Shown piece by piece: positions 1 through 64,000 of a DNA stretch of 64,000 nucleotides. The notes below the pieces were generated by a model that saw nothing but the letters and a program-made list of their open reading frames with translations, ran no database searches and was not told the origin of the DNA. A program made the translations under genes and the position numbers. Origin of the DNA: Gammaproteobacteria bacterium (GTDB taxonomy: Bacteria > Pseudomonadota > Gammaproteobacteria > Enterobacterales > Psychrobiaceae). The DNA is taken from assembly GCA_013214945.1 (NCBI GenBank), contig JABSRT010000003.1, positions 62,001-126,000 on the forward strand, given 5' to 3'. Position 1 is the first letter of the stretch; each line of letters opens with the position of its first letter.

Positions 1-31
1 GACATAATAAACTCCAATGTTTATAAGATTT

Positions 32-67
32 AAAAAAGTATGTAGCCGATCACTAATTCAGCTACAT
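32..67 (-). terminator. Rho-independent terminator of the rimP-truB operon
   Basis: On the minus strand a 7-bp stem (ATGTAGC/GCTACAT) with a 14-nt loop is followed by AC and six T. It lies about 70 bp past the truB stop and probably ends the operon. The stem is AT-rich, so it may be moderately efficient. Confidence 0.6.
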
Positions 68-135
68 GTCGAGCGCGGTATACTACCAGCAAATTAACAA
101 GATACAAGTAAAAAGTATCAGTAATGTGATTGGTA

Positions 136-1092
136 TTACTCGCTGTCGTTGCTTACCACAATGCGTTTTGGCTGAACCCGCAATTGGCTATCAACAAAAC
201 CAACACCAATAAAGCGTTGACTATCACCAACGGTCATCCGCACTAACGTGCCTTCACTAAAACTAGCACCTGAACTAACAATAGTGACCGGGTTACCGTG
301 CAGTGCGCCGACAGCCATTTCGTCTGTCATATTCGCCTCTGGAAAATCACTCACCGCGGTATCCATTGGCAATAATAACGGATCAAGGTAAACCGATGGT
401 GCTATTTCTTCACTATTAGCTTGCGCTAGCAGAGCTTCAAGATGCTCAAGCGTGACCATTTTTTCTTGCGGGTAATTAGCCACTTCAAGTCGACGTAACA
501 TCGTAATGTGAGCGCCACAGCCAAGCATTTCACCCAAGTCATCAATAATGGTACGAATATACGTACCCTTGCTGACATGGATTTCAAGCTCTAACTCATC
601 ATTGTCATGACGAATAAACAACAACTCAAAAACATTAATTTCACGCGCTTGGCGTTCTACTTCAATGCCCTGACGGGCATACCAATATAATGGTTTGCCT
701 TGATGCTTGAGTGCCGAAAACATCGATGGTACTTGCATGGTCTTGCCACGGAATGAATCAAGCTTGGCCATTAAATGGTCGTTACTAAATTCAATCGCGC
801 GAGTTTGAACCACTTCACCGTCGCTGTCGCTCGTATCAGTACGCTGACCAAGTTTAGCGATAACTCGATATCTTTTGTCAGACTCTAATAGATATTGCGA
901 AAATTTAGTCGCCTCGCCTAAACAAACGGGTAACATGCCGGTGGCCAAAGGATCTAGCGCGCCAGTGTGCCCTGCTTTTTGGGCAAAGAATATCCGCTTA
1001 ACTTTTTGCAAAATATCGTTTGAGCTATGACCAGTTGGCTTGTCAATTAAGATCACGCCATCAATCGCGCGGCCTTTACGTTTTCTAGCCAT
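136..1092 (-). CDS. truB: tRNA pseudouridine(55) synthase TruB
   Basis: TruB makes pseudouridine-55 in the T-arm of elongator tRNAs. The protein has 318 residues, the usual gammaproteobacterial size. The family core is visible: an N-terminal [15 protein letters not shown] segment and the catalytic-loop motif [15 protein letters not shown] with the nucleophilic Asp. The C-terminal part ([16 protein letters not shown]) fits the small PUA-like domain of TruB. The gene starts 2 bp after rbfA and is the last gene of the operon before the terminator at 32-67. Identification is very secure. Confidence 0.97.
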
Positions 1093-1094
1093 GC

Positions 1095-1484
1095 TTAGTC
1101 CTCTACAGGATCGTTATTGCTTTTTTCTTTGTCTTCACGTACGGCTTTAGTAACCATTGACGCCATGCGAATACCTTCGCTTAACGACTTGTCATAGTAA
1201 AAACGTAGCTCTGGAACAATACGTAACTGCATTTTACTACCCATTAAAGAACGGATATAAGGTGCAGATTCGTTAAGCAGTTCAACCGCTTTTTTAATCA
1301 GCTCAGGCTCGTCGTTAAGCAAAGTGAAATACACTTTTGCGTACGATAAGTCACGTGATAAATCTACTTCGTTGATGGTGATCATGCCAAACTCGGTGGC
1401 TTTGATTTCACGCATCACGATCATCGCTAATTCTTTTTGTAGCTGCTGTGCAACACGGCGGCTACGGCTAAATTCTCTAGCCAT
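1095..1484 (-). CDS. rbfA: 30S ribosome-binding factor RbfA
   Basis: RbfA helps late maturation of the 30S subunit and the 5' end of 16S rRNA, and is important at low temperature. The 129-residue protein begins [20 protein letters not shown], typical of the family, and has the KH-like fold segments (VYFTLLNDE, the [18 protein letters not shown] stretch). A clear AGGAG-like ribosome binding site precedes the ATG. It sits between infB and truB, 89 bp downstream of infB; that gap holds a strong hairpin. Confidence 0.97.
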
Positions 1485-1530
1485 TTTTTATCTCCTAATG
1501 CCATTGATGGCACTAATATTTAGAAACAGA

Positions 1531-1552
1531 GATGGGGGCTAATGCCCCCATC
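1531..1552 (-). promoter_or_regulatory. Perfect 9-bp hairpin between infB and rbfA
   Basis: GATGGGGGC/GCCCCCATC with a 4-nt loop. No T-run follows on either strand, so a simple terminator is unlikely. It could stabilise the infB mRNA 3' end or be a processing or attenuation point that sets the rbfA-truB level relative to infB. Confidence 0.55.
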
Positions 1553-1573
1553 TATTCTTTATGCTTTTAACAA

Positions 1574-4249
1574 TTATAAAGAACGTTGAATTTCAATGAT
1601 TTCGAATACTTCGATTTGATCGCCAACGCGAACATCGTTGTAATTCTTAACACCGATACCACATTCCATACCGTTACGAACGTCTTGAACATCGTCTTTA
1701 AAGCGACGTAATGACTCAAGTTCACCTTCGTAGATAACCACGTTGTCACGTAGTACACGAATAGGTTGAGTACGCTTAATAACACCTTCAGTAACCATAC
1801 AACCGGCAATTGCGCCAATTTTAGGTGACTTAAATACTTCACGAACTTCAGCAAGACCAATGATCTGTTGCTTAATTTCTGGTGAAAGCATACCGCTCAT
1901 CGCATCTTTGATTTCGTTAATCAAGTCATAGATTACGCTGTAGTAACGCATGTCCAAGTTTTCATTTTGGATAACTTTACGCGCCGTTGCATCAGCACGA
2001 ACGTTAAAGCCAAGCATGATAGCGTTAGACGCTGCAGCAAGTGTCGAGTCAGTTTCAGTAATACCACCAACACCACGGCTGATAATGTTCACTTTAACTT
2101 CGTCAGTTGATAACTTCGCTAGCGAATCAGCGATTGCGGCTAAAGAACCTTCAACGTCAGTCTTAAGAATAACGTTTAGTTCAGAACACTCACCAGCAGC
2201 CATGTTAGCAAACATGTTTTCAAGCTTAGCTTTTTGCTGACGTGCTAGTTTAAGGTCACGGAATTTACCTTGACGGTAAAGAGCAACTTCACGGGCTTTA
2301 CGCTCGTCAGTAACAACTGTCGCTTCGTCACCGGCTTTAGGCACAGCAGACAAACCAAGAATTTCAACCGGGAAACTTGGACCAGCAGACTTAATGTCGC
2401 GGCCATTCTCATCACGCATTGCACGAACACGACCGTATTCAGTACCACACAAAATGATATCGCCGTGGTTTAACGTACCTTCTTTAATAAGAACAGTAGC
2501 AACAGGGCCACGGCCTTTATCAAGACGAGATTCGATAACAACACCAGCAGCATGACCTTCAGTCGTTGCTTTAAGTTCAAGTAGTTCAGCCTGCATCACG
2601 ATAGCTTCGAGTAAATCGTCGATACCAGTACCGGCTTTCGCTGATACGTGAACAAATTGAACGTCTCCGCCCCAATCTTCAGGAATAACATCAACAACAG
2701 ACAGTTCGTTTTTAACACGATCTGGATCCGCGCCTTCTTTATCCATTTTGTTAACGGCGATAATAATTGGTGCACCAGAAGCTTTAGCGTGAGCAACCGC
2801 TTCTTTAGTTTGTGGCATAACGCCATCATCTGCAGCAACAACGATAATAACAATGTCTGTCGCTTGAGCACCACGAGCACGCATTGCAGTAAACGCAGCG
2901 TGACCCGGAGTATCTAAGAAGGTGATCATTGAACCGTCAACATCAACATGGTATGCACCAATGTGCTGGGTAATACCACCGGCTTCGCCGTCAGCAACTT
3001 TCGCTTTACGGATGTAATCTAGTAATGATGTTTTACCGTGGTCAACGTGACCCATGATAGTAACAACGGGTGCACGAGGCTTAAGGTCGCCCTGATCACC
3101 ACGTTCAGCTAGTACAGCGTGCTCTAGTTCGTTTTCACGTACTAGCACTACTTTGTAACCCATTTCTTCACAAAGCAGTTGAGCAGTTTCTTGATCAAGT
3201 ACCTGATTAATGGTCGCCATAACGCCCATTTTCATTAAGGCTCTGATCACTTCAGTTGCCTTAACTGCCATCTTAGATGCCAGTTCAGATACTGAAATTG
3301 TTTCGCCTAAACGGATGTCAGATTTAGCAACAACGGCCGTTTTATCAAAGCTTTGCTTAAGTGCTGTTGGAGCAGAAAGTGTACCCTTACGGTTACGACC
3401 ACCACGTTGTGGTGCGCCTTTTTTGCCACGTGTATCACGCTTTGCTTTTTTCTTAGGACGTTTCTGACCTTCGTCTTGACGATCTTGCTTGTCTTCAGCT
3501 TCACGTGCAGCGTTTGAAGAAGTTGTATGGTAATCAGCAGTCTTTTCAGTTGCTTTACGCTTCGTTTCTTCATCAGCCCAACGGCCTGAATTCTCTTCCG
3601 CTAATTTTTTAGCATTTTCAGCTTCTAATTTAGCTGCTGCTGCGATATTCGATGCAGCAAGAGATTGCTTACGATCATCTAATTGTTCTTGTTCTTTCTT
3701 AAGTTCAGCCACTTTCGCAATCTCTGCAGGATCTAGTTGTATCTCTGCTGCTTTCACAGCGTCGCTCTCGGCTTGTGCTTTTTTAGCGGCCGCAGCGGCG
3801 ACATCTTTAGCATCACGCTCGGTTTTTGCTTTGGCTTCAAGTTCAACTTTTACCGCAGCGTCTTTTTTCGCTTGCTCTTCAGCTACTTGTGCAGCAACTG
3901 CTTGAGCTTCTTGCTCTGCTTGGGCTTGTTCAGCCTGAGCAGCCTGATCTTCAACAGCATCACGTTTAACGTAAGTACGTTTTTTACGTGTTTCAACTGC
4001 AACAGTACGGCTTTTTTCACCAGAACCAACTTTTAAGGTTGATTTACTCTTACGTTGTAATGTCATTTTAGACGGTGTAGCTTCACCACCGTGCTGCTTA
4101 GCAAGATGAGCCAATAATGACTTTATTTCTTCTAACGATACGTTATCGTTCTGGTCTTTCTTAAAACCAGCACTTGCCAACTGTTCAATGACACGCTCTA
4201 CTGGCGCGCCAATTTCATCGGCTAGAATTTTAACTGTTAAGTCTGTCAT
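1574..4249 (-). CDS. infB: Translation initiation factor IF-2
   Basis: IF-2 is the GTPase that places fMet-tRNA on the 30S subunit and drives subunit joining. At 891 residues it is full length. Visible in order: the N-terminal IF2N domain ([14 protein letters not shown]); a long Ala/Glu/Lys-rich, charged linker at about 95-290; a second IF2N region ([18 protein letters not shown]); then the G domain with G1 [10 protein letters not shown]3 DTPGHAAF and G4 NKMD; then the beta-barrel and C-terminal domains. It lies 25 bp after nusA. The charged linker is the usual species-variable part. Internal starts, known for E. coli infB, cannot be judged here. Confidence 0.98.
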
Positions 4250-4274
4250 AGTTGATAATTCCCCTTGACCCTAA

Positions 4275-5771
4275 TTACTCTTGCTCGTCGCTAAACCAAC
4301 AGATATTACGGGCGGCCATAATTAATTCACCAGCTTGTTGCTGGCTTAATTCTTCAATTTCTTCAAGATCGTCAATACCCTGTTCGGCCAGATCTTCAAG
4401 CGTGATAACACCTTTGCTTGCAAGCACGAATGCCAAGTGACGTTCTAAGCCTTCAAGCGCTAATAAATCGTCTGCAGGGTGTACATCGTCAAGCGACTCT
4501 TCAACTTTAAGTGCTTTAGTTGTTAAGGCACTCTTTGCACGCTCGCGCAATTCATTGACTAAGTCTTCATCGAAACCATCGATAGCGAGCAATTCGTTAA
4601 CCGGAACATAGGCAACTTCTTCTAACGAAGTAAAGCCTTCTTGAACAAGTACTTGAGCGAAATCTTCTTCAATGTCTAGTGCCAGCGTTAACTCACTAAT
4701 CACTTTACCGTCTTCGGCTTCGTGCTTAGCTTTAAGTTCTGCCACAGTCATCACGTTTAAGTTCCAGCCAGTTAACTGACTAGCCAAACGGATATTTTGA
4801 CCATTACGACCAATTGCCTGAGCTAGGTTGTCTTCTTCAACCGCCAAATCCATGCTATTAGTGTCTTCATCAACGATTACGCTAACAACTTCAGCCGGTG
4901 CCATTGCATTGATAACGTATTGGGCAATATTGTCATCCCATAATACGATGTCAACACGCTCGCCGCCAAGTTCGCCAGAAACAGCTTGCACACGTGAACC
5001 ACGCATACCAACACAAGCACCAACAGGATCAATGCGTTTGTCGTTGCTTTTAACTGCAATTTTAGCGCGCGAACCAGGATCACGAGCAGCGCCCATGATG
5101 TCTAGCATTTCTTCGCCAATTTCTGGCACTTCAATGCGGAACAGTTCGATTAACATGTCAGGGTGAGTACGGCTAACACATAACTGTGGGCCACGGTTCT
5201 CTTCCTTAATGTCATACAGTAAACCACGGATACGGTCACCAGAACGGAACGACTCACGCGGTAAACGATCATCTTTAAAAATGATTGCTTCAGCGTTGTT
5301 GCCTAAGTCAATAATCACGCTATCACGATTACTTTTCTTAACCACACCAGTAACAAGTTCACCAAGATGTTCGCGGTATTGGTCAACGACCATTTCGCGC
5401 TCAGCTTCACGTACTTTTTGTACGATAACTTGCTTGGCAATTTGAGTCGTAATACGATCGAACGTAATTGAATCAATCTGATCTTCAACAAAATCGCCTA
5501 GCTGAACTGATTCATCATCATACTGTGCTGCTGAAAGTGTCATTTCTGCAAAAGCGTTTTCAACGGCATCATCGGCTACTACTAACCAACGACGGAACGT
5601 ATCGAATTCACCCGTTTTACGGTCAATATCAACACGTACTTCTATCTCTTTTTCGCTTTTCTTTTTAGTTGCACTCGCAAGTGCAATCTCTAAAGCTTCA
5701 AAAATCTTTTCGCGTGGCACGCCTTTCTCATTAGAAACGGCCTCTGTCACTAACAATATCTCTTTACTCAT
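4275..5771 (-). CDS. nusA: Transcription termination/antitermination factor NusA
   Basis: NusA binds RNA polymerase and modulates pausing, termination and antitermination. The 498-residue protein shows the N-terminal RNAP-binding domain, an S1 domain ([20 protein letters not shown]), KH domains ([14 protein letters not shown] and [18 protein letters not shown]-type segments), and two C-terminal acidic repeats (from about 360 and 435) found in gammaproteobacterial NusA. It follows rimP by 51 bp and precedes infB by 25 bp. In E. coli NusA represses its own operon; the hairpins upstream of rimP would suit the same scheme, but that is inference. Confidence 0.98.
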
Positions 5772-5822
5772 CTATATTGCCTCTCACCTTTATCTTAAAA
5801 CCTAAGATTGAAAAAATAGTGG

Positions 5823-6281
5823 TTAGAACTGTGGAACTATATTAGCTTTTTTAACGTTAGCTAATGCTAAAGTAAATTCCTGTCCATCAACCTTAACTGT
5901 GATCATTTCGCCTTCAACGCTCATGACCTCTCCCTTAAAATTGCGTCGACCATTGCTTGGCATCACTAACTGTAGTGAAATAATTTCGCCAATACGCTCT
6001 TCGTAATGGTGAGGTTTAAACAATGGACGATCTAACCCAGGTGAAGACACCTCTAGGTTGTATTCATTTGTAATAGGATCTTCAACATCAAGCACCGCAC
6101 TACACTGGCGACTAACTTCAACGCAATCATCAACATCGATACCATCTTGGTGATCGATATAGATCCGTAACGTTGAATGTTTCCCGGCTCGGATGTATTC
6201 AATTCCTACTAATTCAAAACCAGCAGCTTCAACCGCTGGATTTAGCATTTCTGTTAAGCGATTATCAATTGTAGACAACAC
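5823..6281 (-). CDS. rimP: Ribosome maturation factor RimP
   Basis: RimP assists 30S assembly. The 152-residue protein has the expected N-terminal alpha/beta domain ([20 protein letters not shown]) and the family signature around [23 protein letters not shown], followed by a C-terminal SH3-like domain. An AGGAG-like site lies just upstream of the ATG. First gene of the rimP-nusA-infB-rbfA-truB operon. Confidence 0.97.
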
Positions 6282-6289
6282 TAACTCCT

Positions 6290-6317
6290 AAAAACAAAAA
6301 ATGGGCTCGAGGCCCAG
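6290..6317 (-). terminator. Terminator/attenuator hairpin in the rimP leader
   Basis: On the minus strand a TGGGC/GCCCA stem is followed by TTTTTTGTTTTT directly before the rimP start region. The position, upstream of a co-directional gene, suggests an attenuator that must be read through, or the end of a small upstream transcript. Confidence 0.6.
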
Positions 6318-6430
6318 TTTAATCGGTGGATAATCAACCCACCCTATGTGAAATACTAATAAGATCAATTAACTAAACAGGTGTGAAATCTGATGATTTA
6401 ATTAATCCAACTAATATTCTTACAGGTAAT

Positions 6431-6457
6431 AAAAAACCCCGACTCAAAGCGGGGCTT
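6431..6457 (-). terminator. Strong GC-rich terminator upstream of rimP
   Basis: On the minus strand CCCCG/CGGGG with an 8-nt loop is followed by six T. It is about 150 bp upstream of rimP and co-directional. In many gammaproteobacteria tRNA genes precede rimP; I see no tRNA here. It either ends a transcript from further upstream or acts as a second leader attenuator. Confidence 0.65.
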
Positions 6458-6659
6458 AATCCTGGACCCTGTATATCAATACTACGCTTGATAGCCAATA
6501 AACCCGACTACTGTTTACTGGACTTAGCCAAAACTAAATTCGGCCCCGTAAGACATTTAATAATGATTTACGGTTAAATATTGACGCTGATTATACCCTC
6601 CAAATCAAAATATTCAAGATATTATCCATTTGTTTTGTAAAAACAGCGCGATTAGTGAG

Positions 6660-6782
6660 TTAGCGCCCATATTTTTTACCCAGATAAATCACCGCTCGGG
6701 TCATCGGGCCAAGCAGCTTAGAATATTGATTAATGGTATCTCTAACTTGTTCCTGCGTAAGGGGAAATATGCCCTTGTGCTG
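6660..6782 (-). pseudogene. C-terminal remnant of an unknown protein gene
   Basis: A 40-codon minus-strand frame ends in a stop and begins directly after an in-frame stop, with no start codon. The reading (…FPLTQEQVRDTINQYSKLL… GKKYGR) is protein-like and much better formed than chance, so it looks like the tail of a decayed or truncated gene. I do not recognise the family. Confidence 0.35.
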
Positions 6783-6820
6783 TCAAAGTAACAGTAACGG
6801 GTATTTAATACCATAATCTT

Positions 6821-6938
6821 ATACCAATCCCATTAATTAAGTGATCACCTGTGCTTGATAAAACCCATTAATCGAGCGCCTTGTCTAAATTAATTTTCTC
6901 CACGCACAGCAAGATCATACATTTAATGTAATTGGTAT
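6821..6938. repeat. MITE-like element with ATACCAAT/ATTGGTAT ends
   Basis: A 118-bp non-coding stretch is bounded by inverted ends (ATACCAAT at 6821-6828, ATTGGTAT at 6931-6938). Inverted similarity extends inwards to CATTAA (about 14 of 16 positions). Small elements with such ends are scattered in Colwellia/Shewanella-type genomes, from memory. It lies at the boundary between core operon and accessory cluster. Confidence 0.45.
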
Positions 6939-6959
6939 TATCAATATGCTGACCTGTTA

Positions 6960-7310
6960 TCAATAATCGAAATTGGTGGTATATGAAAATAATTCATTGC
7001 CAGCAATCAATAAATCAATTTTTGTCAGGTTACTTTCAAGTTCAGCATGAGTTTCAAACAGTGCACCGACTGCTTCACCCAATTTTTCATTCACTTGTGC
7101 TGGTGTGCTTAAATCGGTTTGCCAGATGTTTTGCAATGTGATTTCGCTTGCTTCAGCACTAGGCTCAGCCCACAGCGACGTTAGGGTCCAACCTGTTTGC
7201 GCTGCAATTAAAGGAAAAATCTCGCTGCCTAATTGCTTAAACTCAGCTTCATCGCTAACTGGAATAGTGACTTGAGCAATAAGACATATATTTTTATTAT
7301 TTATTTTCAT
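6960..7310 (-). CDS. Small ABM/NIPSNAP-like dimeric alpha-beta barrel protein
   Basis: A 116-residue protein. The N-terminal beta strand (NICLIAQVTIPVSD), the helix with FKQLGSEIFPLIAAQTGW, and the second half (EITLQNIWQTD) fit the ferredoxin-like fold of antibiotic-biosynthesis-monooxygenase or NIPSNAP-type proteins. Assignment is by pattern only and no catalytic residue can be named. A good AGGAAAAATA ribosome binding site precedes the ATG. It lies 72 bp after tfuA and probably ends that operon. In such clusters these proteins may be small oxygenases or binding proteins; the role here is unknown. Confidence 0.5.
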   Translation of the reverse strand: MKINNKNICLIAQVTIPVSDEAEFKQLGSEIFPLIAAQTGWTLTSLWAEPSAEASEITLQNIWQTDLSTPAQVNEKLGEAVGALFETHAELESNLTKIDLLIAGNELFSYTTNFDY

Positions 7311-7382
7311 TATTTTTCCTGTTTTATGTTGATATTTTACAATTTTTTTCTTAACCGTCAGTATTTTAGCAATTACGCAGCA

Positions 7383-8717
7383 TTAAACCAACCGGTGTTG
7401 ATATTCTCTTAATACTGCCGCTTTAAACTCGTCGAGGCTATTAAACCCACTAAAATAGGCGTATGCGTTAATATCTGCTGGTACGCCCTGATTAAAGTAA
7501 CAATCAAAGAACCACTGCCACAATTCATTTTGGGTTAATCCCAAACTCTCAACCGTCGCATTAGGCTTAACTAAATCGTTTGTTCTACTGTTAAGCTTTT
7601 TTTGATAGTGATTAAAATCACCGTTTAGTTTAAGCAACTCGACAATTTCTTGTTCAACGTTGGGCTCGATACTTTCAATCCAGCCAAGTGCCGCCTGCTT
7701 TTCGACTAACGCGTCAAAATCGTCAAGACTAATGCTTTGAGCATCCAGCCATTGGCCTAATTTATCGAAATCAACTTGGTTTGCATTGATACAGCGCTGG
7801 CGTTTACTTAAATCAATAAGTGCTTGTTGTTTTAACTGCTGGGGGATCAACGCATGGTGTTTTTTAACCTCTCTTAACGCCGACTGTCTGGTGAGAGCTT
7901 GTTCTTTTAATGGCATGTACTGAGCGTTGAGCTTAAGTTGATTGACCAAATCATCAAAGTTAATGCTTAATTTTTGATTAAACTGCTTAGAATCGATGTC
8001 TCTAACCAGCATGTCCCACGCGTCGGTTGGGGTAAAAGTATATTCAACTTTTTTCGGCGCGAGTGATCCAAAATCGATATTTTTAGCCAGATGACTTAAC
8101 AACGCGATGGCGTCTCGTTGCTTAATATTGACCGGGGCAGTCTTAACATTTTCGGTCAACTGTTGAAGCTTTTTCTCATCTAAAATTAAAGCCGCTTGTG
8201 TTAGTAATTGCGCATAACTGCGCTTGGGATACCACAGCGACTTTATCTTTTTAATTAACGTTTGGCTTTCAAGCTCGCTAAGCAAGCCTGATTGCTGCGC
8301 CGCATCAAGGGTTGCCCGAATATTTACCATCGGCTCAGAAATCCCCTGATATCCTAATTCTTTGGGGGCATGCACCAACGCTACTTCATCATCGTCGTCT
8401 AATTTTCCCTGCTTGAAATCATGATAAACTTGACCAAAACCCTCCATTCCAAACACGTCAAGCTCAGCGGCTCGCAAAGCGCCCATGCTAGAACAACCAT
8501 AAACATGAATGCCTTGCGCCATCGCATACAGTATTTCTTTATGCCAAATAGCCGGAACTCGCTCAAAGTAACCATCGATAATCACGATAGCTTGCGGCGC
8601 GTCTAAGCAGGCTAAATAGACATCTCCTTGTTGTGCCGGTGGCAAATAGGTGGCATTAAGGTAGGTGGCTGCTTGCGCTTGCGAAATAGTCGGGCCGGTA
8701 AAAACAACAATACTCAT
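7383..8717 (-). CDS. TfuA-like protein, partner of YcaO
   Basis: The N-terminal half is a recognisable TfuA domain: MSIVVFTGPTIS, then a Val/Ile-rich strand (AIVIIDGYFERVPAIWHKEI), then the signature CSSMGALRAAEL and a GMEGFGQVY segment. TfuA proteins work with YcaO enzymes; the pair is known in trifolitoxin clusters and in backbone thioamide formation (for example McrA thioglycine), where TfuA is thought to help deliver sulfur. This copy has 444 residues. Its C-terminal ~230 residues are rich in Gln, Leu and charged residues and are not part of the minimal domain. Start chosen by GGAG 8 nt upstream. It overlaps ycaO by 4 bp, so translation is coupled. Confidence 0.85.
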   Translation of the reverse strand: MSIVVFTGPTISQAQAATYLNATYLPPAQQGDVYLACLDAPQAIVIIDGYFERVPAIWHKEILYAMAQGIHVYGCSSMGALRAAELDVFGMEGFGQVYHDFKQGKLDDDDEVALVHAPKELGYQGISEPMVNIRATLDAAQQSGLLSELESQTLIKKIKSLWYPKRSYAQLLTQAALILDEKKLQQLTENVKTAPVNIKQRDAIALLSHLAKNIDFGSLAPKKVEYTFTPTDAWDMLVRDIDSKQFNQKLSINFDDLVNQLKLNAQYMPLKEQALTRQSALREVKKHHALIPQQLKQQALIDLSKRQRCINANQVDFDKLGQWLDAQSISLDDFDALVEKQAALGWIESIEPNVEQEIVELLKLNGDFNHYQKKLNSRTNDLVKPNATVESLGLTQNELWQWFFDCYFNQGVPADINAYAYFSGFNSLDEFKAAVLREYQHRLV

Positions 8718-9970
8718 CTGCTGATCTCCTTGCTTAACTTGCGAGATAATTCAACCATTCTATGGCCTGCAATAAACCCCGGCATGTCATGAATGCCTTC
8801 AAGGCCCGGCACCACCACCCGTACTACCGCGATGCCAAATTCATCTTTGGTCAAGTCCACCACCGCAATTTGTGTTAAGCCCGCTTCAGCTAGCTTGGCG
8901 GTGATTAACGCAATGTCAGCGCTAAAGCTGTTATTGTCCCACGATTTAATGTTGGCATAATCAAGCATGGCATTAGCGCCATTGAGTTGATTTAGTTGAG
9001 TGTTTATTTCATTTTGAAAATCAATGTTTTGCTTTTCGAGATAGTCATTGGCACTGACATCGTCACGAGAGCCGGAAATAAGCGTGAGCCGAGTTTGAGC
9101 CGCTTCAGTTAATGCTCGCAATAAGGCGATAGATTTACACGGATGAGTCCCCGACCCCGCCGATGGATACAGCGTGCGTGAGCTGCTGTGTTGATCATCG
9201 CTAATCATGCAGTAAAACGTAGCAATGCCAAGATCGGATGTAATATCCCACACCCCAACGGCAATGCTAGCCGCTTTAAACTGCGCCAATATACCAAGGC
9301 AATGTTTATCGGTAATGCTCGACAAATCAACTTGGCGCTGGCCCATGTTGTTACCCAGTGCCCGTTCGGTATGCCACAAAGACATTGCATCGCGCTCTAT
9401 CACTTCAGATAAACCGTGACTAACGGCTTCTAAATAATTATTGCCAGAAGCAAGACCATTAGTGCTCATTAAAAAATAGCCACTGCCCGCGGGCAATGGC
9501 AATGAGAAGTTACAATGGACCATTTCATAAGGCACAAATAGCGCGCTGTGATTAATCAGATCTGTACTTTCAATCCATAAGATCGGCAGGTCGAGACTGA
9601 ACTCGCTAAATGAGGATTTTGCCAGCTGACTCACATCAACAACTTGATGCTTGGCTTTAAGTTGGTTGTAACTCGCTAAACGCAGTGGTAACTCAATATG
9701 TTCGCCATGATAAGTTTCTATCGCTTCCATTACGCCCGAAACTTTGGCTGAAATAAGATCTAAACCTTTACCTTGCGCAACAGAAACAGCGCAAGATTGC
9801 GGCCGACAAACGGTGACAACAGGTATGCCAATATGATCCAAGCCGGTGATGTTAGCAACGCGGGTAATGCCCATCGCTTGCATCATCGGGCTTATCTTGT
9901 TTAAGGTTTCTATTGGTGAACACTGGCGGTGTGAGCCTTGAAAGTGTTCTTTCTCAAGATTAGTATTCAT
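8714..9970 (-). CDS. YcaO-family ATP-dependent peptide backbone-modifying enzyme
   Basis: YcaO enzymes use ATP to activate peptide backbone amides, giving azolines, amidines or thioamides. The characteristic acidic/ATP-binding segments are present: SAKVSGVMEAIETYHGE, EAVSHGLSEVIERDA and RALTEAAQTR. The C terminus (RKLSKEISR) lacks the Pro-rich PxPxP tail of azoline-forming YcaOs, in keeping with a TfuA-associated, possibly thioamide-forming type. The start is placed at an internal Met (418 residues), because GGAAA lies 5 nt before it and a longer reading would run into the upstream gene. It follows the 318-residue gene by 52 bp and overlaps tfuA. The substrate is unknown. Confidence 0.9.
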   Translation of the reverse strand: MNTNLEKEHFQGSHRQCSPIETLNKISPMMQAMGITRVANITGLDHIGIPVVTVCRPQSCAVSVAQGKGLDLISAKVSGVMEAIETYHGEHIELPLRLASYNQLKAKHQVVDVSQLAKSSFSEFSLDLPILWIESTDLINHSALFVPYEMVHCNFSLPLPAGSGYFLMSTNGLASGNNYLEAVSHGLSEVIERDAMSLWHTERALGNNMGQRQVDLSSITDKHCLGILAQFKAASIAVGVWDITSDLGIATFYCMISDDQHSSSRTLYPSAGSGTHPCKSIALLRALTEAAQTRLTLISGSRDDVSANDYLEKQNIDFQNEINTQLNQLNGANAMLDYANIKSWDNNSFSADIALITAKLAEAGLTQIAVVDLTKDEFGIAVVRVVVPGLEGIHDMPGFIAGHRMVELSRKLSKEISR

Positions 9971-10022
9971 AGGTTTCCTATAAAAGCTCACCACAAACAA
10001 ACTTATGGTGAGCCAGATTAGA

Positions 10023-10979
10023 TTATTTAAGGAAACTTTGTAAGTTAGCCACCATGCAGACGGCGCCAACTAAACCGAGCTCTACATGCACATCTTTTGG
10101 GTTAACCGCACCGACCTGTACCCCTGAATCACGAAAGTATCGCGCCAGTGACATGCCGGTTAATGACTTAACCTTTTGATGATTAAATTCTAACTTCTCT
10201 TTACCTTCATCAGTAATGGTGCGATCGAATTGTTCTTGTTCCAATTCAAAATATTCACGTAATGAAAGCAATTCAACCGCATTTAGATCAATATCACTTG
10301 GCGAAGGTTCAAGATTATATTGTTCAAGCTTATCAAGCTGTTCAGCGCTCAAATAAGTAATTTGATAGGGATAAAACTTGTCCACGTCTCGCACCAACAA
10401 GGGGTTTTTCCATGACACGATGTAGAGATTTTCTTTACTTAAATCGGTTAATTGACTTACCTTCTCCGGTGGTACATGGCCGTCGAAAGGCTTATGAACC
10501 GGGTGTGGCAATAAGTCATCTTTTGTTACAACAACTTGCTCAATCGGCGTATCACGACCTGGGGTTGGAGCGTCATGGTTAAATTTAAACTTTGGCGCAT
10601 GTAATCGATTAAGTTGTAACAATCTTAAATCGAGTAAGTAACCAGGTTTAAGCATCGAGCGATCGATGCCCGGCGGATAATTAGCCGTATCGAGGTTCCA
10701 ATCTATGACTTTAGTTAACGCTGGGCCCGTTAGGTTTACCGGGTAGTGACCATTTTTAGTTTCAAAAAATTGATGATTATCGTCCTCACTGCTGTGCCAT
10801 TCTAATCTTAATGCTTGTTCCGATACTTGGTCGCCAGATGCTGTTACATCAGGCACATAATCATTATAATTAATTAAAGAAGCCCGCTGGCCTCCTTCTC
10901 TAATAATATATATATCTTGAGCTTTAAGCGTTAAATTGAAATTTTCATCGATATAAGATGAAGGCAGTTTGATTGACAT
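10023..10979 (-). CDS. Unrecognised 318-residue protein, possible YcaO/TfuA substrate
   Basis: I do not recognise this family. The protein is soluble-looking, acidic and Pro/Asp-rich, with no signal peptide or membrane segment. It has a long linker-like middle (HAPKFKFNHDAPTPGRDTPIE) and a C-terminal helical part ending in the small hydrophobic stretch LGLVGAVCMVANLQSFLK. The only Cys of the protein is in that tail. A good GGAAA site precedes the ATG. It sits between the kinase gene (20 bp) and ycaO (52 bp), so it is co-transcribed. A C-terminal Gly/Ala/Cys-rich tail next to YcaO/TfuA makes it a candidate large precursor or protein substrate, but it could equally be an accessory enzyme. Confidence 0.75.
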   Translation of the reverse strand: MSIKLPSSYIDENFNLTLKAQDIYIIREGGQRASLINYNDYVPDVTASGDQVSEQALRLEWHSSEDDNHQFFETKNGHYPVNLTGPALTKVIDWNLDTANYPPGIDRSMLKPGYLLDLRLLQLNRLHAPKFKFNHDAPTPGRDTPIEQVVVTKDDLLPHPVHKPFDGHVPPEKVSQLTDLSKENLYIVSWKNPLLVRDVDKFYPYQITYLSAEQLDKLEQYNLEPSPSDIDLNAVELLSLREYFELEQEQFDRTITDEGKEKLEFNHQKVKSLTGMSLARYFRDSGVQVGAVNPKDVHVELGLVGAVCMVANLQSFLK

Positions 10980-10999
10980 ATTATTTTCCTATTATATTT

Positions 11000-13900
11000 T
11001 TATAGATAACCTAACTGTTTCGCATTAAGCAATGCGTCAGTTAAGCACTTATTTATACGTAGAGTGTCCATATTGTCATCTTGATAAAAACTGTTTAAAT
11101 GGTCAGTTAGCACCTCCGGTAGTTTTTGCTGCTTTTCGTCCAGTAATATTGCAACGATTTGTTTTAGTCTGGGCATATGTTCCTTATATCCCCCGTTATT
11201 GTTAGCCGTGTGTAATAAATCGAGCTCTGTCAGCAACGACAGCCACTGCAACGGAAAAGGAAATTCGTCGGCCAAGGCATTCCAAATGCTGTTGCTTAAG
11301 CCAATTAGTCGTAACGACTCAAGAGCATTGTGTTGCTTATATTCAACCCATGCCAAATTGGCATTGGCAACCGCAACATAATCGTCCATGCCAGCGGTGG
11401 TCGATATTGCAAATGACTCGCGGGCATATTTTAATGCCTGATCTTTGTTTCCTAACCGGCGATAATTCATCGTGATATAGGTTAAGCAACGCGCTTTTAG
11501 GGTGATATCATTTTGTTGTTCTGCCAACACTAATGCATTAAGCAATTCTTTTTGTGCTTGCGGGCGATCGCCATAAAAATATAATGAAAAACCAAGCACA
11601 AATGTTGAGTAAGCCTGCAATGCGAGATCGCTGGTATTAAGTGCCGCCGTGCGGGCGTTTTGTGCTAATTCAACATCATCTTTTACTAGTGCAAATCGAC
11701 GTTGTCTAAATCGTAAATGCAGCACATCATCATAAAAGCGCGCTTGTTGCTCTGGGTTAGCTTTTTGTGAAACGACAGGTTCAATCTTTTCAATCAGTTC
11801 GGCCATCGCTGCGACATTGCCTTGCCAGTAATTAACATAAAGTTTGGCGCTTTGAATTTTTAGCCAACCATCCCACCAGTCATCATCTTTGTGCTGCTCA
11901 TCAATATTATTAAGCAGGTTGTCTGCGTGATTATATTCACCGAGCGCTTGTTGATGGTTATGGTGTGTTTCCCACGATTTGCCTATTTTCAAATGCAACA
12001 AAGTGTCTTTAATCGCTGAATCAGCTTGCTCACTTAATGCTTTTTTATAGCAAGCTCTGGCCTCGGGGTGTTGACCTTTTTTTATTAAATTATCAGCGAG
12101 TCCAATGTAAGATTGTTCGAATTTACTTTGTTTTAAGCTGTTATTGTCGGTTTGCAGTTCAAGCTGGCTAATTGATTGACGGTAATAACCTATCGACTGG
12201 TCAATAACAAATCGCTGTGACGCTTGATCACCCGCCTCAAGGTACCATTTACTCGCTTTATCAGGTCGGTTGGCCAACGCCCAATGCACAGCCGGTATAT
12301 TAGGAAAACGATTAGACTTGGCAATAAACTGGGTTTCTAACGTTTGCGCCAATTTTAAATGAGTCGATATCTTATTCGTTGGGGTAATGCTGTCATAAGC
12401 GACATCTCGAACTAATGCATGTTTGAAGATATAACTATCACCACTGACTTTACGTTGCAGATAAATGAGATCGGCTGCGATTAATTCACTGAGGTTATTT
12501 TGCAGCTGACTTTCACTTTGGTTCGAACCTGCGACCAAAAAGTCATAATCAAATTCACGACCAATCGCCGCCGCAAATTGTGCGGTTTCTTTGGCGTAAA
12601 CGATGGCATCAAGTTTTTGTTGCAGCGAATCCCTTAAACTGTGGGGTAACTGCGATTTTTTATCGGCATCAATAAAATCGATAACGCCGTTAACCTGATG
12701 GATTAATTGTTTTTGCTTTAGCATATTAACCAGCTCTTCAATAAAGAGCGGAATGCCGTCGCTGCGACCCACTAACATCTCGAGTAGCTGTTCGCTAATA
12801 TCTTGCTGGTCGAACAGCGCCTGGATAAAACGCTGGCTGTGAATATATTCGAGCTTGGTTAAGGCTATCGCAATAAAATCAACATCGGCTGTAAGATCTG
12901 AAATCGTCTGTCTTGAAGTACTAACACAAATGCTGTCCGACGCTTTAAATACTGCACAATCAACAAACTGACCAATAAATGCCATGCTCGTCTGATCGGC
13001 CCAGTGTAAGTCTTCAAAAATATACAAAGCAGCGAGACGCTCTGGCGTTTCTTGCAAGGTTAACAGGTTGAAAAGTATTTCAAATAATACTTGTTGTTGC
13101 TCGCTTGGCGCCAGATCAATATTTGATACATCATCGGATATCGGCAAGGTTAACCAAGAAAACAAAATAACCTTAGCCAGATTTTTTGCCTCGTCATTTT
13201 TAAAATAGCCCAGCTGGTTAATAACATGGGTTAGCTTGTCGGCAGCGGCTTGAAGTGTTAATTCATCGAGCGAAAATTTGTACTTCAATACATTTAATAT
13301 CGGGTAAAGCGCATTATTTTTATGCTCAGGCAAACACTGAGAGACATAATGACTATAGCCAGTGGTCTTTTTCCTAAATTCAAATAATAAGCGAGATTTA
13401 CCGATGCCCGCCTCACCAAATATATGCGCATGCTTAGGCGTTAAGTCACTGTCTTTTTGGCTTTGATTGGGTAATAAACTCAGTAACTGGGTTAGCTGCT
13501 CATCACGACCGAAAAAGCGCTTATCACTTTGCGCATTGCGTAAAAAGCCAAACGCTTCAACTTGGCGCTCTGCGGTTAATCTAAATAGCGATCTGTTTTG
13601 ACGGTCAGCACCAATAATTAACGATGATGAGGGTTCAAATTCCACATAAGTGTCGAGCATATTTTTCAATGCGTCGGTGCATAGGATCTCGTTTTGCGCG
13701 GCTTTTCGGGCCAGTACCATCGCAATGCTGGCGGTGTCTCCCTCAGGAGTGGCATCTGCATAGCAGGTAATTAAACCGGTATGCATGCCTAACTGCGCTT
13801 TGGCGATAATTCCCTGAGTATGCTGCAGCAACGAGTTATGTTGTTTTAGGTTACTGATAATATCCAACGCGGTACGTGCGCTTAAACGGGTATCGTGGTC

Positions 13901-15100
13901 AGTGGCGACCGGGTAACCAAAATAAAATAATAGCGTGTCACCCAACGTCCCAACATGAAATGCACCGTAACGAATCGCAATATCCATGCACTGATTAATA
14001 ATGTCTCGATGTAAAGCGTCCATCACTTCAAAGTCAACCAGCTGATTATTAACGCTCTCGACATTTATGCTAAGACATAAAGCGGTGATCTGCTTGCGCT
14101 CGGTTACACCGGTAAAACCAGCACTGCCCATATCTACTTGAGTCCGATCATACTCAAGACAATGATCGGTGTCGGCATGGGATTGGCGGGTCGTTGTAAT
14201 TTCACCGACTAAATTAGAAAAGTTTATTTTCTTTAATTCAGTGTAAATATCTTCGGCGGTGACCATGCGCTCGTGCGCTTTTTTGACTAAAACCCGACTC
14301 AGCAAAGCCGCAACCGGGTGTCCCGCTAACGCCGGCGGCAACGGCACACTCGACTGGCTTAATTGCTTGTGAAAAATCGACGCCAAGGTCGAACCAAAAA
14401 CAGCAGGCCGGCCAGTTAAGCATTCTAAAAAGACTAACGCCCACACATACAAGTCAGTTTTAGGGGTTGGTGGTTCGCCACGCAATTGCTCAGGGGCACT
14501 GTAAGACGGCGTGCCTAAGGTTTCTCGGGTTAACGTTAAGCTTTTATAATCGAATTGACGGGTTTGTTCATCCAAAGCCCCAATGCCAAAATCTAATACC
14601 TTGGCGTGGATTTTAGTGCCTGTTTTAGTCAGCATGATATTGTCAGGCTTGATATCGCGGTGGATCACTCCCTGACTGTGCGCATGCGCGAGTGCGTCGA
14701 GCACTTGAGACATAATGTCGCTGGTTTGAATGGCCGTTAATGGTCCATCAAGCGCTAGGGTATCTTTAAGGGTTAACCCTTCAACATATTCAAATACCGC
14801 ATAAAAATCACCTTGACGCGTTTGACCTTTATCGAGCAAATGCACAATATTAGGGTGGTTTAAGCGACTACACAATAACGTTTCCCGTTCGAAACGCTCG
14901 ACATAGCGATTGCTCTTGGCCAGATCAAATTCAGCGTTAAGCGTTAAAAATTTAATGGCGACGATTTGCGCTGTATTTATTTTTCTGGCGCGATAAACAC
15001 GGCCAAAACCGCCCTCACCTATTTTTTCAAGTAGGTCATAGTCAGCGATGTCAAAAAGATCAGTTATTGCATCATTACTGATTACTGAATGATTTGTCAT
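11000..15100 (-). CDS. Ser/Thr kinase - cyclase-like - AAA ATPase - TPR signalling protein
   Basis: A 1366-residue multidomain protein. Residues ~20-290 form an Hanks-type kinase: glycine loop IGEGGFGRV at 27-35, Lys50, HRDIKPDN with catalytic Asp149, then DFGIG. Residues ~330-490 resemble a class III nucleotide cyclase (ITALCLSINVES, GTLGDTLLFYFGYP). The first metal-binding Asp of that domain appears replaced in the LCLSINVE strand, so cyclase activity is doubtful. From ~540 comes an AAA/STAND-type ATPase with P-loop GEAGIGKS, then TPR-like helical repeats to the end. No membrane segment is seen, so it is probably cytoplasmic. It follows the FHA gene by 263 bp and precedes the 318-residue gene by 20 bp. 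Kinase and FHA genes side by side suggest a phospho-Thr relay. Confidence 0.9.
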   Translation of the reverse strand: MTNHSVISNDAITDLFDIADYDLLEKIGEGGFGRVYRARKINTAQIVAIKFLTLNAEFDLAKSNRYVERFERETLLCSRLNHPNIVHLLDKGQTRQGDFYAVFEYVEGLTLKDTLALDGPLTAIQTSDIMSQVLDALAHAHSQGVIHRDIKPDNIMLTKTGTKIHAKVLDFGIGALDEQTRQFDYKSLTLTRETLGTPSYSAPEQLRGEPPTPKTDLYVWALVFLECLTGRPAVFGSTLASIFHKQLSQSSVPLPPALAGHPVAALLSRVLVKKAHERMVTAEDIYTELKKINFSNLVGEITTTRQSHADTDHCLEYDRTQVDMGSAGFTGVTERKQITALCLSINVESVNNQLVDFEVMDALHRDIINQCMDIAIRYGAFHVGTLGDTLLFYFGYPVATDHDTRLSARTALDIISNLKQHNSLLQHTQGIIAKAQLGMHTGLITCYADATPEGDTASIAMVLARKAAQNEILCTDALKNMLDTYVEFEPSSSLIIGADRQNRSLFRLTAERQVEAFGFLRNAQSDKRFFGRDEQLTQLLSLLPNQSQKDSDLTPKHAHIFGEAGIGKSRLLFEFRKKTTGYSHYVSQCLPEHKNNALYPILNVLKYKFSLDELTLQAAADKLTHVINQLGYFKNDEAKNLAKVILFSWLTLPISDDVSNIDLAPSEQQQVLFEILFNLLTLQETPERLAALYIFEDLHWADQTSMAFIGQFVDCAVFKASDSICVSTSRQTISDLTADVDFIAIALTKLEYIHSQRFIQALFDQQDISEQLLEMLVGRSDGIPLFIEELVNMLKQKQLIHQVNGVIDFIDADKKSQLPHSLRDSLQQKLDAIVYAKETAQFAAAIGREFDYDFLVAGSNQSESQLQNNLSELIAADLIYLQRKVSGDSYIFKHALVRDVAYDSITPTNKISTHLKLAQTLETQFIAKSNRFPNIPAVHWALANRPDKASKWYLEAGDQASQRFVIDQSIGYYRQSISQLELQTDNNSLKQSKFEQSYIGLADNLIKKGQHPEARACYKKALSEQADSAIKDTLLHLKIGKSWETHHNHQQALGEYNHADNLLNNIDEQHKDDDWWDGWLKIQSAKLYVNYWQGNVAAMAELIEKIEPVVSQKANPEQQARFYDDVLHLRFRQRRFALVKDDVELAQNARTAALNTSDLALQAYSTFVLGFSLYFYGDRPQAQKELLNALVLAEQQNDITLKARCLTYITMNYRRLGNKDQALKYARESFAISTTAGMDDYVAVANANLAWVEYKQHNALESLRLIGLSNSIWNALADEFPFPLQWLSLLTELDLLHTANNNGGYKEHMPRLKQIVAILLDEKQQKLPEVLTDHLNSFYQDDNMDTLRINKCLTDALLNAKQLGYL

Positions 15101-15257
15101 GATTATATACTAGTAATTACCGCATCAACTGTGAGGCTATAATTACTATTCCTCATAGTTAACGTAAAATCACTAGAGTGAGAAAAATCGAAATGTGCAA
15201 TATCAATATTTAAAAACTGCAATAAAAATTAACACTGTAAACATCAAGAAGTTGACT

Positions 15258-15287
15258 GTAATACGTTGTTCAATAGAACCGTATTAC
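15258..15287. promoter_or_regulatory. Inverted repeat in the FHA-kinase intergenic gap
   Basis: GTAATACG … CGTATTAC are perfect 8-bp arms, with a further GTTC/GAAC pair inside around a 4-nt loop. It has no T-run. It lies between the FHA stop and kinase start and could be a protein-binding palindrome or an RNA hairpin that tunes kinase expression. The arm resembles one half-site (TGTAATAC) of the direct repeat found at four promoters of the cluster. Confidence 0.45.
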
Positions 15288-15363
15288 TATCTAAATGATA
15301 ATGGTTAACAAACACTAAAATCAACTAGTAATCAAAAAAAAAATCAATTACCTAGCTTATCAG

Positions 15364-16341
15364 TCAAGCTTGCTGTCTAAATTCAAGCTCCTTGCCTTTG
15401 TAAATAGTAAATTGATTACAACCTAATCTAATTGAACCCTTTTTTCGCTGGATCAAATCGTCAAAAATAATGCCTTGTTCAAGCGAGTCGACCAGTTGCT
15501 TTCTCGCGCGGTGAATTTGGATATTGATATGCAATTGATCAATGCCTAAATCTTGAGATAGCTGTTCTACTTCGACCCAACCTTGATTATATCCATCAAT
15601 GCCTTTTTTAATATCTGCGGCGCGATATCTCGCCAGTAATAAGGTCAGGTAATGATGATTGCGAATATCTAAATCAATTTGCATGTTCTGAGACTCTAAC
15701 CTAAGTTGAGTCTTTTCTTCGTCTAGGCTCAGGTAAAATGTAAAAGTATATTGCTCAATATCGGAGTCTATCTCTTGCACTGTGTTAGCTAATGCCAGAT
15801 GATTTCCAAGATGAACCCGCCACTTCATTCCTGAAAACTCAATAATATCACCGTCTGTTAACGCGTTATTAGCATTATCAAATACACTTTCACAATGCCA
15901 ATTAGCATTAACTTCGTCGTAAAAAATTGCGTATTCAGGCGATACTTCCGAGGGTAACAAATGGTATTTTTCGAGCTTTATCGCTTCAACAGCCGGATCG
16001 ACTGCCGTAGTTCCTGCTAATAAGGGCAGCAATAAGTCTTGCGGTGGTGCTAAGTCTTCAACCACAAAGCTGGGACGACTGGTGCCAGGAAACACAATTT
16101 GGTCATTGATATTCAAAATGTACCGAGTTTTGGCTATTAGTTTCTCACCGTTGAGCCAAGTGCCATTGGTACTGACATCCCAGATATACCAAGCACCTTG
16201 GGTCCATTCGATAATGGCATGCAATTTTGAGATGTTAGAACAATTAATTAGGGTATCTGCGGTATGCTGCAAACGCCCAAATTTATGATACGCACTGAGG
16301 TAACATCTGCTTTGAGAATCATTAGAAACAAGATAGGCCAT
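15364..16341 (-). CDS. FHA-domain protein with C-terminal OmpR-like winged helix
   Basis: The N-terminal ~100 residues are an FHA phosphothreonine-binding domain: Gly22-Arg23, Ser38-x-x-His41, Asn59-Gly60 and Asn64-Gly65 are the expected ligand-site residues. A middle region (~120-195) has another small beta-rich part. Residues ~205-320 match the layout of an OmpR/PhoB winged helix: a beta lead-in, HHYLTLLLARYR, a helix after GWVEVEQL, the recognition-helix-like HINIQIHRARKQL and a wing-like RKKGSIRLG. This resembles the logic of mycobacterial EmbR (winged helix plus FHA, phosphorylated by PknH), with the domain order reversed. It is directly upstream of the kinase gene. Start supported by AGGA. 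FHA assignment is firm; the winged helix is inferred by eye. Confidence 0.85.
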   Translation of the reverse strand: MAYLVSNDSQSRCYLSAYHKFGRLQHTADTLINCSNISKLHAIIEWTQGAWYIWDVSTNGTWLNGEKLIAKTRYILNINDQIVFPGTSRPSFVVEDLAPPQDLLLPLLAGTTAVDPAVEAIKLEKYHLLPSEVSPEYAIFYDEVNANWHCESVFDNANNALTDGDIIEFSGMKWRVHLGNHLALANTVQEIDSDIEQYTFTFYLSLDEEKTQLRLESQNMQIDLDIRNHHYLTLLLARYRAADIKKGIDGYNQGWVEVEQLSQDLGIDQLHINIQIHRARKQLVDSLEQGIIFDDLIQRKKGSIRLGCNQFTIYKGKELEFRQQA

Positions 16342-16361
16342 TTTTTATTATCCTTAATTTC

Positions 16362-16383
16362 CGATATTTCATAAAAAATATCG
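16362..16383. promoter_or_regulatory. Inverted repeat upstream of the FHA gene
   Basis: CGATATTT … AAATATCG, perfect 8-bp arms with a 6-nt spacer, centred about 30 bp before the FHA start codon. It could be an operator or a leader hairpin. No other strong signal is seen in the 226-bp gap between the BBE and FHA genes. Confidence 0.4.
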
Positions 16384-16567
16384 AATAGATTTATATAACT
16401 AGCCGGATCCTATCTAAAAAAAAATACGATTGCCAGCAAGTGCAAACCAACATAACAAATAAACAACAACATCAGACAGAACGATTATTTATACCGCATT
16501 GTAATCAACTTATCAGCTCCGTTAATCAGCTTAACCCGGCCAAAGTATCTTTACGGCTATGTCGTGG

Positions 16568-18364
16568 CTAAATAATCGTTTTTCGGGTTCGTAAGTGATT
16601 AAATCGGTCTTTAGAGAACTTCGATTTAATCCCTACTAACCTCTCGTAATTGTCACCAAAATAGACATGTGTAGCAATGCTGGCATCTTTAAAGCTGATG
16701 AACGCACCGCCCGCACCAGCGATTTCAATGTTACGCGCTTCACTAATCCAGTCCATCGCTCGATTTGAATCGACAAAAACATCACTGTCCTGAAATTCAA
16801 TTTTATTTTTAATGCTTTCATTCCACCACGTTTGATATTGAATGGTATAAAGGCATTGCTGATACGGAAAGGCAACACCGATAGCGGACATGCCTTGTGG
16901 GTGCTTTTGATAATATTGCCCCGTAATAGCGCCGAGCGTGACATAACTAAACAGCCCAAGGTGTTCATTCTCTGGCTTGAGTAAATTTGAGGTCAAACTT
17001 ATTAATAACTGTCGATAACCAGCGTCGCTTAAACCGTCTTTTTTAACCAATTTTGAGGTGATTTTATGCGGTGCAGGCGCGTCATAATCGGGTTTAAACG
17101 CAGTGCCCTCTAATAAACTTGTGTTACCTCGCCCAGCTCCGGCATAACGGCTTACTTGCGCAATCGCATTACGTGCCCATTGCCCCATTAAATTATGGTC
17201 ATATTTATCATCGCTGTTACGACCACCAGCAGCAGTAATCCGGATGTTATCCTTGCTAGGCATAACCTTACTAAACCACAAATCGATAAATTCGCGCAAG
17301 GCTTTTTCACTACCTTGCCAGTAGCCAAACATGACACTGTGATGATGCAACCTTAATACCTCATCAGCAACAGGTTTGCGCGCTAATGCATTAATTTTTA
17401 AGTTGGTGCCAACCAGATCGCGCGATTGAGTCGACTTAATCACGGCTTCCCACGCCTTAAGTAGTTCAATCGTTGGGTATTGCTGCTCTGGCAATGGAAT
17501 ATTGTATTCAGAGTCTGTTTCTTGTGGCTGTGGTTGATTCCACTCTAACTCAAAGCGATGTATTTCTGCCGGTAGCTTAAATGTCTTGAGCCGTAATTGA
17601 GTCACTATGCCCCAACTCATGCCTCCGCCGCCGCGCAAAGCCCACAACAGCTCACTATTTTCGGTTTCGCTTACTTCAACCAAGTCACCATTGCCCAAAA
17701 CCACTGTGGCGCCGACCAAATCTTCACAACACATCCCGTGTTTGCGAGTCCATGGTCCCCAACCGCCGCCCTGAATAAAACCAGCAAGTCCAACTGTGGC
17801 ACAGGTACCATGAGCTATCATGCGGTCTTTCTGAGCCAGTATTGGGGTTAGTTCGTAAAATCGGTAACCCGTGCCAAGGGTAACAATGTTGGTTTTTTCA
17901 CAATAAGCAATGTCCTTGATCCCCGAAACATCGATAAGTATTACGTTATTCCCGCTCGACTCCCCTTCATGATCGTGACCACCTGCGCGTACTCTAATCG
18001 GCAGATTATACCGAGTGGCCAGCTGGTATGTCATCACAACCTCGTCACTGCTTTGGCACATCACTATCGCAAATGGCTGCGCCTGAAAACGGGTATTAAA
18101 CACTAAACTTTCAGTTTGGAAATTGTTGAGGCCAGCAACTGTGCTTAGGTCGTTGTTATCGTGAGTAAGTAAACGATCACGACAAAAACCACTGGCGAGC
18201 ATCAACTGAAAAAACAACTTAAAGTTATTGACGGTATCAGAATATGTATAAAGTACTTCACGACGCTGTTGCAGCGGATCAGGTGTTTTTTCCTGCTCAT
18301 TTAGGGCCGTTTTAGGCGCGAGAAAACTTGCGGTAATATCCACACGCTTGTTATCTTCTGACAT
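16568..18364 (-). CDS. FAD-linked oxidase of the berberine-bridge (BBE) type
   Basis: A 598-residue PCMH-type FAD oxidase. Residues for double covalent FAD attachment are visible: His in RAGGHDHEG and Cys in HGTCATVG, followed by GGGWGPWTRKHGM, matching the BBE/oligosaccharide-oxidase pattern. The substrate domain is followed by a C-terminal BBE segment (KIEFQDSDVF … HLRTRK region). Such enzymes oxidise sugars, alcohols or secondary-metabolite carbons and make H2O2. There is no signal peptide. Start chosen by AGGAG 9 nt upstream. It lies 42 bp after the amidohydrolase gene, hence the same operon, and so should share the direct-repeat promoter at 20440-20460. Substrate unknown. Confidence 0.85.
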   Translation of the reverse strand: MSEDNKRVDITASFLAPKTALNEQEKTPDPLQQRREVLYTYSDTVNNFKLFFQLMLASGFCRDRLLTHDNNDLSTVAGLNNFQTESLVFNTRFQAQPFAIVMCQSSDEVVMTYQLATRYNLPIRVRAGGHDHEGESSGNNVILIDVSGIKDIAYCEKTNIVTLGTGYRFYELTPILAQKDRMIAHGTCATVGLAGFIQGGGWGPWTRKHGMCCEDLVGATVVLGNGDLVEVSETENSELLWALRGGGGMSWGIVTQLRLKTFKLPAEIHRFELEWNQPQPQETDSEYNIPLPEQQYPTIELLKAWEAVIKSTQSRDLVGTNLKINALARKPVADEVLRLHHHSVMFGYWQGSEKALREFIDLWFSKVMPSKDNIRITAAGGRNSDDKYDHNLMGQWARNAIAQVSRYAGAGRGNTSLLEGTAFKPDYDAPAPHKITSKLVKKDGLSDAGYRQLLISLTSNLLKPENEHLGLFSYVTLGAITGQYYQKHPQGMSAIGVAFPYQQCLYTIQYQTWWNESIKNKIEFQDSDVFVDSNRAMDWISEARNIEIAGAGGAFISFKDASIATHVYFGDNYERLVGIKSKFSKDRFNHLRTRKTII

Positions 18365-18406
18365 GATGACTAACTCCTGGGCCTGATAAAATTCAGACGT
18401 AAAAAC

Positions 18407-20344
18407 TTAAATTAATTCAACGTTGTTATCGGCTGTAACCTCAACAACTAACTGGCTCAAATCTAAGCCTTTCTGGTAACGTTGCTTGCCACCGACCCAG
18501 GTCTGCAGTACTTTGATATTTCTTATTTTGGTCGGATCTTTAATCTGTAACGGATCTTGGGCTAAGATAACAAAATCAGCTTGTTTGCCCGGCGCTAGGC
18601 TGCCGAGCCATTCATCGACATGGCATTGCCAAGCGGCATCAATAGTAATTGCCCGCAATGCCTGCTCACGGGTTATCTGTTCTGATCGGTTGAGCACCTT
18701 ATTGGGGGCAGTCTTGGGCGCTCTTTCCATGATCCGAGTGACGGCTTGTTCCATCAAGCGTAATGGCCCTAACGGACTAACAGACAGGTCACTGTGAAAA
18801 GTGATTTTGACGTCGCGTTGCAACATTGAATTGCATAAATCGAGCTGCTGCGCTTTTTCTTTAAAGATCACCTCATTGAAAGCCCAGCCCCAATAGCCAA
18901 CATGACCAATCAGGAAGCTTGGTGATAAACCTAGGCTTTGCACGCGATCTGCACGATAAGAAGTTAATAATGAACAATGCTCGATGCGATGGCGCTTATC
19001 TAAACCCGATTGTCCCTTGAGTGCGTTTTGATAAATGTCCAAAGTAAAATCAATTGCTTGATCGCCATTGGCATGGATCATCAACGGCCAACCTTTGGCA
19101 ATAACATGGTCGACCATGGTTTGATAATCCGGCTTGTCCGAATTATCAAAATCAGCGGCGACTTGCGGGTTAGCAAAATTAAATACGCCATAATTAGCTA
19201 CCGGCTCACAGCTATATTGTTCTGACTGAAAACCGGTTAAACCTTGATTTGAACCGTCTGAAATTAGCTTAACCGCCCCTTGAAAAAGTTCACCAACGCT
19301 CTTTTCATTTAGTGGGCTAAAATCTGCCATTTCCTGAGCATCAGTTACCGATTCGCATAACTGCGCATAACCCACCCGAACATTGTGTTGATTAAATAGC
19401 CGATATAGGTTTAGCATTTGTTTCATAATCGGCAACATGCCCGCGTCATACATCAACGTAATACCACGCTCATTGGCGGTACTAAAAATTGACTTAATGT
19501 GTTCGAACAGACCAGCTTCCATTTCCACTAATTGAAACTCAGGAATTGCGTTATAGGCAGGCAGCATTTGCGCGAGCTCTTGCAGCGCGCCTTGTTTGGT
19601 AATTTTAGCGATAAAGTCTTGTGTTTCTTGGTCGTTAAGGCCTTGTTTTTTCGCAATGAGCTCAAGTGCTTTGGTATTGACGTAGGCCGTGTGCATCGAC
19701 GCTGCGGTCAAAAACACAGGTTGTTCTAGTGCCAGCTGATCGAGCGTAGTCACATTAATGTCAACCAGTTGCTGTGAGCCATCAAGTGCGGTTTGAAATG
19801 GCATCAGCGATGGATCAACGCCCGTTGCCAAAATCCAGCCTGCAGACTGCTTATTGCTGATGTTTTGCAATGTCTCGATAAAACCGTGCAGGTTGTAATC
19901 TGTTTTTAGATCTTGACCTTCGAATGCGCCAAAGTTATGCCAGCCCATCGTTAAGGCGGTGGGTACTATATGAACATGGGGCTCAATAAAACCAGGCAGC
20001 AGAGTTTCATCTGGTTTTAGAATGAAGTGATTTTCAGGTTGCATGCCCAGCGCTTTCATTTTTGCACTGACATCATATTTTGAACCCACTGCAGCGACCT
20101 GGCCATTGGCAAAACCAACGGCTTCAACGTTCGCTGTGTTGCCGCCAATCATCGGCCGAATCGTACCACCAGAATACATAACGCAAGCCGTTAGGATCAA
20201 ACTTTCTGGTTCGATGACCGGCGCTAGTTGTTCTGCTAATTCAGCGATATTTTGTGGCGTAAATAATCGCTTAGCTAAAGCATTCCAGCCTGGATTGTGA
20301 CAAGCACACTGTGCACAAGTACCGTGATTGCAATGATTAGTCAT
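18407..20344 (-). CDS. YtcJ-like amidohydrolase
   Basis: A metal-dependent hydrolase of the amidohydrolase-3 (YtcJ/NfdA-like) group, 645 residues. Visible motifs are EPHVHIVP (metal His pair), the HANGDQAIDF strand, RHRIEHCSL and FHSDLSVSPLGP (late Asp). The family hydrolyses amides or related C-N bonds, and the natural substrate is usually unknown. The start is placed at an internal ATG, four codons after an upstream TTG. Odd feature: the N terminus carries CNHGTCAQCACH (Cys5, Cys10, Cys13, Cys15 with nearby His), a possible extra metal site. First gene of the operon with the BBE oxidase; a direct-repeat element lies 96 bp upstream. Confidence 0.85.
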   Translation of the reverse strand: MTNHCNHGTCAQCACHNPGWNALAKRLFTPQNIAELAEQLAPVIEPESLILTACVMYSGGTIRPMIGGNTANVEAVGFANGQVAAVGSKYDVSAKMKALGMQPENHFILKPDETLLPGFIEPHVHIVPTALTMGWHNFGAFEGQDLKTDYNLHGFIETLQNISNKQSAGWILATGVDPSLMPFQTALDGSQQLVDINVTTLDQLALEQPVFLTAASMHTAYVNTKALELIAKKQGLNDQETQDFIAKITKQGALQELAQMLPAYNAIPEFQLVEMEAGLFEHIKSIFSTANERGITLMYDAGMLPIMKQMLNLYRLFNQHNVRVGYAQLCESVTDAQEMADFSPLNEKSVGELFQGAVKLISDGSNQGLTGFQSEQYSCEPVANYGVFNFANPQVAADFDNSDKPDYQTMVDHVIAKGWPLMIHANGDQAIDFTLDIYQNALKGQSGLDKRHRIEHCSLLTSYRADRVQSLGLSPSFLIGHVGYWGWAFNEVIFKEKAQQLDLCNSMLQRDVKITFHSDLSVSPLGPLRLMEQAVTRIMERAPKTAPNKVLNRSEQITREQALRAITIDAAWQCHVDEWLGSLAPGKQADFVILAQDPLQIKDPTKIRNIKVLQTWVGGKQRYQKGLDLSQLVVEVTADNNVELI

Positions 20345-20439
20345 TTGGAGCCCCAAATTCAGTTAATATTTATCATCTGACTAATACCAAATGATTTGTT
20401 TAAGTAGATAACTCAAACTATAGTATTTAACGAATTTTA

Positions 20440-20460
20440 GGTATTACACCAATATTACAC
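20440..20460 (-). promoter_or_regulatory. Direct-repeat element TGTAAT-N5-TGTAAT, amidohydrolase promoter
   Basis: In gene direction it reads GTGTAATATTGGTGTAATACC: two TGTAAT half-sites 11 bp apart. A possible -10 box TATAGT lies at 20417-20422, 20 bp after the second half-site. The same arrangement occurs at 21477-21497, 24975-24995 and 25174-25194, so this looks like an activator site. Confidence 0.75.
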
Positions 20461-20616
20461 GAGCACTCACATTTGAGGGCTGACGGGCAATGTAGCCGTC
20501 TATGTTGATGATTTTTAAATAAACTAAAGCAAGTTTCTTATAACGTAATAATAAAAATATAATCTGAGTTTGTAGGTGTGTGGCTCACCTTTTTACTTAC
20601 ATTGTTATCACTGTAA

Positions 20617-20751
20617 AAATACTACGGAGAATACATCGATGAACGACATGATAAAACGAGTGTTAAAACCGATTTAATAACGTACGAAACGTTTAATAAA
20701 TCACCATGGCTCGTTGCTAAAGGGGAAGAGTTTGTAGGAATATATGGCTAA
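20617..20751 (+). pseudogene. Possible coding remnant without start codon
   Basis: A 44-codon plus-strand frame follows a stop and has no usable ATG. It reads like protein (KTDLITYETFNKSPWLVAKG, then EEFVGIYG). It may be the tail of a decayed gene. The rest of the 20.36-20.88 kb gap holds the direct-repeat promoter and a hairpin. Weak call. Confidence 0.25.
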
Positions 20752-20826
20752 TAATAATCTTGCTAAATATTACGTGATTTCAAGTTGAATTAACTCGGGC
20801 AAAAGCCTGATTAAATATGCACAAGA

Positions 20827-20865
20827 AAGGTCTATTAGCCATGATACAGGCTCGAAATAGACCTT
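20827..20865. terminator. Hairpin terminator downstream of the DUF1842-like gene
   Basis: AAGGTCTATT-AGCC … GGCT-CG-AAATAGACCTT forms a long stem with an 8-nt loop, 21 bp past the minus-strand stop. The T-richness after the stem is modest in either direction, so termination may be weak or bidirectional. Confidence 0.55.
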
Positions 20866-20885
20866 CCTTTGTTATTTATCTATCA

Positions 20886-21365
20886 TTATGCTAATGATTT
20901 TTTTGCCTGCGCTTGTTTTGTTTTCGCGTGCTTTTTTGTAATCTCTGCTAGTTTAGCGATAGAAGAGGATTCCACCAATTCTACTTTTTCAAAATCACAA
21001 TCTTGCCATACGCCGTCCTGTAAATATTGAAAATTAGCAACGCCAGACTGCCAGTCTTCAGAAAGAGACATTCTTAGTTTAGTGTTTTCTGCAGCATCAC
21101 TGCTTGGGTAAAGACTAACACCATCCAAGACAACAAGAATATTACACGACGACATCGTGCACATATATGACCATTCACCAGATAATTTCGTTGAAACATT
21201 TAACGGTGGGCTTATCGCTTGGAACACATGCCCGACACCTGTTATCTGACGATCTGCGTTTACATGTAGATCGACACGAAATGAAACTCCACCTGACAAA
21301 TGGTTGGTTATCAAATAAGAAACATTAAACACACCTTGAATCTGTTCTTGTGTACCTTGAGTCAT
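20886..21365 (-). CDS. DUF1842-like protein
   Basis: A 159-residue protein. The central part (VFNVSYLITNHLSGGVSFRV, later GHVFQAISPPLNVSTKLSGEW) resembles DUF1842, a small beta-rich domain of unknown function, from memory. The start is placed at an internal Met because GGAT lies just upstream and the longer reading adds an unlikely N terminus. The last ~25 residues are a Lys/Ala/Gln-rich basic tail (KLAEITKKHAKTKQAQAKK). It is a single-gene unit with its own copy of the shared direct-repeat promoter, so it belongs to the lodAB regulon. Its function is unknown. Confidence 0.65.
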   Translation of the reverse strand: MTQGTQEQIQGVFNVSYLITNHLSGGVSFRVDLHVNADRQITGVGHVFQAISPPLNVSTKLSGEWSYMCTMSSCNILVVLDGVSLYPSSDAAENTKLRMSLSEDWQSGVANFQYLQDGVWQDCDFEKVELVESSSIAKLAEITKKHAKTKQAQAKKSLA

Positions 21366-21476
21366 ACGAAAATCCTTTTTGTATTGTTTGTAAGTGATGA
21401 TATTTATATATTCATTAACGGCGTACCAACGCCAAAATCGAATATGCATCAATCTTATCTTCAAAAATTACAGAAA

Positions 21477-21497
21477 GGTATTACATCAATATTACAC
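21477..21497 (-). promoter_or_regulatory. Direct-repeat element TGTAAT-N5-TGTAAT, DUF1842 gene promoter
   Basis: In gene direction GTGTAATATTGATGTAATACC, nearly identical to the amidohydrolase site. A weak -10-like TAAGAT is at 21452-21457, 22 bp after the second half-site, the same spacing as at lodA. The 300-bp gap up to lodB holds nothing else I can name. Confidence 0.75.
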
Positions 21498-21664
21498 ATG
21501 ACAAATTTAAACAGATCCCGAATTCATGTTCTAAGTATTAACTTGGGACAGGCATAACTATATAGTTGATTTAACAGCAACCTAACCATGTTGCTGCAAA
21601 TATTACCGCTGCTTTGATGCAATCGTAGCAACAGAGGTATAAACATGACCATTTGCCGATTTTT

Positions 21665-22786
21665 TTAGCTGTGTGCTTGGCGTCGTTGCCAAAATGTTGA
21701 ATTAAACTGCGTCACTTTCTGATATTCACTGTGACGTGTTGTTAGGTAGCTCTTGTAATTTTTATGTATTAAGCTTTGATAAACCTCAAGAAACTCAGGC
21801 TGATCATTAAAGGTTTTAACAATGGCTTTGCCGGCATAAAAAGCGCTGCCCATCGCTGATGTAATGCCATAAGAAGACAAGGGATCGTAACTGCAAGCGG
21901 CATCGCCCACGGCAAGCCAGTTATGGGCAACGCACTGTGTCAATTGCGACGAATAAGCGGGTACCACTTTAAAGTCATGTTGATTAGCCACACTACTACC
22001 GATTAAATACGGTTTTAATTGATCCTGTTGCAGTGCCAAATCCCAGAGCTGCTCCGTTGATTTTGGTAAGGCTAAATCAGGATCGGTGAAATAACATAAA
22101 CTCGCATACTGCTCGCAATAAGGTGCCAAATACCACCAGCCATGTTCACTGCTTTGGATCACCGCTTGCTGGTTCTTCAGCATGTCGCACTGGTTATGAT
22201 CAATCCGACAAAAACAAGCGACTAGGTTGTCTGATTTTTGCGTGACAGCGTTAAGCTGCTTGGTAATAATGCGGGAGCGCCCGGTTGCGTCAACGATAAA
22301 AGGGACATCTAGCTGCCAAGTGTTATCAGAGCCGGCTATGTCTAATAACCAAGTATTTTGATAACCCGATGTTTGGTGCGCCACCTCGCGTAACGCCGCG
22401 ACTTTAGATTGCCAGTAAATATCAACCCCAGCCTGATTCGCCGCTTTAACCAGCATGGCATCAAACTTTTCACGGTTAAGCAACCAGCCAGTGCCTGCCG
22501 TCGAGGCCAGTAGGTTTCTTTCGTATAAGCCCTGGGCGTCCCAGTGCACTTTATATCCTTGTAATTGAAAATGTTGGTCATGCTCGAACTGCTCTTTTAA
22601 GCCCAGCTTTTCAAGCGTACCCAGCACTGACGCCTGAATACACTCGCCCATTTTAGATCGGTGACTATTGTGTTTTTCGATTATCGCGACTTTTAAGCCA
22701 TGTTGTGCCAGCACCAGTGCCGCAGTTAACCCTGCGACACCCGCCCCCACAATCACCACATGATAATCGGTGTTGGATTTATTCAT
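21665..22786 (-). CDS. LodB-like flavoprotein for quinone-cofactor maturation
   Basis: An FAD-dependent monooxygenase-like protein of 373 residues. The dinucleotide motif VVIVGAGVAGLTAALVLAQ is at the N terminus, the halogenase/hydroxylase-type GECIQ segment follows, and the second FAD motif WLAVGDAACSYDPLSSYGI is near 290. In Marinomonas the flavoprotein LodB is required to form the cysteine tryptophylquinone cofactor of LodA, and the two genes are adjacent. Here it begins 3 bp after the lodA-like gene, the expected arrangement. No strong ribosome binding site is seen, so translation is probably coupled to lodA. Specific partner assignment rests on this context. Confidence 0.85.
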   Translation of the reverse strand: MNKSNTDYHVVIVGAGVAGLTAALVLAQHGLKVAIIEKHNSHRSKMGECIQASVLGTLEKLGLKEQFEHDQHFQLQGYKVHWDAQGLYERNLLASTAGTGWLLNREKFDAMLVKAANQAGVDIYWQSKVAALREVAHQTSGYQNTWLLDIAGSDNTWQLDVPFIVDATGRSRIITKQLNAVTQKSDNLVACFCRIDHNQCDMLKNQQAVIQSSEHGWWYLAPYCEQYASLCYFTDPDLALPKSTEQLWDLALQQDQLKPYLIGSSVANQHDFKVVPAYSSQLTQCVAHNWLAVGDAACSYDPLSSYGITSAMGSAFYAGKAIVKTFNDQPEFLEVYQSLIHKNYKSYLTTRHSEYQKVTQFNSTFWQRRQAHS

Positions 22787-22789
22787 TAA

Positions 22790-24913
22790 TTACAACAACT
22801 CATCCCGTGATCTTATTTTTCTTGGCGGTACATTGCCTTTAGCGGCGGCTAAGTCTTCTTTTTCTAGCTGCTTGATCTTGTCGTTAAACGATTGTTCTGA
22901 TTTGGTTACTTCATGCACGGTTGCATGTTCAAAGCGCACTAAAGATTCCATATGCAGCATTTGACGATAACTGGGATCATTGACTAAAAATCTTTCATTA
23001 ACTTCAGACTCAACCCAAAGCGTATCAATGACTGTTTTACCAAGCATTATTGGCGGAATAGTTTGCTTACTCACGATGCCGACTTTGTCCCAGTCGGTGA
23101 TCATGCCGAGTCTTGGGTTGGTACTGTCTTCGCGTAAAAAACGCAGCCAGTCTTGACGATAATCAAAGTGTTTTAGCCGTTGCAGATCCGGTAATCGGGT
23201 GTCTCTGATCCGATCTAACGACCGCTGACTCAAGACCTGATTTGGTACTCTGGCCGACCAATAACTTGGCGTTGGCAAGTAATAAGCAGGATCATAATCT
23301 TGCCCAGAACGACAGCTGCCCTCATCGGTTTGCCACGGCACGCCCATAAAGCGCGTTAACGTGCCCGGACCGCTCGCATTAAACATCGACTCTAGCGCGA
23401 CAGCTGGCGTTAACACTGGGCCATAAAAATCTTGCACTTGTACGCCTTCAGCCAAGATATTTAAGCGCATGGTGTCAAATGGATCTGCTATATCCCACAT
23501 CGAAATTCGGCGTAAAAACCACGTTAACTCAATGCCGGGATGAAATGGCCCACCCAAACATTCCAATAAGTTAGCTTTGGTTAACGCGTGCGGTTGGCTC
23601 GCAAGCTCAATCGCGTCTAGACCCGACACGGGTTCTGGTCGCTCTGCGCAAATGAACTCGCCCTTGGCCCAATTTTCAAGATGGCGATACTGAGTTTGGG
23701 TTAAACTGAGCCCCGATAACGGTGAGTTCTCATAATCGCCATAAGCGTCACCATAAAAAGGCGGTAACTGAGCCGCTTGCAGTTGTGTTTGCACCAATTG
23801 AACGGCCGCATCAAGCGTTTTAGAAATGGTGCTATTGAGTATGCTAGCCTTAGCGCCATATTGCTCTGGGGTGGTAATTGTTTCTATTTTTTCAATGCGT
23901 TGTAGCTGCGTTTCCTCAACTGGCAATCGAAATTGTTCAAACAGTGCATTTCGAAGTGGCGCATTTTCTTGATGTGAACTAGCGAGTCTGGCAAGCAATT
24001 CGGGTTCAGTGAAGTTAGCTGGCGCATTATCGCCAAACATCATGTAAAAGCCCGAATTGACCCCCTGATTTTCAACCAAGCTATTAAATATTGGGAAAAC
24101 ATCACGATAAAATTCCGTGCTTGGCGGTTGTTTGATCAGGTTGTTAGCATAGAAAAGATCGGTCACGACATCATACATGGTGACAATACCACGCATGCCC
24201 GGCGCAAAATTGGGCGGTGTAACGGCCACCATCGCAGGTTTAGCAGTATACTTTTTATTATTTACCGTAACAGTCGCTCGCACGGTGCCGTCACTAACAT
24301 CGTCGTGCCAGCCTTCGTTATTAGCAAAAGTAGTGGCTTGGCGACCATCAAAACTATTGGACTCACCTCGCCCGCCTAATACTATCAAACGCCCTTGCTG
24401 ATCGGTTTGCAATTCACCTAAATAGACATCTCTTTGGTAAGCCGTTCCCGCATAAAACTTGCCGCTATCAAATTGATATTCAGCTTTGTTTTTTTCATTG
24501 CAGCCCTCGATTGTTCGAGTGCCCGAGTCGATTAAAAGCTTTTTAGCACGCTCTGACAAGTTCGTCATTTTAGCATTTCTCAGCTGGCAGTCTTTAGACA
24601 ACTCGCCCATATCCATTGCATTATTAAACTGATAGTTAATCGATTTACGATTAGCTAAATGCACCTGCCATTCAATTTTCACATCCGGAGAATTAGTCAT
24701 TTCTTGAACAACTTCACCTTGAGCATTTAGGCCATACACCCTAAAACGCGCCGCCTGACGTTTGACCTTGCCAAAGTCATCTTTATATTCAAAGTTGGTC
24801 GGGATCTGCTGCTCTGGCGCTTCAGGACCAATATAAAATTCATCGACCGAGTTACCTACTCGGGCAATACCGATCGCAGGATAAATATAATAGTGAGTGA
24901 TCGTGTTATTCAT
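22790..24913 (-). CDS. LodA-like cysteine tryptophylquinone amino-acid oxidase
   Basis: LodA/GoxA enzymes oxidatively deaminate lysine (LodA) or glycine (GoxA), giving an aldehyde or keto product, ammonia and H2O2. The N terminus IYPAIGIARVGNS … FYIGPE is the family signature. By comparison with Marinomonas LodA, the cofactor would form between Cys452 (in ECLGGPFHPGIE) and Trp527 (in GVPWQTDEGSC). The start is placed at an internal Met with AAGG 7 nt upstream, giving 707 residues; the longer reading would run through the promoter. There is no signal peptide, and known LodA is exported without a classic one. It heads an operon with lodB behind a direct-repeat promoter. The amino acid oxidised cannot be read from sequence. 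Confidence 0.88.
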   Translation of the reverse strand: MNNTITHYYIYPAIGIARVGNSVDEFYIGPEAPEQQIPTNFEYKDDFGKVKRQAARFRVYGLNAQGEVVQEMTNSPDVKIEWQVHLANRKSINYQFNNAMDMGELSKDCQLRNAKMTNLSERAKKLLIDSGTRTIEGCNEKNKAEYQFDSGKFYAGTAYQRDVYLGELQTDQQGRLIVLGGRGESNSFDGRQATTFANNEGWHDDVSDGTVRATVTVNNKKYTAKPAMVAVTPPNFAPGMRGIVTMYDVVTDLFYANNLIKQPPSTEFYRDVFPIFNSLVENQGVNSGFYMMFGDNAPANFTEPELLARLASSHQENAPLRNALFEQFRLPVEETQLQRIEKIETITTPEQYGAKASILNSTISKTLDAAVQLVQTQLQAAQLPPFYGDAYGDYENSPLSGLSLTQTQYRHLENWAKGEFICAERPEPVSGLDAIELASQPHALTKANLLECLGGPFHPGIELTWFLRRISMWDIADPFDTMRLNILAEGVQVQDFYGPVLTPAVALESMFNASGPGTLTRFMGVPWQTDEGSCRSGQDYDPAYYLPTPSYWSARVPNQVLSQRSLDRIRDTRLPDLQRLKHFDYRQDWLRFLREDSTNPRLGMITDWDKVGIVSKQTIPPIMLGKTVIDTLWVESEVNERFLVNDPSYRQMLHMESLVRFEHATVHEVTKSEQSFNDKIKQLEKEDLAAAKGNVPPRKIRSRDELL

Positions 24914-24974
24914 AATATGCCTTGTGCTAAATGATAATCGAGTGGCGCAACTATAAAAAACAACCAACAGAAAA

Positions 24975-24995
24975 GGTATTACATCACTATTACAG
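24975..24995 (-). promoter_or_regulatory. Direct-repeat element TGTAAT-N5-TGTAAT, lodAB promoter
   Basis: In gene direction CTGTAATAGTGATGTAATACC. A good -10-like TATAGT at 24950-24955 lies 22 bp after the second half-site; there is no good -35, which suggests activation by the bound protein. About 60 bp upstream of the lodA start. Confidence 0.78.
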
Positions 24996-25173
24996 CAAGC
25001 ATCAAAACCCACAAAAAATAGACTTAACCACTTGATATTTATCTAAGATCAATTACACCAACCAGCAAACCCGCGTAAACTAACTGCTGGTTTTTTCAAC
25101 TAAATTTCACGTCATTCAACCAATCAATCAAATGACACCTGCATTTCAAATAGTTAATGCTAAAAGCTGCTCC

Positions 25174-25194
25174 GTGTAATGGCGCTGTAATATG
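25174..25194 (+). promoter_or_regulatory. Direct-repeat element, promoter of the oxidase-decarboxylase operon
   Basis: GTGTAATGGCGCTGTAATATG on the plus strand: the same two TGTAAT half-sites 11 bp apart, in gene direction. The central bases differ from the three minus-strand sites, so the half-sites rather than a recent copy are conserved. It is 164 bp upstream of the start codon. AT-rich -10 candidates follow at about 25206-25225. Confidence 0.68.
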
Positions 25195-25357
25195 TATTTA
25201 TCGCGATATGTTTAATACTTTTTATAGCCCGTTGGCAGTGTCTTTTTACTCTCAACAAGATTATTCGCTAAACACTCACTAACGTTACCCAACATCATTA
25301 TTAACATACTGATTTTTAGTTATTAAACCTAAAATTCATCTTATGGAGAAGAACTGT

Positions 25358-27319
25358 ATGTCTGACAATAAATATTTTAAATTGGCTGAACAATTACTTT
25401 TAGAAACACCAGCCCCAAAAAATGTAAACACAACGATCCCTAACCCGACCATAGAATTTTACGAAGATGTGCTGCGAGACGGCATTCCACAAACCGTGCA
25501 ACAACAAGCAGCAATTAAAGGTAAAAAAGTGGTGGTGGTCGGTGCGGGGATCGCTGGGTTAATTAGTGCAGGTTTGTTATCTGACGCTGGGGCCGATGTT
25601 AAATTGGTTGAGGCTAATACCCGAATAGGCGGTCGAGTAAAAACATTTACTAATCAACAAAAAAGTGTTGATCTTGAGCCGTCAGATCCAAACAACAAAC
25701 ATTTTCACCAAGACGGTTTATACGCCGAAGCGGGTGCTATGCGCATGCCGATGACTCATCAGTTACTAAAATACTTAAGCCATGAAAAGTTAGTGCTGCC
25801 TTATCGTACCTTTAAGCTGGTCGGTATTGATCCCAATAAACCACAAGACAGCCCTTCAGTGAAAACAGATCCGGCATGGATCAGTACCAATGGCAATCGA
25901 GTACAGAAAAATTCCTATTATAATTCTAGCCAGCAAAGCGATACCTTTGATGGTCGTTTAAAAGTTAATAACGGATTTGAGGTCACCGACACACGTACGG
26001 CATCATGCCTAGTCAATCTAGCCTTTGAGCCATTACGAGATATGATCGAAGTCGGTGACACTGTCACCAACAACGATGAGCGCCGTCAGCAGTATTTGGA
26101 AAAATGGGCCGACCTCATTGAAAAATTCGATAACTACTCGTTACAGCGTTATTTACGTGAAGAAGCCACTGTACCAACACTATCAGGTACTGGTGTGCAA
26201 GTGCCGTTAACCGAAGAGCAAATAGCCCTAATTGGTACCTTGGAAAATCTAACCTCCAGATTACCATTAGCACTGCTGCATAGTTTTCTTGGTCGGTTCG
26301 ATATTAGCCCGAACAATAGCTATTATGAATTTGTCGGTGGTAGCTGGCGTTTACCAGCGGCGATATATGAGCACTATAACGGTACCACCGACAAGTTAAA
26401 TCTGCATAGTGGACAACGCGTCATTGCGATTAAGCAGCATGATAATAAAGTCACTGCTATCTCAGTTGACGAGCGACAATCTAGTGATGCCTCGGCCTCC
26501 AATGAAGATCTGATTGCTGATGGTCAGCAACATACCGGTGATGCCTTAGTATTAACCATGCCCTTTTCAAGTTTACGCTTTGTTGATATTGCGCCACAAT
26601 TTAGTTTTGCTAAACGCCGTGCGATCACTGAATTGCATTATGATTCTGCAACCAAGGTGCTGCTTGATTTTGAACAACGTTGGTGGGAATTTGATCATGC
26701 TAAATGGCTCGAAGAAATTAACAAAGTATCTGATCCAGTCCAAAAACAAGCTTATTTGGATGAATTAACCACTTTACCGCCAACAAGCATTCAAGGTGGC
26801 GGCTCGATCAGCGATGGTCCATCTCGTTTTATCTATTATCCGTCGCATCCTAGTTACGAAAATGATTTGGCCGAACCTTATAATCCAGATGATCGCGGCG
26901 CAGAGCTCAGCGGTGGGGTAATTTTAGCCGCCTACACGTGGGCCGACGACGCTGTGCGCTGGGACGCGTTAAATAGCACAGAACGATTACGTTTTGCCTT
27001 GCATGAGTTATGTATTTTTCACGGAGAGCGGATCAAATTATTCTTTAATAATACTGGCACCACTCAAAGCTGGGCGCGCAACCCATATGCCTTTGGTGAA
27101 GCGGCTATCTTTACTCCCGGGCAAATGGTCAACTTGCACCCACATATCCCAACGCCGGAAGGTAACGTTTTCTTTGCTGGTGAGCATACGTCGCTTAAAC
27201 ATGCGTGGATTGAAGGCGCGATAGAGTCTGCTGTGCGGGTTAGCCTTGAAGTACATAGCGCGTTAGCGACCCAAACAACAGCTACAGCGACTACGAGCAA
27301 AAAGGAAGCGACGCTATGA
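25358..27319 (+). CDS. L-amino-acid oxidase-like flavin monoamine oxidase
   Basis: A 653-residue FAD amine oxidase. It has the Rossmann motif VVVVGAGIAGLISAGLLSDAG with the following acidic residue and GGRVKTF, the substrate-site segment AEAGAMRMP typical of L-amino-acid oxidases, and the C-terminal FAD motif FFAGEHTSLKHAWIEGAIES. Such enzymes convert L-amino acids to 2-oxo acids plus ammonia and H2O2. The second ATG is taken as start because GGAG lies 9 nt before it. It overlaps the decarboxylase gene by 4 bp (ATGA). No signal peptide. Divergent from lodAB, and both units carry the same regulatory element. Substrate unknown. Confidence 0.88.
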   Translation: MSDNKYFKLAEQLLLETPAPKNVNTTIPNPTIEFYEDVLRDGIPQTVQQQAAIKGKKVVVVGAGIAGLISAGLLSDAGADVKLVEANTRIGGRVKTFTNQQKSVDLEPSDPNNKHFHQDGLYAEAGAMRMPMTHQLLKYLSHEKLVLPYRTFKLVGIDPNKPQDSPSVKTDPAWISTNGNRVQKNSYYNSSQQSDTFDGRLKVNNGFEVTDTRTASCLVNLAFEPLRDMIEVGDTVTNNDERRQQYLEKWADLIEKFDNYSLQRYLREEATVPTLSGTGVQVPLTEEQIALIGTLENLTSRLPLALLHSFLGRFDISPNNSYYEFVGGSWRLPAAIYEHYNGTTDKLNLHSGQRVIAIKQHDNKVTAISVDERQSSDASASNEDLIADGQQHTGDALVLTMPFSSLRFVDIAPQFSFAKRRAITELHYDSATKVLLDFEQRWWEFDHAKWLEEINKVSDPVQKQAYLDELTTLPPTSIQGGGSISDGPSRFIYYPSHPSYENDLAEPYNPDDRGAELSGGVILAAYTWADDAVRWDALNSTERLRFALHELCIFHGERIKLFFNNTGTTQSWARNPYAFGEAAIFTPGQMVNLHPHIPTPEGNVFFAGEHTSLKHAWIEGAIESAVRVSLEVHSALATQTTATATTSKKEATL

Positions 27320-29145
27320 ACCAGATAACCGTCGCAAAATACCTCGCTATTCGTTTAAACGAGCAGCGAGTAGGCACCTTTTTTGGGGTGCCGGGCAATT
27401 ACTTAGGGCCTTGCATTAGCGAATTTGCACAGCACGGCATTCGATGGGTTGGCGGCACCAATGAAATGAATATTGGTTATGCCGCTGACGCGTATGCACG
27501 CCGTCATGGTTTTGCCGTCGTTGGCGTCACTTACGGTGTCGGGGCGTTAAGCATTATTAACCCGATTAGTGGCGCCTATGTTGAAGGCGTACCAATTTTG
27601 GTTATCAATGCCGCTCCCACCTATGCCCAGCAACTTAGCTTACGTGATATTAATTTATTAACCTCACATATGTCCGATAAACAAACCAGTAATTTAGACG
27701 CTTATCATGCGGTCACTGGGGTCGCGCTTAAGATTAATAATGCACGATTAGCGCCCGCGATTATTGATGCAGCTATTGCTGCCTGTTTAACGGAATCTAA
27801 ACCGGTTTATCTAGAAATTAACGAAAACGTCTTTAGTGAGCTTTGTGCCAGCCCCAAAGGTGAACTGTCAGCACAGGGTCGCCAGTTTAGTATCACTAAT
27901 GCCCAAGAAGCCGCAAAAGCCACCGCCGCCCTAATTAATGATCGGGTAAATTACCCCAAGGGGCCGGTATTGTGGGTTGGGCATGAAATAAGTCATTATG
28001 CGATTCAAGACAAGGTTTCGCAGCTGATCACAAAATATGAATTACCTTTTTGTAGCTCAGTGATGGGCAAAGGGGTTATCGCAGAGAGCTCTAGTTTCTT
28101 TAAAGGTGTTTATTCCGGCGCGTCTAGTCAGTTGCCGGTAAGTGACTTTTTTGATGATGAGCAACGATGCCGCATTGGTCTTGGCTCTTGGAGTACTTCC
28201 AAAAATGTTGGCGGAACCCGGGTGATGGGCGCTGACTGGGTTATGTCGATGAAACACAGTGTGACGGTTGGGTCGCAATATTTTCCGAATGTCGGACTGG
28301 CCGATTTTGTTGAGCAACTCGATATTGAATTGGCGAATAACTTAGCCCCACTGCCTGCAATAGTCGAAGCAGAAAATCATAGCTCACTGGCGTGGAAAGT
28401 TGATGAAGACAGAGGGTTTTGTTACGACAACATATTTTCTCGCTTAAACCAATGGTTATGGCAAAGCGAACAACAACCTGACACTATTTCGGCGGATGCA
28501 CCGGGTTTAGCAGCCAACCTAATATCTGATGCCGGTTTTTCTTTAATCGGCTCTCAAAATACCTATCAGCCGCAACCTAGTCGTTTTTATAGTCAGTCGA
28601 CTTGGTTGTCTATTGGTTATTCATTAGGTGCGGTCACAGGGTTGCAATATGCCATTAAAGACGCTGCTGTCACGACCAATGCGACTCACCCAGAATTTAC
28701 CCTTGTTTGCATTGGTGATGGTTCATTTCAAGAAACAGCGCAGGGCTTATCTGACTTAATCCGCAGCCAAACTAATGCCTTGGTGTTAGTCATGAATAAC
28801 GACAACTTTTATGGCATAGAGCAAATGTTGGTCGACGCCGAATATTATGCCCCGGGCAGCGACAACCCTGGCGATATTTACAATCATGTTCAACCATGGC
28901 AATACAGTAAATTGATCGAGGTGTTCCAACAAGGCAGTGGCCCAGTCATGATTAAAGGGCAAGACATTAGCTCGAACGATGCTTTTGCTAGTCTGTTAGA
29001 CGAGTTTTCAGCCAGCTTGCGACAAAACCCTGAGCAACCGCATACGTGGTTGGTGCAATGTATATTGCACCAAAAGGACTACCCGCGTGGGATGCAAAGC
29101 AAAGTAGATCAAGCGCAGCAAAAACGACAACGGCATCTAACATAG
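27316..29145 (+). CDS. Thiamine-diphosphate-dependent 2-oxoacid decarboxylase
   Basis: A 609-residue enzyme of the pyruvate/indolepyruvate decarboxylase group. N-terminal VGTFFGVPGNYL and GGTNEMNIGYAADAYAR contain the conserved Glu that activates the cofactor. The C-terminal domain has the GDGSFQETAQ … MNNDNFYGIE motif that binds Mg-thiamine diphosphate. These enzymes convert 2-oxo acids to aldehydes plus CO2. Translational overlap with the amino-acid oxidase suggests a two-step path: amino acid to 2-oxo acid to aldehyde. It is longer than the usual ~550 residues. A terminator follows at 29176-29208. Confidence 0.88.
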   Translation: MNQITVAKYLAIRLNEQRVGTFFGVPGNYLGPCISEFAQHGIRWVGGTNEMNIGYAADAYARRHGFAVVGVTYGVGALSIINPISGAYVEGVPILVINAAPTYAQQLSLRDINLLTSHMSDKQTSNLDAYHAVTGVALKINNARLAPAIIDAAIAACLTESKPVYLEINENVFSELCASPKGELSAQGRQFSITNAQEAAKATAALINDRVNYPKGPVLWVGHEISHYAIQDKVSQLITKYELPFCSSVMGKGVIAESSSFFKGVYSGASSQLPVSDFFDDEQRCRIGLGSWSTSKNVGGTRVMGADWVMSMKHSVTVGSQYFPNVGLADFVEQLDIELANNLAPLPAIVEAENHSSLAWKVDEDRGFCYDNIFSRLNQWLWQSEQQPDTISADAPGLAANLISDAGFSLIGSQNTYQPQPSRFYSQSTWLSIGYSLGAVTGLQYAIKDAAVTTNATHPEFTLVCIGDGSFQETAQGLSDLIRSQTNALVLVMNNDNFYGIEQMLVDAEYYAPGSDNPGDIYNHVQPWQYSKLIEVFQQGSGPVMIKGQDISSNDAFASLLDEFSASLRQNPEQPHTWLVQCILHQKDYPRGMQSKVDQAQQKRQRHLT

Positions 29146-29175
29146 CAATTTAACACGCTCTATTTATTGCCTAAT

Positions 29176-29208
29176 CAAACCAGGTATTTAACCATGCCTG
29201 GTTTTTTT
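29176..29208 (+). terminator. Terminator of the oxidase-decarboxylase operon
   Basis: AACCAGG/CCTGGTT stem with a 12-nt loop, followed by seven T within the sequence GGTTTTTTT. Placed 30 bp after the decarboxylase stop. Confidence 0.85.
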
Positions 29209-29244
29209 AAGTGTTGTTATAACGCCTTTCTGTTAGCGCTCAAG

Positions 29245-30012
29245 TTAGAACTTGCCATTTTCATTGTTCCATTCACTGCGTGGTGGAATGGTTTCACGCG
29301 TATCCCAATGCTCGACAATTTTGCCATTCGCGAGCCGATATAAATCGTAAAATGACGTATCACGCTTATCGACAGAGCCCTCGCATACCGACAGCACAAA
29401 ATTACCTTGAGCCAATACTCGGTGGCGCTTTTTGTATTCAATGCTAACGCCTTGGTCATGACTCTGAACGGTCAGAGCAGCGCGCAATGCTGGCAAGCCA
29501 TCGGCCACTCGAGCATTGTGCTCGGTGTAAGAGTTTGCACAAACAAAATCCGCCAGCCGATCAATTTGACCATTGATTAGCACGTCAGCGACAAATGCTT
29601 GAATAACTCCCCTGTTGATTTCAGTTTGTTCAAGATCACAGACATTAACTTCGCCATCTACCATGCTATGTCCCGACGAGTTTGGCCCTTGGCGTGATTG
29701 AATATTGTCCCAGTGCTCAACAGTTTGCTCACCTTCAAATCGAAACACTTCAAACCCAATTTTCGAGCTAGCAAAATCATATTCGGTATGTCCGAACACG
29801 TAATCACCATCAGAAAAAATACGCACGATATTGACCTTAGGCGAGCTTTTAGCGATCCGTTTAAAAAGCGCCGCCAACCCTTCACCGCCTTCGTGAGTTA
29901 GCGGATTGTGCTGAATATATTTGTTCGGATTAACGACGGCAACAGACGCGGGATCGCCTGTTTCAATTCCTTTTAATAACGTACAGATTTGCGCTTGGCG
30001 TTTTGAGGTCAT
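29245..30012 (-). CDS. Tandem SnoaL-like (NTF2-fold) protein
   Basis: A 255-residue protein made of two similar SnoaL-like halves. The first has YIQHNPLTHEGGEGLAALF and VEHWDNIQSR; the second has YTEHNARVADGLPALRAAL and IVEHWDTRETIPP. The repeated HN … EHWD pattern is typical of SnoaL-like proteins, a fold used by polyketide cyclases and small hydrolases or isomerases. It is convergent with the oxidase-decarboxylase operon and lacks the direct-repeat promoter, so its link to the cluster is only positional. No substrate can be named. Confidence 0.8.
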   Translation of the reverse strand: MTSKRQAQICTLLKGIETGDPASVAVVNPNKYIQHNPLTHEGGEGLAALFKRIAKSSPKVNIVRIFSDGDYVFGHTEYDFASSKIGFEVFRFEGEQTVEHWDNIQSRQGPNSSGHSMVDGEVNVCDLEQTEINRGVIQAFVADVLINGQIDRLADFVCANSYTEHNARVADGLPALRAALTVQSHDQGVSIEYKKRHRVLAQGNFVLSVCEGSVDKRDTSFYDLYRLANGKIVEHWDTRETIPPRSEWNNENGKF

Positions 30013-30166
30013 AATTGGCTCCGTTTAATCATTAAGCTGTGACACTAACCTCATCATTAACATCAAACTCAGCACACATCTAAGCATCAATTAAAATTAG
30101 ACACTAAAAATCGTGCGTGTTTTATTGTTGTTAATGTGGCTTGTTAGGTTACTAAAAGTCAGACGA

Positions 30167-30382
30167 TTAAAGGCTTTCAACCATTTTTTTAATTTTTACT
30201 GCTTTTTCAAAGTGATCTAATTTATGAGTCATAATCCACCATTGCGCGGCTTCCATTAACAGCGCTGGATCATCATTTTTGTTGGCGAAAAAAGCGTAAA
30301 ATGACAAACCAACATTGGTGCCTTTTTTCTCAATTTTTTCATCACAGACTTTAATAACTTTTAATCTCAGACTTGCTCTCAT
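30167..30382 (-). CDS. Small conserved protein, DUF6500-like
   Basis: A 71-residue protein (MRASLRLKVIKVCDEKIEKK, later GLSFYAFFANKNDD). It resembles small proteins I recall as DUF6500, of unknown function. There is no signal peptide or membrane segment. A GGGAG-like site lies upstream of the ATG. It stands 36 bp upstream of the pseudouridine synthase gene on the same strand and may be co-transcribed. Confidence 0.65.
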   Translation of the reverse strand: MRASLRLKVIKVCDEKIEKKGTNVGLSFYAFFANKNDDPALLMEAAQWWIMTHKLDHFEKAVKIKKMVESL

Positions 30383-30428
30383 ACTACTCCCTCTATTTCG
30401 TTAATATCAAGTGAACGTAACTGCTAAT

Positions 30429-31118
30429 TTAGCGGGTAAATGACTGCACTTCGCCCGGGGTTAAATAGCGCCACTGTCCTTGTACAACATCTAGCGTTAC
30501 TTGGCCAATTTTTTCACGATGTAACGAAATAACCCGATTGCCAACAGCCGCAAACATTCGCTTAACTTGATGAAACTTACCTTGGGTTATGGTTAACAGC
30601 ACTTCTTTAGCACTGATAATCTCTAAGGTTGCTGGCAAGGTTAATTGCTGCTCACCTTGTAATTTAACGCCCTTGGCAAACCTCGCTGCAACATCGTCGC
30701 CAATGGGCTGAGACAAACCAACTCGGTAAACTTTTTGACAATGCTGGCTCGGACGAGTGATATTAAACGACCAACGTCCGTCATCAGTTATTAGCACTAA
30801 ACCTGTCGTGTCAGCGTCTAAACGCCCTGCTATATGTAATTCAGAGACATTATCAACGTTGATGTAATTAAATAAAGACGGATAAACTTCATCGATGTTT
30901 GAACAAATAGTATCGGCTGGTTTATTGAATAAAATGTAACGAAAATCGCGCGTTTTAAGCCGCTGCCCATTAAGCGTTACTTGGTTGTTTTCATGAACCT
31001 GAGTTGCTTGCGTTGTCACAACATCGTCATTAACCCTGACTTGGCCAGCATTAATCAGCTCGGTTGCTTCACTTTTGGTTAACTCGGTACTTTTACAAAC
31101 AAATTTATCTAAGCGCAT
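30429..31118 (-). CDS. 16S rRNA pseudouridine synthase, RsuA family
   Basis: An S4 RNA-binding domain at the N terminus (MRLDKFVCKSTELTKSEA) is followed by a pseudouridine synthase domain with the catalytic motif GRLDADTTGLVLITDDG and QGKFHQVKRMFAAVG. This matches RsuA-type enzymes that modify U516 of 16S rRNA. Size 229 residues from the MRLDKF start; the upstream ATG four codons earlier is less likely by family convention. Probably RsuA or a close paralogue such as an RluE/RluF-like enzyme. Confidence 0.88.
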   Translation of the reverse strand: MRLDKFVCKSTELTKSEATELINAGQVRVNDDVVTTQATQVHENNQVTLNGQRLKTRDFRYILFNKPADTICSNIDEVYPSLFNYINVDNVSELHIAGRLDADTTGLVLITDDGRWSFNITRPSQHCQKVYRVGLSQPIGDDVAARFAKGVKLQGEQQLTLPATLEIISAKEVLLTITQGKFHQVKRMFAAVGNRVISLHREKIGQVTLDVVQGQWRYLTPGEVQSFTR

Positions 31119-31314
31119 GGCAAACAACATTATAACGACGGGGAAAAGCAGTCATTATCCCCGCTCTTCGATAATTAGCAACAGCTAGCAAACCAGCAAT
31201 AAAGCCATGCGACGTTGGATAAATGGGGCTCGTTCTACCGCGACTATGTCTTTGCGCTTGCTACTGCCCAGCTCGCTAGCAAAATGCTAGTCATAAACGC
31301 TTTTCTGATTTACC

Positions 31315-32058
31315 TTACACTGCCCGCCCAGTGGTTAAGAAGTGCACCCAATCTGTTCTCGCTCTTTTATTACATTCAGCCACGGCTAGCTCGACATTGT
31401 AGGGCACCTTAATATGCAGAATATTCCAGCTGCCCGACGTATTATCAACGATTGAATACGACGCCATAGGGTTAAAGCTTTCCATTGAATGCACCACAGG
31501 TTCATCGTCTGTGTATGCTTGCAGCCCAACGCTGCCAGGGTTTATAACGAGTTGCCCAGTGGTTAAACCAACCGTTCTCGGTGTGTGGGTATGCCCACAG
31601 CAAATGAGTTTAGATTGTTGCCCCTTTAACAATTGAATAATCTCACTGTCGCCACGTAAACGCGCATAACCAAGCTCAACGTTTTCGAGTAAATAGATTA
31701 AATCGTCGTCGGGTGTGCCATGACATAAATAAACATCGTCCGTTAACTGAGCATCAAAGGGTAAAGACTTCATCCATGCTATAGGTTCAACGCCGAGATC
31801 GTCAATAATAAATTTCATCGTTGGGTTTGTAGCAATTTCAGCCGCGGTCGCTTCAAATATTTGCCGATCTTGATTACCACAAATGGTCACCATTTGATGT
31901 TGCATTAACAGATCATAAGTTGCTTTAGGCGCAATGGGCCCGTAAAGAATATCTCCGAGGTTTACCATTGTATCGACACAATGTTTTTTTGCGTCGGCAA
32001 TAACCGCTTCTAAGGCAAACACATTACTGTGAATGTCAGACAATACTGCAATCTTCAT
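31315..32058 (-). CDS. YfcE/Calcineurin-like metallophosphoesterase
   Basis: A 247-residue phosphoesterase. It has the metal-site motifs LSDIHSN, NLGDILYGP, ICGNQDRQ, LCHGTPDDD and CCGHTHTPR in order, then the strand VINPGSVG. The family cleaves phosphodiesters or phosphomonoesters; the physiological substrate is unknown. The start is the MKIAVLSDIH Met with AGAGGAAAG just upstream, rather than one six codons earlier. Single gene. Confidence 0.88.
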   Translation of the reverse strand: MKIAVLSDIHSNVFALEAVIADAKKHCVDTMVNLGDILYGPIAPKATYDLLMQHQMVTICGNQDRQIFEATAAEIATNPTMKFIIDDLGVEPIAWMKSLPFDAQLTDDVYLCHGTPDDDLIYLLENVELGYARLRGDSEIIQLLKGQQSKLICCGHTHTPRTVGLTTGQLVINPGSVGLQAYTDDEPVVHSMESFNPMASYSIVDNTSGSWNILHIKVPYNVELAVAECNKRARTDWVHFLTTGRAV

Positions 32059-32076
32059 GCTTTCCTCTTGAGGCAT

Positions 32077-32465
32077 CAGTGATGCTACGCAGCATCGGCT
32101 GCATTGCTATTATTAAATATAAAGTAAAACAATCGACATGGTATGCGCCACTGTCGACTCTTTATCACCGACCGGTGCTACATAATCCATTGCCGACTGT
32201 GCTGAAATGGGGCCAGCTAACTAGGGTTTAATAGTTAAAGACCATAATTGAGATTGTTCAGCGGTTCAATCATTAAGTCGCTGATCAGATGAAATATTAT
32301 TTATGGCAGGTTACAAGATACAGAACGCTCAAAGGATCGCTTTGCAACTAAACGGTGCCTATTAGCCTGCACGGCAGGCAGGCAACTATCTACCGTGTAA
32401 GAAAGTCCGAACTCGAATATTCACAGACAATTTTCAGGGCACAGCTAAAACATAAGAATAACAAC
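32077..32465. other. Intergenic, no feature seen
   Basis: 389 bp between the phosphoesterase and the membrane protein. No open frame with coding character, no clear hairpin and no tRNA are seen. A stretch near 32326-32370 (ATACAGAACGCT …) loosely resembles 41150-41190; this may be chance. Confidence 0.4.
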
Positions 32466-32936
32466 TTAACTGATTTGTATGCACTGAGCCTGCACATTAG
32501 TGTTTAAGCTTAAGATCATTTCATCTGCCCAAAAGACCCCACGAATACTAAAGCCAATAAAAAGAATAATTATCGATGCCAACAAAGCAGAATGTGCTTT
32601 AGCTCGCCAGCCGTAGACATATTTTGTCGGTTTAAAGACTTTTTCTCCTGGCAGCGGGCTTTGTCCAACTTTCAATATTGTATAAATTCTTGGGCCGGTA
32701 AAGGCTAAAAAACCTAAACCAGCAATGAGCGGTAAACCGACGAAAGAGAAATAAATCACAACCTCGGTCCCTGTTATAGCGCCATAACTATAACAATGGG
32801 CATTTTCTGCGTATGTTTCAAACCATGGCAAAAAAACATATTGCACCATCAAAAACAAAACAAAAGACCAAGCTAAGGTTTTTACTAATATGCCAAAGCG
32901 TTCTTCTTTGGAATACTCAGGTGCAAATTTATTCAT
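32466..32936 (-). CDS. Small inner-membrane protein of unknown function
   Basis: A protein of 156-166 residues with three hydrophobic spans (about LAWSFVLFLMVQYVFLPW, VVIYFSFVGLPLIAGLGFLA and ALLASIIILFIGFSIRG). The short loop between spans 1 and 2 contains a Cys-Tyr pair and the C terminus ends with another Cys, so a periplasmic disulfide is possible. I do not recognise the family. The start is uncertain: the second Met (MNKFAPEYSKEERFG) is preferred for its family-like look, but an ATG ten codons earlier is possible. Confidence 0.6.
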   Translation of the reverse strand: MNKFAPEYSKEERFGILVKTLAWSFVLFLMVQYVFLPWFETYAENAHCYSYGAITGTEVVIYFSFVGLPLIAGLGFLAFTGPRIYTILKVGQSPLPGEKVFKPTKYVYGWRAKAHSALLASIIILFIGFSIRGVFWADEMILSLNTNVQAQCIQIS

Positions 32937-33074
32937 TAGCGTTAACGGCTCTCTAGGCTGAAACATTCCGGATAGTCTGTCGGAACATTTTCAGGATATT
33001 TTTAATAAGTGCTTATTAAATACTATCAGCTGTGATTGAAATAACCAGTTAATCCAAGGCTAAGTGATAACGAC

Positions 33075-34268
33075 TTACAGCTTTGTTATCAACGCAATTT
33101 GGTACAAAACGCTTTTTGACTTAGGCAGTTTCCATACGATAAAAACAGGCACAAAAGTAAAAATCATCAAAGCTAATTGCTCTGGCGCATTAAGCGGCAA
33201 TAACTGCAACAAAGACACCACAACGGCCGCCCCGCTCATTTGAATAAATCCTAACAATGCTGACGCAGTACCTGCATTCTCGCCAAAAGGCGACAGCGCT
33301 TGCCCGGTGCAAGTGCCCATCAATAACGAAATCCCTAAACAACTAATCATTACTGGCAGCATAAAAGCAAACGGATGTTGCCATTGCAACAACGCTAACA
33401 TCAGCAAACCCGCGCACAGAATAATAACCATGCCTAGCCCAATGGTTGGTCTAATGCCCAGTTTGGTTAATACCTTTGGTGCCAGAAAATAAGCAATAAT
33501 ATTGAGCGCGGCGTTGCAACTAAACCAAAAAACAAAACCTTGCTGACTCTCGCCTAAATGAATCATTAACCACGCTGGTGAGCTGGTCACAAAAGCCAAA
33601 ATTATCGACATGGTCAACATAACCACGGTTGCATTAAACACAAATAGCGGGTTTTTAAGCATTGGCATAAATCGATTTATGCTAAGCAATTTTTTATCGA
33701 GAAGGGTATTACTTGGCCGTGTTTCAGGTAACGCAAAAACAATAATAACCACAGCAAAGGCGGCATAAAACGCCATTAACTCAAAATTACTGCGCCAACC
33801 AAAATGCTCGGTCAGCACACTACCTAACAACGGCGCAAGAGCCGGCACGCAACAAGTAATGCTGCTGAGATAACTGTAAATCACCCCGCTTTGCATTGGG
33901 TTATACCTATCTCGGACACTGGCAAAAGCAGCAACCACAATTGCACACGCACCAAAACCTTGCGCTATTCTAAGCATTAACAACATTTCAAGACTGGTTG
34001 AAAAAACACAACTCAGTGATGCGACCCCATAAATTACAATGCCGCCAATGGCGACAGGACGCCGGCCATATCGGTCGGCTAATGGCCCACTAATTAACTG
34101 CCCCATGCCCATGCTAAGCAAAAATGCGCTAATGCTCCATTGCATTTGGCTAAGCGATACTGAAAAATCTTGCGCCATTAGCGGCAACGCAGGCAAAAAC
34201 AAATCGACCGCCAGTGGGCTAAAAACAACCATTATCATCAACAATGGCAAAGAACTTCGAATGGTCAT
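33075..34268 (-). CDS. Bcr/CflA-type MFS exporter
   Basis: A 397-residue protein with about 12 membrane spans. The family loop GPLADRYGRRPVAIGG lies between helices 2 and 3, and the N-terminal PLAVDLFLPALP segment is typical of Bcr/CflA drug efflux proteins. A helix-4 RIAQGFGACAIVVAAFASVRD also fits. It is divergent from the LysR gene at 34388, which probably controls it. E. coli has a similar divergent pair (punC-punR), so purine-nucleoside transport is an alternative to drug efflux. Substrate not readable. Confidence 0.85.
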   Translation of the reverse strand: MTIRSSLPLLMIMVVFSPLAVDLFLPALPLMAQDFSVSLSQMQWSISAFLLSMGMGQLISGPLADRYGRRPVAIGGIVIYGVASLSCVFSTSLEMLLMLRIAQGFGACAIVVAAFASVRDRYNPMQSGVIYSYLSSITCCVPALAPLLGSVLTEHFGWRSNFELMAFYAAFAVVIIVFALPETRPSNTLLDKKLLSINRFMPMLKNPLFVFNATVVMLTMSIILAFVTSSPAWLMIHLGESQQGFVFWFSCNAALNIIAYFLAPKVLTKLGIRPTIGLGMVIILCAGLLMLALLQWQHPFAFMLPVMISCLGISLLMGTCTGQALSPFGENAGTASALLGFIQMSGAAVVVSLLQLLPLNAPEQLALMIFTFVPVFIVWKLPKSKSVLYQIALITKL

Positions 34269-34387
34269 CTCTATCTCCTAAAACAAGTGGCAGGAGTATA
34301 TGGTATTAGCGATATGAGCAGAAATGAATTATCATCACCACGATTATTCCAAAGTGGAATACTGAATGTAACGAGGTCTAGGCGGTT

Positions 34388-35314
34388 ATGAATAAGCTCG
34401 ATTTAAATTTATTGAAAGTGTTAGAGATTTTACTTGAGGAACTCAATGTTACGGCAACCGCCAATCGTTTAAACTTGTCACAATCGGCAGTAAGCAAACA
34501 TTTATCACGATTAAGAACCATGTTCGATGACCCGTTGTTTGAACGCACGGCACAAGGCTTAAAACCGACACCACGCACACTAGAACTCGCGCCACAGTTA
34601 CGCCAGATTATTCAACAATTAGAGCAACTGACTCGCCCTAACGCATTCGAACCAGCGCTAAGTGAACGCCAATTTAGTTTGCATATGTCAGAAGCGGCCT
34701 ACTCTTTAACGCTGCCTTTCTTTATGCCCAAGTTATTATCACAAGCACCAAACGTGCGCTTAAAAACCCAAACTTGGCACAAAACAAGCTTAAACGAACT
34801 GCAGCGATGCGAAGTGGATATGGGCATTGCCTGTCGCGAATGGGATCAGCGTTCGGCGTTACATATTAATCAAATTCCGCCAGATATTAACCACGCCGAA
34901 CTATTACAAGATCACTCTTTATGCCTTGTCCGAGAAGGCCACCCTGCGTTAAGTAAACCATGGAGTATTGAGACATTTTTGCAATACCGCCATATCCAAG
35001 TAACGTTAGGCGGTGTCGAACATTGGTTGCTTGACGAAGTGCTAAAAATAAAACAATTGCACCGCGACATTGCCATAGACATGCCCGACTTTCACAGCGC
35101 AATGATCTTATGCGAGCACAGCGATTTAATCTTATGCGCCCCCGCGCGACATGTCGCCAAGCTAGCAGTCGGTTTTAAGTTGCAAGTATTACCAATGCCC
35201 ATTGAAATGGCCCCAGGCGCCTATGTTTTGCTGTGGCATAAACATTATGAACACGACTCTGGCCATCGCTGGTTACGCGAACTGATTATTAATGGAGTAG
35301 CAGAGAAAACATGA
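34388..35314 (+). CDS. LysR-type regulator
   Basis: 308 residues with an N-terminal winged helix-turn-helix (NLLKVLEILLEELNVTATAN, then SQSAVSKHLSRLRTMFDDPLF) and a C-terminal effector domain. The head style (LDLNLLKVL … LFERTAQGLKPT) is closest to the NodD/YbeF-like subgroup. It is divergent from the MFS exporter with a 119-bp promoter gap and is probably its regulator. Its last 158 bp and 42 bp beyond (35157-35356) are duplicated at 36607-36806. Confidence 0.9.
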   Translation: MNKLDLNLLKVLEILLEELNVTATANRLNLSQSAVSKHLSRLRTMFDDPLFERTAQGLKPTPRTLELAPQLRQIIQQLEQLTRPNAFEPALSERQFSLHMSEAAYSLTLPFFMPKLLSQAPNVRLKTQTWHKTSLNELQRCEVDMGIACREWDQRSALHINQIPPDINHAELLQDHSLCLVREGHPALSKPWSIETFLQYRHIQVTLGGVEHWLLDEVLKIKQLHRDIAIDMPDFHSAMILCEHSDLILCAPARHVAKLAVGFKLQVLPMPIEMAPGAYVLLWHKHYEHDSGHRWLRELIINGVAEKT

Positions 35315-35356
35315 GGTTGAACATCTAATACCGTTGCAAGGTGGATTGGCTTCTAC
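35157..35356 (+). repeat. Direct repeat copy A (lysR 3' end)
   Basis: 200 bp nearly identical to 36607-36806; I count two mismatches (35206 A/G and 35306 A/C). Weaker similarity continues for about 45 bp downstream. This copy is part of the intact lysR gene, so it is the original. Confidence 0.95.
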
Positions 35357-35661
35357 ACCGGTGTGGATATAAAGCGTCTTAAAAAGAATTGTGCCGATAT
35401 CAATCATTACTACGGTAATTAGCCACTAAAAAATAAGCCCCGTTTGAAGTGATACCTGACTTTATTTTGTACTGTCTTCTATTTAATAAAAAGAGGTGAA
35501 ATATCTAACTCATTAATTAACTAGTTATTTGTTAGCTAAATAGTTATCCGTGCCCTTTTTAATATCTTTCTTTTAACATCTTTAGACTAGATTTATTCAA
35601 CGGTTAATAGCTTTCAATAAGGTAAAATAGTGCAGCTAACGCGACACAAAAGTCAGACTAA

Positions 35662-35717
35662 TGCCTTGACTGCGAGGGAGCGTCCATATAAGTCCCTTTT
35701 TACGCTCCTTGTTAAGC
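35662..35717. other. attC-like hairpin upstream of the toxin-antitoxin pair
   Basis: GGAGCGT (35677-35683) pairs with ACGCTCC (35702-35708), and the right end GTTAAGC at 35711-35717 fits the integron core consensus GTTRRRY. The left R-box is poor. It could be the recombined edge of an integron cassette, or just a hairpin. The ~300 bp between copy A of the repeat and this site shows no gene. Confidence 0.35.
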
Positions 35718-35769
35718 CTACGACATCACTTTATAATGACCTAATCAAAGACCGATTAAAGGACTTATT

Positions 35770-36018
35770 ATGACTACTCGAATCTTGGCAGAAATTGCCG
35801 CAAGTATCACAGAATTAAAAGCAAACCCTATGAAGGTTGCAGCTAGTGCATTTGGTGAACCTGTTGCCGTTCTAAACAGAAATGAACCTGCCTTTTATTG
35901 TGTTCCTGCGGCTGCGTATGAAATACTAATGGATAGATTAGAAGATCTAGAACTTATCGCAATTGCAGCGGAACGAATGAATGAACCAAGCATTTCGGTA
36001 AATATAGATGATCTATGA
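35770..36018 (+). CDS. Antitoxin, StbD/Phd-YefM type
   Basis: An 82-residue antitoxin. The N-terminal DNA-binding part (RILAEIAASITELKANPMKV) and the GEPVAVLNRNEPAFYCVPAAAYE segment are typical of the Phd/YefM fold, closest to StbD of StbDE modules. The acidic C terminus would bind the toxin. It overlaps the toxin gene by 11 bp. A GGACTTATT sequence precedes the ATG. Probably autoregulated together with the toxin, as is usual for these modules. Confidence 0.85.
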   Translation: MTTRILAEIAASITELKANPMKVAASAFGEPVAVLNRNEPAFYCVPAAAYEILMDRLEDLELIAIAAERMNEPSISVNIDDL

Positions 36019-36295
36019 TCTCGAGTTTAAAAAGAGTGCTTTAAAAGAATGGAAAAAACTGGGCGCGACTCTGCAGGATCAATTCAAGAAAAAGCTCCAA
36101 GAACGGCTTAGTTTCCCTCATGTTGTTTCTGCCAAATTGTCTGGTTCAGATAATATGTATAAAATAAAACTTCGCCAATCAGGCTACCGCCTAGTCTATA
36201 CCGTCGAAGATAAAATCATCACGGTCACTGTGTTAGCTGTCGGTAAACGCGACAAAAGTGACGTGTATCGTAAAGCAATGCACAGACTCGACTAG
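36008..36295 (+). CDS. RelE/StbE-type toxin
   Basis: A 95-residue RelE-fold mRNA interferase. FKKSALKEWKKLGATLQDQF, KLSGSDNMYKIKLRQSGYRL and VLAVGKRDKSDVYRKA follow the StbE pattern, with the basic active-site residues of the fold (Lys, Arg) in place. The reading frame is intact, so it is probably active. Only 3 bp separate its stop from an attC-like sequence. Confidence 0.88.
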   Translation: MIYDLEFKKSALKEWKKLGATLQDQFKKKLQERLSFPHVVSAKLSGSDNMYKIKLRQSGYRLVYTVEDKIITVTVLAVGKRDKSDVYRKAMHRLD

Positions 36296-36298
36296 TAG

Positions 36299-36360
36299 GT
36301 TTAACGCCCAAATATTGGGTAAATTAAACTTGTTGTCCACCTCAGGGCGTGTTGTTATAT
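36299..36360. other. attC-like sequence after the toxin gene
   Basis: It starts with GTTTAAC (fits RYYYAAC), followed by ACGCCC pairing with GGGCGT at 36345-36350, and ends GTTATAT (one mismatch to GTTRRRY). The 62-bp length and the position directly after the stop are as in integron cassettes. The internal pairing is short, so this remains a suggestion. Confidence 0.4.
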
Positions 36361-36376
36361 GGTAAACCCCAAATAG

Positions 36377-36606
36377 CTAAAGTTGACCTTTAAATTGCTC
36401 TTTTAGTTTTTCAACGCTTATCCAAGGCTTATATCTATGAATAACTCGATGGCAGTTAGCACATAAAAGTGCTAAATCTTCAGTTTTAGTTTTTTCTCCA
36501 ACTTTAGTATCAGATAGAGGGTTTTTATGGTGACACTCAATATAATCTTTACCTCTAATACCGTATGTTTTAGTAAAATTAAAATCACAAACTTCACAAG
36601 CTAAAA
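36377..36606 (-). pseudogene. Truncated HNH endonuclease gene (3' part)
   Basis: The minus-strand frame encodes CEVCDFNFTKTYG … DYIECHHKNPL … LALLCANCHRVIHRYKPW, the HNH core with both CxxC pairs seen in McrA-like nucleases. Upstream codons fall inside repeat copy B (reverse of the lysR tail) and are unrelated, so the 5' part of the gene has been cut off at 36606/36607. Any product from the chance upstream start would lack the N-terminal domain. Confidence 0.8.
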
Positions 36607-36806
36607 CCAAGCTAGCAGTCGGTTTTAAGTTGCAAGTATTACCAATGCCCATTGAGATGGCCCCAGGCGCCTATGTTTTGCTGTGGCATAAACATTATGA
36701 ACACGACTCTGGCCATCGCTGGTTACGCGAACTGATTATTAATGGAGTAGCAGAGCAAACATGAGGTTGAACATCTAATACCGTTGCAAGGTGGATTGGC
36801 TTCTAC
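36607..36806 (+). repeat. Direct repeat copy B
   Basis: Second copy of 35157-35356, 1450 bp downstream in the same orientation. It carries only the last codons of lysR and the DNA behind it, and it truncates the HNH gene. It is the right-hand edge of the inserted segment. Confidence 0.95.
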
Positions 36807-36947
36807 CTCGCTGTGGGTATAAAGCACCTTAGAAATAGTTGTGTCGATGTCTATTTTTAGGGACAAAAAAGCATACTTTTTTAGTCTTTTTGATTGGGTA
36901 GCTACTTAGTTGCGTTTACACATTGTAAATTGGGTAAAGTATTGCCG

Positions 36948-37889
36948 TTATAGCGGCAATACTTGTGCACTTGCTTTGCTTCTTGTTTGAGCTAACGTTG
37001 GCATATTGTCTTGGTTAAATTGTTCAACTTCAACGTCTTCACCAAAAACTTCACTTAACATAGCCATCATGCTAGCAGTGTCGGTGTCATGCATTTGGTC
37101 GTAGCTATAAAACGGTTTAAGTGATTCTCTGTCAATACCTTTAGCATCAGCTTGTTCTTTTATATTAAGATTAATATCCACATAACCTTTTTCGTTTATG
37201 CTACCAACAATTTCACCTCCCACTTTAAATACGGCAGTTTGTGGCGCATGGTTGTATAAAATTCTTTGTTTTTCTAGGTCATCTGCTTTTTGTAAATTAA
37301 GGTAGTAACTATTCTCCATATTTAGAACTTCTTCATCAACATAAGAGCTTAAACTATAGCCATTAAAAATTTCAAACGATTCAGCTCCAGTCGGCCCTTT
37401 TCCTTGTTCAAAGGTTTCAATCGAAAAGTCTTCCCCGTATTTTTGTGTAAGTAAATTATTTAAAGTATCAATATCCCCATTAGCTTGATTAATTAAATTG
37501 CTAAAATTGCTCTTTGAAGTAACGCCGCCTGTATGTTGGAATATAGCAACAACTTCATCGCCAACACGTATTATTGCTTTGGTGTCTTGCTGGTTAGCTA
37601 CATTAGAAAAATGATCTTTATATTGCTGAATATGTTGTGGTGAACCATCATGGAGAGAGATGTTTTCCATCTCATTTATTCTATCCGCCATTCCCGGTAT
37701 TTTCGAAAATTCTTCAAAGCTAAGAAAATCATATTTATAAGAAAGCTCAACAGTGCCCTTTATTGAAATGCCTGTTGTTGTATTTTCGCTAGTCGAAAAA
37801 TCGCTTTTGTCATTCGACGTTGCTTTTGTTTGATGGTTGCTTGTTCCAAATACACTTGAATATCGATTCGTTGAATTAGTTACTTGCAT
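36948..37889 (-). CDS. Unrecognised 313-residue protein
   Basis: I do not recognise it. The first ~45 residues are Ser/Thr/Asn-rich and low in complexity. The rest has two similar parts, each containing a VGxE(V/I)V turn (RVGDEVVAIFQHTGG and KVGGEIVGSINEKGY), followed by a stretch ending in (Y/F)GED(F/V) (QKYGEDFSIETFEQG and EVFGEDVEVEQFNQD), which suggests an internal duplication. There is no signal peptide or membrane segment. Start at the second possible codon, where AGGAGAAGG lies 8 nt upstream. Similar Ser/Thr-rich starts occur in flagellar-hook-like or secreted proteins, but nothing supports that here. Confidence 0.7.
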   Translation of the reverse strand: MQVTNSTNRYSSVFGTSNHQTKATSNDKSDFSTSENTTTGISIKGTVELSYKYDFLSFEEFSKIPGMADRINEMENISLHDGSPQHIQQYKDHFSNVANQQDTKAIIRVGDEVVAIFQHTGGVTSKSNFSNLINQANGDIDTLNNLLTQKYGEDFSIETFEQGKGPTGAESFEIFNGYSLSSYVDEEVLNMENSYYLNLQKADDLEKQRILYNHAPQTAVFKVGGEIVGSINEKGYVDINLNIKEQADAKGIDRESLKPFYSYDQMHDTDTASMMAMLSEVFGEDVEVEQFNQDNMPTLAQTRSKASAQVLPL

Positions 37890-38165
37890 CTTCACACCTT
37901 CTCCTGTGGTCCTTTATTAAGAATACATTTCAAAAGCAAAAACTGTACCATTTAAATAAAAAAGGACTCTCAAGTAATTTAGGTGCTAAATATCTAGAAA
38001 GCCCCCTATTATTTAATCTAGGAATCCATTTCACACTATTTGTAGTGCCAAAAAATTAATTTGTCGGGAAAATATAAATAGAATGTCAAAATTTGATGCA
38101 ATAAACCATCACCAGTACTCGTTACGTTATGTTACTGAAGGTAATTTATTATATGTTTACTAAAA

Positions 38166-38300
38166 TCAGCCAACGCCTTTGTAGCAGCGGTAGTGATGTT
38201 CATTAGCACGACGAACACAGCGAGATATACCGTGGTAATAAGGCGTGGCTTCCAGTAGGCGCACTTGTTGCACCGTCTCAAGCCTGTAATGTTGTTCGAA
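38166..38300 (-). pseudogene. Remnant of a REP-associated/IS200-like transposase
   Basis: The minus-strand frame reads VRLLEATPYYHGISRCVRRA, the N-terminal signature of Y1 REP-associated transposases, then loses similarity and stops. Only the first ~25 codons of the gene survive. The rest of the 37.9-38.3 kb gap has no gene. Confidence 0.7.
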
Positions 38301-38306
38301 TAATAT

Positions 38307-39539
38307 TTAAGCTCGACGTTTTTTAAACGCGATTAATCCAATACTTGAAATTGTTTTTATGACAGAGAGCCAAGTGCTCATATTTGGTTTAGGGGCTTTT
38401 TTATTGCCTATGCGACTGAGTTGATGTTCGTACCAAGTAATATTTAACATCGCCATAAAGTCTAAGGTTTTAACGCCCGTGGTTAACGTTTTCAACGATA
38501 TTTTATGACATTCGTTTGCGAGTAATTTATTAGATACATTAGGATCAACCGCTAATGGTCGGGCAATACCAATCATATCTGTGGCACCTGATTTAAGCGC
38601 TTCCTCCATTGCGGGGGCCGATCTAAACCCCCCCGTTACTACCAAGGGTATTGTTAACACTTCTTTGGCTTTTTCAGCATATTCCAAAAAGTATGCTTCA
38701 CGCTTTTCAGTGCTCGATTTTACATTACCGCCCATCATCTTGGGTTTTTCATAATTTCCCCCTGAAATCTCAATCAAGTTTATGCCATCATCTTGTAAGG
38801 TTTTCATCACTTGAATTGAGTCTTCAGCACTAAAACCACCTTTTTGAAAATCAGCAGAATTTAGTTTTATACCGATAGGAAAATCATTTCCTACACGTAG
38901 CCTAATCGCTTGGTAAACTTCACGAACAAAGCGCATTCTATTTTCTAAACTACCTCCCCACTTATCTTCGCGGCGATTGTGATGAGGCGATAAAAACTGA
39001 TTGACTAAATAACCATGAGCACCGTGAATTTGCACCCCAGTAAATCCTGTTTCCTGTGCCTTCTCAGCGGCGAATGCAAAATCGTCAATGATAGCCAATA
39101 TTTGTTTTTCACTAAGCGCTCTAGGCGTATTAAAGCTACTTTGTAAGGCTTTCGCTAGTGGAATAGCCGATGGCGCTACCGGTTCTGTGCTTAAGAACTT
39201 TGGGCTTTGTTTTCCTGGATGATTAAGTTGCATCCATATTTGGGTGTTGTTTTGTGTTCCGGCTTGTGCCCATTCTTTGAACAGTGATAATTCAGAATGT
39301 TTATCAAGCACGACATTTTTAGGTTCACCTAAAGCTGTTCTATCGATCATCACATTGCCTGTGATCAATACACCTGTCCCACCTTTTGACCAAATATCAT
39401 AAAGATGCACAAGTTGAGGAGTTGGCGCAAAATTGTTGTCTCCTAGCTGTTCACTCATCGCTGATTTAAATAATCGATTTTTAGCAGAATAATTGCCGGT
39501 AATGACAATGGATGAAGTAAGTAGTCTTTTATTAGACAT
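38307..39539 (-). CDS. Old-Yellow-Enzyme family NADH:flavin oxidoreductase
   Basis: 410 residues with an FMN-binding TIM barrel. Motifs are NRLFKSAMSE, IHGAHGYLVNQFLSPHHNRRED, GGSLENRMRF and GGFRSAPAMEEALKSGATDMIGIARPLAVDP. The length is that of the longer single-domain OYEs without the dienoyl reductase half. The enzyme reduces activated C=C bonds or other electrophiles with NAD(P)H. It overlaps the TetR gene by 8 bp and is thus its probable target, as with nemRA-type pairs. Confidence 0.88.
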   Translation of the reverse strand: MSNKRLLTSSIVITGNYSAKNRLFKSAMSEQLGDNNFAPTPQLVHLYDIWSKGGTGVLITGNVMIDRTALGEPKNVVLDKHSELSLFKEWAQAGTQNNTQIWMQLNHPGKQSPKFLSTEPVAPSAIPLAKALQSSFNTPRALSEKQILAIIDDFAFAAEKAQETGFTGVQIHGAHGYLVNQFLSPHHNRREDKWGGSLENRMRFVREVYQAIRLRVGNDFPIGIKLNSADFQKGGFSAEDSIQVMKTLQDDGINLIEISGGNYEKPKMMGGNVKSSTEKREAYFLEYAEKAKEVLTIPLVVTGGFRSAPAMEEALKSGATDMIGIARPLAVDPNVSNKLLANECHKISLKTLTTGVKTLDFMAMLNITWYEHQLSRIGNKKAPKPNMSTWLSVIKTISSIGLIAFKKRRA

Positions 39540-40176
39540 TAAGGTTATCCTTGAAATAATGAGAGCAGGAGGCCATCTTTGTGTGCCCTTGATCTGTTAA
39601 TAACAGACGAACAAATGTAGCTAAACGATGTAAAACAATATCTGGATTATTGCTCACTTGAAATTCAAGTAAGCTACCTTGCCAATGATTATAAAAAGAT
39701 GAGGCTAAGTCTTCTGCTTTGAGATCATTGCGAACATCACCTTGTTGTTGAGAACATTTTAATAATAACGTGAGAGTTGATATCCAAGCGGCTTCAACGT
39801 TAATTAAAGTACGGCGACATAACTCACTAGACTGTGCGATTTCTGATGCCATAGCACCGATTAAACACGCACCACTTTCACTGGTATTCACTTTCTCTTG
39901 AAAACACAACCAAAAAGTAATAATCGCAGATTCGTTTTTAAACGTTTTCAAAAAAGATGAAAACTCTTCGGAAATAACGGTTGAATAATAAGTAATAATT
40001 TCTGAAACAAACTGTTCTTTACTGGTAAAAAAATTGTAAAACGACCCTTTAGGTACATTCACGGCATCAAGAATTTGTTTGATGCCTGTGCCATGGTAGC
40101 CGTTATCAATTAATAAACGCATGCCTGTCTCTAGTAGCTTTTGTTTTAAATGATCATTTTTTCTAGGTCTTGCCAT
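39532..40176 (-). CDS. TetR-family regulator of the OYE gene
   Basis: 214 residues with an N-terminal helix-turn-helix (GMRLLIDNGYHGTGIKQILD, then NVPKGSFYNFFTSKEQF) and a ligand-binding domain with Cys residues at CLFCFQ-like and SGACLIGA positions. Cys would suit sensing of electrophiles, as in NemR, but this is inference. It is followed directly by the OYE gene in the same operon; a palindromic operator candidate lies 40 bp upstream. Confidence 0.9.
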   Translation of the reverse strand: MARPRKNDHLKQKLLETGMRLLIDNGYHGTGIKQILDAVNVPKGSFYNFFTSKEQFVSEIITYYSTVISEEFSSFLKTFKNESAIITFWLCFQEKVNTSESGACLIGAMASEIAQSSELCRRTLINVEAAWISTLTLLLKCSQQQGDVRNDLKAEDLASSFYNHWQGSLLEFQVSNNPDIVLHRLATFVRLLLTDQGHTKMASCSHYFKDNLNV

Positions 40177-40215
40177 CGATTAATAACCTGTTGCCTTTTA
40201 ACTCGAGGCAGTTTA

Positions 40216-40229
40216 AAGACGGTCGTCTT
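40216..40229. promoter_or_regulatory. Palindromic operator candidate of the TetR-OYE operon
   Basis: AAGACG-GT-CGTCTT, perfect 6-bp arms, flanked by TTTA and TAAA that extend the symmetry. It is 40 bp before the TetR start codon. The pattern is typical of TetR-family sites, so autoregulation is likely. The rest of the 40.18-40.50 kb gap shows nothing else. Confidence 0.65.
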
Positions 40230-40496
40230 AAAATGCAATAAAAGATTTAACCAACCAACAATAAACGCATTACTTTGCTCAATCGAATCACAGATTTTCG
40301 ATAAGAAATGGAAAGTTATTTTTGTTGAGAAATAAGGTGACTATTGATTTTATCAAGTAGTTTATGACCAAAATAGGCTGTGAATTATCACTGATTTTCT
40401 TTCATTTTCCGCATTAAAAAACATGTTGGGCTTGGGTTTAGGTGTGTCGTATAGCGAACTAAAACTTACCCACTGTTTAGCCCGCTTAAAGCCTTA

Positions 40497-41048
40497 TTAT
40501 GTTTTAAACCACGATTTATAGAGGGGGTTTGATTCTTTCATGTCCATGTACAACCAAACCATGCGATCAACGAACCATGCTTTAAATGCCATTACCCACA
40601 AGTTACCGAGTATTAAAACCCATAGATCTAAGAAATAAAGGCCATATATAAAAAACGGTAGACCCATTGCTGATAATGATTGAAGAGTACGGCAAGCTTT
40701 AAGGTGATGAATTGGTATCACTTCATTTTCACGATTTAAGTATATTCGCTCCCCAAATGTAGCCATTGATGCCCAGTTATTTGTCGTGCTGGGTGCGCCG
40801 AATATACGAGGGTTTACCCAAACCCACAAAAAAGACAGAGCAATTAATGCTACCGAATAGGCATCAATCCACTCTCTTGACCAAAAGGCTAAAGAGATCA
40901 ATGGCAACGTTGTAAATCGGGTGTAGACGCTCCAAGGGTTGGAATGCCTTTTCCATGTTTCATCATCCATCGACATTGCTTTTTCAGCATACTTAATGAT
41001 ATCCACCAAAACCTCTTTGAAACATAACGTGGCTGTAGAATTAACCAT
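40497..41048 (-). CDS. DUF6653-like membrane protein
   Basis: About 170-183 residues. The segment MSMDDETWKRHSNPWSVYTRF followed by LPLISLAFWSREWI and three to four hydrophobic spans resembles a small membrane family I recall as DUF6653. The function is unknown. The true start is unclear: the first ATG, a GTG at 41006 with GAGG upstream, or the Met of MSMDDETW. It stands alone; the 346-bp gap behind its 5' end shows no clear feature. Confidence 0.7.
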   Translation of the reverse strand: MVNSTATLCFKEVLVDIIKYAEKAMSMDDETWKRHSNPWSVYTRFTTLPLISLAFWSREWIDAYSVALIALSFLWVWVNPRIFGAPSTTNNWASMATFGERIYLNRENEVIPIHHLKACRTLQSLSAMGLPFFIYGLYFLDLWVLILGNLWVMAFKAWFVDRMVWLYMDMKESNPLYKSWFKT

Positions 41049-41394
41049 TCTTAGCTAAATTTATAATATGTGAGAACAATAATTGAAATTATTCAATATT
41101 TCAATTATTTAGTTACTGCTCTGTGATGATTTAATTCGTAGTGGTGTAGAAGATACTGAACGCTAAAAAGGCGGTTTGCGGCTGGCGCTAATCTTTGTTT
41201 TTCTCAGTGAACCCCAAACTTTACCTGCATGATAATAAAGCGAGTGAACGAGTTTAAAAAACACCGAAAGCTACCAATTCCACTTTTTATTGTAGAGAAT
41301 TTGTCGTCAATGTTACGAACTTATACCTGTTTATCTCTGTTATGCATTCCATCATAGTTACCGCCAGATAAACACTCACCTTTAAGAGTTAATT

Positions 41395-41721
41395 ATGTCT
41401 ATAACAACTGGTTTTAAACATGTCGGTCTTTTGCAAAAGCGAAAGGAAGATACCTTCGAGCAATTCGTCAGTTACTGGGAGCAAGTCCACACTGAAATAG
41501 CACTGCAATTACCGGGATTAAAAGGGTATGTACTCAACCCTATCGATCGCCGTAAGTATCCTGATTCGCCTATAGACGGCTTCTCTGAACTTTGGTTTGA
41601 TTCACTAGCGGATGCCGAAAAGGCCTTTGCTTCACCAGTAGGTAAAAAAGCTTACGACGATGTAAGTAACTTCATTGCTAAGTTAAGCGTCACTTACATC
41701 ACCGAAATCAAAAAACGCTAA
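41395..41721 (+). CDS. EthD-domain protein
   Basis: A 108-residue protein of the dimeric alpha-beta barrel type. The strand GFKHVGLLQKRKEDTFEQF, the helix YWEQVHTEIALQLPGLKGYV, and the second half (DGFSELWFDSLADAEKAFASPVG) are the usual EthD pattern, with the conserved His of the WExxH motif. Family members occur in degradation and stress operons, with no defined chemistry. It is followed after 62 bp by the OYE gene and is probably co-transcribed with it. Confidence 0.85.
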   Translation: MSITTGFKHVGLLQKRKEDTFEQFVSYWEQVHTEIALQLPGLKGYVLNPIDRRKYPDSPIDGFSELWFDSLADAEKAFASPVGKKAYDDVSNFIAKLSVTYITEIKKR

Positions 41722-41783
41722 TTAGCCCCTTGAAGATCACAATCACATGATTCAATTTTGGATTAAAAATGAAGAGACGTTCC

Positions 41784-42922
41784 ATGAGTAAATTATTAAC
41801 CCATTTAAACTAGGCAGTCTGCAGCTGGCTAATCGTGTAGTGATGGCCCCAATGACACGAGCGCGTATTGCCAATAACGAAGACGCTGCAGATAGTGATA
41901 CCGCGTTGTATTATGCGCAAAGAGCCTCAGCTGGGCTAATTATCACTGAAGGTTCACAAATTTCACGCCAAGGACAAGGGTTCTTATTTACACCCGGTAT
42001 CTATAGTGAACGTCAGGTAAAAGGATGGAAGGCAACGACCAAGGCGATTCATGACAATAATGGCAAGGTGTTTATCCAACTATGGCATGTCGGTAGAATG
42101 TCACACACCAGTTTACAACCTAATGGACAAGCCCCAGTAAGCTCAGTGGCAGAAATTGCTGAAAACGGCACTTGCTTTGCACTTAATGAACAAGGGAAAC
42201 CCGCACAGGTTCCTGTGTCCAAGCCCAAAGCCTTAACGATTGAAGAAATCGCCCTAATAAAACAAGATTTTGTACAAGCCGCGAAAAATGCCATTGAAGC
42301 GGGTTTTGATGGTGTTGAAATTCATGGGGCAAATGGCTATTTAATTGAGCAGTTTATCAATGCAACGTTAAATACCCGCAGTGATATTTATGGGGGTAAA
42401 AACATTAACAACCGTATCCGTTTAGCGTTAGAAATTGTAGACGAAATTTCTAATGCGATTGGCTCAGAACGTACCAGTATTCGACTCGCTCCTTTGGGGC
42501 GTTTTGCTGGTATGTCTGCTTTCGCTCAAGAAGAAGAAACTTGGTTACAGTTAGCCAGTGAGCTTTCTATACGAAACCTGGCTTATGTTCACTTAAGTGA
42601 TCAAGAGACAATCGGCGCTCAAGCAATACCGAAAGGATTTACTGAAAAGTTTCGCGCTGCATATGATGGCATATTAATGATTGCAGGAGGCTTTGATAAG
42701 GAGAAAGCAGATCGATACCTCAATGAAGGTACCGTTGATTTGATCGCATTCGGTCGCCCCTTTATTTCAAATCCTGACCTTGTCAAGCGGATGAAAAACG
42801 ACTGGCCACTCGCACAAGCCGATCGTGCTATCTTCTATGGGGGCGATCAGCGTGGTTACACCGATTTTCCCAATTATACGGTAGAAACAGCAGCAGTCAG
42901 TGAGCAAGCTTCATCAATTTAA
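41784..42922 (+). CDS. NemA-type alkene reductase with 5' frameshift
   Basis: An OYE-family enzyme similar to N-ethylmaleimide reductase: MAPMTRARIAN, FIQLWHVGRMSH, EIHGANGYLIEQFINATLNTRSD, and the FMN strands IAGGFDKEKADRYL and IAFGRPFISNPDLVKRM. The family start (MSKL-F-NPFKLGS) can be read from ATG at 41784, but one base is missing around 41796-41798, so the frame breaks and hits a stop at 41811. Translation could only restart at GTG 41840 or ATG 41843, giving ~360 residues without the first beta strands. Either a real lesion or a sequence error. Stands between the EthD gene and a convergent LysR gene. Confidence 0.85.
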
Positions 42923-42935
42923 ATCACTAAATCAT

Positions 42936-43847
42936 TTAACCAAAAGTGCCTTTACGTGCTTCTTGCAATAAGAAATCAACCGTATAGCGAGTCTTCGGCA
43001 GAAGATGGCTGCTCTTCGGCCAAAGAAGATGAATTGGCACTTCGTATCCCGCGTGTTGTGTTAACACCTCAACTAACTCACCACGGCTAAGATGATCTTC
43101 AATTAACCATCGTGGTAACTGGCTAAGTCCCTGCCCTGCTAATGTCGCTTCAAGTATTGCATCACCATATTCATGCCCAACGGGCGGCGTATACAAACGT
43201 GTGCTGCCGTCTGGCTCTTTCAATCGCCACACCACAGCCTGTTCATGACGAAAGCCCAGAACACATTTATGCTGTTGAACGTCTTCTATATTTTTTGGAT
43301 TACCGTGACGTGCTAGGTAAGTTGGTGCGGCACAAATAACTAATTTTTGCGTAGTGAGCGATCTTACAATTAATTCACTGCTGTCTTTCAATTCACCTAT
43401 CCGAACCACAAAATCAATGCCGTCTTCGATTAAATCAACAAAACGTTCACTGAATGTAATCGAAAGTGACAGTGATGGATGACGCTCACTAATTTCTAGT
43501 AATAAAGGCATAATCAACTTCCGACCAAAGGCGGCAGGAAGATCGACTCGGAGTCGTCCAGACGGACTCTCAATATGCTGCGTTAATACCGACTCAGCAT
43601 GCTCCATTATATTTAATGCCTCACGACAGCGACTCAAATAAAACTCTCCGTCTGCGGTTAAGCTTAAACGTCGGGTTGAACGATGAAGTAGCTTTAATCC
43701 TAATTTTTGTTCCAGACGGCTGACACTTTTTGCTACTGCAGATTTTGTCAGTCCAAGACGCTCGGCAGCAGCGGTAAAACTGCCTAACTGTGCTGTGGTT
43801 ACAAAGGAGTAGAGGCCATTAAAATTATCTTTCTTTGTCATAATCAA
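42936..43847 (-). CDS. LysR-type regulator
   Basis: About 301-303 residues. The N-terminal helix-turn-helix (LYSFVTTAQLGSFTAAAERL, LTKSAVAKSVSRLEQKLGLK) and LLHRSTRRLSLTADGEFYLSR place it in the CrgA/AaeR-like LysR group. The effector domain runs to the end. It is convergent with the NemA-like gene, 13 bp apart; such regulators often control neighbouring oxidoreductases. Two start Mets (codons 1 and 3) are possible. Confidence 0.9.
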   Translation of the reverse strand: MIMTKKDNFNGLYSFVTTAQLGSFTAAAERLGLTKSAVAKSVSRLEQKLGLKLLHRSTRRLSLTADGEFYLSRCREALNIMEHAESVLTQHIESPSGRLRVDLPAAFGRKLIMPLLLEISERHPSLSLSITFSERFVDLIEDGIDFVVRIGELKDSSELIVRSLTTQKLVICAAPTYLARHGNPKNIEDVQQHKCVLGFRHEQAVVWRLKEPDGSTRLYTPPVGHEYGDAILEATLAGQGLSQLPRWLIEDHLSRGELVEVLTQHAGYEVPIHLLWPKSSHLLPKTRYTVDFLLQEARKGTFG

Positions 43848-44086
43848 TCGCTTCGCTGATGAGTGTCATTGTTTTTAAATGGTGTTTGAATTGGTGTTTG
43901 TAAACCCAAATAGCACTGTACTACCGGCTCCCAACAGGTTAAATAAAATAATAACGTTTTCAATAAATATCTGTGGGATTTTATGTTTGTGCTTACCCTC
44001 TTTTATTGCATCGGCTAGGCGAGCACAGCCTCTAACCGTGATAGCTGCTGTGGCGTATCTAGCCGTTAGATATTAAAAAACACATG

Positions 44087-44899
44087 CTAATTTTCTTGTT
44101 CGGGTGACATTGTTTCTTTGATTTCATCACTGGTGAAGCCTTTTCGTGACAAGTAAGCATAGGCCTTTGATTTCTCTTTATAGTCAGATAAGTCATAGCT
44201 TTTTTTGGCGAATTGATCTTTGCAGCTCTGATAAAAGTCGATATCACCAGCAAGTTCGAGTTGGTATAACGTTTCTTCAAATTCACTGACATCGATAAGG
44301 CGCTGTTTTAATTCATTGAGAATTAGCGTTTGCCCTTTACCTTTGCGGTATAGCTTAAAGATTTCCGTTGCTAGTTCGGCTTTTTCAGCTTGTATGACCA
44401 TTTTGCTGCGCAGCGAATCTTTTTCAGGGTGTTGTGACAGCGCCTGATCTATTTGTGGGCGAGTAAAGCCGCGGGTTGTCATTTGGGCGTACACTTTTTC
44501 TTTGCTAATACCGTCGAATGTTATAAACCGAGACAGTAGTCGATTGCTCGCCATTTCATCGAAATTAATATCTTGTTGTTCAATGACTTGCTCTATTGCC
44601 GTTTCAATATCACTGGAGGATATTCCGCGCATTTTTAATTTGCGTTGGATGGCTGCTTTTCCTATTTCACTGCTAAATGCAGACTCGCAATAACGGATCG
44701 TAAATTCAAGGTCACTCTTTAGATAACCATGTTCGATAACTTGGGCAAGCACCTTTTCTATCCACTCAAGATTGTCTGTTTTACGTTCTAGCTTGGTACG
44801 GATTTCAGCAATCGTAAAATCTTGTTGGCTTAAGTGCCAATAAGCACTATTAAATACGTTATCGATGGTTTTTGCTTGTCGAAGTGGCGGGCGTTGCAT
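44087..44899 (-). CDS. RecX-family regulatory protein, long form
   Basis: RecX binds RecA filaments and modulates recombination. The protein has repeated three-helix modules: YWHLSQQDFTIAEIRTKLERK, then VIEHGYLKSDLEFTIRYCES, KAAIQRKLKMRGISSSDIETAI, and later KAYAYLSRKGFTSDEIKETM. At 270 residues it is longer than E. coli RecX (166), with extra repeats at the C terminus. recA is not in the neighbourhood; the gene stands alone. Long stand-alone RecX proteins occur in related marine genera, from memory. Confidence 0.8.
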   Translation of the reverse strand: MQRPPLRQAKTIDNVFNSAYWHLSQQDFTIAEIRTKLERKTDNLEWIEKVLAQVIEHGYLKSDLEFTIRYCESAFSSEIGKAAIQRKLKMRGISSSDIETAIEQVIEQQDINFDEMASNRLLSRFITFDGISKEKVYAQMTTRGFTRPQIDQALSQHPEKDSLRSKMVIQAEKAELATEIFKLYRKGKGQTLILNELKQRLIDVSEFEETLYQLELAGDIDFYQSCKDQFAKKSYDLSDYKEKSKAYAYLSRKGFTSDEIKETMSPEQEN

Positions 44900-44990
44900 A
44901 GGAAAAGTCTTAATTTAAAGGTCAGCGGCGCTAGTGTAACAGAACCCTAAGAGTATTAATAAATTGGAATGTATTTGTAGCCTTACACGC

Positions 44991-45010
44991 TTTACACAGA
45001 TCTGTGCAAA
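44991..45010. promoter_or_regulatory. Palindromic operator candidate 1 of the GST gene
   Basis: TTTACACAGATCTGTGCAAA has a perfect 12-bp core CACAGATCTGTG. Similar to the second box at 45047-45068. No obvious regulator gene is adjacent. Confidence 0.6.
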
Positions 45011-45046
45011 AACACTTGCAAACATCACTCGATTGCCATAACATTT

Positions 45047-45068
45047 AATTACACCGACCTGTGTAATT
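45047..45068. promoter_or_regulatory. Palindromic operator candidate 2 of the GST gene
   Basis: AATTACAC and GTGTAATT are perfect 8-bp arms around a 6-bp spacer, ending 18 bp before the GST start. About 16 of 20 positions agree with box 1, and the centres are 57 bp apart. The position between promoter and start suggests repression. Confidence 0.6.
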
Positions 45069-45086
45069 ATTTAATAAGGTATATTT

Positions 45087-45701
45087 ATGGAAATCTACAG
45101 CTTCTCTTACTCACTTCCTTCGTATCGTGCTCGTCTAACGGCATCTATGTTAGGTATTAATTTTAAAATAGTTAATGTTGACCTCATGGCTGGAGAACAT
45201 AAAAGCAAAGATTTTATGGCGATCAATCCATTAGGAAAAATCCCTGCACTGATCGACACTGTCGACGATAAAAAAGTGACCGTTGCTGATTCAATGGCGA
45301 TCGTTCGTTACCTAGCTCGCCGTAGCTTGAACAGCGATTGGTATCCGGAAACTAAAATCGATGTCGCTGCAAAAATCGATGTGTATTTATCTCTTGTTGC
45401 TAATGAGCTCTTTGATTCTGTCGAAAAAGGACGAATTATCAAAGCTTTCAAAATGATTGATGAAACCGAGTATCCGGCATGTTCGAAGCTTGCTTACGAG
45501 CTATTTGAAAACCTCAATACTGATCTTGCTGAGTCAGCATTTTTAGTATCACAAAACATAACCATTGCTGATATTGCCGTGTTGTCGACACTAGTTTATC
45601 TGGAAGAAGCAGGACTATCTCTTGACGGCTATTCTCACATAGCACGCTGGATCAAAGACATGAAAGCGACAGCTGGCTTTATTGAACCAACATTGATGTA
45701 G
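45087..45701 (+). CDS. Glutathione S-transferase
   Basis: 204 residues. The N-terminal thioredoxin-like domain (MEIYSFSYSLPSYRARLTAS) is followed by FMAINPLGKIPALID with the conserved cis-Pro and DSMAIVRYLARR for glutathione binding, then an all-helical C-terminal domain. The likely role is detoxification of electrophiles. AAGGTATATTT precedes the ATG. Two palindromic boxes lie in its promoter. Confidence 0.9.
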   Translation: MEIYSFSYSLPSYRARLTASMLGINFKIVNVDLMAGEHKSKDFMAINPLGKIPALIDTVDDKKVTVADSMAIVRYLARRSLNSDWYPETKIDVAAKIDVYLSLVANELFDSVEKGRIIKAFKMIDETEYPACSKLAYELFENLNTDLAESAFLVSQNITIADIAVLSTLVYLEEAGLSLDGYSHIARWIKDMKATAGFIEPTLM

Positions 45702-45736
45702 CAAACCTGAGTACCGAACAACCAAATTCCCAATAA

Positions 45737-45765
45737 GATAATTACCCTCACAGAGGGTGATTATC
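45737..45765. terminator. Long hairpin after the GST gene
   Basis: GATAATTACCCTC/GAGGGTGATTATC, a 13-bp stem with one G-T pair and a 3-nt loop, 36 bp past the stop. No T-run follows, so it may protect or end the mRNA in a Rho-independent but weak way. Confidence 0.5.
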
Positions 45766-45853
45766 CGTCCATTTGAATATTCGTATTCACGGCGCACCAA
45801 ATGCCTTCCTGAACAATCGAACGGTCAAAAATCCACGTCTAAGAAGTAATAAT

Positions 45854-46024
45854 ATGAACAATGTAATTGAAACTGATGCTGATCATTATGATAGCTCGGT
45901 AGCGTATGCCGCATTGGCTGCTGCACTAACGACAGGTCGCGAAGCACTCGCCCGATGTCGAATATTCAGTGCTGTGTGTGCATGTGGGTATATTATGAAG
46001 GAGCCGGCATGTATACGTTGCTAG
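45854..46024 (+). CDS. Possible small ORF overlapping the RarD-like gene start
   Basis: A 56-codon frame (MNNVIETDADHYDSSVAYAA …) with an upstream AAGAAGTAAT stretch. It overlaps the next gene by 16 bp and ends in a Cys-rich run. The composition is plausible for a protein but I recognise no family, so it may be a leader peptide, a gene remnant or chance. Confidence 0.25.
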   Translation: MNNVIETDADHYDSSVAYAALAAALTTGREALARCRIFSAVCACGYIMKEPACIRC

Positions 46025-46854
46025 GTGCGATGGTATTCGTCGTGTGGGGTTTGCTGCCGATCTATTTTCATCAGCTTGGCGATTATGATCCGCTGTTAAT
46101 ATTAGCGCATCGAATTTTATGGTCGGGTGTCATCCTTATCATTATTGGCAGCATTAAAACTGAGCTAATACCAAGTCGTCACGAACTGACTGGAAAAAAT
46201 ATCATTCTGGCTGCTCTTGCGGGCATGCTAATGAACATTTCATGGTTGGGCTTTGTGTACGCCACCGTAACGGGCAACCTTATGGCCGCTTCACTTGCTT
46301 TCTATATTACTCCAATTTTAGTCTTCACTTTTGGGTTCATGCTGTTTCGTGAGCAAGTGAGTCGTCACCAAATAATCTCGCTGGTGTTAATGATTATTGC
46401 TGTCGTGGTATATGGAATAGTAGAAAATAACTTTCCGGCACTGAGTTTGCTTATCGCTTTATGCTTTGCAATGTATTTGGCAGTAAAGAAAGCGATGAAT
46501 CTAAGCACTTTTAGCAGTATATTTCTTGAAACCATTATATTTCTGCCAATAGCGCTGGTGTATATTTTGTATAACGAACAGACTTTTCATTCGAATGCTG
46601 ACTTTATGTTATTAGTTGGCACAGCGCCATTACAACTGCTTGCTGTATTTATGCTAACAATTTCACTGCATAAAACACCATTAAGTAAAATTAGCTTATT
46701 CCAGTATATTGAGCCGACATTGCATTTCATGTTGGCGATTTATGTTTTTCAAGAGTCAGTATCCAATGGTCAACGATATGCGCTCATCATTATATTGGCC
46801 GCTATTATTATCGCCTCTATGAATTGGGATAAGCGCAAATATGCTCACGATTGA
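46009..46854 (+). CDS. RarD-like EamA permease
   Basis: 281 residues with about ten hydrophobic spans, beginning MYTLLGAMVFVVWGLLPIYF and containing AHRILWSGV, MNISWLGFVYATVTGNLMAASLAFYITPI and FQYIEPTLHFMLAIYVFQE, all typical of RarD/EamA transporters. The start is set at 46009 because GAAGGAG lies 5 nt upstream; the longer frame begins without a binding site. Substrate unknown (RarD is linked to chloramphenicol sensitivity in other species). It overlaps the truncated rhodanese gene by 14 bp. Confidence 0.88.
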   Translation: MYTLLGAMVFVVWGLLPIYFHQLGDYDPLLILAHRILWSGVILIIIGSIKTELIPSRHELTGKNIILAALAGMLMNISWLGFVYATVTGNLMAASLAFYITPILVFTFGFMLFREQVSRHQIISLVLMIIAVVVYGIVENNFPALSLLIALCFAMYLAVKKAMNLSTFSSIFLETIIFLPIALVYILYNEQTFHSNADFMLLVGTAPLQLLAVFMLTISLHKTPLSKISLFQYIEPTLHFMLAIYVFQESVSNGQRYALIIILAAIIIASMNWDKRKYAHD

Positions 46855-47428
46855 TACAAGAACTGGCGAACAATTTATTCAGGGGCATATCCCAGGGAGT
46901 ATATTTGTAGGGCTTTTGGGTGGTAATTTTGAGTTTTGGTTTAAACAGGTTGTACCTGACTTAGAACAACAGTTTAGCGTAGTATCTGCCCTTGCAGATT
47001 TACATGGCATCACTGTTAAACTTGTTGAGATGGGATATAGGAATTTTGTTATCGATGAAAAGTCGCCCCACTTGTGCGAGCCATTTGTTAAATCGCATTG
47101 GTTGACACAAAGTGTACCTAATATAAAACCATTAGAGCTCAAATCATTAGTTATCAATCCATTATTTTTCAAGACATTTGCTTTAAAAAATGGACTCAAA
47201 CATTTTTGCATTCTCGATGTCCGTGAAGAAGAGGAAACTAAAAAGATCCGTTGGAATGGCTCTGAAAATTTACCGCTGTCTGAGATCTTGATGGGTGCCG
47301 TGCCATCAGAAAATAGAGATTACTACGTCCACTGCGCTGGAGGTTATCGTTCCCTGATCGCGATATCTTATCTTAACTATCGTCAATTATTTAGACTGAC
47401 CAACATTGAAAATGGTATGGATGCGTAG
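46841..47428 (+). pseudogene. Rhodanese part of a lost MBL-rhodanese fusion gene
   Basis: The 195-codon frame has two rhodanese-like parts: IDTRTGEQFIQGHIPGSIFVGLLGG at the start and ILDVREEEETKKIRW with the active-site-like YVHCAGGYRS at about 165-175. These are the C-terminal half of MBL-fold/rhodanese fusion proteins. The metallo-beta-lactamase half is missing: the frame starts inside the fold and the RarD-like gene occupies its place. The second module keeps the Cys, so the fragment might still be made as a small sulfurtransferase-like protein, but truncation is more likely. Confidence 0.65.
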
Positions 47429-47573
47429 ATAAAAGCCAATGTTTCAATAGCGTAATTTTGGACAGCCATCTAATAATTTCACGCGTGAACTAGTTTGACA
47501 AACACCAGTACCAGAGCAATATATAATGGCACGGCGAACAATAGCGTTATCAACAACAAGGTTAAATGATTCT

Positions 47574-47596
47574 CCCGCTACCGAAAGAATAGCGGG
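47574..47596. terminator. Hairpin between convergent rhodanese and Rho-like genes
   Basis: CCCGCTA/TAGCGGG with a 9-nt loop, about 90 bp past the Rho-like stop on the minus strand. No T-run. Possible shared transcript-end structure in the 260-bp gap. Confidence 0.4.
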
Positions 47597-47688
47597 CAAA
47601 GCAGTAAGTGCCCTTACATTTAGCCTAGTTTTTCATCGATAACGCTGTAGAGTGAGTGGTACCGTGAATGAATACACAATCTCTAGGA

Positions 47689-48654
47689 TTACTTTTGGAA
47701 GCTAGCGGTCAATAGCTCAACATTCGTTGGGTATTGTTCAAGTAGCTCAGCAAGTTTCCTTGCACCATCGGCAGGTTTAAGCGTGGTAAGTGCCCTTCGC
47801 AAGCTTCTTATATTTTCGAGCTCTTTCGAATTAAGCAGAAGCTCTTCACGGCGCGTGCTACTTTTAGCAATATCGATTGCGGGGAAAACCCGCTCATTTG
47901 CAGCTTCGCGAGATAAAACGATTTCCATATTACCCGTGCCCTTGAACTCCTCGAATATTACCTGATCCATCCGGCTTCCAGTATCAACGAGTATTGTCGC
48001 TAAGATGGTAAGTGAACCACCGTTCTCTATCTTTCTCGCCGCACCAAACAGTTTTCGTGGTATTTCGAGCGCTCTGGCGTCAATACCGCCCGACATGGTA
48101 CGGCCGCTGCTTTTTTGTGTTGCATTATATACTCGTGAGAGCCTGGTAAGAGAGTCAATCACGATCATTACATCGTGACCTTCGCCAGCTTCTTTGCGAG
48201 CAATGTTAAGCACGTTGTTGGCGACACGAACATGGTGCTCATAACTTTCATCCGTGGATGAAGCGTGTACTTGGGCCGGCACGCTGCGTTTAAAATCGGT
48301 TACTTCTTCTGGGCGCTCATCGATGAGTAACGCATAAAGTTTTATCTCGGGATACGCTTTTCCAACCGCCTGACAAATATGTTTTAACATGGTCGTTTTT
48401 CCGGAACCTGGCGGAGCAACAATCAAACCTCGCTGCCCCATTCCGATTGGCGTGAACAAATCCATCGCGCGTGCAGACAGTTGCTCAGAACCTAATTCTA
48501 GGCGAATACACTGATAAGGATTGATGGCTACGCCATTTAAAAAACGTTTTTGAGGATCTTCTTCAGAGACAACCTTGGCAACCTTGATCTCTTCATCAAC
48601 TGGTTTGGGGACCTTTGTTGCTTTCACCTTCAATTTTAATATTTTTCTTGTCAT
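47689..48654 (-). CDS. Short Rho-like helicase lacking the N-terminal RNA-binding domain
   Basis: The ATPase core of Rho is clear: GQRGLIVAPPGSGKTTMLKHI (Walker A), LLIDERPEEVTDF, VIDSLTRLSRVYNAT, the Q-loop-like SGGIDARALEIP, and FEEFKGTGNMEIVLSREAANERVFPAIDI. Usual Rho has ~420 residues; this has 321, because the helical and cold-shock RNA-binding domain is replaced by a ~40-residue basic/acidic linker (KLKVKATKVPKPVDEEIK). Walker A is GSGKT instead of KAGKT. It may be a paralogue with altered loading, or work with other factors. No clear ribosome binding site. Confidence 0.85.
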   Translation of the reverse strand: MTRKILKLKVKATKVPKPVDEEIKVAKVVSEEDPQKRFLNGVAINPYQCIRLELGSEQLSARAMDLFTPIGMGQRGLIVAPPGSGKTTMLKHICQAVGKAYPEIKLYALLIDERPEEVTDFKRSVPAQVHASSTDESYEHHVRVANNVLNIARKEAGEGHDVMIVIDSLTRLSRVYNATQKSSGRTMSGGIDARALEIPRKLFGAARKIENGGSLTILATILVDTGSRMDQVIFEEFKGTGNMEIVLSREAANERVFPAIDIAKSSTRREELLLNSKELENIRSLRRALTTLKPADGARKLAELLEQYPTNVELLTASFQK

Positions 48655-48861
48655 GATATCGGTTTGTAACCCTAGAGAATTTAGTGTTTATTGACGTATT
48701 TACAGCAAAATAACGCTGTTAGCAGCTTGTTATATGACCGTGCAAGCTTACAGCTTATGTAAAGATAGATAATAACGTATTAGAAAAACTATAGATAAGT
48801 TTTTACGCTAATTCCCCACTGCATTTTTCAAAACATAAATAGCCATGTATTATCGGTAAAG

Positions 48862-51441
48862 TTATGCAATGTTTTTAACCAAAAGCTCTACTAAATCCGA
48901 TTTGTCACTGTCGGTCAGTGGTTCATTGTGTTTTTTAGAAATTAAAAATACGTTTTCTGAGCATTCTCCCAACGTACTAATGATGGCTGAGTGGATCGTT
49001 AGCTCCTCATTTTTAAACACACTACAAATCTTCCCTATAAACAAAGGGTCATCCAACGCGTTAATGCGTAATAACGTTTTGTTTAGCTTGGGCGTCGCTA
49101 AAAATTCCACGGTAGGGTCATTTTCAAAATTATTAACAAACCGGGGCTTTACCGGTTTTGGAACCGATTTTTGGCTAAGTAGCATGTCGTTAATCCGTTT
49201 AGTGATACGCTTTAATCGAAATGCATCGCTGATAGACTCACCGGTATGATCTAGGATCTTTATTATTTCTAAGACGTGCTCACTTTTAGTTTTTAATATT
49301 TGAGCTTCTTTAACTCTAATTTTTAAAGAAACCAGCGTATTAAACAGATCAACAAATAGCATACTTCTATCTTTTACATAAACGAGTAAGTTCGTGCAGC
49401 CATGGTTTGAGTCTTCACTTAATGATACGATCGGTTTATCACCGTCAGAGCTCAAGATTGTCATAGAAAACTCAATCAGTTCTTCAACGTGGTTCGAACT
49501 AAAAAAACTACTAGGCAGACTAACCCAAAGACTTTTGATCGTTGCTTCAGAAAACCCCTTGGATAACAGGGCTGTTAATGCCTCGGCTTTGTTTTCTCTG
49601 ATGATTGTTCTCAGTTCAAAAACCTTTTCTATACCTTGTTTTAGTGCTTTTCTCAGTGAAAAATAAAGGTCGTCTAATAAGCTCTCTTGCCACTCGTTCC
49701 ACAGTTGATCATTAGTCGCTTTTAAATCGGCAACAGTAAAGCAATACAGGGCATTTAGTTTTGACTCGGTGCCCACTGCTTTGGCTATTTTCTTTATAAT
49801 CTCTGGATCTTTAATGTCTTGTGTTTGGGTCGTACTAATCAACAAGTCTTGGTTTTTAACCAGCCATGTGACTAATTCATTTTCAGATTTTTTAAGTTGG
49901 TGTAGCGATGAAAATTCTTGTGCGTGTATCGCGCTTAGTTCATTTGCTTCATGTGACTGCTTGCCAGATAAGTCATGGCACAACCCAGCAATGACTAAGA
50001 CGTGTTTAAAAGAACTTGCTCTATAAAGACTATTTACAAGCACTTTATTTTCTTGGGCAGAGTTAAAACTATTGAGGAAATGAATTAGCTTACATGCGTG
50101 TTCGTCAACTGTATAAGCGTTATGCATATCAAACTGCATTTGCCCTTCAATCGTTTTCCACTGCGGAAAGTACGACGCTAAGATCCCGTATCGGTGCATT
50201 AAACTGAACGCGAGTTTTAACCCATTTGGGTGTTTTATTATTGCTAAAAATTCTGTTCTGCACTCTTGGTAGTCCTGAAACTCTCCAAGTAAACGCCTGC
50301 GGGTTTGTCTGATCAATCTCAAGGTCTCAGGGGCAATGCTTTTTATTTGTTCGTTTTCAGCAATTAATCGAAAGAGCTTAATAACATTTGCTTTGTTATA
50401 GAATACTTCATCGTAATTTACTTGGATCATATCGTTGCAAATTGAAAATTTGTCATCAATGTTAACCGTGGTATTTTTGTTATCCGCCTGAAGTATTTCT
50501 CTTTTAAATATATCAGTCATCATTTGATTTAACTCACGAACCTGCGCCATTGCCCTAAAGAGCTGACGCATCATTTTTTCAACCGCGAGTTGGCCATTGT
50601 CGCCATGTCCAAACTTCATGAATTTGGCAACAGCTAATTGATGATCGAACAGTAGTCGCTCTTCTGGCCGTTTGGATACCGTGTGCAGTGCCCATCTTAT
50701 GCGACAGATAAAGTCGTGAGATTCAATAAGTTCTGAATATTCGTCTGGTTTTAAGAAACCTAACGATTTTAGCGACCGGACATCAGAAACATTAAAGTGC
50801 TTACTGGCAATCCAAACAATAGTCTGAAAATCGCGCATACCGCCTGGATTATTCTTAATATTAGGCTCGAGGTATAAGGTTGTGTTGTTCGCTTTTAAAT
50901 GACGATTTTCTTGCTCTTCTATTTTGTGTTCAAAAAAGGTTCTACTGGTCCAAATATCACTGCTATATAAAGTAACTAAAATGTTGTCGGCATGACTGCT
51001 GGCGCCCGACAATGTTCTAATGTCGAGTAAATTGGTTGCAATGGTAATGTCATCACGTGCGGCATTAATATTGTCTTTTTCCGATCGGACGGCGTAGCCA
51101 ATATCAACACCGAAATCCCACAAATGGGTCAAAAATGTCGATAAGTTTGTTTCTTGTACTGGGGTTAACTGCTCAGTAAATATTATACAAATATCAATGT
51201 CAGATTTCGGGTGTAAAGTAGAGCGACCATAACCACCCACGGCATTAAGTGAAATGTTAGGGGCTTCAAGATTATAAAAAGACCACAACCGAGCGAGTAA
51301 CTCGTCGAACAGAGCTGCTCGCTGATTTAGTAATTCCTCAATTGAAGTTTCAAAAAACTGAGAATTAAGGAAGGCCTCGTTGTATTCCACATATGCTTTA
51401 ATTTCTGACAAATTAGATAACTCTAACTCTTTGATATTCAT
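48862..51441 (-). CDS. GlnD-like bifunctional PII uridylyltransferase, divergent
   Basis: 859 residues with the GlnD layout. The nucleotidyltransferase motif VGGYGRSTLHPKSDIDICI has Gly69-Gly70, Asp81 and Asp83. The middle helical region has the IKNNPGGMRDFQTIVW-type element, an HD part (GLCHDLSGKQSHEANELSAIHA) sits near 490, and ACT-like repeats occupy the last ~190. In E. coli GlnD modifies PII proteins according to glutamine. The HD region deviates from the usual GlnD HDIAKG form. Not next to map/tsf/dapD, its usual place, so it may be a paralogue. It precedes the Rho-like gene by 207 bp on the same strand. Confidence 0.8.
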   Translation of the reverse strand: MNIKELELSNLSEIKAYVEYNEAFLNSQFFETSIEELLNQRAALFDELLARLWSFYNLEAPNISLNAVGGYGRSTLHPKSDIDICIIFTEQLTPVQETNLSTFLTHLWDFGVDIGYAVRSEKDNINAARDDITIATNLLDIRTLSGASSHADNILVTLYSSDIWTSRTFFEHKIEEQENRHLKANNTTLYLEPNIKNNPGGMRDFQTIVWIASKHFNVSDVRSLKSLGFLKPDEYSELIESHDFICRIRWALHTVSKRPEERLLFDHQLAVAKFMKFGHGDNGQLAVEKMMRQLFRAMAQVRELNQMMTDIFKREILQADNKNTTVNIDDKFSICNDMIQVNYDEVFYNKANVIKLFRLIAENEQIKSIAPETLRLIRQTRRRLLGEFQDYQECRTEFLAIIKHPNGLKLAFSLMHRYGILASYFPQWKTIEGQMQFDMHNAYTVDEHACKLIHFLNSFNSAQENKVLVNSLYRASSFKHVLVIAGLCHDLSGKQSHEANELSAIHAQEFSSLHQLKKSENELVTWLVKNQDLLISTTQTQDIKDPEIIKKIAKAVGTESKLNALYCFTVADLKATNDQLWNEWQESLLDDLYFSLRKALKQGIEKVFELRTIIRENKAEALTALLSKGFSEATIKSLWVSLPSSFFSSNHVEELIEFSMTILSSDGDKPIVSLSEDSNHGCTNLLVYVKDRSMLFVDLFNTLVSLKIRVKEAQILKTKSEHVLEIIKILDHTGESISDAFRLKRITKRINDMLLSQKSVPKPVKPRFVNNFENDPTVEFLATPKLNKTLLRINALDDPLFIGKICSVFKNEELTIHSAIISTLGECSENVFLISKKHNEPLTDSDKSDLVELLVKNIA

Positions 51442-52565
51442 TTGGTTCCCTACCGTTTTTTAACTCTTATTTAGTGTTAGATCCATTTAATCTATGGTCT
51501 ACTTTAGCATGGTGTATCGACTAAAAACTTTGATGCTAGCCGTGTTTAGCATCAAGAAACTATTTACTTTTTTTAACGTCCGCTACGATTAATAATAATT
51601 CAAAATCGAAGATCCAATTAGGCTAAGCGCCATAATATTTACACGAATAACGAAGTATTACTGTGCCGTTAAATTATGTGTTTCGGCTTTAAATCGGTAT
51701 GAATGAATAGGAGGGCTGTAACAATGCAATGATACTAGAGGTGAGTCTTTTTAGAACTTTGAACACAAAGTTAACCCTGTATTTTGTCAGAAGAAAAACA
51801 ACACTATACTTTGTACTCTAACTAATTAAAAGGTCTTCTTAAGATAGATTGGAGTTAACTGAGTATTGCGGCTTTAATTTCCCTTGCTTTAAACGTTGAT
51901 GTAAAAAACACTAAACCGATCTACCACACTACCCCGCAGGCCTTATGTGCTGCTGTTTTATTTACGTTACCTATGTTTTATGGGTGATGTGAAACGCTAT
52001 CAAAGACCTAGTTTAGGTGCGGATCATGGTATTAACACAAAATTAAACGTTGAGATAAAAGTAACTATAATTGTTCGATCACGAAGTAATATTTCTCGGG
52101 TTTATGTTCTAATACGAACAGGATCGCGATTATTATAGATAAATTACTTTACCTACTTTTTTGATACAACCGAGAATAATGAAGTGATAGTTTACGTCGT
52201 AGCCTAGCAATCAAGAGGATTTACGAGTACCAAAATGAACGGTTTAGCAAAGGTGGGACTCTCATAAAAACCAAAGATGGCACACGCATAAAAATACAAT
52301 TTATATTCAATTGGTTGTAGTTTTAAACGCATTTTATTACCTGAAAATATCCGCCTAATACAGACTAATTTCTTTTGGTTTTAATCATAATAAAACTGAC
52401 CATCAAGGTTATCGTTATCACGTTGTGGGCACATGATTTGATTATCAGGAATAATATCTATATTTAGTCGGCTATTTCACTATAAAGCTTGCCTATAACA
52501 GCGTAGGATCAAGCTACTTTAGATAAACACTAGGTTTGCACTCACGTGCACTAACATAAAAAATT
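51442..52565. other. 1.1-kb intergenic region, no convincing gene
   Basis: AT-rich gap between the GlnD-like and HflX-like genes. A 63-codon plus-strand frame at 51947-52138 has no ribosome binding site and an odd composition; I do not accept it. A short sequence at 52273-52296 (AAAGATGG-C-ACACGCATAA) recurs at 57100-57123. No hairpin terminator of note. Confidence 0.5.
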
Positions 52566-53906
52566 ATGCAACTAACAGAAAAACCATCACTTAGTCACGC
52601 TTTACTTATTTCTATTAGCACTCCACAGTTTAAAGGTGATGAGGCCACTGAATCACTTGCAGAACTTGCGCGTTTAGTGACTACCCTAGGTTTTAAAGTC
52701 GTAGGCACGCAATCGCAAAAGCAAAATTCAACCCAAAAAGTTAACGTATTGGGTGAAGGAAAGCTGGTTGAAATAGCGCGCCTCACGGGTAATAAAGGGG
52801 TGGTTGATGACGAATCTGACGGTCAATACACATTAGATGACACGCCATTATCCCAAATCCCTTCTGACAACCTGCCGTTTGACTGTGCTGATGTGGTAGT
52901 GTTTGATTGTGATTTAACTCCCTCTCAACTACGTAATCTCGAGAACCAGTTAGGCGTAGAAGTGTTTGATCGTACTGGTATTATCATTGAAATATTTAGT
53001 CGTCATGCCCGCACTAAAACAGCGAAATTACAAGTTGAAATTGCTCGCCTTAATTATGTAGCGCCACGACTTCGTGAAACATCATGTGGTGACAGAGAGC
53101 GTCAAATGGGTAAAGGCGCGGGCGAAACAACGCTAGAGCTAAACCGCCGTAAAGTACGCGACCAATTAGCCGAACTAAAACGCGAGTTGGTGAGTGTTCA
53201 AGACGAAATGAAAGGACGACGTACCCTACGTTCGGATCTTTTTAGCGTCGCTTTAGTTGGTTATACCAATGCGGGCAAGTCATCTATGATGCGAGCGATT
53301 ACCGGTAGCGATGTTGAGGGCGAAAACAAACTTTTTGCGACGCTTGATACCACTGTTCGTGCGCTGTATCCAGCCACTCAACCTCGAGTATTAGTGTCAG
53401 ACACCGTCGGTTTTATTAAAAAATTACCGCACGACTTAGTTGCCTCATTTCATTCAACCTTAGCTGAAGCGCAAGATGCTTCATTACTGTTATATGTAGT
53501 AGATGCCTCGGATCCTTCGTTTCGTGCGCAACTCGATGTAGTTCATGAAGTATTGGGTGAAGTTGGTGTTCAGGACAGTAAAAAATTATTGGTACTGAAC
53601 AAATCAGATCAACTTAGTGTTGAGCAACAACAAGCATTAATGGAAGAATTTCCTGATGCCATGATGACATCAACGCGTAATCCGGCTGATGTCCGTAAAT
53701 TGCATCAATATATTATTGAGGTGACACAGCAGGATATGATCGAAGAAGAGATTCTTGTTCCTTATACTGCCAAAGGTATCGTTGGTGAAATTAGATCGAG
53801 CATGAGTGTCACTAAAGAAGAATATGAATATGAGCATGTGAAACTCACGGTACGCGCTAACGCAATTGATTTACAAAAATTGAAAAAGCGGATGCTAGCT
53901 TTATAA
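52566..53906 (+). CDS. HflX-family ribosome-associated GTPase, orphan location
   Basis: 446 residues. The N-terminal HflX domain (ISTPQFKGDEATESLAELAR, then VFDCDLTPSQLRNLENQLG, DRTGIIIEIFSRHARTKTAKL) is followed by an Obg-type G domain with VGYTNAGKSSM (G1), DTVGFIKKLP (G3) and LNKSD (G4), and an HflX C-terminal part. HflX rescues stalled ribosomes in heat stress. The gene is not in the hfq-hflX-hflK context usual for gammaproteobacteria, and carries a ~25-residue insert (GVVDDESDGQYTLDD) near 80, so it may be a second copy. Confidence 0.9.
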   Translation: MQLTEKPSLSHALLISISTPQFKGDEATESLAELARLVTTLGFKVVGTQSQKQNSTQKVNVLGEGKLVEIARLTGNKGVVDDESDGQYTLDDTPLSQIPSDNLPFDCADVVVFDCDLTPSQLRNLENQLGVEVFDRTGIIIEIFSRHARTKTAKLQVEIARLNYVAPRLRETSCGDRERQMGKGAGETTLELNRRKVRDQLAELKRELVSVQDEMKGRRTLRSDLFSVALVGYTNAGKSSMMRAITGSDVEGENKLFATLDTTVRALYPATQPRVLVSDTVGFIKKLPHDLVASFHSTLAEAQDASLLLYVVDASDPSFRAQLDVVHEVLGEVGVQDSKKLLVLNKSDQLSVEQQQALMEEFPDAMMTSTRNPADVRKLHQYIIEVTQQDMIEEEILVPYTAKGIVGEIRSSMSVTKEEYEYEHVKLTVRANAIDLQKLKKRMLAL

Positions 53907-53959
53907 AACGGTATGTTAGGTCCATCACTTTTGAGATGCACCTGCATGTTGAATTAGTC

Positions 53960-53985
53960 GGTTAATTCAATTAACCTGTGTTTTT
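53960..53985 (+). terminator. Terminator of the HflX gene
   Basis: GGTTAATT-C-AATTAACC palindrome (usable stem GGTTAA/TTAACC) followed by TGTG and five T. 54 bp past the stop. AT-rich, moderately strong. A second hairpin (CATACTAAG/CTTAGTATG, 54016-54050) lies before the convergent chemoreceptor stop and may serve that gene. Confidence 0.6.
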
Positions 53986-54060
53986 ATTCATTCGATCTAT
54001 TTTACTGTCGCAACTCATACTAAGTGGTTATTAACGACCTTCTTAGTATGTGTTACGACA

Positions 54061-55755
54061 TTATTTGAGCCTAAACTGAGCCAACGATGCTTGCATTTTC
54101 TTGACTAACTGTTCGAGATTTTCACATTCTTGGGTATTATTCTTCGCATCTTGATATTCCGTGGTGGCGGTTTCAGCAATATTGGCTGAGCTAAGTTGTA
54201 TTTCATTTAGCACCATAGTTTGCTCTTCGGTTGCTGTCGCTATCTGATCAGAATTTTCCGAAACCACATTGATCGCATTGGTGATTAGCTCTAAAGATTC
54301 AGTACTGCGCGCAGTTTGTTCCACACAAATATTGGCGGTCTCTAACCCTTTTCCCATCGCCAACACAGCATCTTTAACCCCTGATTGGATCTCAGTAATA
54401 ATGTTTTGGATCTCTTGAGTCGAACTTTGAGTCCGCCCCGCGAGAACTCTGACTTCATCTGCGACAACGGCAAAACCTCGACCTTGCTCACCAGCTCGGG
54501 CAGCCTCAATAGCCGCATTGAGTGCCAGTAAGTTGGTTTGCTCTGAGATGGCCTGAATAACATCAACAACACTGCCAATACTCTCACTGCTGTCTTGCAG
54601 TTTAATTATAATGTCATTAGCACGGGTAATTTCACTGGATAAGTTTTTAATATAATCATTAGCTATCGAGACTTGTTCACTGGCACTCATCGCTTCTTTG
54701 TCTGCATCTTCGGCCTTATTTTTAGTTTGCACAATATTTTTCGCTACTTCGGTTAACGACGTGAGTGTTTGAGTAATTGCCGTAGCCATTTCTTCGGTAT
54801 TTACGCTTTGCTGTTGTGATCTAATTGTTGCCCGTTGAGACGACGCTAATAATAACGCGGTAGTAGTAGAGACATTGTTGGAAGATGCATTAACTTCTAT
54901 TAATGTATTACCTAAAGATGCCGTAAACTTATTCACACTACGTGAAATTTTCCCAGCTTCGTGTTGCCCCTCTTCTCTTAGTCGGTGAGTTAAATCGCCA
55001 CTGGCCAATATGGCCGATGATTTAACTATCGCCATTAATCGGTGACTTATCCTTTTTTTGTAAATGATAGATAAGAAAACAACCAAAATAATTGAAGAAA
55101 TTATAATAATGCCAACAATTTTCAAGCCTAATGCAGAACTAGCAGCTAATTGATTGTCCATGTTTATTTTCACTTCCAAAACGCCACGAACATCACCTAG
55201 ACGCCAACCTACTTTAGGGGTGTCAGGGTGGGAATTATGGCAATCAACACAACCTTGAGCCACTAATTTGTCGGCAACAGCAACACGGATATAGGTGCCT
55301 TTTGGAGTTTCTTCAACTAGAGTAAATGGCTTGTCTGCATTGATATTTAATTGCTTCCATGCCTGTTGTTGAAAGGTGTCTAAACGCCGAGAGGCACGAT
55401 TTGGAAATGGAAAGGCACTGTAGAGGTTAAGGTTAATATTTTCTCTTGAAAGTAATTTACTCATGTCATGGATCATGGTTGCTGGTAGAGGAATGGCATT
55501 TTCGACACCTTCATGTTTTACCATTACTTTCATGCCGCCCGCTAAGGCTTTACTTATCACGTTTTTATTGTAATAACCACGTAACTTGGTGAACTGATTA
55601 ACGATACTGACACCTGTTTTAATCGCTTCTTGTTCGACATTTTTATTTATCATAGTAGGGATAAGAAAATGTATAACAATAGTTAAAATAACCAAAAAAG
55701 AAATTAACGGGATAGTTAACCGCCAGAATAAACTGGCCATAAAATCTTTATTCAC
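54061..55755 (-). CDS. Methyl-accepting chemotaxis protein with haem-type sensor domain
   Basis: 564 residues. The N-terminal membrane anchor ([20 protein letters not shown]) is followed by a ~170-residue periplasmic domain of the Tll0287/DUF3365 type containing CVDCHNSH, a CxxCH motif that can bind c-type haem. Then come a second span ([18 protein letters not shown]), a HAMP-like region, and the cytoplasmic signalling hairpin [33 protein letters not shown]. It would sense redox state, oxygen or NO-like ligands and signal to CheA. The usual C-terminal methyltransferase tether is not seen. Confidence 0.88.
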
Positions 55756-55926
55756 AACAAATCCCCTATTTTAAATCTCACGATTTAAATTAAAAAATCA
55801 TTTTTACTCAAAAAAGTATAGACCAGAAAATAATAATACCTCATACAAAGGTTGTATTATTTGGTGCTAAAAGTTTATTCATTGATAACAATACAAAGAT
55901 GGGTTACAAATAATTTGTTACTGGCT

Positions 55927-56859
55927 TTAATAACACTCGCTGCTGCCATTTTCCATAATTCTTTGGGTCTCGCCGCTATTTTTAAATTCGTATAATGCTG
56001 TATTGATGTCTTTTAATAATGAACTAACATCTGGATTTTTGGCGCTCAGTGCGTAATAGAGTGCGTTGTATTTGATTGCTGGTTTTACTTCTTCAATGCC
56101 TTGCTTCAATCTTGCTTTATCACTCGCTGACAGATCTGAATAGTTAATGGTAAAGCGTAATACTTTAGGATCGCCAATAATTAAGTTAACCCGTTTGGCC
56201 ATTAACAACTTTACTAGCTGTAAATCATTGACTGCTTTAATTATTTTGAATTCGTTGTTGTCCATCATCGCATCAAATTCGGGGGTGTTTTGATAACCAC
56301 GAACAACACCGATAGTTTCGCCTTTTAAGTTTTTTAAATTCCCGTTAAATTTATCGTCTTCACCTTGGCGTTTCAAAAACGTGATTTCTCCGCCAGGGTA
56401 TTCATTAGATAACATTAAGGCATCGCGTCGACGCATTCCTTTCACGTAGTCAGATGGCGCCGAGTCTTCAATGTAATATTCAGGAAATAAAATATCACTA
56501 AAACCTAATTCAACATTTCTGACGGCACGAGCCCAAGGTAAAAAATCAATTTGTACTTGATAACCTTTACTGACTAACAACGCGACCGTAAACTTGAATA
56601 CCCAGCCTTTATTACATAATTTCTCACCGATATATGGCGGCCAGTCTAAGGTGGCTAGTTTTACTACTTTGTCCGATTGCTGATTAAATACGTAACTTGC
56701 ATTTTCTTTACCTCCGTTTATAACCGTATATTTTCCTTGATAAAAATATCCAACAGAGAGTTTTTCAGTAGCAGGTACCGCAGAGTTAATATTAATGCTG
56801 AATAACACAACAGCCGACCAAAACAGAACTTTAAACGATGAAAATTTAAGATGAGACAT
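55927..56859 (-). CDS. Periplasmic solute-binding protein, SBP_bac_3-like
   Basis: A 310-residue protein with an N-terminal signal peptide (FKVLFWSAVVLFSININSAVPA). The mature part has LDWPPYIGEKLCNKGWVFKF, QIDFLPWARAVRNVELGFSDIL and GETIGVVRGYQNT, the two-lobe pattern of amino-acid-type binding proteins that are not tied to an ABC operon. The start is the ATG following an upstream TTG. It lies 171 bp upstream of the chemoreceptor gene on the same strand, so it could feed ligand information to it; this is only suggested by position. Confidence 0.85.
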   Translation of the reverse strand: MSHLKFSSFKVLFWSAVVLFSININSAVPATEKLSVGYFYQGKYTVINGGKENASYVFNQQSDKVVKLATLDWPPYIGEKLCNKGWVFKFTVALLVSKGYQVQIDFLPWARAVRNVELGFSDILFPEYYIEDSAPSDYVKGMRRRDALMLSNEYPGGEITFLKRQGEDDKFNGNLKNLKGETIGVVRGYQNTPEFDAMMDNNEFKIIKAVNDLQLVKLLMAKRVNLIIGDPKVLRFTINYSDLSASDKARLKQGIEEVKPAIKYNALYYALSAKNPDVSSLLKDINTALYEFKNSGETQRIMENGSSECY

Positions 56860-57219
56860 AAGTAGCACCAATAAGGACTGTGGGTATAGTGTAGTCGTAT
56901 AAATTCAATAAGTAGTCGATACTAGTGCGGTAAATTACCGACTAAGGCTGAAGCAAAAGAGCAGTATTGTTAAGCTTGAAAATTAAAGACTTTATGCACC
57001 ATATAGTGGATTGGCCTTAGCGGGTCTTATCTTTACTCTGTATCTGTGCGCTTTATTTTTAGCCTACTGTCGAAGTCTCAAAGACAACAAAGATGGGGCA
57101 AAGATGGGACACGCATAAAAATATCATTAAGACGCAACAATTTTAATTTCGACAACTGCAATGTCACTGCACCCCGCACAATGTCTTGTATCTTTACTTA
57201 AAATAGCGTCTAATTTAAC

Positions 57220-57239
57220 AACCGACTGACTAGTCGGTT
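57220..57239. promoter_or_regulatory. TetR-type operator candidate of the aldehyde dehydrogenase
   Basis: AACCGACT-GACT-AGTCGGTT, perfect 8-bp arms with a 4-bp spacer, directly before the heptamer repeat. The TetR gene at 58963 is two genes' distance away and the likely binder. The 56.9-57.2 kb part of the gap shows only a short recurrent sequence at 57100-57123. Confidence 0.75.
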
Positions 57240-57243
57240 TCTA

Positions 57244-57355
57244 GGTATTAGGTATTAGGTATTAGGTATTAGGTATTAGGTATTAGGTATTAGGTATTAG
57301 GTATTAGGTGTTAGGTGTTAGGTGTTAGGTGTTAGGTGTTAGGTGTTAGGTGTTA
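57244..57355 (+). repeat. Heptamer tandem repeat, two variant blocks
   Basis: Nine perfect GGTATTA units (57244-57306) followed by seven perfect GGTGTTA units (57307-57355). The array lies between a palindromic operator and the aldehyde dehydrogenase start. Heptamers change length without respect to helical phase, so copy-number change would alter promoter geometry; no coding frame crosses it. Confidence 0.97.
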
Positions 57356-57431
57356 GTAGAATGCCGCAGCCAAAAATACACTAGAACAGCAGAACAAAAA
57401 TGTCGTCAAACTATTCATGGTGGAGTTCCAA

Positions 57432-58862
57432 ATGAGCATGTCAATTGATCCCAATAATATCGCGGTTTCATTACAGTCGATCCTTGCTGCGCAAAGAGCG
57501 GCTTATGCCAAGAGTCCGGCCCCAACTTATCAGCAGCGATGCCAACAGTTAACCGCACTTAAACAGGCTTTGATCGACCACCAGCACCAGTTAGTTAGCG
57601 CTTTAAATCAAGATTACGGCCAGCGACCTGAACAAGACAGCTTAGTCGGCGACATTATGCCTTGTGTGATCAATATTAATTACACCCTAAAGCGGCTCAA
57701 AAAGTGGATGAAACCGCAACGACGCTCAGCAGGCTTATTACTGGCACCCGCCACAGTACGGGTTGAGTATCAACCACTGGGCGTTATTGGCATTATGGTG
57801 CCATGGAATTTCCCAATTATGTTATCGATGGGTCCGCTGGTATCGGCGCTTGCCGCTGGTAATCGGGCGATGATAAAATTTTCGGAGTTTACGCCCAATA
57901 CCAATGCAGCATTAATCAAGATGTTAAGCGACGTATTTGAAAACGATCAAGTGGCCTCTATTGTTGGCGAAGTCGATGTTGCAGCGAAATTTTCAGCACT
58001 AGCATTCGACCATCTCATTTTTACCGGCTCAACCACCGTTGGCCGTCATGTAATGCGCGCAGCGGCTGATAATCTAACACCAGTGACTTTGGAGCTGGGC
58101 GGTAAGTCGCCAGTAATCATTGCGCCAGATATGCCAATGGCCACCGCGGTTGAGCGTTTAATTTACGGTAAATGTTTAAATGCTGGCCAAATTTGTGTCG
58201 CGCCCGATTATATTCTGTGCCCTAAAGACCAAGTAAATCAATTTATCGCGCAGTATCAGCGCCAATTTCAAAAGATGTACGGCACCAGTAATAACCGCCC
58301 AGATTATGCCAACATCATCAACGAGGCGCAGCAGCACCGCTTAATCAGCTGGCTCGAAGACGCCAAGCAAAAAGGGGCGCAGGTAGTGTCGGCCAACGGT
58401 CAAGATTATGATCCGCAATCAGCCAATTTGGCGACCCAGTTGTTGACCGAGGTTAACGACGACATGTTAGTTATGCAGCAAGAGATATTTGGCCCAATAT
58501 TACCAATCATTGGTTATGACAATTTAGATCAAGCACTGACTTATGTTAACGACCGCCCTCGCCCATTAGCGCTTTATATCATGAGCTTTGATAAACCGAC
58601 CCAAACTAAGATTTTGCAACAAACTCACTCAGGCGGCGTTTGCATTAATGACTCTGTATTTCATGTCGCTGCCGACGACGCGCCTTTTGGTGGTGTTGGT
58701 GCTTCAGGCATGGGCCATTATCATGGCAAAGAGGGCTTTTTAACCTTCTCGAACGCTAGAACAGTATTGGCGCGTGGCAGCATCCTAAATACCGGTAAAC
58801 TAGTGCATCCTCCTTACGGTGGTTTGATTGGAAAAATGCTGATTAAGATATTTTTACGCTAA
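57432..58862 (+). CDS. Coniferyl-aldehyde-type aldehyde dehydrogenase
   Basis: 476 residues. NAD(P)-dependent ALDH with PWNFPIMLSMGPLVSALAAGN, FTGSTTVGRHVMRAAA, catalytic Glu in ELGGKSPVII, catalytic Cys in NAGQICVAPDYIL, and the end motif GVGASGMGHYHGKEGFLTFS with a hydrophobic C-terminal tail. This is the class-3/coniferyl aldehyde group acting on aliphatic and aromatic aldehydes. The second ATG is chosen because GGAG lies 6 nt upstream. TetR-regulated by position. It could detoxify aldehydes made elsewhere in the cell, for example by amine oxidases, but no direct link is seen. Confidence 0.9.
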   Translation: MSMSIDPNNIAVSLQSILAAQRAAYAKSPAPTYQQRCQQLTALKQALIDHQHQLVSALNQDYGQRPEQDSLVGDIMPCVININYTLKRLKKWMKPQRRSAGLLLAPATVRVEYQPLGVIGIMVPWNFPIMLSMGPLVSALAAGNRAMIKFSEFTPNTNAALIKMLSDVFENDQVASIVGEVDVAAKFSALAFDHLIFTGSTTVGRHVMRAAADNLTPVTLELGGKSPVIIAPDMPMATAVERLIYGKCLNAGQICVAPDYILCPKDQVNQFIAQYQRQFQKMYGTSNNRPDYANIINEAQQHRLISWLEDAKQKGAQVVSANGQDYDPQSANLATQLLTEVNDDMLVMQQEIFGPILPIIGYDNLDQALTYVNDRPRPLALYIMSFDKPTQTKILQQTHSGGVCINDSVFHVAADDAPFGGVGASGMGHYHGKEGFLTFSNARTVLARGSILNTGKLVHPPYGGLIGKMLIKIFLR

Positions 58863-58879
58863 CAGGCCAGCCTAAACAT

Positions 58880-58914
58880 AACGACACTTAGCGAACATAA
58901 TCGACGGTGTCGTT
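58880..58914. terminator. Hairpin between aldehyde dehydrogenase and TetR genes
   Basis: AACGACAC/GTGTCGTT with a 19-nt loop, 18 bp past the dehydrogenase stop. No T-run, so it may only partly separate the two genes. Confidence 0.4.
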
Positions 58915-58962
58915 AACAAGGATTTAAAGTGAATACTATGATTAAAGGGTTAAAGGATTAAA

Positions 58963-59538
58963 GTGAAAACAAGCAAGAAACAACAAATTCTCGACAGTGC
59001 CTTAATTTTATTTAGCGAGCATGGCATTGAGGCAACCTCTACCGCGTCAATTGCTAAAGCGGCAAATGTCGCAACAGGCACTTTATTTCATCATTTCCCC
59101 AATAAAAAGGCTTTGGTTTATCAATTATATTTAGCGACTAAGCATGATTTATCCCAGCACCTTAGCACCCAGGTGAACGAGCAATCTTCACTTAAAGAGC
59201 TAACGCAAGAGCTGTGGAACAATGCGCTGACTTGGGCCATTAAGCACCCTGACAAACTTCGATTTTTCCAACTGGTTAGCGGCTCTAAATTACTCAGTGC
59301 ACAAGAAAAAGCCAATGCGATGGCGCAAGAGCTGGGCATGATCACCCGCTTAATTAGTGCCGGCCAAGCCAGCGGTATCTTTGCAAAGCACCCGATTGAA
59401 TTGGTGGCGCTGAACTGTCAGGGTCAGTTTAATGGTGCGGGTATTTTTTATATTGAAAATCCGCAGCACATTAACAATCAATTGTACCGCCAAGCTTCGT
59501 TTGCAATGTTTTGGAATGCGCTTTGCCCATTAGGCTAA
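58963..59538 (+). CDS. TetR-family regulator
   Basis: 191 residues, GTG start with AAGGA 5 nt upstream (an ATG at 58938 is followed by a stop). Helix-turn-helix ILDSALILFSEHGIEATSTA, then ANVATGTLFHHFPNKKALVY; the rest is the ligand-binding domain. It follows the aldehyde dehydrogenase gene by 100 bp, same strand, and probably controls it through the operator at 57220-57239. Confidence 0.9.
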   Translation: MKTSKKQQILDSALILFSEHGIEATSTASIAKAANVATGTLFHHFPNKKALVYQLYLATKHDLSQHLSTQVNEQSSLKELTQELWNNALTWAIKHPDKLRFFQLVSGSKLLSAQEKANAMAQELGMITRLISAGQASGIFAKHPIELVALNCQGQFNGAGIFYIENPQHINNQLYRQASFAMFWNALCPLG

Positions 59539-59677
59539 TTACTCCCTGTACGATAGCTATAGGATCATAACCTGCTTATTCAATACCAAACCTGACTTAA
59601 GGATTATCCTGATTTGAACAGTGGCTGGTTATTAGATTATACTCAGCTAACTTTATCATTCTAAATAGCAATGACTT

Positions 59678-60589
59678 ATGACCCAATCGTTCATTTCGCT
59701 CTCTGATACCAAGCAGCTATACAACGCAGCGCAAGCTTTGCCGTTAATTGTCGTGACAAGCCCAAAGTGTTATGCCGTCATTTCACTTTACGGTGGTCAA
59801 ATTATTGAGTTTAAGCCAACGGACAAACCGGCCTTGTTATGGTTAAGCCCTCTTGCATTATTTGAACCGGGCAAAGCTATTCGTGGCGGTGTACCTCTTT
59901 GTGCGCCTTGGTTTGGCCCTCATCGCAGCAAGCGTGAGAAAAACTCTGATACGGGCAAAGCCTACTCTAATCATGGTTTCGCTCGGACCAGTGTTTGGAC
60001 TAAAACCAGCGCCCTAGCTAACCAAGACGACAGCGTAACAATCACGTTAGCGTTAAAGCATAGCGAACAAAGTGAGTTAGTTTATCCTCATCAATTTACG
60101 ATGGAACTCGAGTTTACACTTGGTGACGAACTAGCGATTGAGTTTGCAATCACCAATCATTCAACAGCAACTATCGAATGTGAATGGGCAATGCATAGCT
60201 ATTTTGCGATAGAAAATATCGCCACTGCCGCCGTTAACGGTTTAGACGGTTATCAATACGTTGATTCGGCAAATAATGCCAACGTTGAACAGTTAAATGG
60301 CGCACTAACCTTTAACGGTGAAGTTGACCGTTATTTTATTACTGGTAGCGCCAGTCAAACCATTGAGAATTCCACACCAATCTCAATCAGCGGCACCAAT
60401 TGTAATAGCGTTATTACTTGGAACCCCGGTGCTGAGCTAGCGGCAAAAATGCCTGATATTAGCGACAGCTTTTACCAGCAGTTTGTTTGTGTGGAGCGTG
60501 GTGCTATTTTTGATAATCAATGGCAAATAGCCCCAGCGCAAAAGCAGTCGGCCCGCATGGTGTTAAGTAACTGTACCACTGCAAACTAG
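59678..60589 (+). CDS. D-hexose-6-phosphate mutarotase (YeaD-like)
   Basis: 303 residues of the aldose-1-epimerase fold. Motifs are YGGQIIEFKP, the IRGGVPLCAPWFGPH segment, YSNHGFART, EWAMHSYFAI with the catalytic His, and a Glu in the FVCVERGAIF strand. It interconverts alpha and beta forms of glucose-6-phosphate. Single gene. The ~140-bp gap before it holds no clear signal. Confidence 0.9.
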   Translation: MTQSFISLSDTKQLYNAAQALPLIVVTSPKCYAVISLYGGQIIEFKPTDKPALLWLSPLALFEPGKAIRGGVPLCAPWFGPHRSKREKNSDTGKAYSNHGFARTSVWTKTSALANQDDSVTITLALKHSEQSELVYPHQFTMELEFTLGDELAIEFAITNHSTATIECEWAMHSYFAIENIATAAVNGLDGYQYVDSANNANVEQLNGALTFNGEVDRYFITGSASQTIENSTPISISGTNCNSVITWNPGAELAAKMPDISDSFYQQFVCVERGAIFDNQWQIAPAQKQSARMVLSNCTTAN

Positions 60590-60647
60590 AGTACCGAATA
60601 AGCGCTGGGTACACGCGCTTTCCCCGCGGATAAGCGCTGATGTTAGA

Positions 60648-61739
60648 TTACTGTAGATCGCGCCACCATGGCGCAGTTTTGTTTACAGTGTTGGCTGACA
60701 CACTTTGCCCCATCACGGGAGTCAGCAATGGCACACCCGATGCTTGCGCCAATTCGCTAATACGTTCAAGTGGTTCATACCAACTATGAAAAGCTAAGTC
60801 GAAGGTGCCGTTATGAATTGGCATCATTTGGCGTCCTTGCAAATCAACATGTGCCTGCAGGCTTTGCTCTGGGGTCATGTGAATGCTCGCCCAGTCTTTA
60901 TCATAAGCACCAGTTTCAATCATCGTTAAATCAAACGGCCCTAAACGCTCGCCTATTTGTTTAAAACCATCAAAATAGCCAGAATCACCACTAAAGTACA
61001 CATTGCTGTTCGCTGACTTTATAACGTAAGACGCCCACAGCGTCTCATTTTTGTCAAATAACCCGCGCCCTGAAAAGTGCTGGGTCGGTGTCGCCGTAAT
61101 GCTAACATTATCTATTGTCACCGACTGCCACCAGTCTAAAACGTGAATGTTTTTTGCGGCAACTTGCCATTTTTTCAAATGTTTATCGACCCCGACAGGC
61201 ACAACAAAGTGCTTAACCTTGCTCGCCAGATACTCGATAGAAGCTTGGTCGAGATGGTCATAATGATCATGAGATATTATGACACCATCGATTGGTGGCA
61301 ACGACTCAAGCGCAATCGGTGGTTGATGAAAGCGTTTAGGGCCAGCAAAGCTAAAGGGTGATGCTCGCTCACTAAAAACAGGATCAATCAACCAATTATT
61401 ACCGCCGGTTTTAATAAAGATGCTCGAATGCCCCAACCGAATAACACTGTCTTCATGTTGCGGTAATTGCTCGAGCTGCTGCGCCGTTATTGCAACAACA
61501 GGAATGTCATTAACGGGTGACGAATCAATACGCTTTTCGGTAATGTAACGCATAAGCAGCGGTAAAATACTGGTGTCATCGCTAAAGTCAGCAGCGGTAT
61601 TAGCAAACTTTCCATCGGATTTATGATGCGATAATCCATTTGGGTCTTGTTTAACCACAGATTCTGATTGTAATGACGTTATTCCCAGCATAATGCCTCC
61701 GACGAGTATTGTTAAAACAGTAAGTGTATTTCTTTTCAT
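60648..61739 (-). CDS. MBL-fold metallohydrolase, UlaG/RomA-like
   Basis: 363 residues with an N-terminal signal or anchor (LTVLTILVGGIMLGITSLQ). The hydrolase part has VIRLGHSSIFIKTGGNNWLIDPVF, metal motif ISHDHYDHLD, VYFSGDSGYFDGFKQIG and MPIHNGTFDLAFH. This group includes UlaG-like lactonases and NAPE-PLD-like phospholipases; the substrate is unknown. It is divergent from the TetR gene at 61858, with a palindromic box in the gap. Confidence 0.88.
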   Translation of the reverse strand: MKRNTLTVLTILVGGIMLGITSLQSESVVKQDPNGLSHHKSDGKFANTAADFSDDTSILPLLMRYITEKRIDSSPVNDIPVVAITAQQLEQLPQHEDSVIRLGHSSIFIKTGGNNWLIDPVFSERASPFSFAGPKRFHQPPIALESLPPIDGVIISHDHYDHLDQASIEYLASKVKHFVVPVGVDKHLKKWQVAAKNIHVLDWWQSVTIDNVSITATPTQHFSGRGLFDKNETLWASYVIKSANSNVYFSGDSGYFDGFKQIGERLGPFDLTMIETGAYDKDWASIHMTPEQSLQAHVDLQGRQMMPIHNGTFDLAFHSWYEPLERISELAQASGVPLLTPVMGQSVSANTVNKTAPWWRDLQ

Positions 61740-61754
61740 ATATCCAACAGCATA

Positions 61755-61779
61755 AGTAAACTACACTGTGCAGTCTACT
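61755..61779. promoter_or_regulatory. Imperfect palindrome between MBL and TetR genes
   Basis: A 25-bp near-palindrome centred on 61767, with 10 of 12 pairs matching (arms AGTAAACTACAC and GTGCAGTCTACT). It sits 16 bp upstream of the MBL start and about 80 bp before the TetR start. A related AGTAAACT occurs at 61795-61802. Good candidate for TetR control of both genes. Confidence 0.55.
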
Positions 61780-61857
61780 TATCTAATTATGAAAAGTAAA
61801 CTCGGTAGTGTAAAATAAGCGACATAATTATTAGATAGTCAGAGCAAGAAGCTGAAA

Positions 61858-62466
61858 ATGAAAGAAAAAAACTTATCACGTTCCGAGTTAAAACGAAGCG
61901 CTATTATCAATGCTGCGATGCAAGAGTTTCAGTTAAAAGGCTTTAAAACCGCTAGCATGGACGATATTGCTAAACGAGCTGAAGTGTCGAAACGTACTGT
62001 TTACAATCATTTTTCTAGTAAAGACGTGCTATTTAGCTCGATTATATCTGAGATGTTTTCCATGCTCTGTACATTTGAACCTGTGCCCTTTTCTCTCGAG
62101 ATCCCTATCGAGACGCAATTAAAACAACTGGCGGCGCACGAAATTTCATTGCTCAGAAAAGATGGTTTTATCACTACCGCTAAAGTAGTTATCGCTGAGG
62201 GTATTCATTCGCCTCATTTACTCACAGATGCAATGGAAAGTTTTAGCAACCAAGAGACACCGTTAACCAGCTGGTTTAAAGCCGCCTGTGCGGCTGGGGT
62301 ACTAAAAACAGAGCACCCTGAGCTCGTCGCGACCCAGTTTATTGCTGTGATTAAAGCATTTTGTTTTTGGCCGCAAGTGACTCAGTGCATTGAGTTTCCT
62401 GATGACACCACCATTGCACTCGTCTCTGATACCGCTGTGCAAATGATCTTAAAGCAATACACTTAG
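61858..62466 (+). CDS. TetR-family regulator
   Basis: 202 residues: helix-turn-helix AAMQEFQLKGFKTASMDDIA, KRAEVSKRTVYNHFSSKDVLF, then an effector domain with a C-terminal part of the AefR-like type. Divergent from the MBL-fold hydrolase and probably its repressor. Confidence 0.9.
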   Translation: MKEKNLSRSELKRSAIINAAMQEFQLKGFKTASMDDIAKRAEVSKRTVYNHFSSKDVLFSSIISEMFSMLCTFEPVPFSLEIPIETQLKQLAAHEISLLRKDGFITTAKVVIAEGIHSPHLLTDAMESFSNQETPLTSWFKAACAAGVLKTEHPELVATQFIAVIKAFCFWPQVTQCIEFPDDTTIALVSDTAVQMILKQYT

Positions 62467-62485
62467 CAAGACACCCAATGATATA

Positions 62486-62521
62486 CCTAGTGAAACTCTT
62501 AGTGATACTCCTAGTGAAATT
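62486..62521 (+). repeat. Three imperfect 12-bp units after the TetR gene
   Basis: CCTAGTGAAACT, CTTAGTGATACT and CCTAGTGAAATT follow one another 20 bp past the stop. Short and degenerate; a fourth, weaker unit may precede. No function suggested. Confidence 0.5.
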
Positions 62522-62642
62522 AGGGCGTTAAATTCTTTAATATTTAAGTATCCTCATTAATACCGTGAACACTGACATGCTAACTTGGCAACATATAAGC
62601 TCAGCATAAGGTTCACACTACACGTTAGGCAGGCGATAGATC

Positions 62643-62984
62643 ATGCGTAAAACAGATAAAAAAATAGATAACCAACTACGACTCGAATTAACCGAGGTTT
62701 GTGACATTGCGTTAAAGGAAATTGATGGTTTTCAATGGTTAACCCACACGGTTAATTATGCCAACTTTCCTAAAAGTTTAAAAATAATCTGCGTATTTGA
62801 AACCAACCAACAGCTTGCTAGTTTTACCGCAAGTAGCAGTAAAAAAATGTTGAGTTCTTTAATTCAAAGCATGCTCAGTGGCATGGCTGTTAAGTGTAAA
62901 AATGTAGAAAGTTTTATCTTGTATGACACCGAGCAAAACTGTGACCAACAACATAATGGCAATTGGGCGAGCCGCTTGGGTTAA
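62643..62984 (+). CDS. Conserved small protein, often labelled Fis-family regulator
   Basis: 113 residues. MRKTDKKIDNQLRLELTEVC and GFQWLTHTVNYANFPKSLKI match a marine gammaproteobacterial family that is often labelled 'Fis family regulator' from memory, although I see no Fis-type helix-turn-helix. Function unknown. No clear partner genes. Confidence 0.7.
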   Translation: MRKTDKKIDNQLRLELTEVCDIALKEIDGFQWLTHTVNYANFPKSLKIICVFETNQQLASFTASSSKKMLSSLIQSMLSGMAVKCKNVESFILYDTEQNCDQQHNGNWASRLG

Positions 62985-63151
62985 CTTCAGCCTTGCGACT
63001 GCGGATCACTATTTTAATCTTCGTTTGGTTGAACTAATAAAAATATAACTGGTCAGTCAATTTGTTACATAACAAATTCGCCCATTTGGTTTAATCGTGA
63101 CACACTCTCATTATTAAAACTGACCAATTATCAGCCGTTAGAGATTACAAT

Positions 63152-63865
63152 ATGAAATGGATATCATCGCCCCTTCTAGTACTAATTTTAAGTTTTAGCC
63201 AAGTAGCGCAAGCGAGTTGGTTAATGGATTATTATAAAAATCCGACCCCTGACAAGTTTGTTGCCCAAGTTATAAAATTCAGTGAGCAAGGGGTTTTAGC
63301 TAACCCGAAACATACGCAAACACTCTCGGTGTTCTTAAGCCGTATTTTGGCCGACAACCCCGAGCGAATCGAAGAATGGATGGCGGGTCTGCAAGGTTTA
63401 ACCCAACAAGACATGAAAATAGTTTTTCTTGCCGTTTGGTTATCCGATACCGAGCAATCGAAAAAATACCTAAGGTCGATTGGCGCAACAACGTCTTTGG
63501 CAACTAAACCAACCGATATTTTACAAGCAACGTTAAATCACCCTGCGGTGTTAGATGGCCTATGGGGTTACTTTTTTGCGACAGGCAGTAAGGAACCCAT
63601 TCGACGAATTATTACGGCCTTTAATTATGATGGATACCTTGGCTCAATAGATGCGTATAAAACCTCACAACAAACAGAACAAGACAAACAGAATGTCTTA
63701 ATGGAAGCCGTTTTTGCTGCTGCGCGTTGGTCTTTAGCAAGCAACATAAAAAAACATGCTCGGGTGGCACAATTGTCTAAAACTATCCTCAATGAGCCGG
63801 GATTATCAAAATCTGAAAATATTTGGCTAGCAATGGTATTAAGTAAAGAGCCTATTAAACAATAA
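63152..63865 (+). CDS. Exported protein of unknown function
   Basis: 237 residues with a signal peptide (SSPLLVLILSFSQVAQASW). The mature part is helical with a repeat-like layout (DKFVAQVIKFSEQGVLANPK, LSDTEQSKKYLRSIGATTSL). I recognise it only as a type of periplasmic protein seen in related genomes. It is followed by a strong terminator and is probably a single-gene unit. Confidence 0.75.
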   Translation: MKWISSPLLVLILSFSQVAQASWLMDYYKNPTPDKFVAQVIKFSEQGVLANPKHTQTLSVFLSRILADNPERIEEWMAGLQGLTQQDMKIVFLAVWLSDTEQSKKYLRSIGATTSLATKPTDILQATLNHPAVLDGLWGYFFATGSKEPIRRIITAFNYDGYLGSIDAYKTSQQTEQDKQNVLMEAVFAAARWSLASNIKKHARVAQLSKTILNEPGLSKSENIWLAMVLSKEPIKQ

Positions 63866-63945
63866 CAACCTCAACAATCGACACGGCTTAATGTAGAACT
63901 AATATCAATATCACCAAAGCGCTCTGCTGTTTTGGCCAGCTAATA

Positions 63946-63980
63946 AAAAAGCCCGTCGTTCATTGAGCGACGGGCTTTAT
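63946..63980. terminator. Bidirectional terminator
   Basis: An 11-bp stem (AAAGCCCGTCG/CGACGGGCTTT) with a 9-nt loop. A-run before it and TTTATATATTT after it, so it can act on both strands. Confidence 0.85.
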
Positions 63981-64000
63981 ATATTTGGCTTATTGTATTT

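Follow-up and report, generated by a model that had tools for sequence, protein, structure and literature searches.

A kinase–FHA cassette as the probable regulator of repeat-bearing promoters before oxidase-rich gene sets in a gammaproteobacterium

In a 64-kb stretch of a Gammaproteobacteria genome (contig JABSRT010000003.1, positions 62,001 to 126,000; hereafter the window, to which all coordinates refer), the genes between positions 6960 and 30012 encode a large Ser/Thr kinase, an FHA protein, YcaO and TfuA next to several predicted oxidases, raising the question of whether these genes belong together and what might join them. The first-pass annotation had proposed a single, undescribed system with a regulatory element shared by at least four of its units. 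All genes that it named were located by Pfam and NCBIfam profile matches, and two cassette members absent from its list were added, a 318-aa protein (orph318) and a 116-aa protein. Its impression of novelty held: we found no openly licensed paper combining YcaO, “FHA domain” and kinase, nor a description of this kinase–FHA/oxidase regulon in the openly licensed literature.

Six genes on the minus strand constitute a cassette that appears to combine signalling and modification. They encode the 116-aa protein (6960..7310), downstream of TfuA; TfuA (7383..8717; Pfam 7.6e-47); YcaO (8714..10069; Pfam 2.2e-79; by eye, an ATG near 9970 is the likely start); its cassette partner orph318 (10023..10979); the kinase, 1366 aa with cyclase-like, AAA_16 and TPR parts (11000..15100); and the FHA regulator (15364..16341; Pfam FHA 1.8e-14). 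The kinase is a member of TIGR03903, “TOMM system kinase/cyclase fusion protein”, exceeding the curated cut-off (749.2 vs 705.75 bits) with a match that spans profile positions 2–924 of 1267, and its AAA and TPR parts look STAND-like. YcaO was nearest to TIGR03266 (257.2 bits, cut-off 365) and TfuA to NF033432, the TfuA of McrA-glycine thioamidation (225.6 bits, cut-off 235.2), both below the curated cut-offs of the McrA-type thioamidation pair; against the TOMM cyclodehydratase profile TIGR03604, YcaO scored 125.5 bits, under the cut-off of 219.25. The orph318 protein has a conserved C-terminal pattern, QxGxxNPxD...C...N. It had no Pfam match and no known family was found for it; a PDB profile search gave best matches of only E 0.32 and worse, and none of the 28 pattern hits in a scan of genome contigs was a relative. 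Its AlphaFold model (mean pLDDT 34.1, 7 sequences) was discarded. The 116-aa protein matched nothing in NCBIfam and nothing above cut-off in Pfam; a homologue follows TfuA in two Photobacterium cassettes.

The adjoining gene sets are predicted, from protein family, to include two to three H2O2 producers. On the minus strand lie a BBE-type FAD oxidase (16568..18364; FAD_binding_4 1.7e-25, BBE 1.7e-5), a YtcJ-like amidohydrolase (18407..20356; Amidohydro_3 1.4e-56), a DUF1842 protein (20886..21464; Pfam 4.8e-20), a LodB/GoxB-like flavoprotein (21665..22786), a maturase by family that scores under the curated cut-offs, and a LodA/GoxA-like oxidase (22790..25012; LodA_N 5.6e-76, LodA_C 1.5e-31; likely ATG near 24913). 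The plus strand carries a flavin L-amino-acid oxidase of the L-glutamate oxidase/LAAO family (AAO, 25343..27319; Amino_oxidase 3.7e-44), whose sequence matches L-glutamate oxidases best in the PDB (8jpw, 7.7e-118), and a TPP-dependent 2-oxoacid decarboxylase (27316..29145), whose best NCBIfam match, indolepyruvate decarboxylase, reached 194.9 bits against a cut-off of 946. The last gene of the range encodes a SnoaL-like protein (29245..30012, minus strand); no upstream element was found for it and its membership in the gene group is not supported. Just past the range lies a 71-aa ORF with a good ribosome site (30167-30382).

The LodAB and AAO sets have described counterparts. Like Marinomonas lodAB and Pseudoalteromonas luteoviolacea GoxA, the window LodA has LodA_N and LodA_C, adjoins a LodB-like gene and aligns at the Trp motif PWQTD..SC, whose Trp we take to be the cofactor-forming one; the Cys position was not settled in the pairwise alignment. 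Unlike them, it lies under both curated equivalog cut-offs, which define substrate type (GoxA 407.9 bits, cut-off 750; LodA 182.5, cut-off 600), and is closer to GoxA. The AAO set resembles the Pl-LAAO operon of P. luteoviolacea in pairing a flavin amino-acid oxidase with an indolepyruvate decarboxylase (as described in the excerpt of PMC6316408) and differs in that Spondin_N and two-component genes do not adjoin the window AAO; searching three P. luteoviolacea genomes for this AAO gave nothing at 1e-40.

What these sets share is a promoter element. The annotation's claim that four units share one was borne out: TGTAAT-N5-TGTAAT precedes amidohydrolase–BBE, DUF1842, LodAB and AAO–decarboxylase, and a -10-like hexamer lies 22 nt downstream of the repeat, at an equal offset in all four copies. 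Element 1, TGTAATATTGGTGTAATA (20442..20459, minus strand), has the hexamer TAGTTT (20415..20420, minus strand; derived by hand), an alternative being TATAGT, 2 nt closer to the repeat; the first gene after it is the amidohydrolase. Element 2, TGTAATATTGATGTAATA (21479..21496, minus strand), precedes DUF1842 with TAAGAT, and since this -10 falls within the longer ORF, the ATG near 21365 is the more likely DUF1842 start. Element 3, TGTAATAGTGATGTAATA (24977..24994, minus strand), precedes LodAB with TATAGT, and element 4, TGTAATGGCGCTGTAATA (25175..25192, plus strand), precedes the AAO with AATACT. Three copies are exact and that of the AAO carries 1 mismatch in the 14-base pattern. No copy was found at up to 2 mismatches for the window kinase, YcaO, TfuA and FHA genes; the proposed control therefore runs from regulator to oxidases and does not treat all units alike.

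In the whole 4.7-Mb genome, TGTAATA-N4-TGTAATA has 4 exact matches, 3 in the cluster and one before a Collar-domain gene. This copy before a tail-collar gene elsewhere is the fifth assigned one, and the fixed -10 (A at position 2, T at position 6, offset 22) is present in 5/5. One further exact N4/N5 copy was counted without an assigned position. At up to 2 mismatches no clear excess appeared (80 matches vs 68 for the reversed pattern); 30 of the 80 had loci, the five assigned copies among them, and in the other 25 a -10-like hexamer occurred 4 times, close to the 10% background.

To place the locus among relatives, we searched 77 loci around such kinases in other bacteria by tblastn at 1e-5, each taken with at most 10 kb per side (1,573,314 bp in total). 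The cassette core was present in 5/77 loci, with one more truncated by a contig end; among the five, FHA is a fragment in one and two genes are split in another. Homologues of orph318 occurred in six loci (L104, L105, L111, L122, L132 and L142), TfuA in five, which had YcaO at 46-56%, a YcaO match in 46 and an FHA regulator match of at least 250 aa in 43; the kinase and FHA protein are paired in Proteobacteria and Bacteroidota loci. The kinase–FHA cassette with its peptide-modifying enzyme pair is best read as conserved. The oxidase sets behave otherwise. Homologues of the BBE oxidase, amidohydrolase, DUF1842, AAO, decarboxylase and SnoaL proteins were found in 0/77 loci and LodA within 10 kb of the kinase in 3/77, which speaks against the one physical cluster that the annotation had assumed; oxidase genes of relatives are usually distant from the kinase.

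The promoter element recurs at these loci with half-sites N4 apart instead of the N5 of the window. TGTAAT-N4-TGTAAT gave 41 exact matches in 34/77 loci, while other gaps from 0 to 11 gave 0-1 each and the reversed control 0 at N4; the remaining 43 loci had no exact N4 copy. The fixed -10 accompanied 29/41 of these copies and 22/39 further copies around sites of two genomes, a set from which two copies shared with the kinase loci (L236, L245) had been removed, compared with 19/190 one-mismatch matches at wrong gaps; 37/39 element sites lay outside ORFs. In 12 genomes, the element exceeded its reversed control largely in six (e.g. 33 vs 0, 36 vs 4) and slightly in some cassette-bearing ones (own 7 vs 4, G616 7 vs 4, G615 2 vs 1). 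To date, such promoters have turned up in Pseudomonadota, SAR324 and one Desulfatitalea locus. For want of a -10 we excluded one copy whose half-sites are exact; it lies upstream of a gene (G000:C22) judged by eye to encode phenylalanine hydroxylase.

The repeat might instead be the box of PhoB or another OmpR-family response regulator, answering phosphate or a two-component signal, with the kinase and FHA protein as mere neighbours. E. coli PhoB sites are direct repeats of like form, several with TGTAAT (available text of PMC10294691), and the WalR/VicR consensus TGTWAHA-N4-TGTWAHA matches the window element in form (available text of PMC4168254); in one genome (G627) a copy precedes an OmpR-type response regulator gene. 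On the other side, the repeat period in the 77 kinase loci is 10, not 11, and a Pfam scan of 20 first downstream genes recognised no phosphate gene. The -10 starts 22 nt after the second half-site here, unlike the E. coli phoA promoter, where it lies about 10 nt after. Moreover, copy number tracks the FHA protein. Among 80 genomes, made up of the complete sample from five groups and eight chosen for many copies (of these eight, one had the regulator, G170, which itself comes from the five groups), the 14 with the FHA protein averaged 11.2 copies and the other 66 averaged 3.8 (p 8.8e-8, a value that treats related sequences as independent). The link also held within groups (0/100,000 permutations). 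It is not without exceptions: four genomes have many copies and no FHA match (G087 14, G157 13, G164 11, G144 11), one has the FHA protein and no excess (G193, 6 vs 8 reversed), and in G001, G027 and G169 the FHA match is split in two pieces. Taking both sides together, we regard a response-regulator box as unlikely and favour reading by the FHA protein.

In G627 and G243 the FHA gene has its own upstream copy with a -10. DUF1842 genes, our own included, had an upstream copy with 0-1 mismatch in 6/7 cases, all six with the -10. For LodA, 7/12 genes in kinase-carrying genomes had an upstream copy vs 0/11 elsewhere (one-sided p 0.003, again counting related sequences as independent; the 11 comprise L088, L089 and nine class-sample loci, of which L280 is a partial match under the family cut-off). 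Not every copy fits: many unrelated genes are preceded by one as well (response regulator, GGDEF, CBAH), a copy beside a Pseudoalteromonas kinase faces away from it, and in Marinomonas L132 both exact copies face away from FHA and LodA, the LodA-facing copy having one mismatch.

These data also bear on whether separate amino-acid-use and defence genes were joined by transfer, each set inheriting its element with no joint meaning. None of the genus's 8 other genomes had a kinase, LodA or YcaO match that passed the thresholds applied, and the components scatter in relatives. DUF1842 and LodA genes of several genera nevertheless have an upstream copy with the -10, making such an assembly by transfer very unlikely. 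Scatter of the oxidase-set genes is the outcome that the annotation itself had named as contrary to a single system, and that part of its claim fell; DUF1842, LodA and amine-oxidase genes elsewhere bear a similar element, which preserves the notion of joint control. “Single system” therefore becomes “regulon of a kinase–FHA cassette”.

How might the FHA protein read the repeat? Its AlphaFold model (mean pLDDT 89.9) comprises an FHA domain, a middle beta domain and a C-terminal winged-helix-like domain, whose strand and helix order presumably fits the OmpR-type fold. Sequence proof of a winged helix was not obtained: neither a PDB profile search nor Pfam gave a significant match of this domain to OmpR-type domains, and hhalign against 7 of them returned a probability of 0.3. 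As an OmpR-type sequence match is absent, model topology is what suggests that the protein binds DNA via this domain. EmbR of Mycobacterium tuberculosis combines FHA and DNA-binding domains in one Ser/Thr kinase-driven regulator. The window regulator likewise unites FHA and a putative DNA-binding domain and is paired with such a kinase, and in a Foldseek search it aligned with EmbR (2ff4; E 2.3e-6) along ~97 columns, about as many as its FHA domain spans. It differs in its N-terminal FHA domain, C-terminal in EmbR (available portion of PMC10936776), in a model devoid of the helical activation domain, and in a putative DNA-binding part not detectably related in sequence. According to the same portion of that source, SARP/AfsR sites resemble ours as direct repeats one helical turn apart at a fixed -10 distance. 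The distance from the end of the repeats to the -10, however, is 8 bp for SARP and 22 in the window, and the AAA/TPR parts belong here to the kinase instead of the regulator.

A different interpretation makes the locus a RiPP cluster, in which YcaO–TfuA and an unseen precursor would yield a thioamidated peptide and the oxidases would be tailoring enzymes. Adjacent YcaO and TfuA genes, as found here, mark thioamidated RiPP clusters (PMC8120280, in part), TOMM clusters of Burkholderia are described as containing a large Ser/Thr kinase (PMC2887384, in part), and in relatives the kinase family occurs in YcaO clusters with NHLP/Nif11-like precursors (read by eye). The TOMM clusters (Haft et al. 2010, in part) share the TIGR03903 family with our locus, and YcaO is frequent at kinase loci; the window YcaO differs in pairing with TfuA and orph318, and a TOMM precursor was not found. 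None of the small ORFs listed from 11 gaps within the range has a good ribosome site, and no convincing short precursor was found in these gaps, although a precursor gene farther away may exist. The oxidase sets, moreover, have their own promoters and are missing within 10 kb of other cassettes, except LodA in L132, and element-bearing LodA and DUF1842 genes occur away from kinase loci in relatives. We consider this RiPP reading unlikely.

Taken together, the kinase–FHA cassette probably controls the repeat-bearing promoters of oxidase-rich gene sets, four of the five adjoining it. What we observe is the repeat, how far apart its half-sites lie and at what offset the -10 follows. The kinase, with its AAA and TPR parts of STAND-like appearance, may sense a cue and control the FHA protein, probably via a phosphothreonine bound by the FHA domain, because FHA domains do this. 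Bound next to each other on TGTAAT-N5-TGTAAT (with N4 in relatives), two copies of the FHA protein's C-terminal domain would lie upstream of the -35 region and in contact with it, and would recruit RNA polymerase to the -10 much as a class II activator does. The output would comprise the four window sets and the distant tail-collar protein; it is rich in predicted H2O2-making oxidases, and its purpose is most likely competition. YcaO–TfuA may thioamidate the backbone of a peptide or protein, orph318 being a possible substrate. A bolder and quite unlikely extension is a widespread code in which STAND-type kinase and FHA protein read the repeat and switch on an arsenal of quinone and flavin amino-acid oxidases, DUF1842, collar and PixA-like proteins, the thioamide product being the kinase's cue or checkpoint; if true, peptide-backbone chemistry would gate peroxide warfare.

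The regulon offers a candidate answer to two questions: how antimicrobial amino-acid oxidases are controlled in marine bacteria beyond PpoS, the sensor kinase named for lodA in the available text of PMC4417212 and PMC4376890, and what role the large kinases adjoining YcaO genes play. If promoters follow so simple a rule (direct repeat, 22 nt, -10), sequence would suffice to recognise such regulons across many genera, and DUF1842 and tail-collar proteins would gain a physiological context.

Every gene named in the first-pass annotation was found in the window, in a block flanked by the rimP-nusA-infB genes on one side and by rsuA on the other. The rimP leader RNA (6296-6488; RF01770, 48.2 bits) forms the left border, and a 71-aa ORF behind a good ribosome site (30167-30382, minus strand), between the SnoaL-like gene and rsuA, was taken as lying outside the gene group. 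The large Ser/Thr kinase belongs to TIGR03903, the TOMM-system kinase/cyclase family (749.2 bits against a cut-off of 705.75). By eye its HRD and DFG motifs are intact, and its cyclase-like part lacks the first metal-binding Asp of the motif. The same block encodes a 318-aa protein without Pfam or NCBIfam match (orph318, 10023-10979) and, as a further member, a 116-aa protein (6960-7310).

In a sample of 247 genomes of the order, own genome counted, the kinase was present in 8 (1e-100), LodA in 4 (1e-60) and the window-type YcaO in 2 (1e-40); at these thresholds, none of the three was matched in the genus outside the own genome (8 genomes). The sole other YcaO match at 1e-40 in the sample (G031, L092:10000-19800), read by eye, adjoins TfuA, has ThiF/MoaD-like, nitroreductase-like and ABC-transporter genes as neighbours, and resembles an ordinary thioamide peptide cluster.

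A genome collection was scanned with 11 aligned kinases. From the best 80 of at least 527 candidates this yielded 77 loci, each taken with flanks of at most 10 kb, a set in which near relatives are over-represented. When the window proteins were sought in these 77 loci (best 80 of at least 527) by tblastn at 1e-5, the kinase was found in 77, YcaO in 46, the FHA protein in 44, orph318 in 6, TfuA in 5, LodB in 4, LodA in 3 and the 116-aa protein in 2, and BBE, amidohydrolase, DUF1842, L-amino-acid oxidase (AAO), decarboxylase and SnoaL proteins in none within 10 kb. The distance between LodAB and the kinase is under 10 kb in L132, L133 and L136 and some 14 kb in genome G243. Photobacterium proteolyticum and P. 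alginatilyticum share the gene order kinase, orph318, YcaO, TfuA, 116-aa protein and FHA protein (47% identity to the window for orph318, 55-56% for YcaO), and the same cassette core occurs in two Marinomonas and in Pseudoalteromonas sp. SMS1, where the FHA match is only a fragment. In Marinomonas rhodophyticola (L142) kinase and YcaO are frame-split (9986-14139, 15260-17648), with uninterrupted frames for orph318 and FHA. The contig of a third Marinomonas locus (L111) breaks off within a second copy of orph318, with no YcaO up to that point. Glyoxalase-like and protease-like genes follow orph318 in Marinomonas L132:15133-16868 and L111:15071-16703; those of L132 match Glyoxalase and Peptidase_S8 in Pfam. 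In other kinase loci, YcaO proteins accompanied by NHLP- or Nif11-like precursors were recognised by eye, which agrees with the large Ser/Thr kinase that Haft et al. 2010 (PMC2887384) record in Burkholderia.

Direct repeats TGTAATA-N4-TGTAATA precede the amidohydrolase, DUF1842 and LodA genes of the window, and the AAO gene is preceded by a copy with one mismatch. The whole 4.7-Mb genome contains four exact copies, the fourth starting, on another contig, 217 nt upstream of a Collar-domain gene. Collar homologues occurred near the kinase in 10 of the 77 loci (best 80 of at least 527), all Pseudoalteromonas, besides a weak match in L162. Only near-exact copies are informative, since up to two mismatches the own genome gives 80 matches against 68 for the reversed pattern.

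The shorter form TGTAAT-N4-TGTAAT gave 41 exact matches, some overlapping (L128), in 34 of the 77 kinase loci (best 80 of at least 527); there, other gaps from 0 to 11 gave 0 or 1 exact match each, and the reversed control 0 at gap 4 and 0-4 elsewhere. Hosts include Pseudoalteromonas, Moritella, Psychromonas, Photobacterium, Marinomonas, Shewanella, SAR324, Variovorax and Pseudomonas; the Bacteroidota loci of this set (best 80 of at least 527) had no exact N4 copy. In Pseudoalteromonas and Marinomonas L132, exact copies occupy the gap upstream of kinase, FHA or LodA genes and face the opposite side, and in L123, L128 and L130 they lie immediately upstream of the FHA gene. Directly before the Shewanella FHA gene (L128:18580-18615), overlapping tandem repeats present four half-sites with a 10-nt period. 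In both Photobacterium loci (L105:19174, L122:19160) the sole exact copy lies past the FHA gene and precedes a short ORF without an assigned family (93 aa in L122). Genome-wide, the N4/N5 repeat was in strong excess over the reversed control in six of 12 genomes (33/0, 36/4, 24/3, 18/3, 17/1 and 21/3) and in weak or unclear excess in the remaining six (own genome, 7 against 4).

The repeat is accompanied by a putative -10 hexamer, scored as a hexamer starting 22 nt past the second half-site with A at position 2 and T at 6. Such a hexamer follows 29 of 41 kinase-locus copies (loci from the best 80 of at least 527), 5 of 5 own-genome copies and, in stretches surrounding 27 of the 33 G627 sites and 12 of the 17 G243 sites, 24 of 41 copies, or 22 of 39 without two shared with the kinase-locus set. 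Against a background of 19 of 190 one-mismatch matches at other gaps, Fisher p values, with kin counted as independent, were 4e-15, 2e-5, and 1e-10 or 1e-9, respectively. Because the -10 falls within the longer ORFs, this argues for true starts at the ATG near 24913 for LodA and near 21365 for DUF1842.

Copies also precede related genes elsewhere. DUF1842 had seven matches in 5 of 16 kinase-carrying genomes, own included; six have a correctly oriented upstream copy with 0-1 mismatch (four exact), all six with the -10. Such a copy precedes 7 of 12 LodA genes in the other kinase-carrying genomes (-10 at 22 nt in five, 21 in two) versus 0 of 11 in genomes without the kinase (one-sided p 0.003). 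In Marinomonas G616, decarboxylase (64%) and AAO (42%) genes lie together on another contig, and 145 nt upstream of the decarboxylase is a copy with one mismatch and the -10; an AAO-decarboxylase pairing is known from the Pl-LAAO operon (PMC6316408). In the same genome a PixA/AidA-like protein (by eye; L190:1070-1591) lies about 2 kb from LodA. Of the 39 chosen sites of G627 and G243, 37 fall outside ORFs of at least 100 aa. Pfam, run on the first downstream ORF for 20 of them, returned DUF1842 (twice), FHA regulator, Amino_oxidase, PixA, Pvc16_N, CBAH, SHMT, GGDEF, response regulator and other families, and five ORFs had no family at 0.01. The FHA gene of G243 is likewise preceded by a site, and copies lie upstream of its PixA gene (L254) and of a Pvc16_N-domain gene (L258). 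Pvc16_N is part of contractile tail-like particles. In Chromobacterium, DUF1842 genes are among quorum-sensing-dependent genes, some adjoining a SPASM peptide maturase (PMC12114271).

Copy number is associated with the kinase and the FHA protein. In the order sample, its mean is 12.6 (reversed control 3.6) in the eight kinase-bearing genomes versus 2.1 (1.5) in the 239 others (p 1e-6). In genus g12, 8, 17, 11 and 16 copies were counted in the four kinase-bearing genomes and 1-11 in the 14 that lack the kinase; genus g2 departs from the pattern, nine genomes without the kinase holding 5-14. The FHA search covered 80 of the 247 genomes, namely all sampled members of five groups and eight chosen for high copy number. 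It found the protein in 14: all eight kinase-bearing genomes and the kinase-negative G001, G027, G125, G169, G170 and G193, the match being in two pieces in G001, G027 and G169. Mean copy number in these 80 was 11.2 with the FHA protein versus 3.8 without (p 9e-8), and none of 100,000 within-group permutations matched this association. As exceptions, G087, G157, G164 and G144 are copy-rich without an FHA match, and G193 has the protein without copy excess.

The FHA protein (15364-16341, minus strand) was modelled well (pLDDT 89.9, from 35 sequences), as an FHA domain and a middle beta domain followed by strands, three helices and a hairpin, an order that fits an OmpR-type domain. FHA-containing chains, EmbR included, lead the Foldseek matches (best 50 of 1141), and none of the sequence methods used supported the putative DNA-binding domain. 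A step from kinase to FHA protein would rest on gene pairing and the general role of FHA domains. YcaO and TfuA best match the McrA thioamidation pair of NCBIfam, under its cut-offs, and the inter-gene gaps of the range yielded no convincing precursor. The C-terminus of orph318 has a conserved QxGxxNPxD...C...N stretch and we therefore guess it to be a candidate substrate.

No description of such a regulator or regulon, and no paper combining YcaO, FHA domain and kinase, was found in our searches of the open-licence literature; the words FHA, serine and threonine do not occur in the main text of a Pseudoalteromonas transposon screen on the control of LAAO (PMC4376890). The element has the same form as VicR/WalR and PhoB boxes (PMC4168254, PMC10294691) and shares the logic of SARP sites, which have a different distance to the -10 (PMC10936776). 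From the geometry of repeat and -10 hexamer, we infer an activator that would sit just upstream of, and touch, the -35 region.
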